DNA of 64,000 bases, from positions 310,001-374,000 of the forward strand of contig CATKHK010000040.1 in NCBI GenBank assembly GCA_949751835.1. The letters are read 5' to 3'. The notes beneath the pieces are model-generated. The model was not told the DNA's origin and ran no database searches. It saw nothing but the letters and a program-made list of their open reading frames with translations. Both the position numbers and the translations under genes were made by a program. Of the stretch, positions 1 through 64,000 are shown piece by piece (position 1 is the stretch's first letter; each line of letters begins with the position of its first letter). The DNA comes from Blepharisma japonicum (lineage: Eukaryota > Ciliophora > Heterotrichea > Heterotrichida > Blepharismidae).

Positions 1-1875
1 AATTAATTGTAAATGTAAAGAATCATAAGGAAACGGAAGAAAATTTGTAAATTTCATTTCTTGTGCTAGAATTAATGAAACTTTTAATACTTGGCTTGCT
101 TTTTCATTAATGTGAAGAATATTGCCAAAAGATTCCTCTGAACAAGAGATAAGCATTGTGCACACGTCTTTACCATATTTATCTAATCTTTTATCTTCGT
201 TTTTTTGGCTATATGCACTTAGCTTATTTTCCCTATTACTGATGTGAACAGCTTCATCAAGATCGCTTAAAACATTTTCTAGAAATCCAATATATAACTC
301 AAGGATTTCTTTCGTCTTATATTTATCGATTATATTTTTATAGCCTTTTTTTAAGCAAGCTATATTAGCTGAAGTTTTGCTAACTAAATTAACAAGTTTT
401 TCGAATCTTGGAACTTTCTGTGAGAGCTCACTTTGTAGATCAATTAAAATATAGCACAATTCTTCGTCCATAGCTTTTATTCTGTTCAATTCTTTTAAAT
501 ATGTCAAATAACTAATATCTGGAAACACGAAAAATCTGTTAGTTGATAATCAATTAAAAATTTTTCATTCCTGGATATCTCCTTCTATAGAAAATGGATT
601 TTTTTGAATTTTTGATAATTTTACTCGGGCAAGTCTTTCATCTTTTATTACATAAAAGTAAAAATTAAATTCTCATATTGCAAAAAGCTTATTTTTTTGG
701 AAATGGCTTAATTCGGAAAATTTTTTAAACAGTTTTATCATTTCTTTGTTGGCTTCTAAATTAGGGTTTGTCAATAAATGGCGAAATTTCAGCTCAAAAT
801 CATATTGATTTTTTGGAATTTCTGCACTTTCTTTTAATTTTAAGGATCTTCATAAAATAAAACGGCAAACTAAATATAAGACAAGAGGCTGCAAAAATAT
901 ATTAAAGTTTACAATAACAGTTGCATTATCCAGCAATCGACCGAATAAAAATATCAATAGGCTTAAAGAAATCGCAGCCATTTTGCTTGATTCTATACAA
1001 TTTTCAAAAATATTGTAATAAGGAAGATATAGCATACTTTTTATCATGAGATAAAATGAATAAATCGAGCCTAAAGTCTGAAGAATAATAACATTCGGAT
1101 TGCCAAAAGTTATATAAAATATACACATCACTACATAAAAAATCTTTTTTTCTAAATCTAGCTCAGCACAAGCTCTAGCTTTTATATTTCTATTGGAATT
1201 TATGTGTTTTATATCACAACTAAAAATTTCAGAAAATATAATTATAGGAGCTAAAAAACAAAAACAGCAAATTACAATAATAATTCCAGCTGGACCATAA
1301 TCCAAACTATCGCTATTTACATCTCCAGAATATTCTTCAATTGTATTGGAAGTTATAATTGAATATTTAAAAGTCATTAATAGGATCATTACACTTGGAA
1401 TAAAACATATAGTGTTTAAAATCCACATAAATTTTTCAAAAACCACGACAAGGAGCATTGGTATCGGCTTTCCAATTTTTAAAAAAATTCCAAAAGCAGC
1501 CAAAAATACCAAGCAGAGTCCAAATAAAGAAGAAGTCCCATAAAAGCAGAAATTCATAATGTAAAAACTTGCACAAATATTATCATAGCTTGAGTAGCTC
1601 AAAGTCGTCCATATAGCCCTATAAGAACTTCAATTAGAAATACGTAGGTTCGGGTACCATACTAAGCAATTCACTTGCAGGGCTATAATAATATTGGTGG
1701 TTATTTCATAAATTATCTGGGTTTTAAATGAAGTGCTCTTGTGGTATTTTATCCTAAAGACCTTTTCAAAAATACTGAACGTGTAATCTTTCAATTTTTT
1801 CCCAATCGACGTATGATTTAAGTAGCCTTGAAACTCATTGCTGCTTTTTCATGCGAAGTCACCTGCAACAAACAT
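1..1875 (-). CDS. Gene A: multi-pass TmcB/PAS-type membrane sensor, N-terminal part (runs off left edge)
   Basis: This is the last (3'-most) member of the six-gene array and only its first 625 codons are present. The chosen ATG at 1875 starts MFVAGDFAWKSSNEF and aligns with the start of gene B. TGA is needed as Trp at several places, for example in QEWKIFNW near 540-570. Visible parts are a cytosolic N-tail, a first membrane helix (about residues 55-72), further hydrophobic helices to about residue 345, the conserved junction LFAIWEFNFYFYVIKDERLAR, the TmcB/TmcC-like helical region containing LELYIGFLENVL, and the beginning of the PAS-like domain (MLISCSEESFGNILHINEKA). The membrane-sensor role is inferred from architecture. 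It is closest to gene B. No break is seen in the part present. Confidence 0.85.
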
Positions 1876-2480
1876 ATTTTATATATTTTACTTTAGACTC
1901 ATTTATTTAGGAACCATATACTTTTTCTATATTTGACGTTTTAAATTCTTATTTTATAAAAGCAGAGTTTATAAAACGATTAACTTTTTAATTTTATGGG
2001 TTGGAGCATTAATTATGTATTAGATAAAGAGATTTAATTTAAATATTGCATGAAATGTAAAAAAGTAAAATCACTATATAAATTATATTTGATAAGAATT
2101 TCACAAGAATACTTTGTAATATAAAATAAGATTTCCAAAGGGTTGAAGCCAAAATATTTGGATTTCACGATTTGATGGGAAAGAAAGATATCATCAGAGC
2201 ATAGCATAGCTATTTTAAAAGGGCAGCTAGAAGAGATTAAAGATCAAAATACTAAGAATTCTTGCCAAAATTATAAATCTCAAACAAAATCTTACAAGAA
2301 AAGGCAGCAGAATAAATTCTATGTTGGTTTAATCATAATAGCAAAGATCTTTTGAAGCCTTCAGCGTGCATTTAATTTTTTTCTAATATATCCATAAAAA
2401 AGCTAGAAAATGCTGCTACTTCCTATTTTATTATTAAATTTGGATTATGTATCAGAAAGTGAACTTTTTTTAATAAATCG
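1876..2480. other. Gene-free stretch between A and the retroelement relic
   Basis: About 600 bases of AT-rich DNA upstream of gene A, which must hold its promoter. I see no reading frame with family similarity. The right part, from about 2150, may belong to the decayed retroelement but is too degenerate to read. Confidence 0.4.
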
Positions 2481-2489
2481 AGTGGAGTA

Positions 2490-3610
2490 GGCTTAGAAGA
2501 AGATTTTAAGTCTTTCTCAATCAGAATCCAAGGATTTTCATCAAGACTCACAGAAATGATGCATTTGAATAGAGAGTATTGAGATAAAACAATAGATTAA
2601 AATGAAATTTCGATTTATATTGTGTTGCGCCTATTAGAGCTAGGGGCTTAAGGCTTATTTTTTTAAACTTATATATCCCCACTGAAGATTTGAATGAACA
2701 AAGACCATTTAAAGAGTATGTGGAGCTTTATAAAGGACCCCCTGATCCAGAAAAAACTTCAGACCTATCTCAAGAATATTTTCACATATATTTATTTTAC
2801 CAGGCAATAGGGATCTATATACACAGTGTACAGATCCAACAATGAGATATAGACCCTGAGAAGACAACTATATTAGCTATTAATCAATGGGAAAAAGTCG
2901 GTAAGATTGCTGACATTAAATATCGAGAAAATTCAATATGTGCTATCGAAAAATATAACTACTTAGGAAGAATTGCAAATACATCTAAAAAGAAGTCTCT
3001 CATTGATAGTGATCATTTTTCTTTTATGAAAGATAAGGCTAGGACAACATATGCTACGCTAACCTGCGATAGTTTAAAAATGTTCATATTTTCCGAGTAA
3101 AACTATTATTAACTGCATGAAATCCATCTTTTTACCAAGATTAGACTACGGGATAGAGACTTGCTCAAGGAAGAGATGCAAAAACTCTATTCAGATTATT
3201 GAAAGACAGTATAATAAGATTATTCGGAAAGCAGTATATGTCTATGATAAACCCCGATAGAGCTAATTCTATTAGATCTCAATATTCCAACTTGCACGTG
3301 ATATATAGATAGGCTTTTCCTGAGATTTATTAGGAAAATATGTGACTTATCAAATATATATCCAATTGTTGGACATTTCTTGAGGAATATGCATAAATCT
3401 GAAACTCCGACTGCTGAGCTGCTACATAAGCTCTTGAAAGATTATGGATTAGAATACCTGAAATTGAATGAAAAGCCAGAAAAGGATAAAAAAGCAGTAA
3501 AGATAGGAAAATCAGGAAAAAGGGGAAAAATACTCGTTGGGGAAGATGGGAGAAATAGAAGCAAAGGAGCCATAAAATTTCTCTCGATGATATTTTCGCC
3601 ACTTAATTAA
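2490..3610 (+). mobile_element. Decayed non-LTR (LINE-type) retrotransposon, reverse-transcriptase C-terminal part
   Basis: Read with TGA as Trp, three frames in succession give the typical end of a LINE reverse transcriptase. About 2600-3100 contains DPEKTTILAINQW followed by EKYNYLGRI, the usual 'NpdKT' and 'yKYLG' motifs, then a hi..r..ka..-type helix. A stop at about 3101 and a frame change lead into KSIFLPRLDYGIET and IIERQYNKIIRKA (about 3115-3255), the 'ilP.l.YG.E' segment. Another frame change leads into IELILLDLNIPTC and about 110 more residues ending at 3610. The catalytic YADD box and any endonuclease are not found, so it is truncated and carries stops and frameshifts. Boundaries are uncertain, and 3612-3790 may be its 3' tail. 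It lies between array genes A and B. Confidence 0.75.
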
Positions 3611-3888
3611 TAGCAGTAGATATATATCAATAATATACTGCAAACGATGTTTAAGAAACAGATTTACATATAAAGTGCAGTATCTTTATTGTTTACTATT
3701 TCCAAAGATGGGCAAAATGAAGTTTGGACCGGTAGGTTGGGAAGATGGGCTGGGTTTTATCCTTTACCAGCTCTCAAAATAGAGAGATAAAAAATTTCAA
3801 TGTTCTTGAAGCTTTTGGCTTAATCATTTTAAGTATTAAGAAACTATACAATATACTTAACAATTTTTATTATTTTTTTATAAACACT

Positions 3889-6800
3889 CTAATTTGCTTC
3901 CATTGACAAAATTATTGGCAAAACTGCAAATTTCTTCAAATTACTGATTTGGTGATTCAAATATGGCAAATAATACAAGAAAAACAGTGCGCACATAGCT
4001 GATGAATAAATAATCATGACATCAATAATAATCTTGAGCTCTCCCTCTATAAATCTTTTTGAATCTCTATCAGCCAAATCGAATTCTTGTCCAATTTCTG
4101 TCTGTATTGCTACAGAATAAGTAACTAAAATCTGAGGGACAAAACTTGGCAGATTTTCGATATGAGAAATACTGATAATTTCAGAAATTAGCCCTATAAT
4201 AGCACTCTCAACCCCATATTTAGAAAAATCCAGTGTTGAGTTCGTTTCATGCTCAAAAGCTCTAGATTTTAGCTCGTCTGACATTAAATCCATAAATTCA
4301 TGATTTCTTAAGAGTTTGACTTGTTCGTATAGGGTTTGTGCAGTTGTTTCTAGCATAATTTTTGAGCTTGGAAATGCATAATTTTTGTTAAAAACACCGA
4401 TAAAATAAGGGGAATAAATATCTCTTGAAAAAATAAGCAGTCTTGATAGCAGTGAACGCTTCAGGTTAAATGTGTTTATAAATTTAGGTCTATTTATCAT
4501 CATAGTTTCACATTTAGGGTATAAATATAGCTGGAGTAATAAATAATAAGAAGCACCTATTCCTAAAAAGATCATGAGCCTTATCATATAGCTTTTATAA
4601 ATTTTTGTTTTTATTGTTTTCTTAATAATCCTGGGTGCATTAGAAGCTGTTTCAGATGAATAATCTACTCCATGTGTTGTGATCAGCCTATCAATGCAAG
4701 CTATTTTTAATTTAACAAGAGATGGTTGAGCATTGTTTAAAATAAAATTTCAATACTCATCATGTTTTCTTGACACAAGAATGATAAATCCAATAACAAT
4801 TAAAACCAAAACTCCTAATGTTGAAAATCCTAGATATAGCAGTGCTTTTATATTCATTCCAGTTGATTTCACTCTATTTACTTCACAATCTACGATTCCA
4901 GTCATTGTTATATTTAAATAGTCTCATGTATATCCTAGTCCATTTATCATTAAAAATCTTGCGTTATCTTCATGGGTTGTATTTGATTTTATTTCTGATA
5001 CAAACGAATTTCCAGTAATAATAAATCTTGAAATAGTATCATAAAGATTTTCATAGATAATATTAAATTGATCTTCATGAAAAAGCCATATTGGAATATA
5101 TGGTTTCACTAAAATATCTGTGTTTGAGCAATATGACCATTTACTAAAATCACTCAATAAATATTTTTGGATATTTTCGAGGTCTTTCATTATGTTGGAG
5201 AAAAATTCTAAATTTTCTGTTTGAGATGAAAAATTTGATTTTGAAATTGCTTGTCTTTCAATTGATCGAGCATAGTCTGAGCTTAAAACAATATCATAAA
5301 GCAGCCTTCCCATGCGATTAAAGGCGCTCATTGACAAAGAGTGAGATACATCTACTACCATATATGCAGCTATTGCTATTACTGTTGTAATTCCTGATAA
5401 TATCTAAGTTTATTTTACCACAAAAAATAAAACCCATTGAAGAATTCTTATCCTTCTTCTTGTTCCTATAAGAAGCTTCTTTGCAAAAACTACATTAAGA
5501 TTACTCTTATTTGGTAAAATATGTTTGGAATGGTCTTCACTATGATGTCTTTCATGTTCTCTTGGGTCCTTTATAATAGAGCTATCAATATTTTGTGTAA
5601 AAATATCAGTTTCAGTTTTGTCCGTGATTTTATGCAAAAAATTAATTTCACCAATTGAAAGATTCGTTAATTCAGATTTTTTCTTTTCTTTTTCTCATTT
5701 ATCCTTATCTTCACTGTCCATATCTTGGTCACTTATCATATCGAAATTTTCTTGTGCTTCTCCTGTTTTTCATTTAGTAATTTCTTCTTCCTTATAAGCA
5801 ACAATTAATATATACACTGAAATTGATTTTATTTTTTTCAGAACTTTTATAAAAGCTAGTTCACGATTTTCTCAAAAAATAATCCATGGCTCATGATTTT
5901 TCATTTTTTCTATACAAAAAAGTGGGACTAAATCTGATAAATTTTGATTTTTTAAAGATTTTTGTTCTTTTCCTATATAATAAGAAAACAATTCTGTATG
6001 AGCTGTAATTATGCCTTCTTCAGAGACTATAGCTACTTGATGATCTATTTTTTTCTGCTGAAAAGAAACTAAAAAGTAAGCAGAATCGTGCAATGCTGTC
6101 AATTTTATTAATAAATTGCATTCTATAAGATACCCTTGCTGGTCTTGAAAAAACAGCTTTTTATGGTCTTCTAATTCAGTTGTATTACATTTTGAAAGAA
6201 AATTCTTTGCAAGCTTTGTATGAAATGAGTCATAAGGAGCCGGAAGAAAATTGGTAAATTTCAGCTCTTGAGATGGAATTAATGAAGTTTTCAAAATGTG
6301 AATAGCTTTTTCATTAATATAAAGAATGCTTCCAAAAGACTCATCTGAGCAAGAAATAAGCATTGTGGCTACTTCTTTGCCATATTTTTCTAATCTTTTG
6401 TCCTCATTTCTTTGATTATATTCACTTATTCCATTTTTCCTGTTAATAATATGGTCAGCTTCATTATAGTTACTTAAAATATTTTCAAGAAATCCTGCAT
6501 ATAGCTCAAAAGTTTCGATTGTCTTGTATTTATCAATTATATTTTTATATCCTTTTTTTATGCAGCTTATATTAGCTGAAATTTTGTGGACTAAATGAAT
6601 GATTTTTTCGATTCTTGACACTCTCTGTGAGAGCTCACTTTGCAGATCAATTAAAATATAGCATAATTCTTCGTCTTTAGCTTTTATTCTGCTCAATTCT
6701 CTTAAATACATTAAATAGCTAATATCTGGAAAAACTATGCATTTGCTAGTAGATAATCAATTAAATATTTTTCACTCCTGAATATCTCCTTCTAAAGAAG

Positions 6801-8082
6801 ATGGGCTATTTTTGATTTTTGATAATTTTACTCTGGCAAGTCTTTGATCTTTTATTACATAAAAGTAGAAATTAAATTCTCATATTGCAAAAAGCTTACC
6901 TTTTTGAAAATAGGTTATTTCAGAAAATTTCTTAAAAAGGTCAAGCACTTGAATTTTTTCTTCTAAATTTGGATTTCCTAATAGATGGCGAAATTTAAGC
7001 TCAAATTCATATTGATTTATTGGGGTTTCTATGTTTTCTTTGATTTTTAAGCACCTGCGCTTAATAAAACGATAAACTAGATATAATGTAAGTGGCTGCA
7101 AAAATATATTGAAGTTTACAATAACAGTTCCATTATCCAGCAAACGGCCGAATAGAAATATTAATAAACTTAAAGAAATTGCAGCCATTTTGCATGATTC
7201 TATGCAATTTTCAAAAATATTGTAATAAGGAAGATATAATATACTTTTTATCATAAGATAAAATGAATAAACCAATGCTAAAATTTGCAATAGAGCAACA
7301 TTTGGGTTACCAAAAGTAATATAAAATACGCACATCACGACATAAAAAATCTTTTTTTCTAAATCTATCTCAGCACAAGCTCTCGCTTTTATATTCCTTG
7401 TAGAATTTATATGCTTTATATCACAGCTAAAAATTTCAGAAAATATAATTATCGGAGCTAAAATACAAAAGCAGCAAATTACAATGATAATCCCAGCTGG
7501 GCCATAATTCAAACTATCACTATTTATATCTGCAGAATATTCATCAATTTTTTGAGCAGTTATAGTTGAATACTTTAAAGTCATTAATAAAATCATTATA
7601 CTTGGAATAAAACATATAGTTCCAAGAATCCATATAATTTTTTCAAAAATCATGATAAGTAATATTGGTATCGGCTTATCTAATTTTAAAAAAATTCCAA
7701 AAAAACCAAAAAGTGCAAGGCATAGTCCTATTAAAGAAGATGTCCCATAAAAGCAAAAATTCATAATATAAAAACTTGCACAAATATTATCGTAGCTTGA
7801 GTAGCTTAAAGCCATCCAGATAGCTTTATACGAGCTCCAATTAGAAATACCTAAATTTGGGTATCATACTAAACTATTTACTTGGAGAGCTATAATAATG
7901 TTTGTCACTATTTCATAGATCATCTGAGTTTTGACTGAAATTCTTCTATGATACTTTGTTCTGAAAACCTTTCCAAAAATGCTGAAAATAAAATTTCCCA
8001 CTTTTTCCCTACAGGCAATGGGGTTTAAATCACCTTGAAATTCATTGCTGGTTTTCCCAGTTAAATCAGCTTCATCAAGCAT
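3889..8082 (-). CDS. Gene B: multi-pass TmcB/PAS-type membrane sensor (1387 aa, 2 introns)
   Basis: Complete: ATG at 8082, TAG at 3889. Introns are 5490-5504 (phase 1) and 5404-5418 (phase 0). Approximate layout: cytosolic tail 1-54; seven or eight membrane helices between 55 and 340; TmcB/TmcC-like helical region 350-570 with FELYAGFLENILSNYNEAD; PAS-like domain 570-690 (MLISCSDESFGSILYINEKA ... FLPAPYDSFHTKL); acidic linker; membrane helix about 878-902 (LQWVLFFV-ILSGITT); an extracytosolic-looking segment with Cys; helix about 1068-1090; helix about 1156-1178 (IFLGIGASYYLLLQLYLYP); a second extracytosolic segment; last helix about 1341-1365. TGA codes Trp in YVW-type positions such as LVWYPN, AIWEFN, QEWKIF and DEYWNF. 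PAS plus paired membrane sensors suggests a receptor; the ligand is unknown. TmcB-like is a family-level call from motif pattern, not a search. Confidence 0.88.
5404..5418 (-). other. 15-nt intron in gene B (site b, phase 0)
   Basis: On the minus strand it reads GTAAAATAAACTTAG, with A at position 10. It contains a stop (TAA) in the running frame. Removing it joins QWVLFFV to ILSGITT, exactly as in intron-less gene D (QWVLFIAILSV). Confidence 0.93.
5490..5504 (-). other. Probable 15-nt in-frame intron in gene B (site a, phase 1)
   Basis: On the minus strand it reads GTAATCTTAATGTAG, with A at position 10. It has no stop in frame, so it is invisible to reading-frame tests. Support is positional: genes C and D have a GT...AG 15-mer at the same place, and splicing gives PNKIFAKKLL, matching SNHAKKLL in gene F. 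Confidence 0.65.
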
Positions 8083-8653
8083 TTTAAATATTGATTTTAC
8101 TGAAGGTTTTTTATATTTGCAAACTTTAAAATTTTTTTATGTATTTTTTAGGGTTTTAATTGAACTTTTTTAGTTATACAGAATTTAGTATTTATATAGT
8201 CAGAAGATTGCAAATATTTATTTTTATATAGGATGAATGATCATTATTATTAATACTTAGATAATAATACATGAAATTTGAAAAAAATCAATTGACAATA
8301 AGATTTGAAAGACGTATTTAGCCCTTAAATAGTTTATTCTAAAATAAATATTAATTGCTTCTTCCTAAATGATAATTTTTGATATAAAAAGTTTCGAAAA
8401 CTCCTAGAAAAATGAACACTGTGCTATTTTCAACTCATTCCTGGTTGGATGTGATAGATGAAAATGAAGTTGATGCAACAGATTTACCTAATATTTAATG
8501 GTTAACATGTTAAATACTCAAGCTACCTTGAAGCAGCCCACCACGTAGTTTTCTCTGATAAATATATGGCACTTTGGAAATGAGGACTATAAATTCTAAG
8601 CGTAAATCTAATCTAATTTAAAATTATATATAATAATTATATCTATACTTACT
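8083..8653. other. Spacer between genes C and B
   Basis: AT-rich spacer. It holds two short plus-strand fragments with coding look: a 26-codon ORF at 8412 (MNTVLFSTHSWLDVIDE...) and, in another frame near 8518, a piece reading YLEAAHHVVFSDKYMALWKW with TGA as Trp. They could be a decayed gene; no family is recognised. The gene B promoter must lie near 8083-8300. Confidence 0.35.
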
Positions 8654-11600
8654 CTAATCAGCCTCCATTGACAAAATGGTCGGTAAAATCGCAAATTTTT
8701 TCAGCTTATTAATTTGGCGATTCAAATAAGGCAAATAGTAAAACAAAAACAGCCCACACATAGCTGCCGAATAAACAGCCATTACATCAATAATATTCCT
8801 CAGCTGATCTTCTATCAGCTTTTTAGAGTCTCTATCAGCCAAATCAAATTCCTCGCCTACTTGTCTCTGAATTTCAACAGAATAATTAATTAACTGCTGT
8901 AGCTCTGAAGTTGCCGATAAATTATTATGAGAATAAGACACTAAATCCCCAACTAAAACCATAACTCCATCCTCTATTCCATATGCAGTAAAATCTACTG
9001 TTGAATTTTTTTCATTTTCAAAAATTTTGGTTTTCAGTTCATCTGACATTAAATCAATAAAATCCTGCTTTTTTAGCTCCTGGGCTTGGTTGTCAACAGC
9101 TTTTGCAGTCCTTTCTATCATAATTTTTGAGCTAGGAAAATCATAAGTTTCATTAAAAATTTTGACAAAATAAGGAGAATACGCATCTCTTGAAAATATC
9201 AGCAGCCTTGATAGCAGTGACCGCTCAAGGTTAAAAGTATTTATAAATTTAGGCCGATTTAGCATCATAGTTTCACATTTAGGGTATAAATATAGCTGCA
9301 GCAATAAATAATAAGAGACCCCAATTGCCAAGAATATGGTTACTCTTCATATATAGCTAATATAAATAGTAGTTTTTATAGTTTTTTTTATGTGTTTTTG
9401 TATATCAATTTTAGTTTCCGACGCATAGTCTACCCCATGGGTGGTGATTAGCCTGTCAATGCAAGAAATTTTTAATTTTGCTAATGACGGTCCTGCATAA
9501 TTTAAAACAAAAGTCCAAAATTCATCATGCTTTCTTGACACAAGCATAATAAACGCAATTAATATTAAGTATAAAGCTCCTGAAATAGAAAACCCTACAT
9601 ATATGAAAGCTCTTATATTGCTTCCTGTGGATTTTACTCTATGCAACTCACAATCAGCTACCCCGTCCATCGTTATATAAAAATAATTCCATGTAAACCC
9701 TAACCCGTTTATCATTAAAAATTTAGCATGCTCTTCATAAGTAGAATTTATCAGTGATTCTTCTATTAATGAGTGCCCATTTAATATAAATCTGGAGATT
9801 GTGTTAAAAAGGTTTTCATGGATCATAGTTACCTGATCTTGATTAAAAAGCCATACTGGGATATAAGGGCGTACTAAAATATCTGAATTTGAGCAGTAAG
9901 ACCATTTGCTGAAATCGTCTAATAGGTAGCTTTGAACGTTTTCTAGATCTTCAATGACTGCGGCTAAGCTATTTACATTTGTTTGCAAAGAAGTTTTCAA
10001 TGAAGATGATGAATTTACGGATAATCATAATGAGTCCGCAATTCTATTAATAGACCGAGCTCAGTCTGAGCATAAGCCAATATCATAGAGAAGCTGACCC
10101 ATACGATTAAAAGCACTCATTGAAGTAGAATGAGAAACATCTACTACCATATATGCCGCTATTGCTATAATTGTTGTGATTCCTGATAATATCTATATTA
10201 AATTTACAACAAAAAACAGCACCCATTGTAAAACTCTTATAGTTCTTTTTGACTCTATTAGGAGTTTTTTAGCAAAATCTTAATAAAAAATACGTTTTTT
10301 CGATAAAACATGCTTAGAATGCTCTTCATCAAGCGACCTTTCGTGCTCTTTTTGATCTCTCATCATTGAGCTGTCCATATTTTGTGTAAAAATATCAGTT
10401 TCAGCTTTATCAATAGATTTTACTGAAAAAGTGACCTCCCCAATTGAATGGCATTTAATTTCTGCTCTTTTTCTTTCTTTTTTGTCTGAATAACTTTCTT
10501 CATTATTTTCCACATCTTGGTCACTTATCATATCCAGCTGTTCTTGAGCTTCTCCAGTTTTCCATTTAATAATTTCTTCTTCTCTGTAGGCCACGACTAA
10601 TAAATACACCACTATGGATTTTATTTTTTTTGGGATTTTTATAAAGGCAAGTTCTCGAGTTTCCCAAATAATGATTCAAGGTTCATAGTCTTGCATTTTT
10701 TCTATAGAAAGTGCCGGGATTAAATCTGATAGGTTTTTATTTTTTAATAACTTCTTTTCTTGGCCTACGTAATAAGGAAATAATTCTGTGTGGGACTGTA
10801 TTATGCCTTCTTTTGAAACAATAGCTAGCTGATGATCTACTTTTTTCTGCTGAAAAGATACTAAAAAATAAGTAAAACTGCGAAATGCTGTTAATTTTAT
10901 TAATAAATTGCACTCGATAAGGTAGCCTTGTTGATCTTCAAAAAATAATTTCTTATGGTCTTCTAAGTCTGTTGAATTGCAATTTGTGAGAAAATCTTTT
11001 GTAAGCTTTAAGTGTAAAAAATCATAAGGTGGTGGAAGAAAATTCGTGAATTTTAGCTCTTGGGATGGAATTAATGAGGTTTTTAAAATTTGGATAGCTT
11101 TTTCATTAATATAAAGAATGTTACCAAAAGATTCATCTGAGCAAGAAATAAGCATTGTGGCTACATCTCTGCCATATTTTTCTAATCTTTTGTCTTCAAT
11201 TCTTTGGTTAATTACACTCATTCCGTTTTTTTTACTAGCAATTTGATCAGCTTCATCATAATTGCCTAGGATATCACCAATAAATCCTGCATATAGCTCA
11301 AGGGTTTCTATTGTTTTATGCTTTTCTGTCATACTTTTATATCCTTTTTTTATGATCCCAATGCCATCAGATATATGGTGAACTAAATTAACAATTCTCT
11401 CAATTCTTGGCTTTCGCTGTGAAAATTCACCCTCTAAATCAATTAAAATATAGCACAATTCTTCGTCTTTCGCCCTTACACTGCTTAATTCTATTAAATA
11501 CATCAAATAATTGATGTCTGAAAAAAATACCACTTTTTTATTAATGGAGAGCCAATTAAAGATTTTTCACTCATGGGCATCACCTTCTATAGATGACGAA

Positions 11601-12877
11601 TTTTTCGAAATTTTTGAAAGTTTCACCCGAGCAAGTCTTTCATCTTTTATAACATAAAAGCAGAAATTAAATTCTCATATGGCAAAAAGCTTATTTTTTT
11701 GAAAGTGACTCATTTCTCAAAATTTTTTGAAAAGGCTTAATACTTGTGTTTTGTCTTCTAAATTCGTATTTGTCAATAAATCACGGTATTTTAGCTCAAA
11801 TTCATATTGATTTTTTGGAATATCTGTGCATTCTTTTAATTTTAAGTATCTACGTTTAATCAATCTATAAACCAAATATATTGCGATTGGCTGTAAAATT
11901 ATATTAAAAAGTGCTATCATTGTCGCATTATCCAGCAAATTTGCAAAAAGAAAAATCAGTATACTCAAAGAAATAGCAGTCATTTTGCAAGATTCTATAC
12001 AATTTTCAAAAATATTGTAATAAGGTAGAAATAATATACTTTTTATCATAAGATAAATCGTATAAATCAACGATAATATTTCAAGTAGGACTACATTGGA
12101 TTTTCCTAAAGTTACATAAAATATACACATAACTACATAAAAAATCTTTTTTTCAAAGTCTAATTCAGCACAGGCTCTTGCTTTAACATTTCTGCTAGAA
12201 TTTATATGCTTTATATCACAGCTAAAAACTTCAGAGTAAATACTAATAGGAGCTAAAATGCAAAAACAGCAAATTACAATAAAAATTCCAACCAAGCCAT
12301 AATTTAAGCTATCACTTTTTATGTTTCCAGAATATTCTTCAATTGTATCTGAAGCTATTATTGAATATTTAAAAGTCATTAATAAAATCATAACATTGGG
12401 AATGAAGCATAAAGTCGTCATTATTCATATAAATTTTTCGAAAATTATTATAAGGAATATTGGTATTGGTTTCTCAATTTTCAAGAAAATTCAAAAAATT
12501 GCCAAAAAGGCTAAGCAAAGCCCAAATAAAGATGAAGTTCCATAAAAACAGAAATTCATGATATAAGACTGTGCACAAATGCTATCATAGCTTGAGTAGC
12601 TAAGAAAAAGTCATAAAGGTTGATATGAACTTCAGTCAGTAATCTTTAAATCTGGATATCATACTAAACTATTCAATTGTAGCACAATAATAATGTTAAT
12701 AGTTATTTCGTAAGCCATCTGAGTTTTAATTGAAGTCTTTCTGTTGTATTTTATCCTGAAAATTTTACCAAAAAAGCTTAAAATGCAATTATTCACTCTA
12801 TTTGCAATATTCATTCCTTTTACAAGTTCTCTAAACTCATAACTGCGTCTTTCTACTAATTCATCTGCTTCAAACAT
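8654..12877 (-). CDS. Gene C: multi-pass TmcB/PAS-type membrane sensor (1397 aa if both introns are removed)
   Basis: ATG at 12877 (MFEADELVERRSYEF), TAG at 8654 (...LSMEAD). The domain order is the same as in B, with the TmcB-like LELYAGFIGDILGNYDEAD and the PAS-like MLISCSDESFGNILYINEKA. Between PAS and the first C-terminal helix lies a charged linker rich in Glu, Asp and Lys (MISDQDVENNEESYSDKKE). Intron 10193-10207 is clear. At 10279-10293 the frame meets TAA; this is removed if a 15-nt GT...AAG intron is spliced, giving LSKKHFAKKLL. If that intron is not used, the gene carries a nonsense codon and is a pseudogene or makes a truncated sensor without the C-terminal membrane half. The rest is intact, which favours a live gene. 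It is the closest full-length relative of B. Confidence 0.83.
10193..10207 (-). other. 15-nt intron in gene C (site b, phase 0)
   Basis: On the minus strand GTAAATTTAATATAG, with A at position 10. It contains TAA/TAG in the running frame. Splicing joins WVLFFV to ILSGITT at the same site as in genes B, E and F. Confidence 0.92.
10279..10293 (-). other. Probable 15-nt intron in gene C (site a, phase 1, AAG acceptor)
   Basis: On the minus strand GTATTTTTTATTAAG, with A at position 10. It holds an in-frame TAA. It sits exactly where B and D have 15-nt GT...TAG elements. The acceptor is AAG, whereas all the other introns here end in TAG. Confidence 0.65.
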
Positions 12878-12974
12878 ATTTGTGGAGATATTTATTTAAT
12901 ATTTTATTTTGCATTAATTTGCATAATTTATTAGTTCATAAAATTTTCAAAATAATTATTTAAGCTAATCTCAA

Positions 12975-15900
12975 TTAATACACCTGCCCAGCATTCATAG
13001 GCAAAATTGTAGGTAAAATTGCAAATTTTTTCAATTGTTTGATCTGGCCGTTCAAATATGGTAAATAATACAAAAAATATAATACACAAAGAGAAGCTGA
13101 ATAAATTACTGTCACATCTATAATGATATTCAATTGATTATTTATAATTTCTTTAGAATCATCATCAACAAGGTTAAATTCAAGTCCAATTTCATTTTGG
13201 ATTACTGTGACCTGCTTTAAAAAATTAGCAGTGACATCACCAGGTTGAATGGTAGTCCTGGCGGCCAAGTTTTCTAGATCTCAAGTAATAGTATTAATTG
13301 ACGATTCAGTGCCATAATGAAGTAGTTGCAGGCTCGAGTTACATTTTTCAAATAGCTTGCCCTTCAGTTCTTGAGACATTAAGCTTGAAAATTTATTTTG
13401 TCGGATTTCTTTATTTAATATATTTAATTTGTCCAATGTTTTATTTAGCATGGTATGAGAGTTAGCAAAATCATAGTTAGATGGGTAATTCGAAATGAAA
13501 TAGGGCTGATAAACATCTCTTGAGAAAATGCTTAATCTTGATAGTAATGATCTTCTTGAATTAAAATTGCTTAATAGTTTTGGCCTATTTATCATTGACT
13601 TCTCACAGCTTGGGTATAAAAATCAACCGATTAAAAAATAATAGGATGCTGCTATTGTAAAAAATATCAGTATTCTTCAAGAGTATTTTATGTACAAAAA
13701 CGTTTTAACTTTCCGATTTTTATTCAAATATTTTTCTCTTTCCATTTTCGTATCAAAATTATAATTAATTCCGTGGATAATCATTAACCTTTCAATTGAG
13801 GAAAATTTAAGTTTAGATAATGAGAGTTGAGCATTATTTAGCAAAAAATTTCAAAATTCGTCATGTTTTATTGATACAAGTATTATAAACCCAAGAATAA
13901 TAAATTCAAGAAATATAAGCGCACAAAATCCAATAATCAATAATGCATTTATAATAGACCCATTACTTTTTACTCTAACTATTTCGCATTTTTTTATTCC
14001 TGCCATAGCAATGTCTGTATACTCATAAGCAAAATCTATTCCATTCATGACTAAAAATTTTGAATGATCCTTATAGTTTTCTTTATTATTAATGGTTGCT
14101 ATCAGGCCTTTTCCCTATATATAATTTACATGAAAAATGAACTGTTCTATTGTGTTATACAAGTTTGCATATGAAATTTGTGGAGGCATTTTTTCAAAAG
14201 ACCACAGAGGAACTAAAGATTTATGAAGTATGTCAGCTGAAGAGCAGTAACTCCATTTTGAAAAATCCCCTAAAATATGATTTTCTATATTTTCCAACTC
14301 AGCAATATGATTTTCGTATAAATATATTTGATTTACTAATAAAGGCTCCGAGACGTTCATAAAAATCATTCGATCTAGATTTCTTGTCATATCAGATGCA
14401 GACCCAAGATTATATAATAAATCTCCCATCAATTTAAATGAGCTCATTGATGTAGAATAAGACACGTCACTTACCATGTATCCTAATATCGCGGATACTG
14501 TCACTATAACTGATAAAATGGCAATAAAAAGCACCCATTGTAGCACCTTTATTCTAATTCTTGATTCTGTGAGTAATTTTTTGGCGTAATCTATATAAAA
14601 AATACTTGATTTTGTGGACAATGCTCTTGCACGCTCAAATGACATTGATTTTTCTTCATGGAATTTGTCGTCTTTAGATAATCCTTTAATAAATGAGTTA
14701 TCAATTGATCTGATGGAAGAAGAATAATTTGTTTGCTCCAGTTTTCTTTCATGATGATTGCTTAAATCTGTGGTATTTTCACATGTCACTTCTCTTATTT
14801 CAGAGTGGTCAGTTTGGTTTTCAGTGCTATGTTTTATGTCATTTTCATTTGGGATTATTATTAAAAAATTAATTGTTTTGTCTGATATTGATAAGGTTTT
14901 TCTGGTTATAGTGACTTCTGAGTTTACAAAAAGTTCATTTTCTTGGAGATTTTCAAAATTTAAATTTGGCAATAGATCAGATAATTTTTTGTTATTTAGG
15001 CTTTTTTCTTCTGATTTTAGGTAATAAGGGAAATGCTCAGAATGGCATGCAATAAACCCTTCATCTGTAATAATCGCAGCTTGCTTATTAGTAATCGTTT
15101 TATTAAATGAAATCAAAAAATAGAGGCAGTTGTGAAAAGCAGTCAATTTTATCAATATATTGCACTCTATTAAAAATCCCAGCTGGTCTTTCAGATATAA
15201 ATTTTCGTGACCTTGGACATCAATTGTGTCACAATTTTTCACAAATTTCCTCATAAGCTTATCATGAATAGCATCATAAGGTTGTGGTATAAAATTCATC
15301 AAAAATGTCTCATAAGAACCTGAACCAGAAATTTTTAAAATTTTGGTAGTTTTTTCATTCAAATATAAAATTTTTCCAAATGAATGGGCTGAGCAAGCTA
15401 AAAGCATAATTGCAGTATTTTTGCCATACTCTTCTAAAGACTTCTCCGATTTCTTGTCATATATGTTTAGCCCAGATTTTCTCCTTAAAATTAAATCAGA
15501 TTCTTCTTTATTATTGAGTATATTTTCAAGATAAGTTGAATATATATCATAAGATTCTGGGTTTTTATATTTATTTACCAAATTTTTGTAGCCATTTTGG
15601 ATTGCTTTGACTAAGTTAGAAGTCTGCTTAACGAAATTTATAATTTTATCAATCCTTGGCGATAATGAATAAAATTCTGATTGGAGTTCAACTATCATGT
15701 GACACAAATTTTCGTCTTGATTTTTGATTCTATTAAATTCTTTTAAATATTCTAAATAATTTGTGTCAGGAAATATCTTGCATTTTCTCATAATGAGTCA
15801 GCAAAAAATTCTCCATTCTTGAACTTCTCCTTCAAATGAGGATTTAAACTGCTTTATTTTAGCAAGTTTAATTCTTGCTAATCTTTCATCTTTTACTACA

Positions 15901-17132
15901 AAAACACAAAAATTGAATTCTCATATTACAAAAAGCTTATCTTTTTCAAAAATACTTAATTTTGCAAAATTTTTAAAAAGATCTAAAACTTCAGATTTTT
16001 CAACAAGATTTTCATTTGTAAGTAAATGTCGATATTTTCTTTCAAATTCAAACTGATTTCTAGGCTTGGATATCATATTTGGAAGATTCTTGGTATAATT
16101 CCGAACTAAGCGAATAACTATGATTAAAACTAAGGGTTGTACAAAAATATTAAAAAGAATAATGACAACTGGATTATCCATTATTTGCCCAAATAAAAAA
16201 ATTATTGTGCTTGTCATGACTGAAGCTATTTTTCAATTTGCAATTGAGTTTTGAATAGAGTTATAGTAGCTCAAACTCATTATTCCCCTTAAACAAAGAT
16301 AAAAAGAATATAAAGATACAATAACTTGGTGAATATATATATTATAGCCAGCAAAAATAATATAAGAAATGCACATAAAAACATAAAAAATTCTTCTATG
16401 CAAGTCAAGATTAACGCTAGATCTTGCTTTTATGTTGTATTTTTGATGAGAGTGTTTGACGTCACAACAAAAACTTTCACAAGATAAATTTATAAACACT
16501 AAGGAAAATAAAAATGCAATTCCAAATATAAAGCCAGCTGGACCATAATTTAACTCACTTGCATTTGTAGACCCACTATACTCTGTAATATCTTTAGTAT
16601 TTACAATTGAGTATTTAATAACTAGTAAAAAAATCATTGTACTTGGGATAAAGCAAACCGTTGTTAGCAGCAAAGCAATTTTTCTGGTTACGACTGTAAA
16701 ACGTGCTGATATTTCTTTATCAGCATAAATAGATATTCCAAAAATTGCAAAAGTGACATAGCAAATTCCAATCAATGAAAGTGTTCCATAAAAGCAAAAA
16801 TTCATACTATGGGCTTCGGCACATATTTCGTCATAACTTATAAATCCTATATATAACCAAAAAGTCATATAAGATTCTCAATCAGTTACATTCATTTTTG
16901 GATGCCAGGTAAGTGACGTCAATTGTAATACTATTATAATGCTGAGGGAAATTTCATAAATGACTTGAACTTGAAATTTTGTTTTCCTGCTATATTTCAT
17001 CTTAAAAAGGTGCCCAAAAAAGCCAAAAAAATAGCTTTTAAATTTGTTGGAAAATAATGTCTGGGATAAAAATCGATCATTATCTTTGTTTGCTTTATGG
17101 TTTGAGTTCATTTCTTCCTGGACGGTAAGCAT
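12975..17132 (-). CDS. Gene D: multi-pass TmcB/PAS-type membrane sensor (about 1375 aa)
   Basis: ATG at 17132 (MLTVQEEMNSNHK), TAA at 12975 (...NAGQVY). This is the most open copy: 14115-15791 reads 558 residues without a TGA. It shows the conserved block EVQEWRIFCW, IDKIINFVKQTS, a shortened SYDIYSTYLENILNNKEES, and the PAS-like MLLACSAHSFGKILYLNEKT with IPQPYDAIHDKL. The linker is long and Ser/Glu/His-rich. It lacks the intron used by B, C, E and F at LFFV|ILSG but has the downstream intron of E and F (14115-14129) and the upstream element of B and C (14591-14605), so it is intermediate between the B/C and E/F groups. The C-terminus is a few residues longer than its sisters. Function is inferred as for B. 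Confidence 0.87.
14115..14129 (-). other. 15-nt intron in gene D (site c, phase 0)
   Basis: On the minus strand GTAAATTATATATAG, with A at position 10. It ends the running frame with TAG. Splicing joins QFIFH to GKGLIATINN, aligned with the GK start of the next exon in E and F. Confidence 0.93.
14591..14605 (-). other. Possible 15-nt in-frame intron in gene D (site a, phase 1)
   Basis: On the minus strand GTATTTTTTATATAG, with A at position 10. There is no stop, so unspliced translation gives SSIFYIDYAKKLL. Spliced it gives SNYAKKLL, which matches SNHAKKLL of gene F. It differs from the gene C element at only two bases. Confidence 0.55.
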
Positions 17133-18175
17133 TTTTTATATTTAATTATTTATAAGTAGGGCAATAGATAAAAAAAATAAAGTTAGCTCAATAGAAATAA
17201 TTAGATTTCATGTATTAATTGTCCTGAAAATAAAATACTAATAAATAAAATGATTGTAATAATTCAAATAAAATTTATATTCTAATATTTTAATTTATTT
17301 GTTGCTGTATGCAGATTACAATTATCTATTGATGATTTATAACAAGCATGGCTTAAAGATGTCATAGAATATTCGAAAAAGTAATTTAAAGCAAAAGAAA
17401 GGGTTTTGGAATCATGTTGTCTTTTTATAACCAATTATTTAAATATATCAATTGAACACTTTTTTATAAGCTAAATAAGATTATTTATTTGTACCAAAGT
17501 GTTGCTGAATTTTTGACTTCAGTTTATTATATTTTCTTTCAAATGGCTAATAATTTTATAAGCCCAACACTTGAATTTATTCCTAAAGGCTTTGTATTGT
17601 TTTTTCTTAAATCTGGGTTTAAGTCAATTATTAAATACGTTTGAACATTTTTAATTAAAATCGCTATTAAGCATTTTTAATAAATAATTGGTAAAATTGA
17701 AGCCTTGTTTCAAATAAATGGTTTGATTTATACTTGCTAATCTATGTATATTTTATGAGAATTCATCTCTGCATTTGCGAATTAGTCATGTTTCTGAAAA
17801 CTCTTTTAAATTTAGAAATTTGTTGAATTTCTCAAATATTAGAAAGGAGAAAATTATAAGGGTTCAAAAATTAATAGAACTAGGAACTGGAGAGACATCT
17901 ATAAAAGATTATAAGAAACAAAATCCACTTTTTGAGTTATTTAAAATAAATGATCTAGTTCAAATTATTATAATTTCTCCAATGAAATAGTTATTAAAAT
18001 AAACTATATTATAATGAGCAGAGTCTTTTTAGGTAAATTTAAAAATAGCATTTATTGAATGGGCTATCCATAGATGATATTTTAAAAATCCTTTTTACCT
18101 AAAATTTTACTATTTTAATTTCTTCTCACTAAACATTTAATTATCCTCAGCAAATTTAATTCTAATAATAGCGCT
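17133..18175. other. Gene-free spacer between E and D
   Basis: About 1 kb of AT-rich DNA with the gene D promoter at its left end. A 71-codon plus-strand ORF at 17775-17990 (no TGA, Lys/Ile/Asn-rich) has no recognisable motif and is probably chance or a relic. Confidence 0.4.
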
Positions 18176-21100
18176 TTATTCAGCTTCGATCACTAATATG
18201 GTTGGAAGTACTAAAAGTCTATTAAGCTGCTTCACCTTATAATTGAAATAAGGCAAATAATAGACAAAAAACAGCACACAAACTGCTATAGAGTAAATTA
18301 TTGTAATATTTATCATAGCATTCAATTGATTGCTAATAATATTTTTTGAATCACGATCAGCCAGTGAAAATTCATATAAAATTTCATTATTAACCGCATT
18401 AATCCTTGCAATATAAGGATAATACTCAGCTGCACTTACCGACGTTTTATAAGAAATGCTATAGATTTCATCTGTAATTCCAAAAGCTGAAGCAGCACTT
18501 CCGTACTTTAACAGCTCATTTGACGAATTTGAATTCTTATAAATTCTATCCAATAGTTCCTCAGACATTAAAATGGAAAAATTTTCATCTTTTAGCTCTT
18601 TTATCCTCAGTTTTAAAAGTTCATAGGTTTTATTTAGCATCACTTTTGGATTAGGAAAATCATATGAATTTTGGAAGTTAGAAACCATATACGGACTCAT
18701 GCATTCCCTTGCGAAAATGCTGAGTCTAAAAATTAATGCTCTTTTTGCGTTAAAATTGTTTAAAAGTTTTGGACGTTTTATCATCATGGTTTCGCAGCTT
18801 GGGTACATGTGAAAATATATTAAAAAATAATAAGAAATCGCAATAGCAAAAAATATGAGAATTCTCCACATGAATTTCATATATAAATTTGATTTAACTT
18901 TGCGGACAAAGCGGTTATTTTTAATGGATTCTGAAGGTGCTTCAATGATATACTCAATCCCATGGACTACCATCAATCTGTCAAGTGAGGCAGACTTAAG
19001 CCTTGCCATTGAGATTTGGGCCTTATTTAGCATAAAATTCCAAAAATCGTCATATGTTCGAGACACGAGTGCTGCAAAGCCACAAATTACTAGGATAAGG
19101 AGCACAAGTACAATAATTCCTACAATGATAAGTGCATTGATACTTGAACCTGTCAGCAATACTCTGTTTATTTCACAGTTAATTATTTCATTGGCTGTTT
19201 TATTAGAATAATCAAAAGCATTCGCAATTCCATTCATAAATAAAAACTTCGAATTTGCAGAATAATTTTTTTTCAAAGCCATTTCAGTGGTCATTTGCTT
19301 TCCCTAAATAATGATTACACTTGATATGAATTTACTGACTGTATTATATAGGTTACTATAATCAATCTTCGGCCTCTCTTTCTCAAAATTCCATAATGGT
19401 ATAATAGGTCGTGATATTACTTCAGAGCTATCACAGAAGCTCCATTGTTCAAAATCACCTAAAAGATTCCCTCGGATTACATCTAAATCTTCTAAAAGGC
19501 TAAGAAAGGCCTTCGTGTTGCTATCCTTCTGAGCCTGCGTAGAATTGCTTTTAATTTGTTTTTCTAAAGTCCTGATAGAATCTGTTACAGCTTCTAAGTT
19601 ATATAGAAGCTCGCCAAGATCTCCTAAGGAACTCATTTTTGAAGTATGAGAAACATCTGCTATTATGTAATTTAAAATCCCAACCATTGTAATAATCACT
19701 GATAATATCTAAATATCTTTTACCACAGCAAATAAAACCCATTGGAGAACCCTTACTTTTTGCTTTGATTTTAATAACTTTTGCTTTGAGTGATTTGAAT
19801 AAATGCTTTTGCTGCTTTTTGAAGTAGAAGGTCTTGAGGTGTTTTCTATTTGAATTTCTCCAACTTCTTTGCTGTTAATTAAAAAATCAATTTCTTTAGA
19901 CGAATATTCAATAATTTCATTAAATTTGTTTTTTAATAAGGCTTTTTCGGTCATTTCTTTTCTATAAGCACTCCCAAGGAATTCTGCTTGGTCCTCATTA
20001 TTTCCAATCTCCCACTCATGAATTTCATTATCATTATGAATCATGAGTAAGCAATAAAATGATAACGATTTTATCCCTTTTTTTATCCGCACAAATGCAA
20101 GAGGTCTTTCGTTGATTTTGATGATTTGTGGCTTGTAATCTTGCATTTTTATAATATCAAGGGGAGGAATAATATCGGAAAGAAGGGAATTTTTAAGATT
20201 TTTTGTAGGGTTATTTAAGTAATGGCTTCATAGTTCTGAGTGATTTATTATTATGTTTTCTTCAGAAATTATAGCAACTTGTCTATGAGTTGTGGACCGA
20301 GGCTTAAATGATGCTAAAAAATAAGGAGAACTGTGAAATACAGTCAATTTAATTATGACATTGCACTCTATTAAAAAGCCATCATTCGTTACAAAGCATT
20401 GTGTTTTATGAGAAGCAATGTCTACATTTTTGCATTCCTCTAAAAGATTTTTCATTAATTTCTCATGCAAACTAGCATATGGTAAAGGGATGAAATTTGC
20501 TAGAGAAATCCCACTCGCATTTGCTATGGAAATTTTTAAAATTTGTGAAGCATTTTCATTAATATAGACAATTGTTCCAAAGGCTTCATCTGAGCATGAA
20601 ATAAGCAAAATCCCAACATCTTTTCCATAATTTTCTAAGTTTTGATAGTCGTTTCTGACATTATTAATGTTCAATACATTTCTTTTTCTGTGTATCAAAT
20701 TAGCTTCATCTGCATTATTTACTATGTTTTCCAGAAAACTCGCATAATTATCATAGCATTCAGCGTTTTTATGTATTTCAATTAGCCTTTTATACCCATC
20801 AATAACTTCATCAATATTTTTTCCTGCCTCGTCAACTAAATTCATCAATATTGTAATTCTTGGCTTTCTCAAGCTAAATTCGCTATATAATTTTATCAGT
20901 GTATCACAAATCCCTTCATCCTTAAACTTTACTTTGCTGAATTTTTGTAAAAATTGCAAAAAGCTTATATCTGGAAAATTCTTGCATTTTCCGCTTGTAA
21001 AATATTTAATTATTTTTCATTCTTGAATGTCACCTTCTAGTGAAAAATTTGCTTTAGAAATTTTTGAAAATTTTATTCTTGCCAATCTTTCATCTTTGAG

Positions 21101-22312
21101 TATTGAAATAACAGCATTAAATTCTCATATAACAAAAATTTTATCTTTCTTAAATCCTGGCATATTTCAATAACTCTTATACAAAGCTAAAATTCCTATA
21201 TCATTTTCTTTATTCTCTCCAGTTAGAGCATGTCTGAATTTTCTTTCAAAGTCGAATTGATCATTTGGAATTTCACTATTTTCTTTCAGTTTTTTATATC
21301 TGTGAAATACAAATTTTACAATTAAATAAGCAGCGATCGGCTGTAAAATTATACTAAAAATCATTATAATCTTTGAATTATCCATGATTTCACCAAAAAT
21401 AAAAATTAGTAATGTCAATGAGATTGCAGTAATTTTGCATATTTCAATACTATTTTCTATACTATTGAAATATTGCAAACTTCAAATATTTTTAATAATC
21501 AGATATAAAGATATGACCAATCCTAATATTTGCAGTATTAGAATATTTTCTTTTCCGCATAAGACATAAAGAATACACATAAATAGAAAAAATGCTCTGT
21601 TTTGTAAGCTAACTTGTGAAGAAGACCTTGCTTTTATGTTTTTCTTATGATGTGTATGCCGCATATCACACGAGAAAACTTCAAAAGAAAAATTGAGAAA
21701 AAGCAATATCAAAATAGAGAATAAGGGGAATAAAATCCCAAAGTAACTATAGTTTAAATCGCTTCCTTTGATATTTCCATTATATTCTTCTGTAGAAGAT
21801 GATCCAGTAATTGAATACTTAAAAATATTCAGTATTATCATAAAGCTTGGAACCATCCCAATTGTTGTGAAAAATAGTGAAACTTTTCTTGGAAAAAGGG
21901 TAATTAGTTCAGGTGGATTTTTATTTATTGACACATAATATCCAAAAACAGCTGAAAAAACGACCTCAGATCATATTAATGAGACAGTTCCATAGAAGCA
22001 AAAATTCATTATTCCGAGCTCTGCACAAATAGAGTCATAGCTTAGGTAGCCAAAAATTTCCCAAAAAGGTTTGTAGCTTGATCATTCAGAGATGTGTAAA
22101 TTTGGGTATCAACTTAAGGAAATTACTTGTAAAGCTAAAATGTTATTCATCACAATTTCATATATCAGTTGCCTTTTGCGTGGAGATGTATGGCTGTATT
22201 GGACTTCAAACAGCTGAGCTGAAATACTATATAAAATGATTTTCAGCTTAAAAAGTTTCGATTTTGGGGGAAATTTAAAAGCTGTATTTTCTTTTTCTCA
22301 GGCTGTAGACAT
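18176..22312 (-). CDS. Gene E: multi-pass TmcB/PAS-type membrane sensor (1368 aa, 2 introns)
   Basis: ATG at 22312 (MSTAWEKENTAFKF, with TGA as Trp at codon 5), TAA at 18176 (...LVIEAE). Introns are 19709-19723 and 19304-19318. The TmcB-like region contains AECYDNYASFLENIVNNADEA; the PAS-like domain reads LLISCSDEAFGTIVYINENA and FIPLPYASLHEKL. The linker before the C-terminal helix is Ser-rich (RPSTSKSSKSIYSNHSKQKLL) and could be phosphorylated. The C-terminal half has the paired helices and the FAREC/PYMVSNF extracytosolic block shared with F. E and F form one subgroup, with the same two introns and the same SFKPRSTTHR/QVAIISEENIIIN segment after PAS. Confidence 0.87.
19304..19318 (-). other. 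15-nt intron in gene E (site c, phase 0)
   Basis: On the minus strand GTAATCATTATTTAG, with A at position 10 and TAG in frame. Splicing joins KFISS to GKQMTTEMA. Confidence 0.93.
19709..19723 (-). other. 15-nt intron in gene E (site b, phase 0)
   Basis: On the minus strand GTAAAAGATATTTAG, with A at position 10 and TAG in frame. Splicing joins QWVLFAV to ILSVIITMVG. Confidence 0.93.
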
Positions 22313-23109
22313 AAATAATACTTTCAATTATAAGAATTCAAATTAACTAAAAATAAAAGCCTTAATGATAACAAATTTGAAACTTTTAAGCATTATTTAA
22401 TATAATTTTATATAATTTTATATAAAAAACATATTCACGCAAATTTGGGATTAAATTTAATAAAAGCACAGAGTCGTAATGGCAATATGAAATAAATAAT
22501 TTATGATAGAGCAGCCATTTTCTGACGACCTATAAGAATAAAATAGATTTTTACCGATATTCGTTAAGTAAACTTTTTTTAGTATTATTTTAAATTTATA
22601 AGCAGGATTTTTAAACAGACATGTGTTTAAAATCATTTAAAAAGAGACTATTTAAATTTTTATTAATTAAAAATCAAATTTTAACTTATATTTGCTTATG
22701 AATGATAATAGTAAATGAAGTATTGTCCTATTTCAAGTTTTAAACGCTAGAACATAAAGAATTGAATTGATGAGGATATTTATAAATAGTCAAAACCGCT
22801 CATTTACTTTTGCTAAGAAGAAATCTTTTAGATAAATAATTCTTTGTATATAATACTTTAATAAAATAATTATTAATCGTGAAATTCTGTAAATTTTAGA
22901 CAGATTAAATTGTATGCTCTAATAAAAATTTATATAAAAATAAAATCTACCTTTCCCGCAAAAGATTCTATTAATTTAGAGCTGAGAGTCGGTTTAGAAA
23001 TTCTAAATCAAATATATCTTAATTTTTCTAGTTTATAAGCTTTTAATTAAGAATTTGTAATATGAGTGGATTGATAAACCTATTATGATTAAATATGTGT
23101 TTATATTTA
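22313..23109. other. Gene-free spacer between F and E
   Basis: About 800 bases of AT-rich DNA; no reading frame or repeat of note. The gene E promoter should be at its left end. Confidence 0.45.
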
Positions 23110-26100
23110 CTACTCAAGATCCATTATCAATATTGTTGGTAACACTGAAAATCTATCAAATTGCTTCCTTTGATTGTTAAAATACGGTCAATAGTAAAAG
23201 AAAAATAATACAAATACAGCTACTGAGTATATTATAGTAGTATTAACTATCTCATTTAATTGGTCACTTATAATATTTTTTGAGTCCTTATCGGCAAGTT
23301 TAAATTCAGCCAAAATCTCATCTTGGACTGCATTAACCCTCGCAATGTATGGATAATACTCAGGTCCAGTCATTGGGGTTTTAAAGCAAATGACATATAT
23401 TTCTTCAATAATATTAATAACAGAAACATCACTTCCATAATCCAACATCCCAAAAGATGAATTCGTATTTTTATAAATACGGTCTTTCAGCTCTTGAGAC
23501 ATTAAAATAGAAAAATTATCTTCTTTCATTTCCTTGACATTTTGTATTAAATATTCATAAGTTTTATCCAGCATAGTTTTAGCATTTGGAAAATCGTATG
23601 AATTTTTAAAATTATAGCCCATGTAAGGGCTCATGCATTCCCTTCCAAAAATATTTAGTCTTGATATTAGCACTCTTTTTGAGTTAAAATTGTTTAAAAG
23701 CTTAGGTCGTTTTATCATCATATTTTCACAGCGAGGGTACATATAAAAATATATTAAAAAATAATAAGAAGTTGCAATTGTAAAAAATATAAGAATTTTT
23801 CACATAAATTTTATATATAAATGTGATTTTATTCTTCTTATGTTACTACTGCCTTTAATATATTCTGCATTTGTGGTCTCAGAATTATAATCAATTCCAT
23901 GAACAACCATCAATCTATCTATTGAAGATACTTTAAGTTTTGACATAGACACTTGTGCTTTATTTAGCATAAAATTTCAAAATTCATCATATGTTTTTGA
24001 CACTAATACAGCAAATCCTAAAACCACAAAAAATAAAACACCTAAGGCCAATAGTCCTGAAATTATCAGTGCATTTATGTTGGCTCCTGTGGATAAAATT
24101 CTATATATTTCACAGTCTACAATATCATAAGTAGTCCTATTTGTGTAATCAAAAGAGTCTGAGATACCGTTCAAAAATATGTATTTTAAGTTAGATAAAT
24201 AGTCTTTATTCAATTTAATATTACTGATGAATTTTTTTCCCTAAATAAAGATTACTTCAGCAATAAAGCTAGAAATCCCGTTATAAAGATTTTCTTTCTC
24301 AATTGTTGGAATATTTCCATCAAAATTTCACGTTGGGATAATTGGTTTTGAAATAATTTTTGAGCTATCACAAAAGCTCCATTCCTTGAAATGATCCAAA
24401 AGTACATTTTGGATGACTTCTAAATCATTTAAAATACTGAGAAAATAATTTATGTTGATATTTTTTTGAGCTTGTGATGATGTGCTATTTGCTTTTACTT
24501 GTCTATCAATTGTCCTAGACCAATCTGTAATAGTTTCATAATCATAAAGAAGTCTCCCAAGATCTCCTAAAGAGCTCATTTTGGAAGTGTGAGAAACATC
24601 TGAAATTATATAGGAAAGAATTGCCACCATTGTAACAATGACTGAGAAGATCTAATTTTTTCTTACGACAATCAATAGTGCTCATTGAAGCATCCATATT
24701 TTTCTTTTTGATAAAAATAATAATTTCTTTGCATGATTTGAGTTAACATTAATGCTACTTCTTGATGAAGAACGCTTAGACGTGCTTTCTAATTGAATTT
24801 CTATTTTTTTGTCTTCTGATATTGACAGAAATGCATTTTGAGTCAAAGTATCAGTTTCTCTGTCATGCTTCTTTGGCGAAGTATCATAGCCAGATAAAAT
24901 AAAGCTGTTTAAATTTCCCAAACTTTTATAATGAGCCGAATTATTTGTATTTTCCGTATAAAAGTTCTGTAGCTGGTCTTCGTCTTCTCCTAGCTGCCAT
25001 TGGCGAATTTCGTTTTCATTGTGAATTACTATTAAAAAATAAAACGTTACCGATTTTATTATTTTTTTGATACGAACCAGTGCAAGCGGCTGATTGTTGA
25101 CGTTACGAACTACGGGGTCTAAGTCTTGCATTTTTGTAATATAAATTCTTGGAATAATATCAGTAAGAAGGATGTTTCGCAAGTTTTTTGCTGTGCTGCC
25201 TAAATAGTGACCAAAGAATTCTGAACTGTTTATTATGATATTTTCTTCAGAAATTATAGCAACTTGCCGAGTTGTTGATCGAGGTTTAAACGATACCAAA
25301 AAATAAGCCGAGTCATAAAATGCTGTCAAATTTATCATTGTATAGCACTCTATTAAAAACCCATCATTTGCTTGCAAACATAGAGTTCTATGTGAAGGGA
25401 TATCTACCCTCCCTGATTCTTTCAAAAAAGTTTTCATCAATATATCATGCATTCGACCAAAAGGATGTGGAATAAAATTTGCCAAAGGGATTCCTACAGT
25501 ATTTGCTATTGAAGTTTTCAATACCTGTGAAGCCTTATCATTTATATAGCAAATCGTCCCAAAAGTTTCTTCCGAGCAGGAAATAAGCAGCACCCCAACA
25601 TCTTTTCCATAAGTTTCTAGACTTTGGTATTCCCCATGAAAATTATTAAAATTTAAAACATTTTTCTTCCTGTGGATTAAATTGGCTTCATCTATGTTAC
25701 TTACAATATTTTCAAGAAAGCTTGCATAATTATCATAGGATTCTGCACTTTTATACTTTTCGATAAGTTTTTTATAGTCATCAGTAACATTATCAATATT
25801 ATCCCCTGTCTTATACACTAAATTTATCAGTTTTTTAATCCTTGGCTGTCTGGAGCTAAATTCATTACACAACTGTATTAATATATTGCAAATCACTTCA
25901 TCCTTCTTTTTAATTTTGCTAAATTTCAACAAAAACTCCATAAAACTAGTGTCTGAAAACTTGTGGGAGTCTCCGTGCTTAAGCCAAGTAAAAATTTTCC
26001 ATTCTTGGACGTCTCCTTCGATAGAAAATTGTGCCTTTGAAATTTTTGAAAATTTTACCCTTGCAAGCCTTTCATCTTTAAGTATTGAAGTACATACATC

Positions 26101-27291
26101 AAATTCCCATATTAAAAATAGCTTATTTTTCTTAAATTGATGAGCATTTCAATAATTTGTAAATAAATTTAAGGTTTCAGCTGCCCCAATATCATACTTT
26201 CTTGTAAATAAATGTCTGAATTTTCTTTCAAATTCAAACTGATTTCTAGGATTTTCAGGATTTGCTTTTAGTTTTTTATATCTATATGATACAAATTTTA
26301 TTGTAAAATACAATACTATTGGCTGCAAAATTATATTGAAAACTATAATAATTTCTGCATTGTCCATGATTTCCCCAAATAGAAAAATTAGCAATGCTAT
26401 TGAAATGGCAGCCATTTTATAAATTTGTATGCAGTTTTCGATCACATTAAAATATTGCAAAACGTAAATACTTTTTATCATCAGCCCAAAACTTATAATA
26501 AATGCTGATATTTGCAGACCTGAGATGTTATCTTTTCCAAATGAAACATAAAATATACACATGGCAATATAAAAAGTTTTTCTTTGCAAATCTAATTCTG
26601 ATGAAGATCTTGCTTTTATATTGGATTTGTGGTGAGAATGCTTCATATCACATATAAAAAATTCATAAAGAATATTAATAAAAATCAACAAAATCATAGA
26701 AAATAGTGAAAAAAATATCCCAAAAGGCCCATAATTGAAATCTTCAGCCTTAATTCCATTATCATATTCTTCTATATATTCTGCATTAATTATAGAATAT
26801 TTAAAAATCATAAGCATTATCATGAAACTTGGTATAATTCCTATTGAGGCAAAAATATGGGCTATTCTTATTGGGATAAAAGTGAGAATTTTTGGAAGGG
26901 TTTTATTTAAATAAGTATAAATTCCAAAAACTAACAAGAAAATCATTTCAACACATATCGCAAACGCGGTTCCCCCAAAACATAAATTCATTATACCTAA
27001 ATCTGCACAAATCGAATCATAGCTGATGTATCCTATAATTCTTAATGGGGTTATAAAGCTCGACCAGTTAGAGATGTTTAAATCTGGATATCAAGCTAAT
27101 GAAACAATTTGTAGGCTTAAAATTATATTCAAAAATACTTCAAAAATTGCTTGCTGTTTTAACTGAGGCTTAGAGCCGTATTTTGCCACAAAAAGTTGGC
27201 TTAAAATGCTGTATGCAAACTTTTTCAGTTTTCGATAGGGCGTTGACTTTACTGTGAACTCTTGTGCGTGTGCATTCTCTAAGGCAGTCAT
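23110..27291 (-). CDS. Gene F: multi-pass TmcB/PAS-type membrane sensor (1383 aa, 2 introns), first gene of the array
   Basis: ATG at 27291 (MTALENAHAQEFTVK), TAG at 23110 (...ILIMDLE). Introns are 24652-24666 and 24241-24255. The N-terminal membrane part includes IMNLCFGGTAFAICVEMIF; the conserved block is QEWKIFTWLKHG, with TGG where A, B, C and E have TGA. The TmcB-like region has ESYDNYASFLENIVSNIDEA; the PAS-like domain reads LLISCSEETFGTICYINDKA and FIPHPFGRMHDIL. The post-PAS linker is the longest and Ser/Asp-rich. The C-terminal half shows DVSHTSKMSSLGDLG after the first helix and a Cys-containing extracytosolic segment. It is the sister of E. The upstream gene G reads away from it. 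Confidence 0.87.
24241..24255 (-). other. 15-nt intron in gene F (site c, phase 0)
   Basis: On the minus strand GTAATCTTTATTTAG, with A at position 10 and TAG in frame. It differs from the site-c intron of E by only two bases. Splicing joins SSFIAE to GKKFISNIK. Confidence 0.93.
24652..24666 (-). other. 15-nt intron in gene F (site b, phase 0)
   Basis: On the minus strand GTAAGAAAAAATTAG, with A at position 10 and TAG in frame. Splicing joins QWALLIV to IFSVIVTMVA. Confidence 0.93.
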
Positions 27292-28012
27292 TGATTCAAT
27301 AAGGAATTATATGGTACCATATTTTCGAATAAAAGTTCGCCTGGCCAGGACAGTAAACTTCTAAGAACATTTAATAATGAGTAAATTAAAGAGACAGAAA
27401 AAATTTATCGAAAAAGTCTAATATAAGTTATGTTCTGATGTTGCTTTTAAAGCCACTAAATAATATTAAATAAGAATTAACTTTTAAGTATCATTTTTAT
27501 TGCTCACTGCAAAATATTCTTCTTTTATTTTTGTTTTTTCTAACTTTGTTTTTTTTCGATATATAAATTAAATGAACATTTATAATTTAACTCTTTCAAA
27601 TTTTCAAGAAAATTATTTTTAATTTATATTTTTCTGGATTTTAGTAAAAACTTAATTAATAAACACTATTTATTTCTAATTTAATACCCTTTCATATGCT
27701 TGTAATTCAAGTAACTCAATTTGTCAATTTATGCATGGTTTAGTAAAGATTTTTCTTAAGCAAAACTTGATTCAGTAAATATTAAGAATATTAAAAGTCA
27801 ATATCTGGATTATCAATTTGCAATCATTGATTAATATAATTCAATTCAGTCTTTGGAACTTAGGGATAATGCTCTTATAGGATTGAATTTTTTTAATTTT
27901 ATAATTTAATAAATTTTCTGTTTGAACTAGAAAATCAGAAGAAAACCTTTTAATTATAATAATTCTCTAATATAAAAATTAAGAAAATGGGGGATCAACT
28001 TCTATTATTAAA
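27292..28012. other. Divergent intergenic region between F and G
   Basis: About 720 bases, very AT-rich, no reading frame of note. It must contain the promoters of both gene F (minus) and gene G (plus). Confidence 0.45.
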
Positions 28013-28711
28013 ATGGTCAAAAGATCTAATAATTCTGAAGACCCCTCAAAACCTCGAAAGAAACCCAAACAATTCATCGATCTCATCAATCCATTATCTC
28101 ACAAAATCCCAAAAAAAGAAGAAGACAGTGAAAACGAACAAGAAATAATCAACGTCGATGAAAACCCATTTTCTGAGTCCAAAACCAATGAATCTGATTC
28201 TTCTAACGATTACAAAGTTTTCAGTGCTTCATGGCAGTCAAATTTTTGCAATAGAAAATTAACCATCAGAGATCGTCCTCTCCATAAATGTCAAGGGCTT
28301 TCTTATGCTCTTGAATGTGCCTTTATCACAGCTGCCATAGGAATGAATAAAGTGGTACCAGAAAACTTTTTCAAAATAAGGAGAAAATACACAATTGAAA
28401 AAGTTATGGCGAAGGTCGGAATTAAGGCAAAACAGCTATTTTTAGAAGACTATGAAAGGGAGATGGGAAAAAAAGGGAAATTAAATTTAATTGTCCATGC
28501 AGACGACTGTTTGTCTAGCAGGAAAAAAAATTGGTGTTATGCAGTAGCTGAAAGGGGGCGTGCAGTTTTTTATAATTGTTGACAAATCGAGCCTTGCTTT
28601 GGAGATTCCGCAATTATTGGGCAGAAGATAGAATTTCAAAATAATGGAGAGAATTTTAGATATGTGATTTCGGCGCTGTGGATGCTTGAAAATGAAACGC
28701 CGCCGAGGTAG
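28013..28711 (+). CDS. Gene G: orphan protein with basic N-terminus (232 aa)
   Basis: ATG at 28013, TAG at 28709; one TGA (28580-28582) is read as Trp. The first 65 residues are low-complexity, Lys/Pro then Glu/Asp/Ser-rich, with KRSNN and RKKPK stretches that could serve as nuclear localisation signals. The remaining ~165 residues look globular and contain five spaced Cys residues (FCNRK, HKCQG, LECAF, DDCLS, NWCYA) plus NCWQIEPCFGD. I do not recognise a family. The Cys residues might bind metal, but no standard zinc-finger spacing is evident. It is divergent from gene F and isolated by long AT-rich flanks. Confidence 0.72.
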
Positions 28712-29340
28712 TTTTTAATAATTAATAGGAAATTCTATGTGATAATAATAATTAGCTTAAAAAATAAAATAGTTTTTAGTATGCTGTAGAGAAAAGTGTC
28801 TAATAAAGGAGAGATGATATTATTTATAATAAAAAGAGAATTTATTGAAAATTTTTGTTTTAAAGGTTTATTGATCCAACTTTTTATCATAGCAAAAATT
28901 TCATGAATATGCAGACTTTGCTATTATTACTAAATAAATTTTTAATAAAACCTACTTGCACATAATCTATGTTATGAAATTCTATTCTGGCTAGTCTAAA
29001 TGCAGCATTCAAAAAATATTTAATAATATGGCATCATAGACAATGAAATAAATATTAAATTTTAATTTAATAATTACAATCATGCATTTTTAAAAAAATT
29101 CAGCTTCATCTTATAAAATTTTTAATCAATGCATTTTTATTCATCTAGTTTACACTTATTTTTACTGAGATTGTTATATTGCTTAATGTCTCAAAACTTT
29201 AAAATAATAAAACTTAAATTTAAGAAGTAAGAGCTTTCCATTTTAGAAATAAAATATTATAAGACTCTACAAATTTCATTGAAAAGTCTGCTTATTGTTA
29301 AATAAAAGATCTTGACTTAGATTTTTATTATAAATAAAGA
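28712..29340. other. Gene-free stretch after gene G
   Basis: About 630 bases of AT-rich sequence with no supported gene; probably 3' flanks of two convergent genes. Confidence 0.45.
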
Positions 29341-29562
29341 TTAAGAATTTTTATATCTTTTAATATAAACCTCACCAAAAATATCTCAAGGATAAAGATT
29401 ATGCGTTCGATTTAAGCTGCTAGTATCAGTACGGCAAATATTTTGCTTCTTATTTCTTAAATAATAAATTTTTGAGGCTAATTTGTGTTTATTGTTAATT
29501 CCATAATTAATAAAGTGCGTCTCAGCTCACCATTTCTTGAATACTGATTTGAATTCACTCAT
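29341..29562 (-). CDS. Small ORF or last exon downstream of the Myb/SANT gene (73 codons)
   Basis: ATG at 29562, TAA at 29341. It uses two TGA as Trp (FKKWWAETHF and LYPWDIFGEV), which makes it look coding. The same open frame extends upstream of the ATG to about 29610 (KISNFAYFLKVPEM) and is in the same frame as the Myb/SANT gene, from which it is separated by several TAA codons. A 51-nt GT...TAG segment (29594-29644) would remove them and fuse the two, but all other introns here are 15 nt. It could be a separate small gene, a rare long-intron exon, or a decayed 3' part. No family is recognised. Confidence 0.4.
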
Positions 29563-29640
29563 CTCAGGAACTTTTAAAAAATAAGCAAAGTTGCTAATCT
29601 TCAAAATATATTTAATATTTTATTTAAATTAAAATCAAGC

Positions 29641-30075
29641 TTACAGATCATTTCAATGTTCATTGCCCAAAGAAGTGACACAATGAGCTCTCATTTCCCG
29701 CAATCTCCGGAATTGCTTAATGACTTTAAGTCTGATGTAGAAATACCTTGACTGGGCTTGCTGCACAGTTTTACCAGGCACTTCTTTTATAATTTGCTTC
29801 CACTTTATCCCTTTGGAAGTTGAAAATTTTACTATTGCTTTGATGAGATTGAGAGTTTCGCACCGACTCCAGTGCTTTCCTTTACCCAAATTTGGGTCTT
29901 CGAGGCATAGCATAGAGTCTGCGAGCTCTATTATTTTTTCTTCAGTCATATCTTGTGACGAATTAGCTTCAACTGTATTATTGGTTAATTTCACCATAAA
30001 TTTGTTTGTGACTAATAACAATCATTTGTGTTCATTTTTTGGGCATCTTTGGAATGGTAAAAATCCGAATTTCAT
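29641..30075 (-). CDS. Myb/SANT-domain protein (144 aa)
   Basis: The frame opens at an ATG at 30075 (MKFGFLPFQRC) and reads through one TGA (Trp) to TAA at 29641; a second in-frame ATG at 29997 is the alternative start if the first 26 codons are not used. Residues about 69-113 form a Myb/SANT-like unit: HWSRCETLNLIKAIVKF, GIKWKQIIKEVPGK, TVQQAQSRYFYIR, with the spaced Trp residues and the 'W..I...vpGkT..Q..sRY' pattern of SANT domains. It probably acts in the nucleus as a chromatin or DNA-binding protein. The tail is basic (RRLREMRAH). The 29341-29562 frame downstream may be part of the same gene. Confidence 0.68.
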
Positions 30076-31195
30076 TTCTTAATTTTTTGATTTTCAAAAT
30101 TTCTTTACAGTTTTGCTTTTTTGCAGTTTTTTGTTGAAATTTGTGGAATGTAATGGAAAATTTTGGCTTTGGGTAATGTCAAGAATGTGTTTCAGGAGAA
30201 TTCATTGTAAATTCAAGAAATCTTGGACTTTTGCCTTTTTCATAATTTCCCAATACCCAAACCCCATTTCCAAGGGCTTTTTTGGGAATCCGGGATTTGA
30301 AACATTGGGATCATGTGATCATGAGTTTCTTTATTTAAGAAGGAGCCATGAAGAACTAAAAATTTGTGACTAGTTAGTCGGGCATTTTTTCAATTTCTTG
30401 ATTTATCTAGGGAATAGATAATAAAAATTCCGCACCCCCTAATGATTTCCGAAAAAGGTATTTCATATAGAGTTTTGATATTAATGGAGAAATCTGAGGT
30501 CAGAATATGTGGGATTATATCAGTTGAAATGATAGAGCTTAAATCTGAGAGCTTATATATGAGATCTTGGGAATCGCCTCTCCTTTCATTTTTAGTTAAT
30601 TTAAATCACTATTTTATTTAAAAAAGTTTAAATTTAATTATAGAATTCAAGAAGCTACTGTTATATACAGATAGAAATATAAAAAATTTGTGGCCATATT
30701 GAATTATAAGTCCTGAGTTTTTTATGGTTTAATAAGACAAATTCTTGATTTTCCAATTTTATCATCTAGAATCTTCGATCTTATTTATTTAAGAATTAAT
30801 ATTATAAATCTTAAAAGTAGTGATAATAATTAATTCAAATTTCGATTAACGAAATAAATCTTAAAAGATATTTTATGATATTTACAATATATTGAAAAGT
30901 CAGGTTTTGTCTAATGAAGAAATAAGAATTTATGAAAAGCAAATAAAGTAGTCATAATTTAATTCAAAAATTTAAGATTAAGAAATATTAATTTTTAATT
31001 AAATAGAATTATGATAAATATTTTTAAATGTAGTTATTTCTTATTCTAAGATATAAATATAATTTATATAATAAATATCATATTGAAATTATAAACATTG
31101 AAATTGTAATCAATCTTTAATTATATAAGCTCTCTAGATTACCCTTCCAGTTTTGAGTAATCCGTCACTTGAGCTTTATTAAGCAATCTTCTGGT
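30076..31195. other. Long intergenic stretch with weak ORFs
   Basis: About 1.1 kb. The part at 30113-30380 is less AT-rich than its surroundings and is open on both strands (86 codons on plus; on minus a frame with several TGA-Trp), but neither product has a recognisable motif. A 59-codon plus-strand ORF at 30442-30621 (MISEKGISYRVLI...) uses no TGA and is likewise unassigned. From 30640 to 31150 the sequence is almost pure A/T with no signal that I can name. Confidence 0.4.
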
Positions 31196-31624
31196 CTAGC
31201 GTCATCCTCTAGATCGCTTGCAAACATTCGGATACCTTTCCGCCATATTCGGTTTATACCGAGTTGGGGCATTCATAGTTTCCCTAAAATAATTATCTCT
31301 TCTTTTCGCCCTTTCTTTCCTTTCTTCTTCCTGTTTTTTTTCTTCTTCCTCTTCTTGGTTCATCTTTTTTTCTTCTTCCTGTCTTATCCTCAATTCTTCA
31401 AGTTCTTTTTCTCTTCTTTCCCATGAAGATTTTTTCCCATCTTCATATAGGGTAGTCCTTTGTGTCGAAAAAGTCCTTTTCAAGTAAATATAATTTGAAA
31501 TTTTGTAGTAAAAATAATAAACAATCACGAAAATAATAAGGTAGATTCACATGAATGAGTAGTTGCCTGGCTGCCATGAGCTGGGCCGGAGAGGCTCTAG
31601 AAGAGTCTCTGTAAGAAAATCCAT
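31196..31624 (-). CDS. Small single-pass membrane coiled-coil protein, selenoprotein S/VIMP-like (142 aa)
   Basis: ATG at 31624 (MDFLTETLLEPLRPSSW), TAG at 31196. Two TGA are read as Trp: one inside the membrane helix (SFMWIYLI) and one just before the end (RGWR). Layout: short N-terminal segment 1-24, one membrane helix about 25-43, then a highly charged coiled coil about 60-115 dominated by Glu, Lys, Arg and Gln, and a short tail (TRYKPNMAERYPNV). This matches the build of selenoprotein S/VIMP, an ER membrane adaptor in ERAD, including a penultimate-type TGA codon. Here I read that TGA as Trp; selenocysteine cannot be excluded without a SECIS search. The family assignment rests on architecture and is tentative. 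The 3' end of the UBE2Q-like gene lies only 20 bp upstream. Confidence 0.62.
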
Positions 31625-31644
31625 TTTATTTTTATTAATTTGAA

Positions 31645-32232
31645 TTACCATCCATGCACCCTGAGGGCTCGTCTAAATGCGATTTCAGCTTCGTTGAGCG
31701 TATAGTCTCTGGTTTGATAATAATCAAGTCTTCCATGGCCTTCAGCTATATTTGACAAAATTTCCATAAGTATTCCATCGATATTTCTACCTGGATTTCA
31801 GCCTGAGGTAGTAAGACCATGGATGCAAACTGAGCCTCCTATGGTAATATGACCAGTGCGAAATTGAAACCTTGGCCTTATAACTCTAACAAATGGAGGA
31901 GCTGAAGGATAATTCTGACCATACCTGACCTCAAAAACAAGTTCTTTTTTTCTGCCTGGATTTCTTTGTGCATATGCATCAAAATCACTATTTAATATTG
32001 TAGATATTTGATATTTATTCATGTCAATATAAATATTTCAAACATAGATATTCGAACCATTCTCAAATTCAGTGTGGATTCCTTCACATTCTTTAGTCCT
32101 TACTAAATTTTTGTATTCTTTAAGGATTCTTTGAGTAGATAGAGTTGATTCCAAAGTGGGGGCTACTTCTCTGAACCTTTGAAAGGCAGTTTCTAATTCT
32201 TCAGGAGTCTCTTCATCTACTAAACTTTCCAT
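31645..32232 (-). CDS. UBE2Q: UBE2Q-like ubiquitin-conjugating enzyme (195 aa)
   Basis: ATG at 32232 (MESLVDEETPEEL), TAA at 31645; two TGA are read as Trp (NIYVWNIY and TSGWNPG). The UBC fold is clear: helix 1 (TQRILKEYKNLV), strands ending in YPSAPPFVRVIRPRF, then ITIGGSVCIHGLTTSGW with the candidate catalytic Cys at residue 136, followed by IDGILMEILSNIAEGHGRLD. The 'PPFVRV..P' and 'GG..C...LT..GW' motifs are those of the UBE2Q branch rather than canonical E2s, which have HPN before the Cys. The N-terminal extension of animal UBE2Q is absent. Predicted role: transfer of ubiquitin or a related modifier in the cytosol. Confidence 0.83.
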
Positions 32233-32403
32233 TTTATTTCTACGAATTTAAAGTATTTCTGACGATTTGATGCAAGGAGACCATTTATTTCATGGCTTAG
32301 TTTCTGATACTATGGTATATAAATTTATATTTTTATTTATAGTGATTTCAAGACTTGATTTTATATACATTATTAGGGTTTTTACGAATTTTAAAGCCAA
32401 AAT

Positions 32404-34035
32404 CTACTCGTTATTTTTAAATTTGCTTAGCTGATTGAAAAATCCATGGAATTGTGGCGAATTATTTGTGCTTGTCTTTAATGCTTCCACATCCTCACTT
32501 AAGCTTGAAATGTTTTTAACGTGACTTGCGACTATCACCATTGCTGATAAAAGATGTGTGAGCAGCTTATTCTTATGCTTTTGCTTTATTTCTTCATTCC
32601 ACGTCTCTTTTGCAATATCAGTTAGCTTCTTCCATTCTTTATCACTTATTTCCCATTTCTTAAGGCCTTTTTTAATAATTTGTAAAATTTCCAGTCTAAG
32701 TGAAGGCTTTCTTCCTTCTTTTGTGTATTTAAAAAGCGTTCGCTTTATGCGATTCTCAGGTTTAATAATCATAATTATTTCGGCTAAAGTATTTGTGCTC
32801 ATTTTTGCATTGTGGTCTTCCATGAATTTTTTAATGCACTCAATAACAATTTTCTCAGCTTCTTCATGATCAAAATTGTGGATGGTCCTTATCAAGTGGT
32901 TAAGATTTCGTGATATCGAGTTATTTAAGTTTTTGTCTTTCATCATAGATTTAGCTAAGGAATTTGCAATTTCTGTTAAAACTTCATGGTGCTCTGGCTT
33001 GATATCTATTTGTGTTTTCGTAATATTTCCAAGCAAAGCTTGATATCTCCCTGTCAAACCTCCTTTGCCTTTTGCTTTAATCGATGATTTATAAGCTGCA
33101 AGCAAAGTTTGGTACAGCTTTATATAAACATCTATATCTTGGGTTTTCTTTATCAAAACTTCCAATAAATCACAAGCACGAATTAAAAAATTTTGTTTCA
33201 AAGTCGCTTCTTGGTTGTTTTTCTTTGGCTCCGCAAAAATTCCTTCAATCCCTTTTTCTGTGTCTACTTCTACATCTTCCTCTTCTTTTTCTTCTTCCTC
33301 TTCAGTTGGCATCTCAATTTGAACATTTCCGCTCTTTATCATTTCACAAATCATATCGATAAATTCATTGGAAACTTCATTAACAAATAACTTAAAAGTC
33401 TTTTTTATTGCATCTCTTATATAAGAGACTGGCTTCACAAGCTGGGATAAAAAGAACTTAAAAAGTTCGTCAAGCTTGTTGCTTGATTTTGAGGACTTTT
33501 TTGATGGTTTTGGAGAGACTAAAGATTTGATGATTTTGTATAAATCTTTAGCATCCGATATATTTTCATAAAATAATCCTTCTAGGCATAGAAGGAGATT
33601 CAAGTGCACAAGTCTTTCTAATTGTGCTGAAGTTATCAAGCTCAAACCTTGAGCTTTTCTTTTTCCAAGCTGCTCATCTTCTGTGTCTTCAATTTTAAGC
33701 TTAAGTAATTTTGCTTTAAGTTTTGTGATGAATGTTGTTGTTTCTATGGTACTTTCAACATCAAGCTTGCTCCAAATTTCGTCAATATTTTGGATTGATC
33801 CAGAAGCAGCTGACAATAGAGTTTGCTTTAATGCTGAAGCTTTTGAGACCTCAGCCTCTGAGGAATTTTTTAATTGTTTGTTTTTAGGCTTGCCTATGGT
33901 GTTTTTGTGGTGTGTTTTGTTTTTCTTACTGGATTTCTCTTCTGAAAGAGCTTTTGTCTTTTTGTTGATTTTAGAGGTCTTATGCTTTTTAGCTGGTGAG
34001 TCAACCTTTTTATGGGACTTTCCAGCCTTAACCAT
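32404..34035 (-). CDS. MYBBP1A/Pol5 (DNA polymerase phi)-like nucleolar protein (543 aa)
   Basis: A single uninterrupted frame from ATG 34035 to TAG 32404, with no TGA at all. Residues 1-60 are strongly basic (KKHKTSKINKKTK) as in nucleolar proteins. The rest is alpha-helical repeat-like sequence with an acidic tract (EEEEEKEEEDVEVD, about residues 245-260) and the segment FFLSQLVKPVSYIRDAIKKTFKLF, which resembles the C-terminal HEAT-like part of Pol5/MYBBP1A that precedes its acidic region. The family is normally about 1,000 residues or more; this protein corresponds to the C-terminal half only. Predicted role: rRNA transcription or ribosome biogenesis. An unrelated ARM/HEAT nucleolar protein is the main alternative. 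Confidence 0.6.
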   Translation of the reverse strand: MVKAGKSHKKVDSPAKKHKTSKINKKTKALSEEKSSKKNKTHHKNTIGKPKNKQLKNSSEAEVSKASALKQTLLSAASGSIQNIDEIWSKLDVESTIETTTFITKLKAKLLKLKIEDTEDEQLGKRKAQGLSLITSAQLERLVHLNLLLCLEGLFYENISDAKDLYKIIKSLVSPKPSKKSSKSSNKLDELFKFFLSQLVKPVSYIRDAIKKTFKLFVNEVSNEFIDMICEMIKSGNVQIEMPTEEEEEKEEEDVEVDTEKGIEGIFAEPKKNNQEATLKQNFLIRACDLLEVLIKKTQDIDVYIKLYQTLLAAYKSSIKAKGKGGLTGRYQALLGNITKTQIDIKPEHHEVLTEIANSLAKSMMKDKNLNNSISRNLNHLIRTIHNFDHEEAEKIVIECIKKFMEDHNAKMSTNTLAEIIMIIKPENRIKRTLFKYTKEGRKPSLRLEILQIIKKGLKKWEISDKEWKKLTDIAKETWNEEIKQKHKNKLLTHLLSAMVIVASHVKNISSLSEDVEALKTSTNNSPQFHGFFNQLSKFKNNE

Positions 34036-34312
34036 TTAATTTTTATTACTTCATTAGTTTAATTATTTTTTGTCCTAATCATTTTATAAATGATTTTTTA
34101 TTTGCTTTCTCTATCTAATTTACTACCCTCAATTGTTTTTTATGTGGGAATCCTCCATTTTACTGGTAATTTATAACTATTGCTCAATTTGTGTTTATTA
34201 AGTATCAAATATTGCCTTTAGCCTTCTAATAAGCTATAATTTATTCTTTAATCAAGAATTCATTATATTTTCTTACTTCCCTCTATCTATTTATCATATA
34301 ATTAAACAGATA

Positions 34313-36016
34313 ATGGTTGAACATATCCGCCCTAATTCATCTAAAATCAAAAGGTCAGATCTCGCTGCAGAGCCAATTCTTCGTCAGCAATTAATCATAT
34401 CTACCAACAAACTTAAAAGCAACACACGCTTAACAAGCCCAATCGCCCTTGTAAAAAAGTCAATATCATCAAGTCGCTCTCCGAAACTTGCTAATAATCG
34501 CAGTAAAAACTTCTTTAATCCTCCTCAGCCAAATGTAAAAATTGACTCACAGAAGTTTGTGAAGGCTCTTCAAGTCTCTTTAAAAAACAGCTCATCCCGG
34601 AAGCCCTCCCCGATAAGAATAGAAAAAAATAAATCTCGCCCTATTAACCCTTTTGCTGTAAAACCGAGTCATCGGAGAGTAAAATCTGATATCCCGACCT
34701 TAACTGAGAAATTATTAGCCTCGCCATATATAGTAAAAGGAAAGCTTGTAAATTTTCAGGCTTCAAACCCCAATCAAAAGCATTATAAAATTCAAGAGCC
34801 AAGTGTAATAATATGCCCATCCCAAGAGCAGACCCTAAAGAAAACACATAAAAGAAATCTCAGTGAAGAAGACACAGATCTGCACCGACAAGTTTCTCTT
34901 AACCGAAGCATAGGAGCTACTTTTGAAAAGCATGAAACGCCAAGACATGAAAATGACGAAAATGAGCGTCAGAATCTGATCCTAACAATTATCTCAAGTT
35001 TCCGCAAGACTGGGCTACCACCTAAGACCGGGACTGATTTTTATTCCTTAATAAAACAGCTAGGAAAAGGGTCTTTTGGAAAAGTCTATTTAGCCATAAG
35101 CAGGCTTACAGGTTTAAAAGTTGCCATAAAAGCTATACATAAAGGCAATATTAAAGATGAAAGAATAAGGCAAAAAGTTTTCCAAGAAGTTTTCGTTATG
35201 AATAGAATCCATCATGTAAATGTTACCAGATTATTAGAAATTTTTGAGTCAGAAAACCACATAATGATGGTTTTAGAGTACTCTGATGGAGGAGATTTGC
35301 TACAATTAGTTAAAGCAAAAGGAAAATTACATGAAAATGAAGCAAAGTTTTTGTTTTGGCAGGTGGTTTTGGCTGTAAAAGCTTGTCATGATAAAAATGT
35401 GATACATAGGGATATAAAGCTTGATAATATTTTATTATCAAATAATTTTTCTGTTGCGAAATTGTGCGATTTTGGAGTCAGCAGGGTTGCTAAAAGAGAC
35501 CAAATCATAGATGAACAGTGTGGAACACCTGCGTATTTAGCCCCAGAAATTATTGTAGATAGAGGATATCAGCCATTTTATGTTGATTTGTGGAGTATGG
35601 GCGTACTTTTGTATGCCATGATCTGTGGAACTGTCCCATTTAAAGCTAAAACTCTAGTAGATTTGCATAAGCTGATATTAAAATGCAAATATAACATGCC
35701 AGATTGCTTTTCAGTTGAAGTCCAGGATTTAATAAAAAGACTACTTAACCCGATTCCTCATTTAAGAATATCTTTAGATGACATAATGTCCCATCCATGA
35801 TTTGATGACTGTGGGATAAGAAATGACGAGTCTTCAACAAAAGCAAATACAGAAATGGCCGATTCAGAGGATGTAGCTATCGATAAAAAGATTTTAAACA
35901 AATTATTTTTGTATGGATTCCCTCAAGATTATGTTTTAAGAAGCCTAAAAGTCCACGATATAAATCATGCTACTTGCTGCTACCAACTTTTAGAGATGGA
36001 TGAAAAAAATATTTAA
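34313..36016 (+). CDS. SNF1/CAMK-like Ser/Thr protein kinase with UBA-like tail (567 aa)
   Basis: ATG at 34313, TAA at 36014; the TGA at 35798 is read as Trp in SHPWF, the normal end of a kinase domain. Residues 1-240 are disordered, basic and Ser/Pro-rich. The kinase domain is about 242-498: glycine loop LGKGSFGKVY, VAIK lysine, HRDIKLDN near 364, DFGVSR near 385, activation-segment CGTPAYLAPE, and DLWSMGVLLYAM. All catalytic residues are present. Residues about 525-560 (ILNKLFLYGFPQDYVLRSL...ATCCYQLLE) look like the UBA/autoinhibitory module that follows the catalytic domain in AMPK-related kinases. The gene upstream on the minus strand is divergent with 277 bp between starts; the PB1 protein follows 29 bp downstream on the same strand. 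Confidence 0.92.
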
Positions 36017-36045
36017 TTTTTGTTTATAGCCTAAATTGTAAAAAT

Positions 36046-36858
36046 ATGATAGTTAGATCTAAAATAAGGAAAGATATAAAGCTAAGCAGGCCACCAGAAA
36101 GCTATGAAAGACTGATAGAAAAATTAAGCTCTGTTTACAATGTAGATGAGAAAAACATGTGAATTACTTATAATGATGGAAGCATTGAAGAAGAGGTAGA
36201 GAGTGAAATTGATTACAGCAAATTGCTAAGTAAAAAATTAAATGAAATAGAAGTGAACGCACATATAATTAATAGAAAAAAGGATGGTAACAAAAAAAGT
36301 AAAATTGTGTGGGTAATTGCCACAATTGTTTTGCTTATCTTGACTTATCTATTTTCAGACAAAATTTCCATGGATACAATTGAAAATGGAGGACACTTTT
36401 TATATAGTTCTTTGATATGAATTGGAGAATATCTAGGAATTTTGCTTACTATGGTATTTGATTTTATTCTCAATTTCAGCGTTTGGGCCTTTCATGTGAT
36501 TTTTACCTCTTTATCTGCATTTTTTGGGAATTTTAAAGTCATTTTCTATTGAGTCCCTATTTTACTTCCTGGCGCTCTGCTATCAAAGCTTGCCTGGTTT
36601 TGGATTACAGCATGCATAAGAGAACGAATTTTCCCTAAAATCAAAGCCTTTTATTTTTTCCTTATGATCTACAGCTTTATTCCCAACACCCTTGGATTTA
36701 TTGTATCAATAATCCTAATAATATTTTTTACTGTCTCCTTGGCAGTTCTTTTGCATGAAATCACACAAATAGGTTACAATCAAGAAGATTTAGTCTATAT
36801 CAAAGAAGTCTTAGTTTTTGAAATTTCTGCTTTAATTCGTCTATTTTATTATTACTAA
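36046..36858 (+). CDS. PB1-domain membrane protein (270 aa)
   Basis: ATG at 36046, TAA at 36856; three TGA codons are read as Trp (NMWITY, SSLIWIGEY, IFYWVPI). Residues 1-75 resemble a PB1 domain: an early basic patch (KIRKDIKL), SYERLIEKLSSVYNV, ITYNDGSIEEEVESEIDY (a degenerate acidic OPCA-type motif). A Lys-rich linker (about 85-95) precedes hydrophobic helices at about 97-113, 125-150, 153-170 and 200-235, giving three to five membrane spans. PB1 domains mediate pairing with other PB1 proteins; joining one to a multi-pass membrane part is unusual. It starts 29 bp after the kinase stop and ends 15 bp from the convergent CH-domain gene. Confidence 0.7.
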
Positions 36859-36873
36859 TATTTAAATATAAAA

Positions 36874-39066
36874 TTATAGAAAGCTATTGCTCACTTTTTC
36901 ATGCGATTTACTTCTGAATTTCGATAAAGAATTTATAGTCACTTTGTAAATTTTGAAAATGCTTAACAGTAATTCCCTAATTGTTTCCCCTTTGCCGTTA
37001 ACTATATCATTTTCTATAAAAAACAATTTGCTTGGGAATTTTGGTTTTGCTTTTAATACATCTAAAGCTTTTGCAACATTGTGTAAACACACTGGAGTTG
37101 ATTTAGGCCTTGTGTCAATTCCATGAATTTTTCTTCGTTCTAATTTTTCTAAAATTTCGCAGAGCAAAACTCCTGAGCTGAATTCAGGTATTACGTCATT
37201 ATCCATATCAAGATTTATTCCAAAAATCTGCAACCAATTAAAGTTAAAGTTACTTCGGTAACTTAAATTTTGTCGGCTTTCTTTTCTATCTGGAAAAATA
37301 TCTTCATTTTTCGCAGACCTATTAAGTGAGAAATTCCTTGAATCTTCTAAAAAAGAAATTTGTTTGGGCGATCTTATTTCGTCTTCTTTTGAAAAGGGGA
37401 GCCTAGGAGCTGCTTTTTGAAAAGCAAACATTGATTTTTCTAATTGTAAAAGCAGTTTTGGGTCAGAAATTCGTTCACTTGAGAGTGCTCTGTGAGAGGA
37501 ATTTTCTATCATAAGTTCTTCTAATAAGCATCATATTGTTTTTTTCTCTCCATTCAGAATTTCATCTATGTCGTATTGATAACTGCAAAAAATTGATTTA
37601 TGATTTGTCTTTAAAGAATTTAAAGATAATCTAATATTTTCTTTGGTATTTTGTACATTTTTACAGGAAGGATCAGCTTTTGACACTTTTTCTCCATCTA
37701 CATTTTTTACAACTTCTGCAATTATATACCCATTCCTAAAAGGGTCTTGCAAAAAATGCTTTCCTTCAAGCTCCAATAAATGCCCTAGTCCTAAATTTCT
37801 CAGTCAAAATTTTATCCTTCTAATAGTCTCTTGAGAAATTTCTTTATGCCTATTATTTTCTAGAAAATTTGGTTCAATTTGCTCACTTTCATTAATCACA
37901 GGCCTTGGTGATAAAATTCTTGATGTTGATTTTCCAATATCAAACCTATACAATCCTTTTGGAGACTTATTATTTCTGGCTGAATAAAATGAGTTATTTT
38001 GGCTGTTTGGTGATTTTGATATAGAATAATAATCATAAATATCTTTCAGTAGCCCCCAAATTTCGTTTTCGTCTCCATCCATAATGCTATGTCCGTTTCA
38101 TAGATGTTCACTAGAAAATTTTTCAAGTTGCCTTAGGTAGCTTAATGCTTTATTTATATTTGCTTGGATAGAAGATTTATTTTTTGTTCGGTGAATTCCT
38201 TTGATTGCTTCTTGTCGTCCTTCTAATCTATTAATTAAATCGCAAAATAAAGTCCCAGAACTGGCCTCTTCAATTATATCATTCTTCACAATATTAAGCC
38301 CTACAAGCCAGTCATGAACTTGAGATTTCACTGAGTCAGAAATAATTCTGATTTCTCTTCTTGTTCTTTGTGGAGGCTCATAAGGCTGCTCTATATCCTG
38401 CAGCTTATTTAAAGGTAAAAATGTTTTTGGCGTAACTTGTTTTTTCACAATACTTTTTGGACTTGCCAACCTATTTTTTGCTTGTGAAATTGGTGTATGA
38501 GACCTCGGAGTTTTAAATAACCTTTGTTGTGAATATGAAGAATTTTCTCTTGCTTTTGGCGTTGATACTGCTCTTTCGTAGGATCTTGGAGGAGAGCCCT
38601 GACTGACTCTTGAATAATTCTTTGTAAGCGATTTGCTATCACCTGACCCATTTGGTCGTTTTATTTCTCTTTCTGTCAGCTCTTCATTGACAGTTTCATG
38701 ACCAAAAATTGTTGAAAGCCATTTGAGAATATTGTAAAGTTTATTGGAATCCTAGATAGAAATCACTGAAAATAAGTCTTGAGGTGTGTAAGAATTGAGA
38801 GGAGAAGGAAGCGAGCTTCCAACTTCTCGTAAGAATACTTGAAAATTGTGTATTGCAGAAGATTTCGGAGATTTTTGAAAATTTGAATGTCGCTTCACAT
38901 CTGAGAATAAGGGACGGGATTTTAGATATGCAAGGGCGTCACAGAAAACGATTCCGGATTTTAAATCTTCAATAGAAGAAGCTAGCAAGCAAGAAGGGAC
39001 ATCAAAAGAGTTGATCCAGTCAATTAAGTCTGAGAAGTCGTTTTTAAGTCTTGAATCTGCTTTCAT
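36874..39066 (-). CDS. Protein with four calponin-homology-like domains (725 aa, 1 intron)
   Basis: ATG at 39066 (MKADSRLKNDF), TAA at 36874; intron 38752-38766. Three TGA are read as Trp. Four CH-type openings of the form 'W...... l.....G..fC..i..L' are spaced along the protein: about 9-115 (LIDWINSFDV...SGIVFCDALAYL), 240-330 (VHDWLVGLNIV...SGTLFCDLINRLEG), 415-500 (FWLRNLGLGHLL...NGYIIAEVV), and 600-705 (FNWLQIFGINLD...SGVLLCEILEKLE). The linkers are Ser/Pro/Lys-rich. CH arrays usually bind actin or, singly, microtubule and signalling partners; in ciliates such proteins often belong to the cortical cytoskeleton or cilia. Which partner applies here is unknown. Confidence 0.8.
38752..38766 (-). 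other. 15-nt intron in the CH-domain gene (phase 0)
   Basis: On the minus strand GTGATTTCTATCTAG, with A at position 10. It starts GTG rather than GTA, and its last codon TAG closes the first exon frame. Splicing joins PQDLFS to DSNKLYNILKW, completing the first CH domain. Confidence 0.88.
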
Positions 39067-39303
39067 TTTGAATTTTTAATAAATTAAATTTTAATGCTAA
39101 ATGAAAAGAAAATAACTATAAATTCTGTAAAAATAATTCAAACTTCTATATCTTAAATGCATTTTAAGACTTATATATACACTATTCCAAATATTTATAA
39201 TTAAATACAATTTTAGTATAGCAAATATGAGATTAAATGTCGGTAGAAACAATTATCCCATTAATTAAGAATGAAGTCCTTACTAATGAAATGCTAAACT
39301 AAT

Positions 39304-40050
39304 ATGAGCAGGGTCATATCTCTTCCTCCACTAAAAAAACAGCAAAAGCAAGACTTAGTTGGCTGCTTATATTCACCTATAAGTTTAGATGAAAAAATCC
39401 CTCCTCATAAATTCAGACATTTAGTTGGATCTTCTCTTGATTTTCAAAAGAAATCAGAATCGAAGCATGAAAGTATTTTTTCAAGGTTTTGAGAAGAAAA
39501 TTCTATTAAAGTTATGAATGCTCGGCCTCCTTCTCCATCAGCTCAGTCTAAGTCTTCTTTTGGGTATAACATCTCAAGACTTTTTAATCATGGAAATTCA
39601 CCAAATCACTTAAAATCAAATTCTGAACACCAAAGGGCTGAAAAATCGTATATAAAACCTGAGCGAATTTTTCAAGAAAAAAATAAAAGAGGAAGAAGAA
39701 TAAAACAACTATCAGCTTTGTCTTGTGTAAATGACACAATTGAGGTTTCCCCTCAAAATGAGGATTATCCAAGAGGGCTTGTTCCTATAAAAGAAATTAG
39801 TCTTCAGATTAAAAATCGAGATCTATCTTTAGAAATAATGCCTAAGAATTTAAGCCCTGCTCACAAAAAAGCATTTGCAAGATTTTCTCAAAAATCAGCA
39901 AAACCTATAAATATTATGAAAATTCAAGTTACAGACCAAGGTTTACAAACGGATGAAATAATTACACCAATCTCCAAAACTCCAGAATCTGAGCATTCAA
40001 GCTGCTATAATGCTTTTGACATTGATACTTGGGAATTTAAAAATAATTAA
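39304..40050 (+). CDS. Hypothetical basic, Ser-rich protein (248 aa)
   Basis: ATG at 39304 (MSRVISLPPLKKQQ), TAA at 40048; one TGA (39490) is read as Trp in FSRFWEENS. The sequence is largely disordered-looking, rich in Ser, Lys, Pro and Asn, with a short basic block (KNKRGRRIKQL) and a better-conserved-looking end (YNAFDIDTWEF). There is no membrane helix or known domain. It is divergent from the CH-domain gene (237 bp between starts) and is the first of four plus-strand genes in a row. Confidence 0.65.
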
Positions 40051-40234
40051 AAATTTTGAATTCATATAAGTTCCATGCAACCCATAAATAAGCGAATTGT
40101 ATCTTTTTTTCTCAAGCATATATTTCAAAAACCTATAACTATTAATCTTTTTATTTAATATTTTTCACTTAACCATAGTTTTTTGCTTCCATTTAAATTT
40201 TGTAAACTAACGCATATTTTTTAGAGAACTGTAA

Positions 40235-40894
40235 ATGGGCTGCTGTGGGACTCGTACTGAATATGAAGGTGACGTAAATAAGCTTGACTTCTTTATAGCA
40301 AACGACTATAAAGAACTAGAAGACAAAGAAGCAGGGGTAGGCATTAAAAGAACTCAAGCTTGGCAAGCAACTATTACAGGTGAAGAACTGAGGCGAAAAC
40401 GAGAAGAGTTTTGGTGTGTACAAAAAACAGGTCATAGACATATATGGCTGTACATCAGACAAGCTGCTGAAGCAGATGCAGAAACTGCGAAGGCAATTCT
40501 AGAAATGGCTGAAATTAAGCTTGAAAAAGATACTATGTCTGTATGTATTGATCCTGAAGGAAATAGGTATTATGTCCCACCGTTCATGATTAATGATCCT
40601 CTTTTTCCACCTGGAGGATTTATATCAAAAAAGATCGTCAAGCAAGAAATTATAAAATTAAAAGGAAGAATCTCTTCAAGTCCCAATGATATTGAAGTAG
40701 AAATTGATAATACAAAAACTGGTAGAGACCTAAAACTAATTATTTCAGAAAAGAATGGGATTCAAACTGATAAAATGAGACTATTTTTCGGTGGAAAAGA
40801 AATAAGAGAACATGACAGTTTAATTAGCTGCAATATTGAGGATGGGATGGTTTTCCAAGTTTTCTATAGACCAAAGCCAAGAACAATGGAGTAA
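40235..40894 (+). CDS. UBTD: UBTD1/UBTD2 homologue, ubiquitin-domain-containing protein (219 aa)
   Basis: ATG at 40235, TAA at 40892, no TGA. It opens MGCCGTRTEY, with Gly2 for N-myristoylation and Cys3/Cys4 as possible palmitoylation sites, like the MGxC start of UBTD proteins. Residues about 40-125 match the DC-UbP N-terminal domain: TGEELRRKREEFW, AAEADAETAKAILEMA, and D.eGNRY.vP. Residues about 150-216 form a ubiquitin-like fold (EIDNTKTGRDLKLIISEK ... MRLFFGGKEIREHDSL). The length equals animal UBTD1 (about 227). UBTD proteins bind E2 enzymes and regulate ubiquitination at membranes; this gene lies 8 kb from a UBE2Q-like E2, which may be coincidence. Confidence 0.9.
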   Translation: MGCCGTRTEYEGDVNKLDFFIANDYKELEDKEAGVGIKRTQAWQATITGEELRRKREEFWCVQKTGHRHIWLYIRQAAEADAETAKAILEMAEIKLEKDTMSVCIDPEGNRYYVPPFMINDPLFPPGGFISKKIVKQEIIKLKGRISSSPNDIEVEIDNTKTGRDLKLIISEKNGIQTDKMRLFFGGKEIREHDSLISCNIEDGMVFQVFYRPKPRTME

Positions 40895-40938
40895 TATAAA
40901 ATCTTCAATTTATTTCATGTAATTTTAACAAATTAAAT

Positions 40939-41553
40939 ATGCTTAATCCCTACTCTGCATGGGAAAGAGCCCATGATATCGCAAAACATAACAAAAAACT
41001 TGATGAAATCAAGAAAAAGCCTTCCAAAAGTATTGACAATCGTATGCCAGAGCAGTACCTAAACCCTATCACCAAAAAATACGGTCACGGATCTTATCCA
41101 ATCCAACGATTTCGAAATATCCAATCAGAAAACTATCATTTATTAGAAAAAATCGTCAATATTCACCAAAAAAGCAAAAAATTTGAAAACGGCCACTGAA
41201 GCCCTAAATCTCTCCATGTCCACAAATGAAAACTAAGCAATGCTAAAATAAATGAAGAAAATCAGAGGATTATAAAACGGATCAATGAAGCTAGCTCAGG
41301 ACTTGACCGAAGATCAATGGAAAAAGAGTTTCAGCAGTTTCAATTATATGCTGGAAACCGATCAAGGTTCAAAAATGCACAAATCCATAAAAGTATATCA
41401 AAAAGCGAGGTGAAGAAAAGCAAATTGCCACCTCTAGAAGCTGATTCAAGCCTTATTATTACAAAAGAAAACTCGAAATCACTTGGAAATTCACCAATTT
41501 CTAAGTCTTTTTCACTAGCAGGGATTGATTCTAAATCTCCAGCTGAGTTATAG
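40939..41553 (+). CDS. CFAP97/hemingway-like ciliary protein (204 aa)
   Basis: ATG at 40939, TAG at 41551; two TGA are read as Trp (NGHWSPKS, HKWKLS). The N-terminal part reads NPYSAWERAHDIAKHNKKLDEI, then YPIQRFRNIQSENYHLLEKIVNI, the 'R...I..EN..Ll.kI..I' pattern of the CFAP97 (KIAA1430/hemingway) domain, followed by a helical LSNAKINEENQRIIKRI segment and a Lys/Ser-rich tail. Family members are needed for motile cilia and sperm flagella, which would fit a ciliate. It starts 44 bp after the UBTD stop and the Kelch-like gene follows 43 bp later, so these genes are packed but need not be co-transcribed. Confidence 0.72.
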
Positions 41554-41596
41554 TCAAGTATTATTCCTTGTAATCTATAACAAAATATTAATAAAT

Positions 41597-42898
41597 ATGA
41601 GATTTCATGGTAATAAAAGGGAAAGCATTAAATGCTACATTGGAGAATGTAAAGAAAAACCTATAAAGACTTGCAAATGCCTAAGATTCAAAGAATTTAT
41701 ATGTGGTAGTCATGTTGGTGAACATGAAATTATAGATGATATCCATGAAATTAAGGGAATCTTTACAGTTATTAATGGAGAAAGCAGAGAAATATTAAGG
41801 AAATGTGCAGAAAAGTTAAAGAGAAAAACGAATTTATATTGAAATGAAATAAAAAATGAAAAGGCTTATGAGAATTCTCGAAGTATGTATTTATTGAATG
41901 TGAATGTCGGAATAATCAATAAAAAATGTGAAGAAATAATTAGTTCATGTGAAAATTTGACTGAAATTCCAGAGTATACAGACCCAACATTTATTGAAAC
42001 TCTTCTAAAAATGCCTTCAGAATCAATAAAAAATTATGCTAGTAATTGAAAAATCAAGTCTCTTAAAGATTATGAAGAAGTGGTTTTTTCCTTAGGCAAG
42101 CTTTTTTCAATTGAACCAAATTTTAATTTTGAGCATAATTTGAATACTGAACTTTCCATGTTTTCTAATCGGCTTATTTATTTTCAAAAAGCGGATTACA
42201 ATATTTATGCTTTTGATTTGGAGAGTTCCCAAGTCTCCCAAAATTTAATGTCATCAGCTAAAATTCCTGAGTTTTATGCTTCTATGTGCTTACTACCTAA
42301 CAATGAAGTTTTTTGCCTTTGGAATTCAAGCTCAAAAGCTTTTTCAATTAAATTGGGGTCTATCATAAAAATGTATCCTCCTCGTGCATTAACAAATTTT
42401 ACGGGGCTTGTCTACTATAAAGGTTATGTATATGCTATTGGTGGGTCAGGTGATTTTTGGGAAAAATTTGATCTTCATAAGTCAGTGTGGATGAGAATAG
42501 CAAGACTTCCAAGGACCACTGATTATTGTTCCTGCACTGTTCTAGGAGATACCATTTTAGCAGTGGGATATCACTCTTTGAAATTGCATGGATATTGCCC
42601 TGATATTAATTCCTATTTTGATTGTATGAGTGTTATTGGAGACATTCAAAAAAACATTTTTACAGGAAATAATAGAGGGTATTTGATGGAATTTGGGGGA
42701 GGAATTTATGAAAGCGAAATTAATGATCCATTTTCTTGGCAAAATATTGGCTCAAATACATGCAAAAATACTTTTCTCCTCTCATACAAGGCTTTATATG
42801 ACGATGGGGTATATTTTCTCAACTTTTATTATGATTTATACAGATTCGACTTGAAAAATAAAACAGTTAGTGTAATTGCAAATCTTAAAGATAAATAA
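41597..42898 (+). CDS. Zinc-finger (B-box-like) and Kelch-type propeller protein (433 aa)
   Basis: ATG at 41597 (MRFHGNKRESIKC), TAA at 42896; TGA at 41840 and 42047 are read as Trp. Residues 13-44 hold a Cys/His cluster (CYIGEC, KTCKCLRFKEFICGSHVGEHE) resembling a B-box or related zinc-binding finger. A helical segment follows, then from about residue 190 a beta-propeller-like part with Kelch features: TGLVYYKGYVYAIGGSGDFW, KFDLHKSVWMRIARLP, CTVLGDTILAVGY. Such proteins are often E3-ligase adaptors or cytoskeletal scaffolds; here the role is unknown. Large Kelch families are usual in heterotrichs. Confidence 0.72.
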
Positions 42899-43425
42899 TA
42901 ATGATAAATAAATCTTTAAAGGGGCAAAGTGTGTTAATTTTAGCAATTTAATAGAGTTAAGAGATCAATAACTTAGTAAATAGACTGAATCATATTTCTA
43001 GAATTTTCGATAAAATAAAAGTAAGGGATTAAAAATATGAAAATAGAAGATTCGAGAAATTTCGAAAAAGAAGGTCAAGTTTTAGCGTGCTTTTTAGAAT
43101 TTTTTGATAGATATCAATGCTATTAAGATAATTTTTCTAGCAAAATTCAATTCTTGTTCTTTTACTCATAAAAAAAATTCTCATCATTTCTCAAGATATC
43201 CCAAATTTACCTAAAAAAGATCAAATTTTTGGGACAAAGACCAAAATAACTATCGTTTTAAGTAATAATTTAGCGATTCCTATCCTCCGCTTCTTCCTTT
43301 TTTATCGGAGGAATTTTTGACTATCCACCAAATTTCAATCCCTTTCTCGACTTTGAGCATCATCACAGAAAAAGCCAAAATCTCAGAAGATTTTATTATA
43401 AAAACAAGCTACAAATAACATTTTG
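42899..43425. other. Convergent intergenic stretch
   Basis: About 530 bases between two convergent genes. It contains a short inverted repeat, CCTCCG ... CGGAGG, around 43286-43313 with a 16-nt loop, too short to call. Nothing else is supported. Confidence 0.4.
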
Positions 43426-44064
43426 TTACATTAAAATATTATCAAGGCACATGCCATCAAAGAAACTCTTCTCCGAATCTCTCATCTGGTCACCAATTGC
43501 CTTAAAATCAATAAAAGTCTTGCTTTTACTTACCCCGGTAAAATTCCTGGACAGCATTTGATTGATTTTATTTTCAAATTTATTCATCTCCCTCACCGAA
43601 ATTATTGCGTTCCCCGCCGCAAGCTCTCGATATTTGCTACAAATTTCTTGAACTGGAAATTCTGTTCTGACGGAGTAGAGGGTGATTCAATTAACAAATC
43701 GTTTAACGAAATGTTTGTATCTTCTTTTCATGCATTTTTCATAAAAAGAAAACGACTTTTTATCGGAAAAGCAAGCTTTAATTACAAATGAGGCAAACAT
43801 CACAAGTTGCTTTGGATTTGATGCAACTGTGAGCTCAAGTGACTCCAAGAGGATGCTTAAAGCACTGATCTCAAGCTTCGTGAAGTGGAAGGTATTTGAA
43901 GCTTTGTTGAGTAACAAATACAGCTCATAGTCGTCAACAATTCTGTACAAGGGATTCTTCAAGGACATCCTATAAAGAATCTGCTGACGCTCAATTGTTG
44001 CTAAATGGGAGTGTTTAATTGCGTAGAGTTTATTGACGCTGATCAGATGGCAACTTTTTGACAT
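43426..44064 (-). CDS. Orphan helical protein (212 aa)
   Basis: ATG at 44064 (MSKSCHLISVNKLYA), TAA at 43426; one TGA (43684) is read as Trp in FVNWITLYS. The protein is predominantly helical-looking with no membrane segment and no familiar motif; TRE-type repeats and Cys clusters are absent. The G+C content is higher than in its flanks, as expected for coding DNA here. It is isolated: the neighbour downstream is convergent and 2 kb of gene-free DNA lies upstream. Confidence 0.62.
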
Positions 44065-46066
44065 TTATAATCCAAGAAAAATGATCAGACTTTTTTGTTT
44101 GAAATCATGTCGACTACACCATTTATACTTGAAAAGGTAAAATACATTAGCAAATTAAATTTTAGTGACTTGAAACTGCTTTTTGAATTAATTGAAATTT
44201 CTAAACAGTAAAAAATATTTTATTTGAAGAGATTGATAGATGAAAATTATAATTATTATTTGATAAAAAATATGCATTTTATTTATAAATCTCACTATTT
44301 TATGATCAATATTTGAAATTGAAAATTATATTAAAATTATAATTTTAATTATTAATAAATAAAGTTGGCAGGAAACAATTTTGGATAGAAGAATAATGGC
44401 TGACCAGATTAAGTTTTAAATAATAGCCATTTATTTAAAATTCATAATATTAAATAACTATTTAAAATCTGCTTTAAAAGGAGCCATTTTTGGTTTCAAG
44501 CCCAGCTTTAATCTATAATAACCAGCAAAAGTAATCTACTTGAAAAAAGCTTGATGATTCATAATGATTTGCAATGATTATTATTAAACTCTTATATATC
44601 AAAACATTTTCATAAGATTCCAAATTTTAACGGAAACTATAAAAGTATTAATTGGGTAATTTCACCTAACAATACCTATTAAAAGTGCAACTAAATAGTT
44701 TCAATATTAAAACTTATAAAATTAATCCAAATTATAGAAAATAAATAAGCTCAGGCAGTGCATATCTAAAATAAATTTTCTAGTTTTTATGGTAGGATTT
44801 GTTTAAATATACGAAATTATTGATTTCTAGAAAAACTTTATGTATGCATATTGAATTCCATCTTAAGCAGAAAAATTAAAATGTCTTAAATATAGAAGCC
44901 ATGGAATTATTAAAAGTATATGTATGATAAAATCTAAATTATTTTTCTTGCATTGAATTTATAATAATTTAATTATTAATAGGTTGAGCATATAAAAATA
45001 TATAGGATTAATTTTAAGAGAAAAGAGTTTGTAACTCTTCAAAGAATATATAGAAATTGCCCGAGGATGGCGCAAGATAGCGCCATCCTCGGGCAATTTC
45101 TATAATTCTCATATAACTTTCCATAGTTTTACCATTTATATAATTTTGATAAATAATGGCTAAAGTCAATTAATAAAATAATTAACAGAAACTTAATTTG
45201 ATTTGAATTGAAAATTTATCAAAAAATAAAAATTGAATTAATAGTATGAATTTTATTTTTGTAAATTTTAGATTATAACTGGCTAATTATATTTTCTGTT
45301 CTGCATTTAAATCAAATATTTCATGGCTTTTGTTGAGTTGCAAAGCACTAATAAAATATTTATAAAAACAATTTTTATTAATTCTTATAGATATTTCACT
45401 ATTATTAACTTTACAAACTGACTTATTAATTTTCAAATATTAAATATTATCCAATAATCTCTCAGTTTTATTTCAAAAATATAGCACTATTTAATTGCGG
45501 AATTCGCTAAAAATTTAAAAAAAAATTGCGTTATTTCTAAAAATATGATATCTAAATTTCAGTATTTATTGCACCTCATGATGCATTTGTCATGCCTTTT
45601 AACATAAGATAAAATAGATCCACTTTATTTCTAATTCCATATTATCTCATCTTTATTATCTTTAAGTTTAATGCCTTCTACATCTAGTTACACTTTTTCA
45701 CAAATATATATGAACTTTTAAGAGAAACCTACTGTAAAAACCCTAAAATTCAGCCTAAACTAGTCTTAAATTACTCTTGCTCAGGCTAAAAATCTACCCT
45801 CCCCAGATGAGTTCTATAGAAAATCACTATGCTTTCCATTCCATGGACCATGCACCACTCCGTAAGCTACTGCTTCTTTGCTCCTTCTTATTGTTACGAC
45901 CTGATTCATCTTATAACTTTTACTCCATAATCAAATATATGCTGATTATATTTAGCAGTACTAAATAATCTCAGCAGAATTCCATATTCGTTTATTCTGA
46001 TTCCATATATCAATATCATCTATTCCTGAGCTATTCGAAATCAAATTTTATGTTTTCGATAGAAAA
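44065..46066. other. 2-kb gene-poor region
   Basis: The longest gene-free stretch in the window, nearly all A/T except for the hairpin at 45049-45104 and the interval 45770-45970. That interval holds a 53-codon plus-strand ORF (45807-45968, MSSIENHYAFHSMDH..., with a Leu-rich run) of doubtful reality just upstream of the BCAS3 gene. Confidence 0.45.
45049..45104. repeat. Perfect 25-bp GC-rich inverted repeat (hairpin)
   Basis: The arms are 45049-45073 and 45080-45104, identical on opposite strands over 25 bp, with a 6-nt loop (AAGATA). The core (GCCCGAGGATGGCGC) is GC-rich in an otherwise A/T-only neighbourhood. A gapped match continues a few bases beyond the arms (AGAATAT/AGAATTAT before the left arm and after the right arm). 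It could form a very stable stem in RNA or a cruciform in DNA. It may be a small hairpin RNA locus, a remnant of a small inverted-repeat element, or a palindromic protein-binding site. Confidence 0.9.
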
Positions 46067-47737
46067 ATGGAAACTATAGCAAGCTACATTCCTTCTGTTG
46101 TTCGAAAAATCACAGAAACCATAAGCAATTCAAAAGATCTCGACGCTATAACTTACATTGAATTTCAAGAAATTCACTTCAAATCTTCTTCAAAACTTGT
46201 AGCTCTCATTGGGTATGAAAGAGGCTTCCAAGCCTGAGATTTATCCAAGCCATCAGAACCCAATTTATTCCTATCAAAGCGCAATTTAGGTGTTTCCCAG
46301 ATTACTTATATCCCTAAAAATCCTGAAGGCTTGCTTGCTGTCACATCTCTATACCATTCTATAGAATTCCCCAGATCCACGATCCAGCTTTTTTCAATTT
46401 TCCAAAAAGAATTTATTTTTCTTATAAACGCGTCCTCAGAAATCACAAAAATTTCATGTAACTCATTAGTAATTTGTGCAGCTCTGGCTACTTGTGAAAT
46501 TGAGGTTTTTGATAGTAAAACATTTGAGAAATTGTACATGATTTCGCCAATTGTAAATAGTGAAGAAAATTCAATAGTAATGTCATTATCAAATTTATAT
46601 ATAGCTTATTCATTGAAATCCAAAAATGCTCCTATTGAAGAAGGAGAAATTAATTTGACTGAAAAAATCTCAAAAACTGTGATGTCGATTGCTGAAAATG
46701 GGTTCACCAAAATTAAGGCGTATATGGAAAATGCTGGGGTGTTAGCAGATCCAAGGTCACAGCATGGGAAAATATGAATAAAGTACTTGCCTGATAACTC
46801 TGATATATGTGAAATCCAAGCTTTTTCGACTTCAGTATCGATGCTTAAGTTTAGTGAGTCTTCACATTTATTAGTTGTGTCGCCCGTTTCTGGGCAGACT
46901 TTTCATATCTACAGAATTAACCCTACAAAAAAAAATCAAATTTTAGGCTCTGAGCCGAGATATTGCTTGATTTACAAGCTTTATAGAGGAATGACAACAG
47001 CAGACATAAATGATATTTGCATTAGTAAAAACGAAAAATGAATAGTAATTTCTTCATCAAAAGGAACCTCACACATATTTAACGTCAACCCTGAGGACAC
47101 TTCTATGAATTTCAACCACCCAGCACAAATGAGAATTTATCATGGCTCTGTATTAGAAAAGCCAATTTTTCCTAGGTGCCATATACATCTAGTCGAAAAA
47201 ATGAGGCCTAGAATCAGGGTTTCTTTGCAAGAATCCGCAGTGGAACCTTGTCCACCAGAGCTCTTTACTATTTGCCAAACAGGACAGTTTACCAGGCATG
47301 TTATGGATAACGACCAACATTTAGCCCATTCTGTATGCCTTAATCGGCCTATTTCTTTTAAAGAAATAGAGATAGAAGTTAATGATGAGCGCCAAAATAA
47401 CCATGAAGCGCCAATTAGCATTGAGAATAATACATCAAAAGAACCCAATGGATGGGTTCCATTAAAGCGATCCCCTCAGTTTACATTTTTGAAAGCAAAG
47501 GGGGCATATGAAGACTCATTGAAAAGGGACGCGGAATATGAAGAATGTGAAGAGGAAAAATCGATGCCAGCGTTTACAGTCCATTATTCTAATTATGTGG
47601 CAAGCCCGAATCGACTTGAGCAAGCTATGAATTCGTGCATTTATAATTCAAAATCGAAAACTCCTCAAGTGAGCGGCAAGATTATAACTAACCATTTAAA
47701 GTTGGGAATTAACACCAATGAGAAATTCTATGCCTAA
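46067..47737 (+). CDS. BCAS3: BCAS3 homologue, WD40-type propeller protein (556 aa)
   Basis: ATG at 46067 (METIASYIPSVVRKI), TAA at 47735; three TGA are read as Trp, each at a conserved Trp (GFQAWDLS, GKIWIKYL, NEKWIVISS). Diagnostic blocks of the BCAS3/plant ATG18f-h-like family are present: LVALIGYERGFQAWDL, SPVSGQTFHIYRI, KLYRGMTTADINDICIS and SSSKGTSHIFNVNP. The propeller occupies about residues 40-350; the BCAS3-type C-terminal region with KMRPRIRVS follows. In animals BCAS3 pairs with PHAF1 (C16orf70) on phagophore membranes and also affects cell polarity. The protein is shorter than animal BCAS3 (about 900 aa). Confidence 0.87.
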
Positions 47738-48239
47738 GCATTTTTATTAGAATTTAGAATTAATTTAATAAAAAATTGATTAGAAGTATTTAACATTCCT
47801 TAGAGATATCATTTATATCTATAATGAAAATACATAAAGACTCTTTAATAATATAAAATAAAAATTTGAGCTAAATGGATATTAATTAAAATCCCTAGGG
47901 TTTTGATCAAAAAAACAGAACAAGGCAATTATTCTTCAGAGCTTAATTTCATATCGATAAAATATAAGGGTATTTTATAAGCACTTTAAATCAGATAATA
48001 GGGAATAGATAACATTTATTAATTATCAATTAATTCCATGATAATATATAAGCAGCTGGCAGAAGCTTAAATAATTTTTATTAATTTATGCAATCTTTCA
48101 AGAATCAAAGACAGCTTGCATTCCATTATTTATTCTTGCATAAATAATTATTAAATTTATTATTTGTGATAAAATATTAATTATTCAATTTTCTCAACAA
48201 CTTTTTCATTTGAATATTTTTATCGAATTTAATTCAGAC
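47738..48239. other. Intergenic stretch upstream of the CD36-like gene
   Basis: About 500 bases, AT-rich, with no reading frame or repeat that I can support. It should contain the promoter of the following gene. Confidence 0.4.
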
Positions 48240-51200
48240 ATGAGTAAACACATGTCGATGACGTCGAAAATATGGCCTATATTTAATATGTCCAAAAAGC
48301 CATGGGTTATTAGTGGAATTCTAGGTGGACTCGGCTTAATTTTGATTTTAACAGCTGCTATAGCTCCTATAATTATCAACGATGACTTAAAATCCCAAAT
48401 GAAAGCTCGCATTATCATGGATGACCGAAGCGACCACAAGCTATGAGGGTCTTTGCCTGGAAAATCTGAAGTCGTTCTCCTTCATGAATATCATTTTTTT
48501 GATATTAATAATCCAGAAGATGTCTTAAAAGGCGCAATCCCTAGCTTAACAGAGCAAAATGGCTATTATTACCAGGAATTCGACGACTTTTTATATTATG
48601 ACTATTCAAGTCACCATGGGACTTCTAAAGCCTGGCTTAATTTTTTCAATTATCAAAGAAAAGCAAAAACGAATCACACGGTATGGAGAAATGATACACA
48701 TGAAAATGACAAGATAAATACAGTAAATCTTGGACCTTTTGGGGCCTGGGATACAATGAAGCATTCCCCACCTGAAAAACTAGCTTTGATTTCCTTATAC
48801 CAAATAATTTATACGTTAAATAATGATTTAGCAATAGCAGCTTATAGCCAAGGGATTGAAAAATTACTAGGAAATTATACCTCAGCACAAAGCCTTATTT
48901 ATGATCCAGCAGGGATTAATAATGAAATTGGAGCAGAAATTTGGCAGGATAAGTACTTCGGAATGGGAAACTGGGTAACTTTGCAAACATGGATAAAGGC
49001 GCTTGAAGAAAATCTGCAAAACAACGTTTTTGTGTTCCCTAGGACTATTTCTGGCTCACTTTATCTGCTTCAAAAAAATTTTGGACTTAATGAAACTCAA
49101 TTTGAGCAAATTTTTACAGGAGAATTCAAAAATTATCATGACACTGTAATTTTTGCATTTTTTAATGAGTATGGGTGTCAAGAAACTGAAGGGAGCCAAA
49201 TTTGCGATCCTGCTTATTTGGGAGCTTTACAATGGTCAGCTTCAAAAATTACCTTAGGACCGCCTGGGGATTTTCCTTCACAAGGATCGACTATTAAATG
49301 CTTTAATAACACTATATACGGATACCCAGAAATGAGCTACTTTTTATCAAGCACTAGCACTGGGGGAAAATACCCAGGAGTTTCATTTACGACTGATGAC
49401 TATTTTGAACTCTTTTATTATGACAGATTTTCAGGGTTTCCGAAGTGGAGCAATTATACACTTCTCGATGTAGGGCATATGAATCACTTTTTTGCTTTGG
49501 GAAGACAAGGGTTATTTAGCCAAATCCAAGCTGATTTTAATTTATTTTCAGAAAATCATGCTAAAGTTCTATGGGATTATATAAATGAGCTTGTTTCTTC
49601 AACTGCACTGCAAGGGTTTACTGACCAAGAAATTTATAATTATGATAACAGAGGAATTGCGAGTGAATATTCTATTGGAAAATTGGGGAGCCAGGCACTT
49701 TTTGAGGTGACTGCCACACTGTCAGATATTTTATTGACTGAAATTACAGCTACTTATGATTATTTGAGGCTACAATATGAGCTAGAAGTCACATGTGAAG
49801 GAATTTTATCAGACACTTTGCCAAGCCAGACTGAAATCTGTTCGATTCCACAAATTCAATGGAGCAATGATACGACAACAATGAGTTATTGGCTCTTGCC
49901 TTATTGGCATGGAGAGAATTCTGAATCTTGGGTTTGGTTTCAAAATATAACTGGGCTGTCAGATGAAGAAATGGAAATCTTATATGGAAATGAAAGCACT
50001 TTAGTTTCAAACTTCACTGAGTTTGATTCTGAGCTTAAATCTCATTATTCATGTATCAACCCAGGATCAGCCTGCTTCCCATGGGATTTAAGCTCTAAAC
50101 AGTGGGGAAATGGCTATGTGACTAAAAATTTGCCAGAAATTTTCAGCATTTTTAATATTAAAAATTCATCCTCAATTTATGGTCTTATTCCCAAATACCA
50201 GCCTTCTTTCGCTTATCCTCCTGAATACTTCGCTTATGTTATGAACAACAATCTGACCACTGATGAGCTTTCCAATGAAGAAATAGACTTTTTGCTTACC
50301 TTTGACTATCTTTTCAGTTCTTCTCAAGTACAAAAGCTCTTTATTTTTGATTTCCAAGAAAATTATACCTCTGCATCAGAGTTTTTCAACCTGACAGACC
50401 CTGAAGCTATGGCTAATTACATTAGATTCACCATTGATAAGTTTATGTTTGGAGGGATCTTTAGATCTAAAACAGTCCAAGAGCTACTATGAACTGATTA
50501 CGACCCGTTTTTAAACAAAATTAAAAACTTAAACCCATTATTAGGTGGAGACCCCTCAATTGATCCTTCAATTGTAACCTTTGGGAAAAATCAAACGAGA
50601 GATATGTATGAGTACATCCCATTGCAATTTAAAAATGCTATAAATACAGGAAAAACAGATATTGATCAGCATCGATGGTATAGACTCTATGGAGGAGTTT
50701 CTTATGCAAATATAGTTAAAAAACAATATTTGGGAGAAAGCCCATGGGATTCTATCATAAATTATGCCAATTATAATCCATGGGCTGAAGAAGTCGACTT
50801 AGTAGGTGGAGACTCCTGGGGGTTCCAGCCAGATTTAGACAAAAATTCAAAAGCAAAATATTACAACCAAGAACTTGCGATTAATTTCGAAGCTGAGTAC
50901 TCGAAAAAAGTTGAATGGAGAGGATATGACTGTTTAAGATTCAAGTTAAACTCAAAAGCCCTTCAAAACATTACTCAAAATTCAAGCCATGCGAAGTTTT
51001 ATCAATTTGGGCCTTCAGGGCTAATTAACCAAACAAGTGTTTTAAGCAGCCCAATTTTTGCAGCCAAGCCTTATTTCCTTGACGCTGATTCAATGTTGGA
51101 TCAGCTCGTAACATATATGAAGCCTGAGCTAAACCAGCCTTCAGGGTACAATACAATTATTGACCTGGAGCCATATTCAGGAACTCCATTTTATTTATCT

Positions 51201-51542
51201 GAAAAACTTATGCATACAGCTGAGCTCAAACCAGACGCTTTGTATCCAAATTTAGGGAAACTAAATATGGAAAACACTGGGTATAGGACTTATATGCCAC
51301 TTATATGGGTTTCCAAGACTTTAGAAATTTCACAGCACTCTGCTGATAAATATTTTGGAATTATTAACCGCACGTCAACAGCGAATGGGCTAATTAGGCT
51401 ATTTGGGTTTTTGTTTGGAGCAATGCTGATTGCTGCTATGGGGATGTATTTACTGAAGCTTTATATAACCACGAAGAGACAAAAGAAAGCTGAAAATGAG
51501 AGTCCAATTAATGACAGTCAGGAAATTCTTTTAGAAGTATAA
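48240..51542 (+). CDS. Very large CD36/LIMP-2 (scavenger receptor B) family membrane protein (1100 aa)
   Basis: First ATG at 48240 (MSKHMSMTSKIW), TAA at 51540; TGA at 48444 and 50490 are read as Trp. It has the family topology: a short cytosolic N-tail, membrane helix 22-46 (VISGILGGLGLILILTAAIA), a long lumenal/extracellular part with many N-x-S/T sites, a second helix about 1052-1078, and a cytosolic tail ending KAENESPINDSQEILLEV with a possible acidic/di-leucine sorting signal. Right after helix 1 comes EVVLLHEYHFFDINNPEDVLKG, the hallmark CD36 strand with 'Np.evl.G'. CD36 proteins are about 470-500 aa; this ectodomain is roughly twice as long. A lipid or particle-uptake receptor at phagosomes or lysosomes is the likely role in a phagotroph. 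Confidence 0.82.
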
Positions 51543-51686
51543 TAAAAATAAATACTGCAGTAAAACATAGTAAATTAGCTTGATAATATTAGAGCACGTT
51601 TTATTAAAAACGTTATGAGATATACATCTCCATTTTTGAATTATCAATTCAATCTAATTTAAATATTGTAGCGATCTTAATTTATA

Positions 51687-52961
51687 TTAATAGGCCTTTC
51701 TTGGACTATCACTTAAAAAATACTTCACAGAGAGTTTTGCTCCACAATTTACATTTTCAGGTAGACGCCCATACTCGTACATGTTGATGACGTATTGGAT
51801 AAAATCTGTGAGTCCTTCTACCCTAACAACAATAGGAATTTGGTCCTCAATTGTGATATGTAGATCTGTAATATTATCTTTAAAGTTTCACGAAGCAATT
51901 GAAGATGGAATTACCAGCATACAGTCTCTGATTTGATTGACATATTGATAGGTTGTTATAGGCTTTAGAAGGATTCTGCTATTAAGATCAAAAGGCTCAC
52001 TCTGGTATACCATTTTGAAAGATAGCTGCTCCTTTATCACTTCTATAACTACAAAAACTGGCCTGTAGAAGTGGCAGTTCTTAAGAAAGATGTGGGTATA
52101 TGATAGAGAAACATAGTAGTTAGTATCTTCGAATCTCACAAAAGGACTTCCTCCGCGTAAGGCCTGTGGCTTATCATCATAATTCCCATGTACTTTCTTG
52201 CAAGGCTCTTTTTCTTCTGTGCAGTCAACAATTTGCAAGCTCTTGAAGTTATAAACAAAGTATAAATGCTCATTATCTATAATCAATGGAGTTCAGTTCT
52301 TCTCACTAATCTGTTTTCTACCATTATGCTCTTCTAAATAAAGTTTTCTAAAACTTGCAGTCGAAAACTGATAAAGGTGCATCATTCTGTTTTTATCACT
52401 TCCTAATAAATTGAAAACAACAAATATTTCATTATCAAGTGCCACAAATAGTCGCGGGTCTTCTGGACCAGTTCATTCTTGCTTCTCCTTTATTGAAATA
52501 GGAATAATCCCAGGAACTTTTGTTTTCCCTACATAATCTTCTTTTGTTACCTCATTTCAGTCTGAATCATAAAAGGTAGCATACAAGAAGCTGTATCTTC
52601 CAAATAAGAAGATCCTTGCTGTTGCAAGATAGAGCTGCTTTTCAGGAATTCATACAGCAGAAGGGAACAAAATTAAGCTACCTTGATTATCATTATTTGT
52701 AATTTTCTTGTACCTTTCCAACAAGCTTTCATGCAGATAAGGCTCAAGTAAATCAATAACTTGGTTCAAATCGAGAAGTTTCTTAATGTAAACATCAATA
52801 GTCATAGAATATCTTGTGTAATTAGTAGGCACCTTCAATAATTGAATATTGTCATTGATATAAAGACCAGGGCATCCTTCAATAGTTTTAACAGTTTCCT
52901 CTTCGATTGAGAACCCGAGGCAAGATGCTCACTTTATAAATAAAAGAAATGCCACAAGCAT
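51687..52961 (-). CDS. T1: secreted GPEDPR-family putative beta-propeller protein (424 aa)
   Basis: ATG at 52961, TAA at 51687; many TGA are Trp, including in the signal peptide (MLVAFLLFIKWASCLGF). Motifs in order: ETVKTIEGCPGL near the N-terminus, LFPSAVWIPEKQLYLATAR (about 100), WTGPEDPRLF (about 165), SEKNWTPLII, FKSLQIVDCTEE, ALRGGSPF (about 269), YRPVF, SEPFDL, and a C-terminal YVINMYEYGRLPENVNC. The GPEDPR, NW.P, RGG and YRP..SEP spacing recalls the five-bladed propeller fold of GH130/GT91/GT108 mannoside enzymes; that link is an inference. No membrane anchor is seen. It is almost the same length as T3, its closest relative. Confidence 0.82.
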
Positions 52962-53233
52962 AATACGTTTTTTGAAAATGATAATAAAGAATAAATAGGG
53001 ATCTTACTTCGAGTTTGATGACTTCTGTGAGTTTCAGATCTCAAAAAGCAGATATTCATATAAATAATGCAAGGCCACATTTTGACTCCCACCTTCAGTG
53101 TATTTCTTAGGTGAAATATAAGAATTTAATATTGCTAATAGCATATTAAACTTTCTCTAATTATAATGCAAATTAGGATGAAAATATTATATTAATATAA
53201 CTGCATAAATATATTAAAATTAAAGAAAATAAA

Positions 53234-54508
53234 TTAATAATCAGCGTCAACAAATAACCCATCAGGCAAATTGTTATAATAATTTTCTGCGAACTTTTCA
53301 GCGCAGTTGCTTTCATCAGGCAGTCTCCCATAGTCATAAACATTAATAACGTACTGCACAAAATCTGTCAGTCCAGCTATTTTAGCTGCAACTGCCAAAT
53401 CGTCATCAATACTCAAAGTTATATCAACAACCCCGCTGTCAAAGTCTCATTTTGCTATACTTGTGATCATCAAAATCCTTCGTAAATCATTATTCGATAG
53501 TTTTGTTTTACCCCATTTAGGATCTGAAAGTGCTGTAGATGCAAAATTAAGTGGCTCGCTGGTATAGATCAGCTTGAATTCTCGTCCCTCATTTATAACT
53601 TCTATAATAGACAATGCTGGACGATGGTGAGGCTTTTTGAATTCAACGTTTGTCCAGGCGAATGATACGAAATAATTTGTATCCAAGAATCTAATATAAG
53701 GGCTTGAGCCATGAGTGCGGCTTAATTCTTTTTCTGAGCCAAATATCCTTTTACATGGGAGTCGTTCTTCAGTGCAATCAATTACTTGTGTGCCCTCATA
53801 TTTATATAAAAAATATAGATGCTTGTTGTCAATTATAAGCGGACTTCAGTTCTTTTCAACACGCCAAACCTTCCCAGCGTGCTCTTCAAGCTCAAGCTTT
53901 CTGTGAGTTGCAGTTGAAAACCGATACAGGTTTATTTGTCTGTTGAAATTTGGCGCTCCTTCCATTAAAGTCGCGATAAAGAAAATTTCATTTGACAGAG
54001 CTCGAAAGATGCGTGGATCTTCTGGGCCTCATCATAGAGCTTGCTTCATTTCTCCTAAGGTAAGGATGCTAGGCACTTTGGTATTTCCTATGAAATCAAT
54101 TTTTCGAACTTCGTTTCAACTATTGTCAAAGAAAGTAACATATATATAGCTATATGAATCAAAGAGAGATACTCTAGCAGCAGCTAGATACAGCTGTTTC
54201 TCTGGGAGTCAAAGAGCTGAAGGGAAGAATAAATGAGTTTTTTCTTTGTCTTCTGAACTCATTCTTTGAAATCTAGCCTTTTCTTCTTCGCAAATATGTG
54301 GTGGCAGCAATGTATAAATATAATCGATATCAAAGAGCAACTTAATAAAAGCTTCACCATGCTCGAATGGCTTCTTTACTAGAGAAATGTGATTATCGAT
54401 GTCAAGGGCTGGACAGTCTTTAAAAGTTTTTAAAACTTCATCTTCTACTGAAAAGCCTACACTAGAAGGATATAGCATCATAAAGCAGATGATCACAAGA
54501 GTAATCAT
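53234..54508 (-). CDS. T2: secreted GPEDPR-family putative beta-propeller protein (424 aa)
   Basis: ATG at 54508 (MITLVIICFMMLYPSSVGFS, a signal peptide), TAA at 53234 (...FVDADY). Motifs: LKTFKDCPALDIDNHISL, FFPSALWLPEKQLYLAAAR, WWGPEDPRIFRAL, VEKNWSPLII, GTQVIDCTEE, and THGSSPYIRF, where the sister branch has RGGSPF, so the RGG motif is replaced by HGS. HHRPALSIIEV and SEPLNF follow, and the end is YVINVYDYGRLPDESNC. T2 and T4 form a subfamily. It lies 272 bp upstream of T1 on the same strand and T1-T2 repeats as T3-T4. Confidence 0.82.
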
Positions 54509-54818
54509 TAAATTTTATATCAAGGCATTTATTATCTAGACATAAGATTCAAAGTTAGTCATTTTATAAAAATAAAAAAATTTGAGACTATTCAATACTC
54601 TTCTCTTTAAAGAAATGATGGGGAAGAAAAGAGAATTACTTTTTGCTGACAATACTTAGCATAGGCTTGTGAAAATTTGTTTTGTGCAAGATGCTAACTA
54701 GGACCCGAAGCAGAAATTTTAATCTTTGGACTTTTGCAATATGCTTTATATATAATTTTACCGCTTAAGTTTCCATAAAGAAATTACTGCAATTGAATTG
54801 AAATAAAATAATATATAA
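54509..54818. other. Spacer between T3 and T2
   Basis: 310 bases between the T2 start and the T3 stop, AT-rich with a short less AT-rich patch near 54650-54720. No reading frame is supported; T2 regulatory sequence is expected here. Confidence 0.4.
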
Positions 54819-56093
54819 TTAATAAGCTTTCTTTGGACTTCGGCTTAAAAAATACTTTTCAGTAAATTTTGCAGCACAGTTCTCGTTTTCAGGTAATCGT
54901 CCATACTCATACATATTGATAATATATTCAACAAACTTGGTCAAGCCTTTAACCCTAGCCACAACTGGGATGTGATCCTCAATTGTAATGTGCAGATCTG
55001 CAGTATCATCTTCAAAGTTCCACGAAGCAATTGAAGATGGAATTGCCATCATGCAGTCTCTAATTTGGTTAGGATGATTATAGTTTGTAAAAGGCTCCAA
55101 AAAAATCCTATTATCTAGGTCAAAAGGCTCGCTCTGATATATCATTTTAAAAGATAACTGCTCTTTTACTGCTTCAATAATGATTAAAACTGGTCTGTAA
55201 AAGTGGCAATTTTTGAGAAAAATGTGAGTATATGAAAGAGAAACGTAATAATTAGTGTTTGTAAATCTTATAAAAGGGCTTCCTCCACGCAAGGCATCAG
55301 GCTTTGAATCAAATTTTCCTGAAATTTTCTTACAGGGCTCATCTTCTTCTGTACAATCAATAATTTGTAAATTTTTGAAATTATAAACGAAGTATAAGTG
55401 TTCATTGTCAATAATCAAGGGAGCTCAGTTTTTCTCAACAATGCCTTGCCTCTCAGCATGCTCGTCTAAATAAAGCATTCGAGAAGTTGCTGTAGAAAAT
55501 CGATAAAGGTGTATCATCCTATTGCGGTCTCTTACAAGCCAATTAAATATAACAAATATTTCACTATTAAGTGCCACAAATAGTCGGGGGTCTTCTGGTC
55601 CAGTTCATAAATCCTTTTCTTTTACTGAAATTGGTATAATTCCAGGGACTTTCGTTTTTCCCACATAATCTTCTTTGGTAACCTCATTTCATTCTGAATC
55701 ATAAAAGGTGACATATAAGAAACTAAGTCATCGAAATAAGAAGACTCTTGATGTAGCAAGATAGAGTTTCTTATCAGGGATTCAGACAGCTGAAGGGAAT
55801 AAAATTGTACTGTCTTGCTTATCACTGCTTGTAATTTTTTTATACCTTTCTAGTAAACTTTCATTTAGGTGAGGCTCCAGTAAGCCAAAAATGTGATCTC
55901 AGTCGAAAAGCTTCTTAATGTAAACATTGAGGGTTTTATAATTATTGGTATAAGCGGGCAATTGATTCAATAATTTGACATTGTCATTTATATCAAGACC
56001 AGGGCATCCTTCGATTGTTGTAACAGTTTCATCCTCTATTGAGAACCCAAGACAAAGTGCTCACTTAGTTATTAAAAGAAAAGCCAAGATCAT
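54819..56093 (-). CDS. T3: secreted GPEDPR-family putative beta-propeller protein (424 aa)
   Basis: ATG at 56093 (MILAFLLITKWALCLGFS), TAA at 54819 (...SPKKAY). It is the same length as T1 and shares its ending (S-P-R/K-K-A-Y) and the N-terminal EGCPGLDIND. Motifs: LFPSAVWIPDKKLYLATSR, WTGPEDPRLFVAL, VEKNWAPLII, KNLQIIDCTEE, ALRGGSPF, YRPVLIIIEA, SEPFDL, CMMAIPSSIASW. Several TGA are used as Trp where T1 has TGG or TGA. T1 and T3 are evidently recent duplicates; both look intact. Confidence 0.82.
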
Positions 56094-56533
56094 AAATTAG
56101 CTTTATTTTAATATGCTATACCAATTATAAAAATGACATCCTCTTGTCTTTGATAAAAATTTGAGTTTCAAATTTTATAGTATTTTAGATTTTAAGGATA
56201 AATGAATATAATGATTTGGAAAGTCTTCCCTAAATTGTTTATGATAAAAATAAGTGTTTCTTAGGGCTTTTTAATGAAATTTATATATATATATATTAAT
56301 TACCCTTCATTATCAATTAAACATTTTATTCTAGCCAATTGAGAACCAAAAACTTAAAAAGTAAGCGCTGATAATTGATTAAATTAACCTTTTTTATTTT
56401 ATCCCTGCATAAGAATAATAAAATTCTACTACCTCAATAAAATATTCTCAATTTCATCTAAATTAAAAAATAAATGAAATTAAATGCCATTATGATTATA
56501 TTAAAATTTATTCTAAATTTAAAAAAAGATAAA
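56094..56533. other. Spacer between T4 and T3
   Basis: 440 bases of AT-rich DNA with a short (TA)n run at about 56283-56298. No gene is supported. Confidence 0.45.
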
Positions 56534-57811
56534 CTAAATAGTTTTGTCCACAAATGTTCCCTTAAGCAAACTTTTGTAATACTCTCCAGCCGTTTTCTCT
56601 GCACAATTTTTCTCATCAGGTAGTCTTCCATATTCATATACATTGATCACATATTGCACAAAATCAGTGAGCCCAGAAATTCTAGCTGCCACTGCCATAT
56701 CGTCATCAATGCTAAGAGTTATATCAGCGACTCCACTTTCGAAATCCCATTTCGCTATGCTTGTGATCATCAAGACTCTTCTTAGATCATTATTCGATAG
56801 TTTTGTTTTAAGCGATTTGGGATCTGAAAGTGCTGTAGACGTGAAATGAAGTGGCTCACTCGTATAAATTAGCTTGAATTCTTTTCCGTCATCTAAAATC
56901 TCAATAACAGACAGCGCTGGCCTATAATGAGGCTTTATAAACACAATATTTGTTCAAGCGAAAGAGACAAAATAATTCGTATTTAAAAATCTCACATACG
57001 GGCTAGAGCCACGAGTACGGCTCAACGGTTGATCTAAGCCAGATATCCTTTTGCATGGCTGACTTTCCTCAGTGCAGTCAATTATTTGAGTGCCCTCGTA
57101 TTTGTATAAAAAATACAAATGTTTGTCGTCAAATATTAGTGGACTCCAGTTCTTTTCAACTCGATCTGATTTCCCTCTATGCTCTTCAAGCTCAAGCTTC
57201 CTGTGTGTGGCAGTTGAAAACCGATATAAGTTTATTTGTCTGTTGAAATTTGGCGATCCTTCAAATAGGGTGGAAATAAAAAAAATTTCGCTTGAGAAAG
57301 CGCGAAATATACGTGGATCTTCAGGACCCCACCACATATCCTGCTTCATTTCACCTAGGGTGATGACACTGGGTACTTTGGTTTTTCCTATATAATCAGT
57401 TTCTCGAATTTCATTTCAGTCCTCATCAAAGAAGGTTACATATATAAAGCTAAACCAATTGAAGATAGTAAGCCTAGCAGCTGCCAGATGAAGCTGCTTT
57501 TCTGGGAGCCAAAGAGCTGAGGGAAAGAATAAATGGTTTAATTTTTTGTCTTTAGGGCTCATTCTATTGAACCTAGCTTTTTCTCCTTCACAAATGTGTG
57601 GTCCCAGCAATTTCAAAATATACTCTTTATCAAATAACAATTTAATATAATCGCCATCTGAAGCTACTTCTGGCTTCTTCACAAGCGAAATGTGGCTATT
57701 GATACCCAGTATTGGGCAGTCTAGAAGAGTCTGTAAAACTTCGTCATCCATCGAGAAGCCGAAAATACAAAACTCCAGCATCATAAAGCAAAAAATAAAA
57801 GCAGCAGCCAT
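56534..57811 (-). CDS. T4: secreted GPEDPR-family putative beta-propeller protein (425 aa)
   Basis: ATG at 57811 (MAAAFIFCFMMLEFCIFGFS, a signal peptide), TAA/TAG end at 56534 (...TFVDKTI). It is the sister of T2: LLDCPILGINSHISL, FFPSALWLPEKQLHLAAAR, WWGPEDPRIFRAF, VEKNWSPLIF, GTQIIDCTEE, TRGSSPYVRF, HYRPALSVIEI, SEPLHF, YVINVYEYGRLPDEKNC. T2 reads HGSS and T4 reads RGSS where T1/T3 have RGGS. Its start codon is only 72 bp from that of T5 on the other strand. Confidence 0.83.
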
Positions 57812-57883
57812 TAATTATATACAAAGAGTCTATTGTTGAATAAATATATCAAAGATTTATAATTATTTAAAATAATAATAAAA

Positions 57884-59887
57884 ATGAAGAAATTTTTAGC
57901 ATGACTCCAGTTATCCTTAGCCAGCTTATGATATTTCGCAGTAGCTGAAGAAGAAATGAGGATCGTCTTTGAGTGCCCTTACTTTGACATTAATAAACAA
58001 ATATCTATTCTTGAGCAAGAAACCGACTATGACCGCCAAACTAAAATTTTCGATGCCTACATAAAAAGATTTATTGATGGAGATGATCTTTTTGATACTA
58101 TCCTCAGTGTTATTCCTAAAAATGAAGTGGAAAGGCTTTATAAATATAGAGAAAAAGCTATCAAAGTATTCCAAACTTCAGCAGTTTGGATCCCTGAAAG
58201 GCAATTATTTCTAGCATCAGTGAGGGTCTGGGTTTTTGATTTTATATGCTATATCTACACAACTTTTTTCGATGAAAACTGAAAAGAAGTAAAAGAAGAA
58301 GCTTGGATAGGCGCTACTAAAGTCCCTTCTTTACTTAATATTCCAAATGACTGGAGTATTGCAAACTCTGGGCCTGAAGATGGAAGAGTTTTCAGAGCAC
58401 TTTCAGACCAATTTTTTATTATCTTTAACATGAAGAGGAGAGACCCACCAGCAAGGCCTATATACTTGTATAGCTTTACAACTGGGAAATTTAGCCAGCT
58501 GAGAATCCCAGAGCATAATAGCAAAACTGTACTAATAGAAAAAAATTGGTCTCCTTTAATAATTGATGATAGTCACTTGTACTTTATTTATAATTTTGAA
58601 AATTTCCAAGTGGTTGAATGCACAGAAGAGGGTAGTTGCACCAGGATTGCAGGAAGATATAAAAGAGAGCCTGGAGTCTTAAGAGGTGGGACAGCTTTTA
58701 AGAAATATAAAGACACTGATTATTATTTATCCCTAAGCTTTACTCATTTAGAATATACTAAAAGTGGCTGATGCAAACTTTACAGGCCAGCACTGTCAGT
58801 TGTTAAGGCAAATGGCTATGATGAGGATTTCAGACTAGTTTATACAAGTGAGCCAATTGATTTTGGAAACAGAATCATTATGCAGCCAATGACCAAGTAC
58901 AAATCTCCAAGCGAGAAAGTATTTTGTGGGAGCGGTGGGTGGCTGATTCCAAATTCTATAGCTAAAATAGATGAAAATAGAGACATAGCTGATATAACAT
59001 TTAGCCTTGATGATGAGCTTCAGCTTGTGGCCAAAGTTAGAGGACTATTGAAGCTTGTAGGGGAGATCATTGCCATTTATGAAAAAGGAAATCTCCCAGC
59101 AGAAACCAAATGTGCAGAGAGATTTGCATATGATTATTATAACCAAAGAGATTTAGTCAGTCCTTTAAAAGGGCTTGAAGAAAAGGATTTTGAAAAAAAC
59201 GTGAAAAGCGCTCCTGAGGTAAAAGCATCATCATGCGAGCACAAGCATTATTTTGACCAGGAATCCAACAAATGTGAAAGTAAGTTCTATTTAGAATGTT
59301 TTGATCGCTGTGCTGAGTGTGAAATATATGACTATTGCAGCGAATGTATAGACTCAAATGCATCTCCCAAAGGAGGCTACTGTTTATGCAATGATGGCTT
59401 CTACATGGACATCAAATCAAATTCTTGCAAATGTAATTTCTATTTAGCATGTTCTCAAAGCTGTTCGATCTGTTCCTCATATGTTGACTGCTTAAAGTGC
59501 AAATCTCCTAACTCCGTTGTTGATAACGGCTTTTGTAAGTGCCTCGAAGGCTTTATAGAAGTTTTCAACTCGCAAACTCAAACATATTCTTGTGAAGATA
59601 TTACCAAAATAGATGCTGAAAAAAGGCATGGATGCTACCGTACTCACACAGAAATTGACAGAGATGAATATACGGTATTTTGTTCAAATCTTGGCTATAA
59701 CATAAGCCCTGATAAAAATTCTTTATCAATGGTTTTATCAGGCATAAGTCCTGAAAACGAAATATCAGATAGAGAAATAAAATATTGCGAATTTGATATG
59801 AACAAAGAAAAAGTCCAGAAGCTCGAAACAAGTATTATTCGAGATGGGTATATTATAGAACTAGAAATTAAAGCAACAAAACTCTAA
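57884..59887 (+). CDS. T5: secreted GPEDGR-family propeller protein with Cys-rich furin/GFR-like tail (667 aa)
   Basis: ATG at 57884 opens a signal peptide that needs two TGA-Trp (MKKFLAWLQLSLASLWYFA); TAA at 59885. The propeller part has VFECPYFDINKQISIL, VFQTSAVWIPERQLFLASVR, NSGPEDGRVFRAL (about 163, with Gly where T1-T4 and T6 have Pro), IEKNWSPLIIDD, FQVVECTEEG, VLRGGTAF, LYRPALSVV, SEPIDF. Residues about 450-575 are Cys-rich with repeated 'C..C..y..C..C' units and 'GYCLCNDGFYMD', a furin-like/growth-factor-receptor Cys-rich pattern common in ciliate surface proteins. A final ~90 residues form an uncharacterised beta-rich-looking domain. It is the same length as T7. It may be cell-surface associated although no membrane helix is seen. 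Confidence 0.84.
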
Positions 59888-59921
59888 ATAAAAGCTTATT
59901 AATAATCCCAGTGCTTTTAAC

Positions 59922-61244
59922 TTATCCGAATTTAATAGTGTTGAAAAGATGCCTAGGCCACAATTGTTTGTGATAATTGAAGGCCAGGAGTATTGCGCAG
60001 TCTGCTTTTTCTTCAAGTCTCCCATACTCATACATATTGATCACGTATTGAATAAGGTCAGTTATACCTTTTACCTTAATGGCAAGAGAAATTGAGTCAT
60101 TAACGGTGAGTGTTAAGTCTACAATGTCTTCTTTGTAATTTCATTTTGATATAGAGTGGACCATCAGAATCCTTGACAATGTGCAATCAAGGGTTTCCTT
60201 CATAGTTTTATATTGCGACACTGGAGACAAAAACACCCTATTTCCAAAATCTATAGGCTCACTTGTATAAATTAGCTTGAAGTCTGGCTTTACTCCTTCA
60301 ATAAACTCTATTAGTGATAATGCTGGCCTGTAAGGTTTGCAATTGATTTCAGGTGCGTCAGCATTTACATTAGTGTAAATAAAGGAGACGAAATAGTTTG
60401 TGTCAGAAAATCTTACGTATGGAGACCCACCTCTTATAGAGTTTGGATGAGAATCATAATTACCTCTCACCTTTTTACAGGTTTGATTTTCTTCAGTGCA
60501 ATCAATAATTTGCAGATTTTTGTAATTATAAATGAAGTACATATGCAGATCATCTACAATTAAAGGGGTCCAATTTTTCTCCAAGATCTTTTCACTGCAT
60601 AAGTGCTCCTCTAAGACGAGCTGTCTTGAAGTCCCAGAAGAATAGCTATAAATATTCATTGTCCGTTTAAAATCTTTTGTCAGCTTATTAAAGATAAAAT
60701 ACAGCTCTCCTTTAGGACCTTGGAAGATTCTCGGGTCTTCAGGCCCTGACCAATGCTGCTTTCACATTGTTTCGATTTCCATAATTCCTGGAACCTTGGT
60801 ATTGCCGATATATTCTTCGTCACGAATTTCATTTCATTCTGAATCAAAAAAAGTGGAGTAGAGGAAGCTATAAGTGTCTCAAAGACTTACACGCACAACG
60901 GCAAGAAATACATTCCTTTCTTCAAGCCATATAGCAGAAGGGTAAAATATTCGGATGTCATCTGGGTTGTTCTTGAATTTTTCAATTTCTTCAGAGATTA
61001 TATATGGGGTAAGGAGGCTATAAATGTACTTAGAGTCAAAAGGCAATTTCATGAATATATCTGTTTTTTGTCTGCTTTTATAGTAAATGCTAGCTCTCAA
61101 AATCTCTATATGTTTGTTTGCATCTAAAGCGGGACAGTCTCTAAAAGTTGAGATGATTTCGTCATAAACTGAATAGCCTCTTGAGAAATCGCTTAAGAAA
61201 AGAGCAGAAAGTGAAATAAATGCCAGCCAGTAATTGGATCACAT
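59922..61244 (-). CDS. T6: secreted GPEDPR-family putative beta-propeller protein (440 aa)
   Basis: ATG at 61244, with TGA (Trp) as the second codon, opens the signal peptide MWSNYWLAFISLSALFL; TAA at 59922. Motifs: STFRDCPALDANKHIEI, FYPSAIWLEERNVFLAVVR, WSGPEDPRIFQG, LEKNWTPLIVDD, KNLQIIDCTEE, SIRGGSPYVRF, YRPALSLIEF, SEPIDF, YVINMYEYGRLEEKADC. A short insertion with an extra Cys (DAPEINC) precedes the YRP motif. It has no Cys-rich tail, so it belongs to the short type but stands apart from the T1/T3 and T2/T4 groups. Its stop lies 34 bp from the convergent T5 stop and its start 87 bp from the divergent T7 start. Confidence 0.83.
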
Positions 61245-61331
61245 TAAATCTAAAGTTTTAATGATTAAAAAAATTCGTCATTAAGACTTTCTAAATCAAA
61301 TCTAATGATATGGAATAACATTACAGAATAT

Positions 61332-63335
61332 ATGATAAAAAAGCTGTTATGACTTGGATTATTGCTCTGTCTTTATAAGGCAAATTCTAGCATTGACGAA
61401 AGTTTCGAGCTTATAGATGGATGCCCATTCTTCGACATAAACAGCCAAATCAGCATTCTCAAAAAAATAACTCGATATAATGACAAAGAAATCCTTAATA
61501 TTTATTCCAAAGATATTTTAGACAAAGAATATCTGACAAATTGAGTAAAAAATGCAATACCAAGCACTTATTCATCCAGGATAAAAACTAATGACGATAT
61601 CAGATATCTGCATCCTTCAGCTGTTTGAATCCCTGAAAAGAGTTTATTTTTAGTAGCAGTAAGAGTGTGGATTTTAAACAGGATCTGTCATTTGTATGTC
61701 ACTTTTTTTGACTCTGATTGAAATGAAATTCATACAGAAGACATGATTGGATCCACAAAGGTGCCTTCAATACTAAATATTCCGAGTGATTGAAATATTG
61801 AGAATTCAGGCCCAGAGGACGGACGACTTTTCAGAGCGCTAAAAAATGAATTCTTTATTATCTTTAATATGAAAAAACTAGACTCATCGGCTAGACCTAT
61901 GTATATGTATAGTTTTACAACAGGCAGCATACGAGAACTCTCTATACCAGAACACAGAGAAAAGGCGTTTGTTATAGAAAAAAATTGGTCTCCAATTATT
62001 ATTGATGATTCCCATATATATTTTGTCTATAATTTTGAGAATTTTCAGGTCATAGACTGTACTGATGAAGGGCCATGCAGAAGGGTGCAAGGAGATTTCA
62101 AACGAAAGCCTGGATTTCTAAGAGGGGGATCTCCATATATGAGATTAAAAGACACAAATTATTATTTATCTCTTGGCATCTCGCATGCAGAGTATCCAAA
62201 ACAGGTATTTTGCCATATTTATCGGCCAACATTGACAATAGTTCAAGCTTTTAGCGATAACCCCTCTTTCGAACTTATATACACAAGTGAGCCATTCGAC
62301 TTCAAGAAGAGGATATTCATTTATCCACCTGGGCACTTTCGTTCATTAAATGATATGCATTTGTGTGACGGCCCGATGTCGTGGACTGTTGGAAACTCAA
62401 TTGCAAAATTAGATATGGAAAATGACATAGCGGATATGATTTTCACTCTAGGAGATGCAAGGGCTGTTTCTATAAAAGCAAAAGGTTTTAGTGCAGTCAT
62501 AAAGCAAATTATTGAGGTTTATGAAAGTGGAAATCTTCCCACAGAAGATAAATGCTCAGAAAAGCTGACCAAATTTTATTTTAACTTATATGATCTATCA
62601 CTACCAAAAATTGGGAATGAAGAAGTGGAATATCAAAAGAAAATGGGGAACTCGTATGAATCCAAAAGTTGCCAGAATGGATATTTTTTGACTAATGAAG
62701 GAGAATGCAAAGGTAACTTTTATCTAGAATGCCACAGATGGTGCTCAGAATGCCTTAGCTATGACTACTGCACTTTATGCAGTGATAAAAATGCAAAACC
62801 ATTTGAAGGATATTGCCTATGCAAAGATGGGTATTACTTGAATGAAAATAGCATGGAATGTCAATGTAAGCTTTATACAGCGTGCTCTGAGGATTGTGCT
62901 AAATGCTCAGACTTTAAAAATTGTCTGAAGTGTAAGAATGAAAATACTGTTGTGGATAATGGGGGTTGTAAATGCCTTGAAGGGTTTCTAGAAGTGTATA
63001 ATGAAGAAAGAAAAAGCTACTTATGTGAAGGTAAGAAATATTTAGACTATGAAGCAGCTAAAAAATATAGATGCTATAAATCGAATAAGGAATTTTCAGA
63101 AGTTGATAAAAGTGACTATGAAAATTTCCACAGTGTAAATTTAGGATATCGGCTGAATAATGAATTATTATCTGTAGCTCTATCAAGCAAGGATACTGGA
63201 AATGAGAGTTTTTTGTTTGAAGATACTCAATATTTTGATTTTGATGTATCCAAGAATAGAAATCAAAACCAACAAGCAAGCTTTACTAAAGATGGATTTT
63301 TATTTGAAATCAACATAAAGATAGCTAAGCCATAA
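61332..63335 (+). CDS. T7: secreted GPEDGR-family propeller protein with Cys-rich furin/GFR-like tail (667 aa)
   Basis: ATG at 61332 (MIKKLLWLGLLLCLYKANS, a signal peptide with TGA-Trp), TAA at 63333. Propeller motifs: IDGCPFFDINSQISIL, YLHPSAVWIPEKSLFLVAVR, NSGPEDGRLFRAL, IEKNWSPIIIDD, FQVIDCTDEG, FLRGGSPY, IYRPTLTIV, SEPFDF. The Cys-rich segment (about 440-565) repeats the T5 layout, including GYCLCKDGYYLN and NCLKCKNENTVVDNGGCKCLEGF. The C-terminal domain resembles that of T5 (YRCYKSNKEF ... LGYRLNNE). T5 and T7 have exactly the same length, so they are a clear duplicate pair. Six or more TGA-Trp codons fall in the first 150 residues. Confidence 0.84.
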
Positions 63336-63476
63336 ATTACTATTAGAAAAATTCATAGCATTACAATTTGATAAGGGATGCTTGCAAGCTCAATTAGTAT
63401 CCTTAACATATAAATTATTTTCTAAACAAAATCTCATTTTAATTTTTTAGCATATAATAAACTGAATTAGGCAATA

Positions 63477-64000
63477 ATGTCTATAGGCTCTCTCATTTTA
63501 TTAAGTTTTTTTGGATGTTTTATTAAAGGCGAAGAGGAAATCATTATTCGTAATGGGTGTCCATACTTTGATGTAAATAACCAAATAAATTTACTGAAAA
63601 AAGAGACCTATTTCAATGAAAACGAGAAGCTTGACGTTTACATAAAGGGGTTTATTGATAAAGAATCTCTTTTCAGCGCCGTTCATCAAGCAATCCCTGA
63701 TGGCTGAAAATCCAGAGTACAAATAAAAGATATCCGGTATCTGCACCCATCAGCAATCTGAGTCAAAGAAAGAAACTTATTTTTAGTAGCAATGCGAGTA
63801 TGAGTTTTATCAAGGATCTGCTATATCTACACTACTTTTTATGATAGCGACTGAAAAGAAGTTAGGGATGAAGTTATGATTGGGTCAACAAAAGTCCCCT
63901 CCATTTTGGACATTCCTAACTCTTGAAATATTGAAAACAGTGGACCAGAAGACGGAAGGCTTTTTAGAGCTTTTTCTAATGAGTTTTTTATTGCGTTTAA
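63477..64000 (+). CDS. T8: GPEDGR-family propeller protein, N-terminal part (runs off right edge)
   Basis: ATG at 63477 (MSIGSLILLSFFGCFIKG, a signal peptide) with an in-frame TAG just upstream; the frame is open to the window end (about 174 codons), reading several TGA as Trp. Motifs seen: NGCPYFDVNNQINLL, YLHPSAIWVKERNLFLVAMR, NSGPEDGRLFRAF. It is closest to T7, so a Cys-rich tail is expected beyond the window. It lies 141 bp downstream of T7 on the same strand. Confidence 0.82.

Follow-up and report, generated by a model that had tools for sequence, protein, structure and literature searches.

The window analysed here is a 64,000-nucleotide stretch of the Blepharisma japonicum genome. Its minus strand carries five complete genes, which encode proteins of 1368-1397 amino acids, and one gene that is cut by the window edge. 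In the gene models TGA was read as tryptophan and introns of 15-16 nucleotides were spliced out. Gene F (23110-27291; 1383 aa) contains two introns (24241-24255 and 24652-24666), as do gene E (18176-22312; 1368 aa; introns 19304-19318 and 19709-19723) and gene C (8654-12877; 1397 aa; introns 10193-10207 and 10279-10293). A single intron is present in gene D (12975-17132; 1380 aa; 14115-14129) and in gene B (3889-8082; 1392 aa; 5404-5418). Gene A is represented in the window by its N-terminal part only (1-1875), where the window start gives its model an artificial end; the whole gene, also on the minus strand, lies at C40:307688-311875 and encodes 1390 aa. The first-pass annotation described six genes of nearly equal length on one strand. 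The strand and the similar lengths hold, and the start of gene F at 27291 is identical to the end coordinate given there; the complete array, however, consists of nine genes, three further ones lying past the low end of the window, and gene A is truncated. The nine adjoining paralogs have no other predicted gene of at least 150 aa between them, and such a run is beyond chance. All nine gene models are intact. The pairwise identity among the genes of the window is 41-75%, with 67.7% between C and B.

The encoded proteins share one domain order. About eight membrane helices are followed by a TPR_TmcB region (PF25474) and a PAS domain; next come a possible second PAS, a linker and four further helices framing two domains. 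This is the order reported in the first-pass annotation, and hydropathy together with charge bears out its picture of two membrane modules with a TmcB-PAS core between them. The family-average hydropathy of 32 rows gives eight N-terminal and four C-terminal helices; over a fixed threshold, the proteins B-F taken singly show six to eight N-terminal and four C-terminal ones. In gene F the eight predicted helices, placed by family-average hydropathy and charge over the 32 rows, occupy aa 48-331 (26299-27150, minus strand), and both ends of this stretch are predicted to be cytosolic. A duplication within the eight-helix module was not accepted (hhalign P 0.076 over 17 columns). The helical region that follows (aa 332-552; 25636-26298, minus strand) contains the TPR_TmcB match, with its best stretch at aa 449-542. 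The borders of both regions were set by us.

A TPR_TmcB match is found in all 32 N-terminal pieces of the family at E≤0.1. When the five N-terminal pieces from the window were scanned singly against the PF25474 cut-off of 27 bits, F (32.2 bits), B (31.7) and D (30) scored above it, and E (26.2) and C (23.0) below. The genome scan placed A (32.7 bits, at C40:310214), B, D, E (30.3 bits) and F above the cut-off, and C is absent from its listing. By this profile match, the array proteins are members of the TmcB family, and the earlier description of them as TmcB-like, PAS-containing and likely sensors is supported. They have in common with the TmcB/TmcC family (PF25474; Dictyostelium tmcB) the TPR_TmcB region and a membrane protein carrying a PAS domain; the comparison was made through the Pfam profile.

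Recognition of the PAS domain was not equally clear in all proteins. In gene F it is assigned to aa 553-672 (25276-25635, minus strand) on the basis of the family profile and the paralogs, as it is unrecognised in F alone. Searched singly, the proteins of the window gave Pfam matches below the cut-off or no match; gene E gave a weak one of 15.1 bits. Clear evidence of the domain comes solely from certain paralogs and from the family profile: PAS_9 was matched in 16 of the 32 members and PAS in 15 (E≤0.1), and the family profile, compared with PDB sequences, matched the FixL PAS at 4.4e-4. The start of the linker (gene F aa 673-765; 24997-25275, minus strand) is possibly a second, degenerate PAS-like stretch, though a weakly supported one; the hhalign comparison of the two regions gave P 0.0016 with 32 columns in register and an HHalign probability of only 15.8%.

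The PAS region carries a conserved histidine, His615 in gene F, which falls into the FixL column whose histidine we take to be the heme ligand. This residue is kept in all nine array genes, in 22 of the 31 family rows and, by motif, in the five C75 and C15 genes. The proteins might accordingly be gas or redox sensors in which the first PAS binds heme through this histidine, as in FixL and DosP, and informs the membrane modules of O2, NO or CO. The family members L044 and L046, located outside the array, also speak for it; their PAS domains are clearer and more FixL-like than those of the array. The L044 PAS matched 14 distinct PDB sequences at E≤0.1 (best 6.3e-8), of which 13 are FixL or DosP constructs and hence represent few different proteins; FixL and DosP are by sequence its nearest solved structures. 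In the four alignments shown, all to FixL, the L044 histidine faces the FixL ligand histidine. The NCBIfam FixL model was matched by L044 at 1.2e-8 and by L046 at 6.8e-9, and the DosP model at 4e-5 and 5.4e-6, respectively. These sub-cut-off FixL and DosP matches are restricted to the PAS, and the FixL scores amount to 34-35 bits against a model cut-off of 850. Moreover, both proteins match the general sensory_box model better than FixL (1.1e-10 for L044, 2e-11 for L046). Neither model matched the PAS regions of F and B, the two window PAS regions scanned with NCBIfam. L022 had no FixL match in PDB and reached only 0.051 with the NCBIfam FixL model, and one C15 gene had no FixL match in either collection. 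The histidine is missing from nine of the 31 family rows, and its motif was not found in the relatives L028 and L030. A histidine at this position can also be present in PAS domains without heme-binding capacity. Unlike FixL and DosP, the array proteins have no histidine kinase or phosphodiesterase output that could be found. The conserved histidine is treated as a lead on heme or gas sensing to which the array's own PAS scores lend no support, and we hold heme-based sensing by the array to be quite unlikely.

In the C-terminal half, four helices frame two domains of about 165 residues each, both of which presumably lie outside the cell. The first predicted outside domain of gene F is located between helices 9 and 10 (aa 893-1066; 24064-24600, minus strand, spanning the intron 24241-24255), and the second between helices 11 and 12 (aa 1176-1336; 23254-23736, minus strand); the borders are again our own. 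Two cysteines of the first domain and one of the second are kept in all nine array genes. N-glycosylation sequons are not enriched over shuffled sequences (21 versus 21.2 in the first domain, 17 versus 15.8 in the second), and the predicted sidedness is for this reason based on hydropathy and charge. An internal duplication of the C-terminal half, in which hhalign pairs helix 10 and its tail with helix 12 and its tail, was not accepted (P 0.06).

No kinase, cyclase or other output domain was recognised in searches of Pfam, NCBIfam and PDB sequences. The same searches detected no homology of the C-terminal half to a characterised channel or enzyme, and the absence of a known output domain noted in the first-pass annotation is confirmed for Pfam and NCBIfam. 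Histidine kinase and methyl-accepting (MCP-type) signalling domains had no Pfam or NCBIfam match, and no 7TM (GPCR) profile was matched, eight plus four helices being predicted instead of seven. It was also considered that an output domain is retained elsewhere in the family as a cyclase fusion. This is unsupported: no class III cyclase domain was matched in the same protein among the A3 or A4 members, and the 87 class III cyclase matches in the genome all keep a distance of at least 30 kb from any counted family locus on their contig. Weak matches, for example to Orf78, AC_N, Bestrophin-like, LPG_synthase_TM, RasGEF and an Na/Ca exchanger model, in one to six members each, were regarded as noise; the NCBIfam exchanger match had E 0.047 and was seen in one of the 32 members.

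A downstream enzyme would not be needed if the proteins were ligand-gated channels or transporters, in which the eight-helix module is itself the output and is gated by the C-terminal sensor half through the PAS and TmcB helices. That no catalytic domain was found is in line with this explanation, and so is the good conservation of the eight-helix region, with a mean identity of 50% in the nine genes and a dN/dS of 0.07-0.21 in seven close pairs. The membrane part, however, has no accepted channel or transporter match in Pfam, NCBIfam or PDB sequences, and the connection of tmcB with cAMP signalling, drawn in a passage of PMC8516963, points elsewhere. We consider a channel or transporter function unlikely.

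The seven close pairs have been shown to be under purifying selection, with a dN/dS of 0.12-0.23 over the whole genes. These values and the intact models argue that the array copies are used. Among the nine genes, the mean identity is 50-53% in the eight-helix, TPR-like and first PAS regions and 42-43% in the outside domains; still lower values are found for the possible second PAS (39%) and the linker (30%). The second outside domain changes faster in the trio U1-U3 (dN 0.37-0.44) than the other tabulated regions (0.13-0.23), as would be expected if ligand specificity diversifies. The faster change can also reflect weaker constraint, and it is not seen in the pairs A-B (dN 0.14) and E-F (0.19). 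The lower conservation of the outside domains relative to the cytosolic core, together with the large tandem arrays, would also suit structural or cell-surface proteins, such as cell recognition or mating factors, that have no signalling output and whose expansion provides surface diversity. A passage of PMC8516963, in which Dictyostelium tmcB is said to concern sexual development, is compatible with such a role. A protein serving simply as a surface tag would not require a conserved, strongly constrained cytosolic core with TmcB and PAS regions, and we regard such a role as very unlikely.

The array was proposed in the first-pass annotation to be a distinct, undescribed sensory system. This proposal is not supported, because the array is one part of a larger family whose members outside it share its layout, and because PMC8516963 already links the tmcB name to cAMP signalling in Dictyostelium. 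At least 178 TmcB-family loci are distributed over 43 contigs of the genome, in runs of up to 30; the count includes 12 hand-entered places, and the other rows of the lists from which these were taken were omitted as second pieces of them or of genes counted before. As judged from their translations, L044, L045, L046, L028 and L030 have the same domain order as the array proteins; for L028 and L030 this covers the sequence as far as outside domain 1. These two, partly read, belong to the 13 of 146 TmcB loci that have no C-terminal match. These non-array relatives form small groups of two to three close relatives in place of long arrays, and L044-L046 share 15-20% identity with F or B. L044 and L046 are also longer than the array proteins, their open frames measuring 1730 and 1709 aa, and have a long acidic linker. 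By these sequence comparisons, the layout characterises the family in this genome as a whole and is not confined to the array. The array is a row from a named but almost unstudied family, TmcB, which has undergone a large tandem expansion here; no report of a TmcB expansion in ciliates was found among the matches listed in a partial literature collection.

The array proteins are best read as orphan receptors, probably chemosensory ones. We propose, with about an even chance of being right, that they form a tandem-duplicated branch of TmcB-type receptors that have outside sensor domains and signal in trans. Each protein would cross the membrane about 12 times, with both termini in the cytosol. 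The two outside domains of the C-terminal half would bind or feel external cues, and a motion of the four C-terminal helices would act on the linker and on the PAS region, which might additionally read an internal ligand. The TmcB helical region and the eight-helix module at the N terminus would then receive the signal. As no enzyme is recognised in the protein, the output is expected to be exerted in trans on separate effectors, for which cyclic-nucleotide signalling is the first candidate. The location of the class III cyclase matches apart from the family loci is in line with this. A part in cAMP signalling is ascribed to Dictyostelium tmcB in a passage of PMC8516963; the link consists of a few sentences in a paper on another organism. 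A broader reading, which we put forward as doubtful, is that this heterotrich relies on the TmcB family as its main sensory repertoire. The at least 178 twelve-helix receptors of the family would then employ two outside domains and a PAS, heme-binding in some branches, to control jointly a novel eight-helix output, which would work as a channel or act in trans on cyclic-nucleotide enzymes. If this is true, they would represent a eukaryotic receptor class for which no mechanism has been described.

Ciliates are large, behaviourally rich single cells, and we judge that little has been resolved of their chemical and mate sensing. The term "putative receptors" is used in a 2024 paper on Blepharisma gamone 1 (PMC10892320), whose reference list includes a 2009 report in which a gamone 1 receptor was studied with an antibody. 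A constrained, tandemly expanded, receptor-like family provides a concrete candidate set for ciliate sensing, and since no enzyme is recognised in it, the question of its output is directly testable. The GPCR repertoires of ciliates resemble this family in being large sets of membrane sensors that have expanded in heterotrichs. The array proteins differ from them by their approximately 12 predicted helices, their PAS and TmcB regions and the lack of a 7TM match. The largest set in PMC9960496 is that of Stentor coeruleus, with 123 GPCRs, compared with the at least 178 TmcB-family loci counted here.

The genes A–F, which encode TmcB/PAS membrane proteins, occupy window positions 1–27291 on the minus strand, with A cut by the window start. 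Splice-aware models give products of 1368–1397 aa for genes B–F, and the pairwise identity among A–F is 41–75%, computed for A from its in-window part. The first-pass annotation described an array of six genes. This proved correct and understated: the array extends past the low end of the window, where the genes U1–U3 are located, and comprises nine genes (C40:292714–337291 of contig CATKHK010000040.1, 1368–1408 aa) adjoined by unrelated plus-strand genes, while the genome contains at least 178 loci of the family. Each array gene has one or two introns, recurring near residues 862–898 and 994–1026, and paralogs elsewhere have their breaks at the corresponding positions, around 890 and 1020 in the family profile. 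In the N-terminal tree of 36 rows, the nine array genes and four rows from contig C58, out of its 32 loci, form one group with a support of 100/100; the array genes by themselves are not a single clade. The local groups U1–U3, A–B–C and E–F are the pattern expected from tandem duplication.

The Pfam model TPR_TmcB (PF25474) gave 146 matches in the genome, 140 of them above the cut-off, with 150 of 174 candidates scored, and no match in 14 control prokaryotes. Two C-terminal halves used as genome queries returned 109 and 111 matches; C-terminal queries from two non-array relatives returned 15 and 24, several per gene. Merging the searches gives the at least 178 loci, spread over 43 contigs, a lower bound because the searches score best candidates only. 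A TmcB match and a C-terminal match lie at the right spacing in 133 loci, 13 TmcB matches have no C-terminal partner, and 32 C-terminal loci have no TmcB match. The largest runs, defined as neighbouring loci less than 8 kb apart, are found on C58 (30 loci), C38 (19), C57 (14), C50 (12), C56 (11) and C40 (9). A few counted loci are possible pseudogenes because they contain TAA or TAG stop codons. The assembly comprises 45.2 Mb in 224 contigs. Reading TGA as Trp gives long open frames in the window, and the modeled introns are 15–16 nt long with GT...AG ends. For Blepharisma stoltei, PMC9942806 gives UGA as Trp, introns mostly of 15 and 16 bp, and a genome of 41 Mbp in 64 sequences with 25,711 genes. 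These traits make a Blepharisma-like heterotrich the probable source of the window.

Family-average hydropathy (32 rows) places eight helices at residues 48–331 of F, with positive charge lying on the side predicted to face inward, followed by a large predicted cytosolic stretch. Four more helices, spaced by 167, 70 and 163 residues, appear in the C-terminal alignment (28 rows). At E ≤ 0.1, TPR_TmcB matched 32/32 N-terminal pieces, PAS_9 16/32 and PAS 15/32. When window pieces were scanned singly, F, D and B passed the TmcB cut-off, E and C missed it, and none passed a PAS cut-off. Judged from sequence, a second PAS domain (PAS2) may follow the first (PAS1), with an hhalign P of 0.0016 over 32 columns and a probability of only 15.8%. 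In the otherwise variable linker, a T-Q pair (F residues 806–826 and equivalents) occurs in seven of nine array genes, D and E being without it; the pair may belong to a site for docking or phosphorylation.

The domain order was regarded as unusual in the first-pass annotation. This is not borne out as special to the array. The non-array genes L044, L045 and L046, placed in small groups that each consist of two or three close relatives, share the order of N-terminal membrane part, TPR_TmcB, PAS, linker and four C-terminal hydrophobic peaks; TPR_TmcB is above the cut-off in all three, and PAS in L044 and L046, being weak in L045. The partial sequences of L028 and L030 show TmcB above the cut-off, PAS below it and the first C-terminal helix. 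Genes on C75 and C15, counted as family by their C-terminal match (E 3.2e-14 to 7.1e-9), have the same order by eye. Hydropathy computed for three of them shows the four C-terminal peaks; in these three, TPR_TmcB gave no match and PAS was below the cut-off or missed. The TmcB–PAS order in non-array relatives makes it the normal family plan in this genome. 'Undescribed system' is too strong: the array is an expanded branch of the named, nearly unstudied TmcB family. By eye, the short cytosolic stretch that follows helix 10 in L044, L045 and L046 also resembles the one behind helix 12, with W and IP in both. The internal duplication of the C-terminal half that these stretches suggested was rejected, the profile test being not significant (P 0.06).

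In the PDB, the 32-row family profile matched the PAS domain of FixL (4.4e-4); the membrane part had no match there. A lead, though an improbable one, is that PAS1 binds heme as in FixL or DosP. Of 14 distinct PDB sequences matched by the L044 PAS at E ≤ 0.1, 13 are FixL or DosP constructs (best 6.3e-8), and in all four alignments shown, each to FixL, a His of L044 lies opposite the heme-ligand His of FixL. In NCBIfam, L044 and L046 both match the FixL and DosP models, but the general sensory_box model scores higher in both. The PAS regions of F and B have no FixL or S-box match in NCBIfam, and L022, a further locus scanned for PAS, and one C15 gene have no FixL match in the PDB. The His is present in nine of nine array genes (U1 and U3 deviate elsewhere in the motif), in the five C75 and C15 genes and in 22 of 31 family rows, but is missing in the other nine; this count omits row A, whose aligned in-window piece does not contain the residue.

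Searches with the C-terminal half, as the first-pass annotation proposed, uphold, within Pfam, NCBIfam and the PDB, its claim of no known output domain. No Pfam family occurred in more than 6 of 28 members, none convincingly; the nine NCBIfam families matched were each confined to a single member (best E 0.015), and the PDB profile search gave nothing under E 1.8. The genome has 87 class III cyclase matches (C40:25162–40205, C29, C70, C86, C106 and others), none less than 30 kb from any counted family locus. According to PMC8516963, tmcB takes part in cAMP signalling in Dictyostelium. Since the protein contains no recognised enzyme and these cyclases lie elsewhere, the most economical interpretation would be that it signals in trans to cyclic-nucleotide enzymes. 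Most of the cyclase matches come in pairs with a spacing of about 1.5 kb, the arrangement of twin-domain cyclase genes, and several are clustered. Outside the TmcB family, L005 (C105:70845–74117) encodes a GAF and PAS protein. In the PDB, its GAF part has matches to cyclic-nucleotide phosphodiesterases and to a cyclase.

The gene models of all nine array genes are intact. Whole-gene dN/dS (Nei-Gojobori) is 0.12–0.23 in seven close pairs, values that are rough because synonymous change is high in most pairs. The mean identity in the array is 42–43% in the two predicted outside domains (between helices 9/10 and 11/12) against 50–53% in the eight-helix, TPR-like and PAS1 regions; identity is lower still in PAS2 (39%) and in the linker (30%). 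Among U1–U3, the second outside domain has a dN of 0.37–0.44 versus 0.13–0.23 in the other regions tabulated. Its dN is lower in A–B (0.14), A–C (0.24), B–C (0.27) and E–F (0.19), so the fast second outside domain is a pattern of the U1–U3 branch. The remaining interest of the array lies in its scale, its constraint and the missing output.

A second local family at window 51687–63335 consists of seven predicted genes alike by eye, five on the minus strand and two on the plus strand (57956–59887 and 61305–63335, both with Cys-rich tails). Two of the three scanned match Pfam BMT beta-mannosyltransferases (5.1e-21 and 3.2e-17); the gene at 61305–63335 has no Pfam match at E ≤ 0.01. Window 36874–39066 encodes a calponin-homology domain protein with one intron, whose larger, C-terminal exon, the part scanned, matches PF00307 in two stretches (2e-15). 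A CD36-family protein (48240–51542; PF01130, 3.5e-42) has 1100 aa and exceeds the 463-position model in length.
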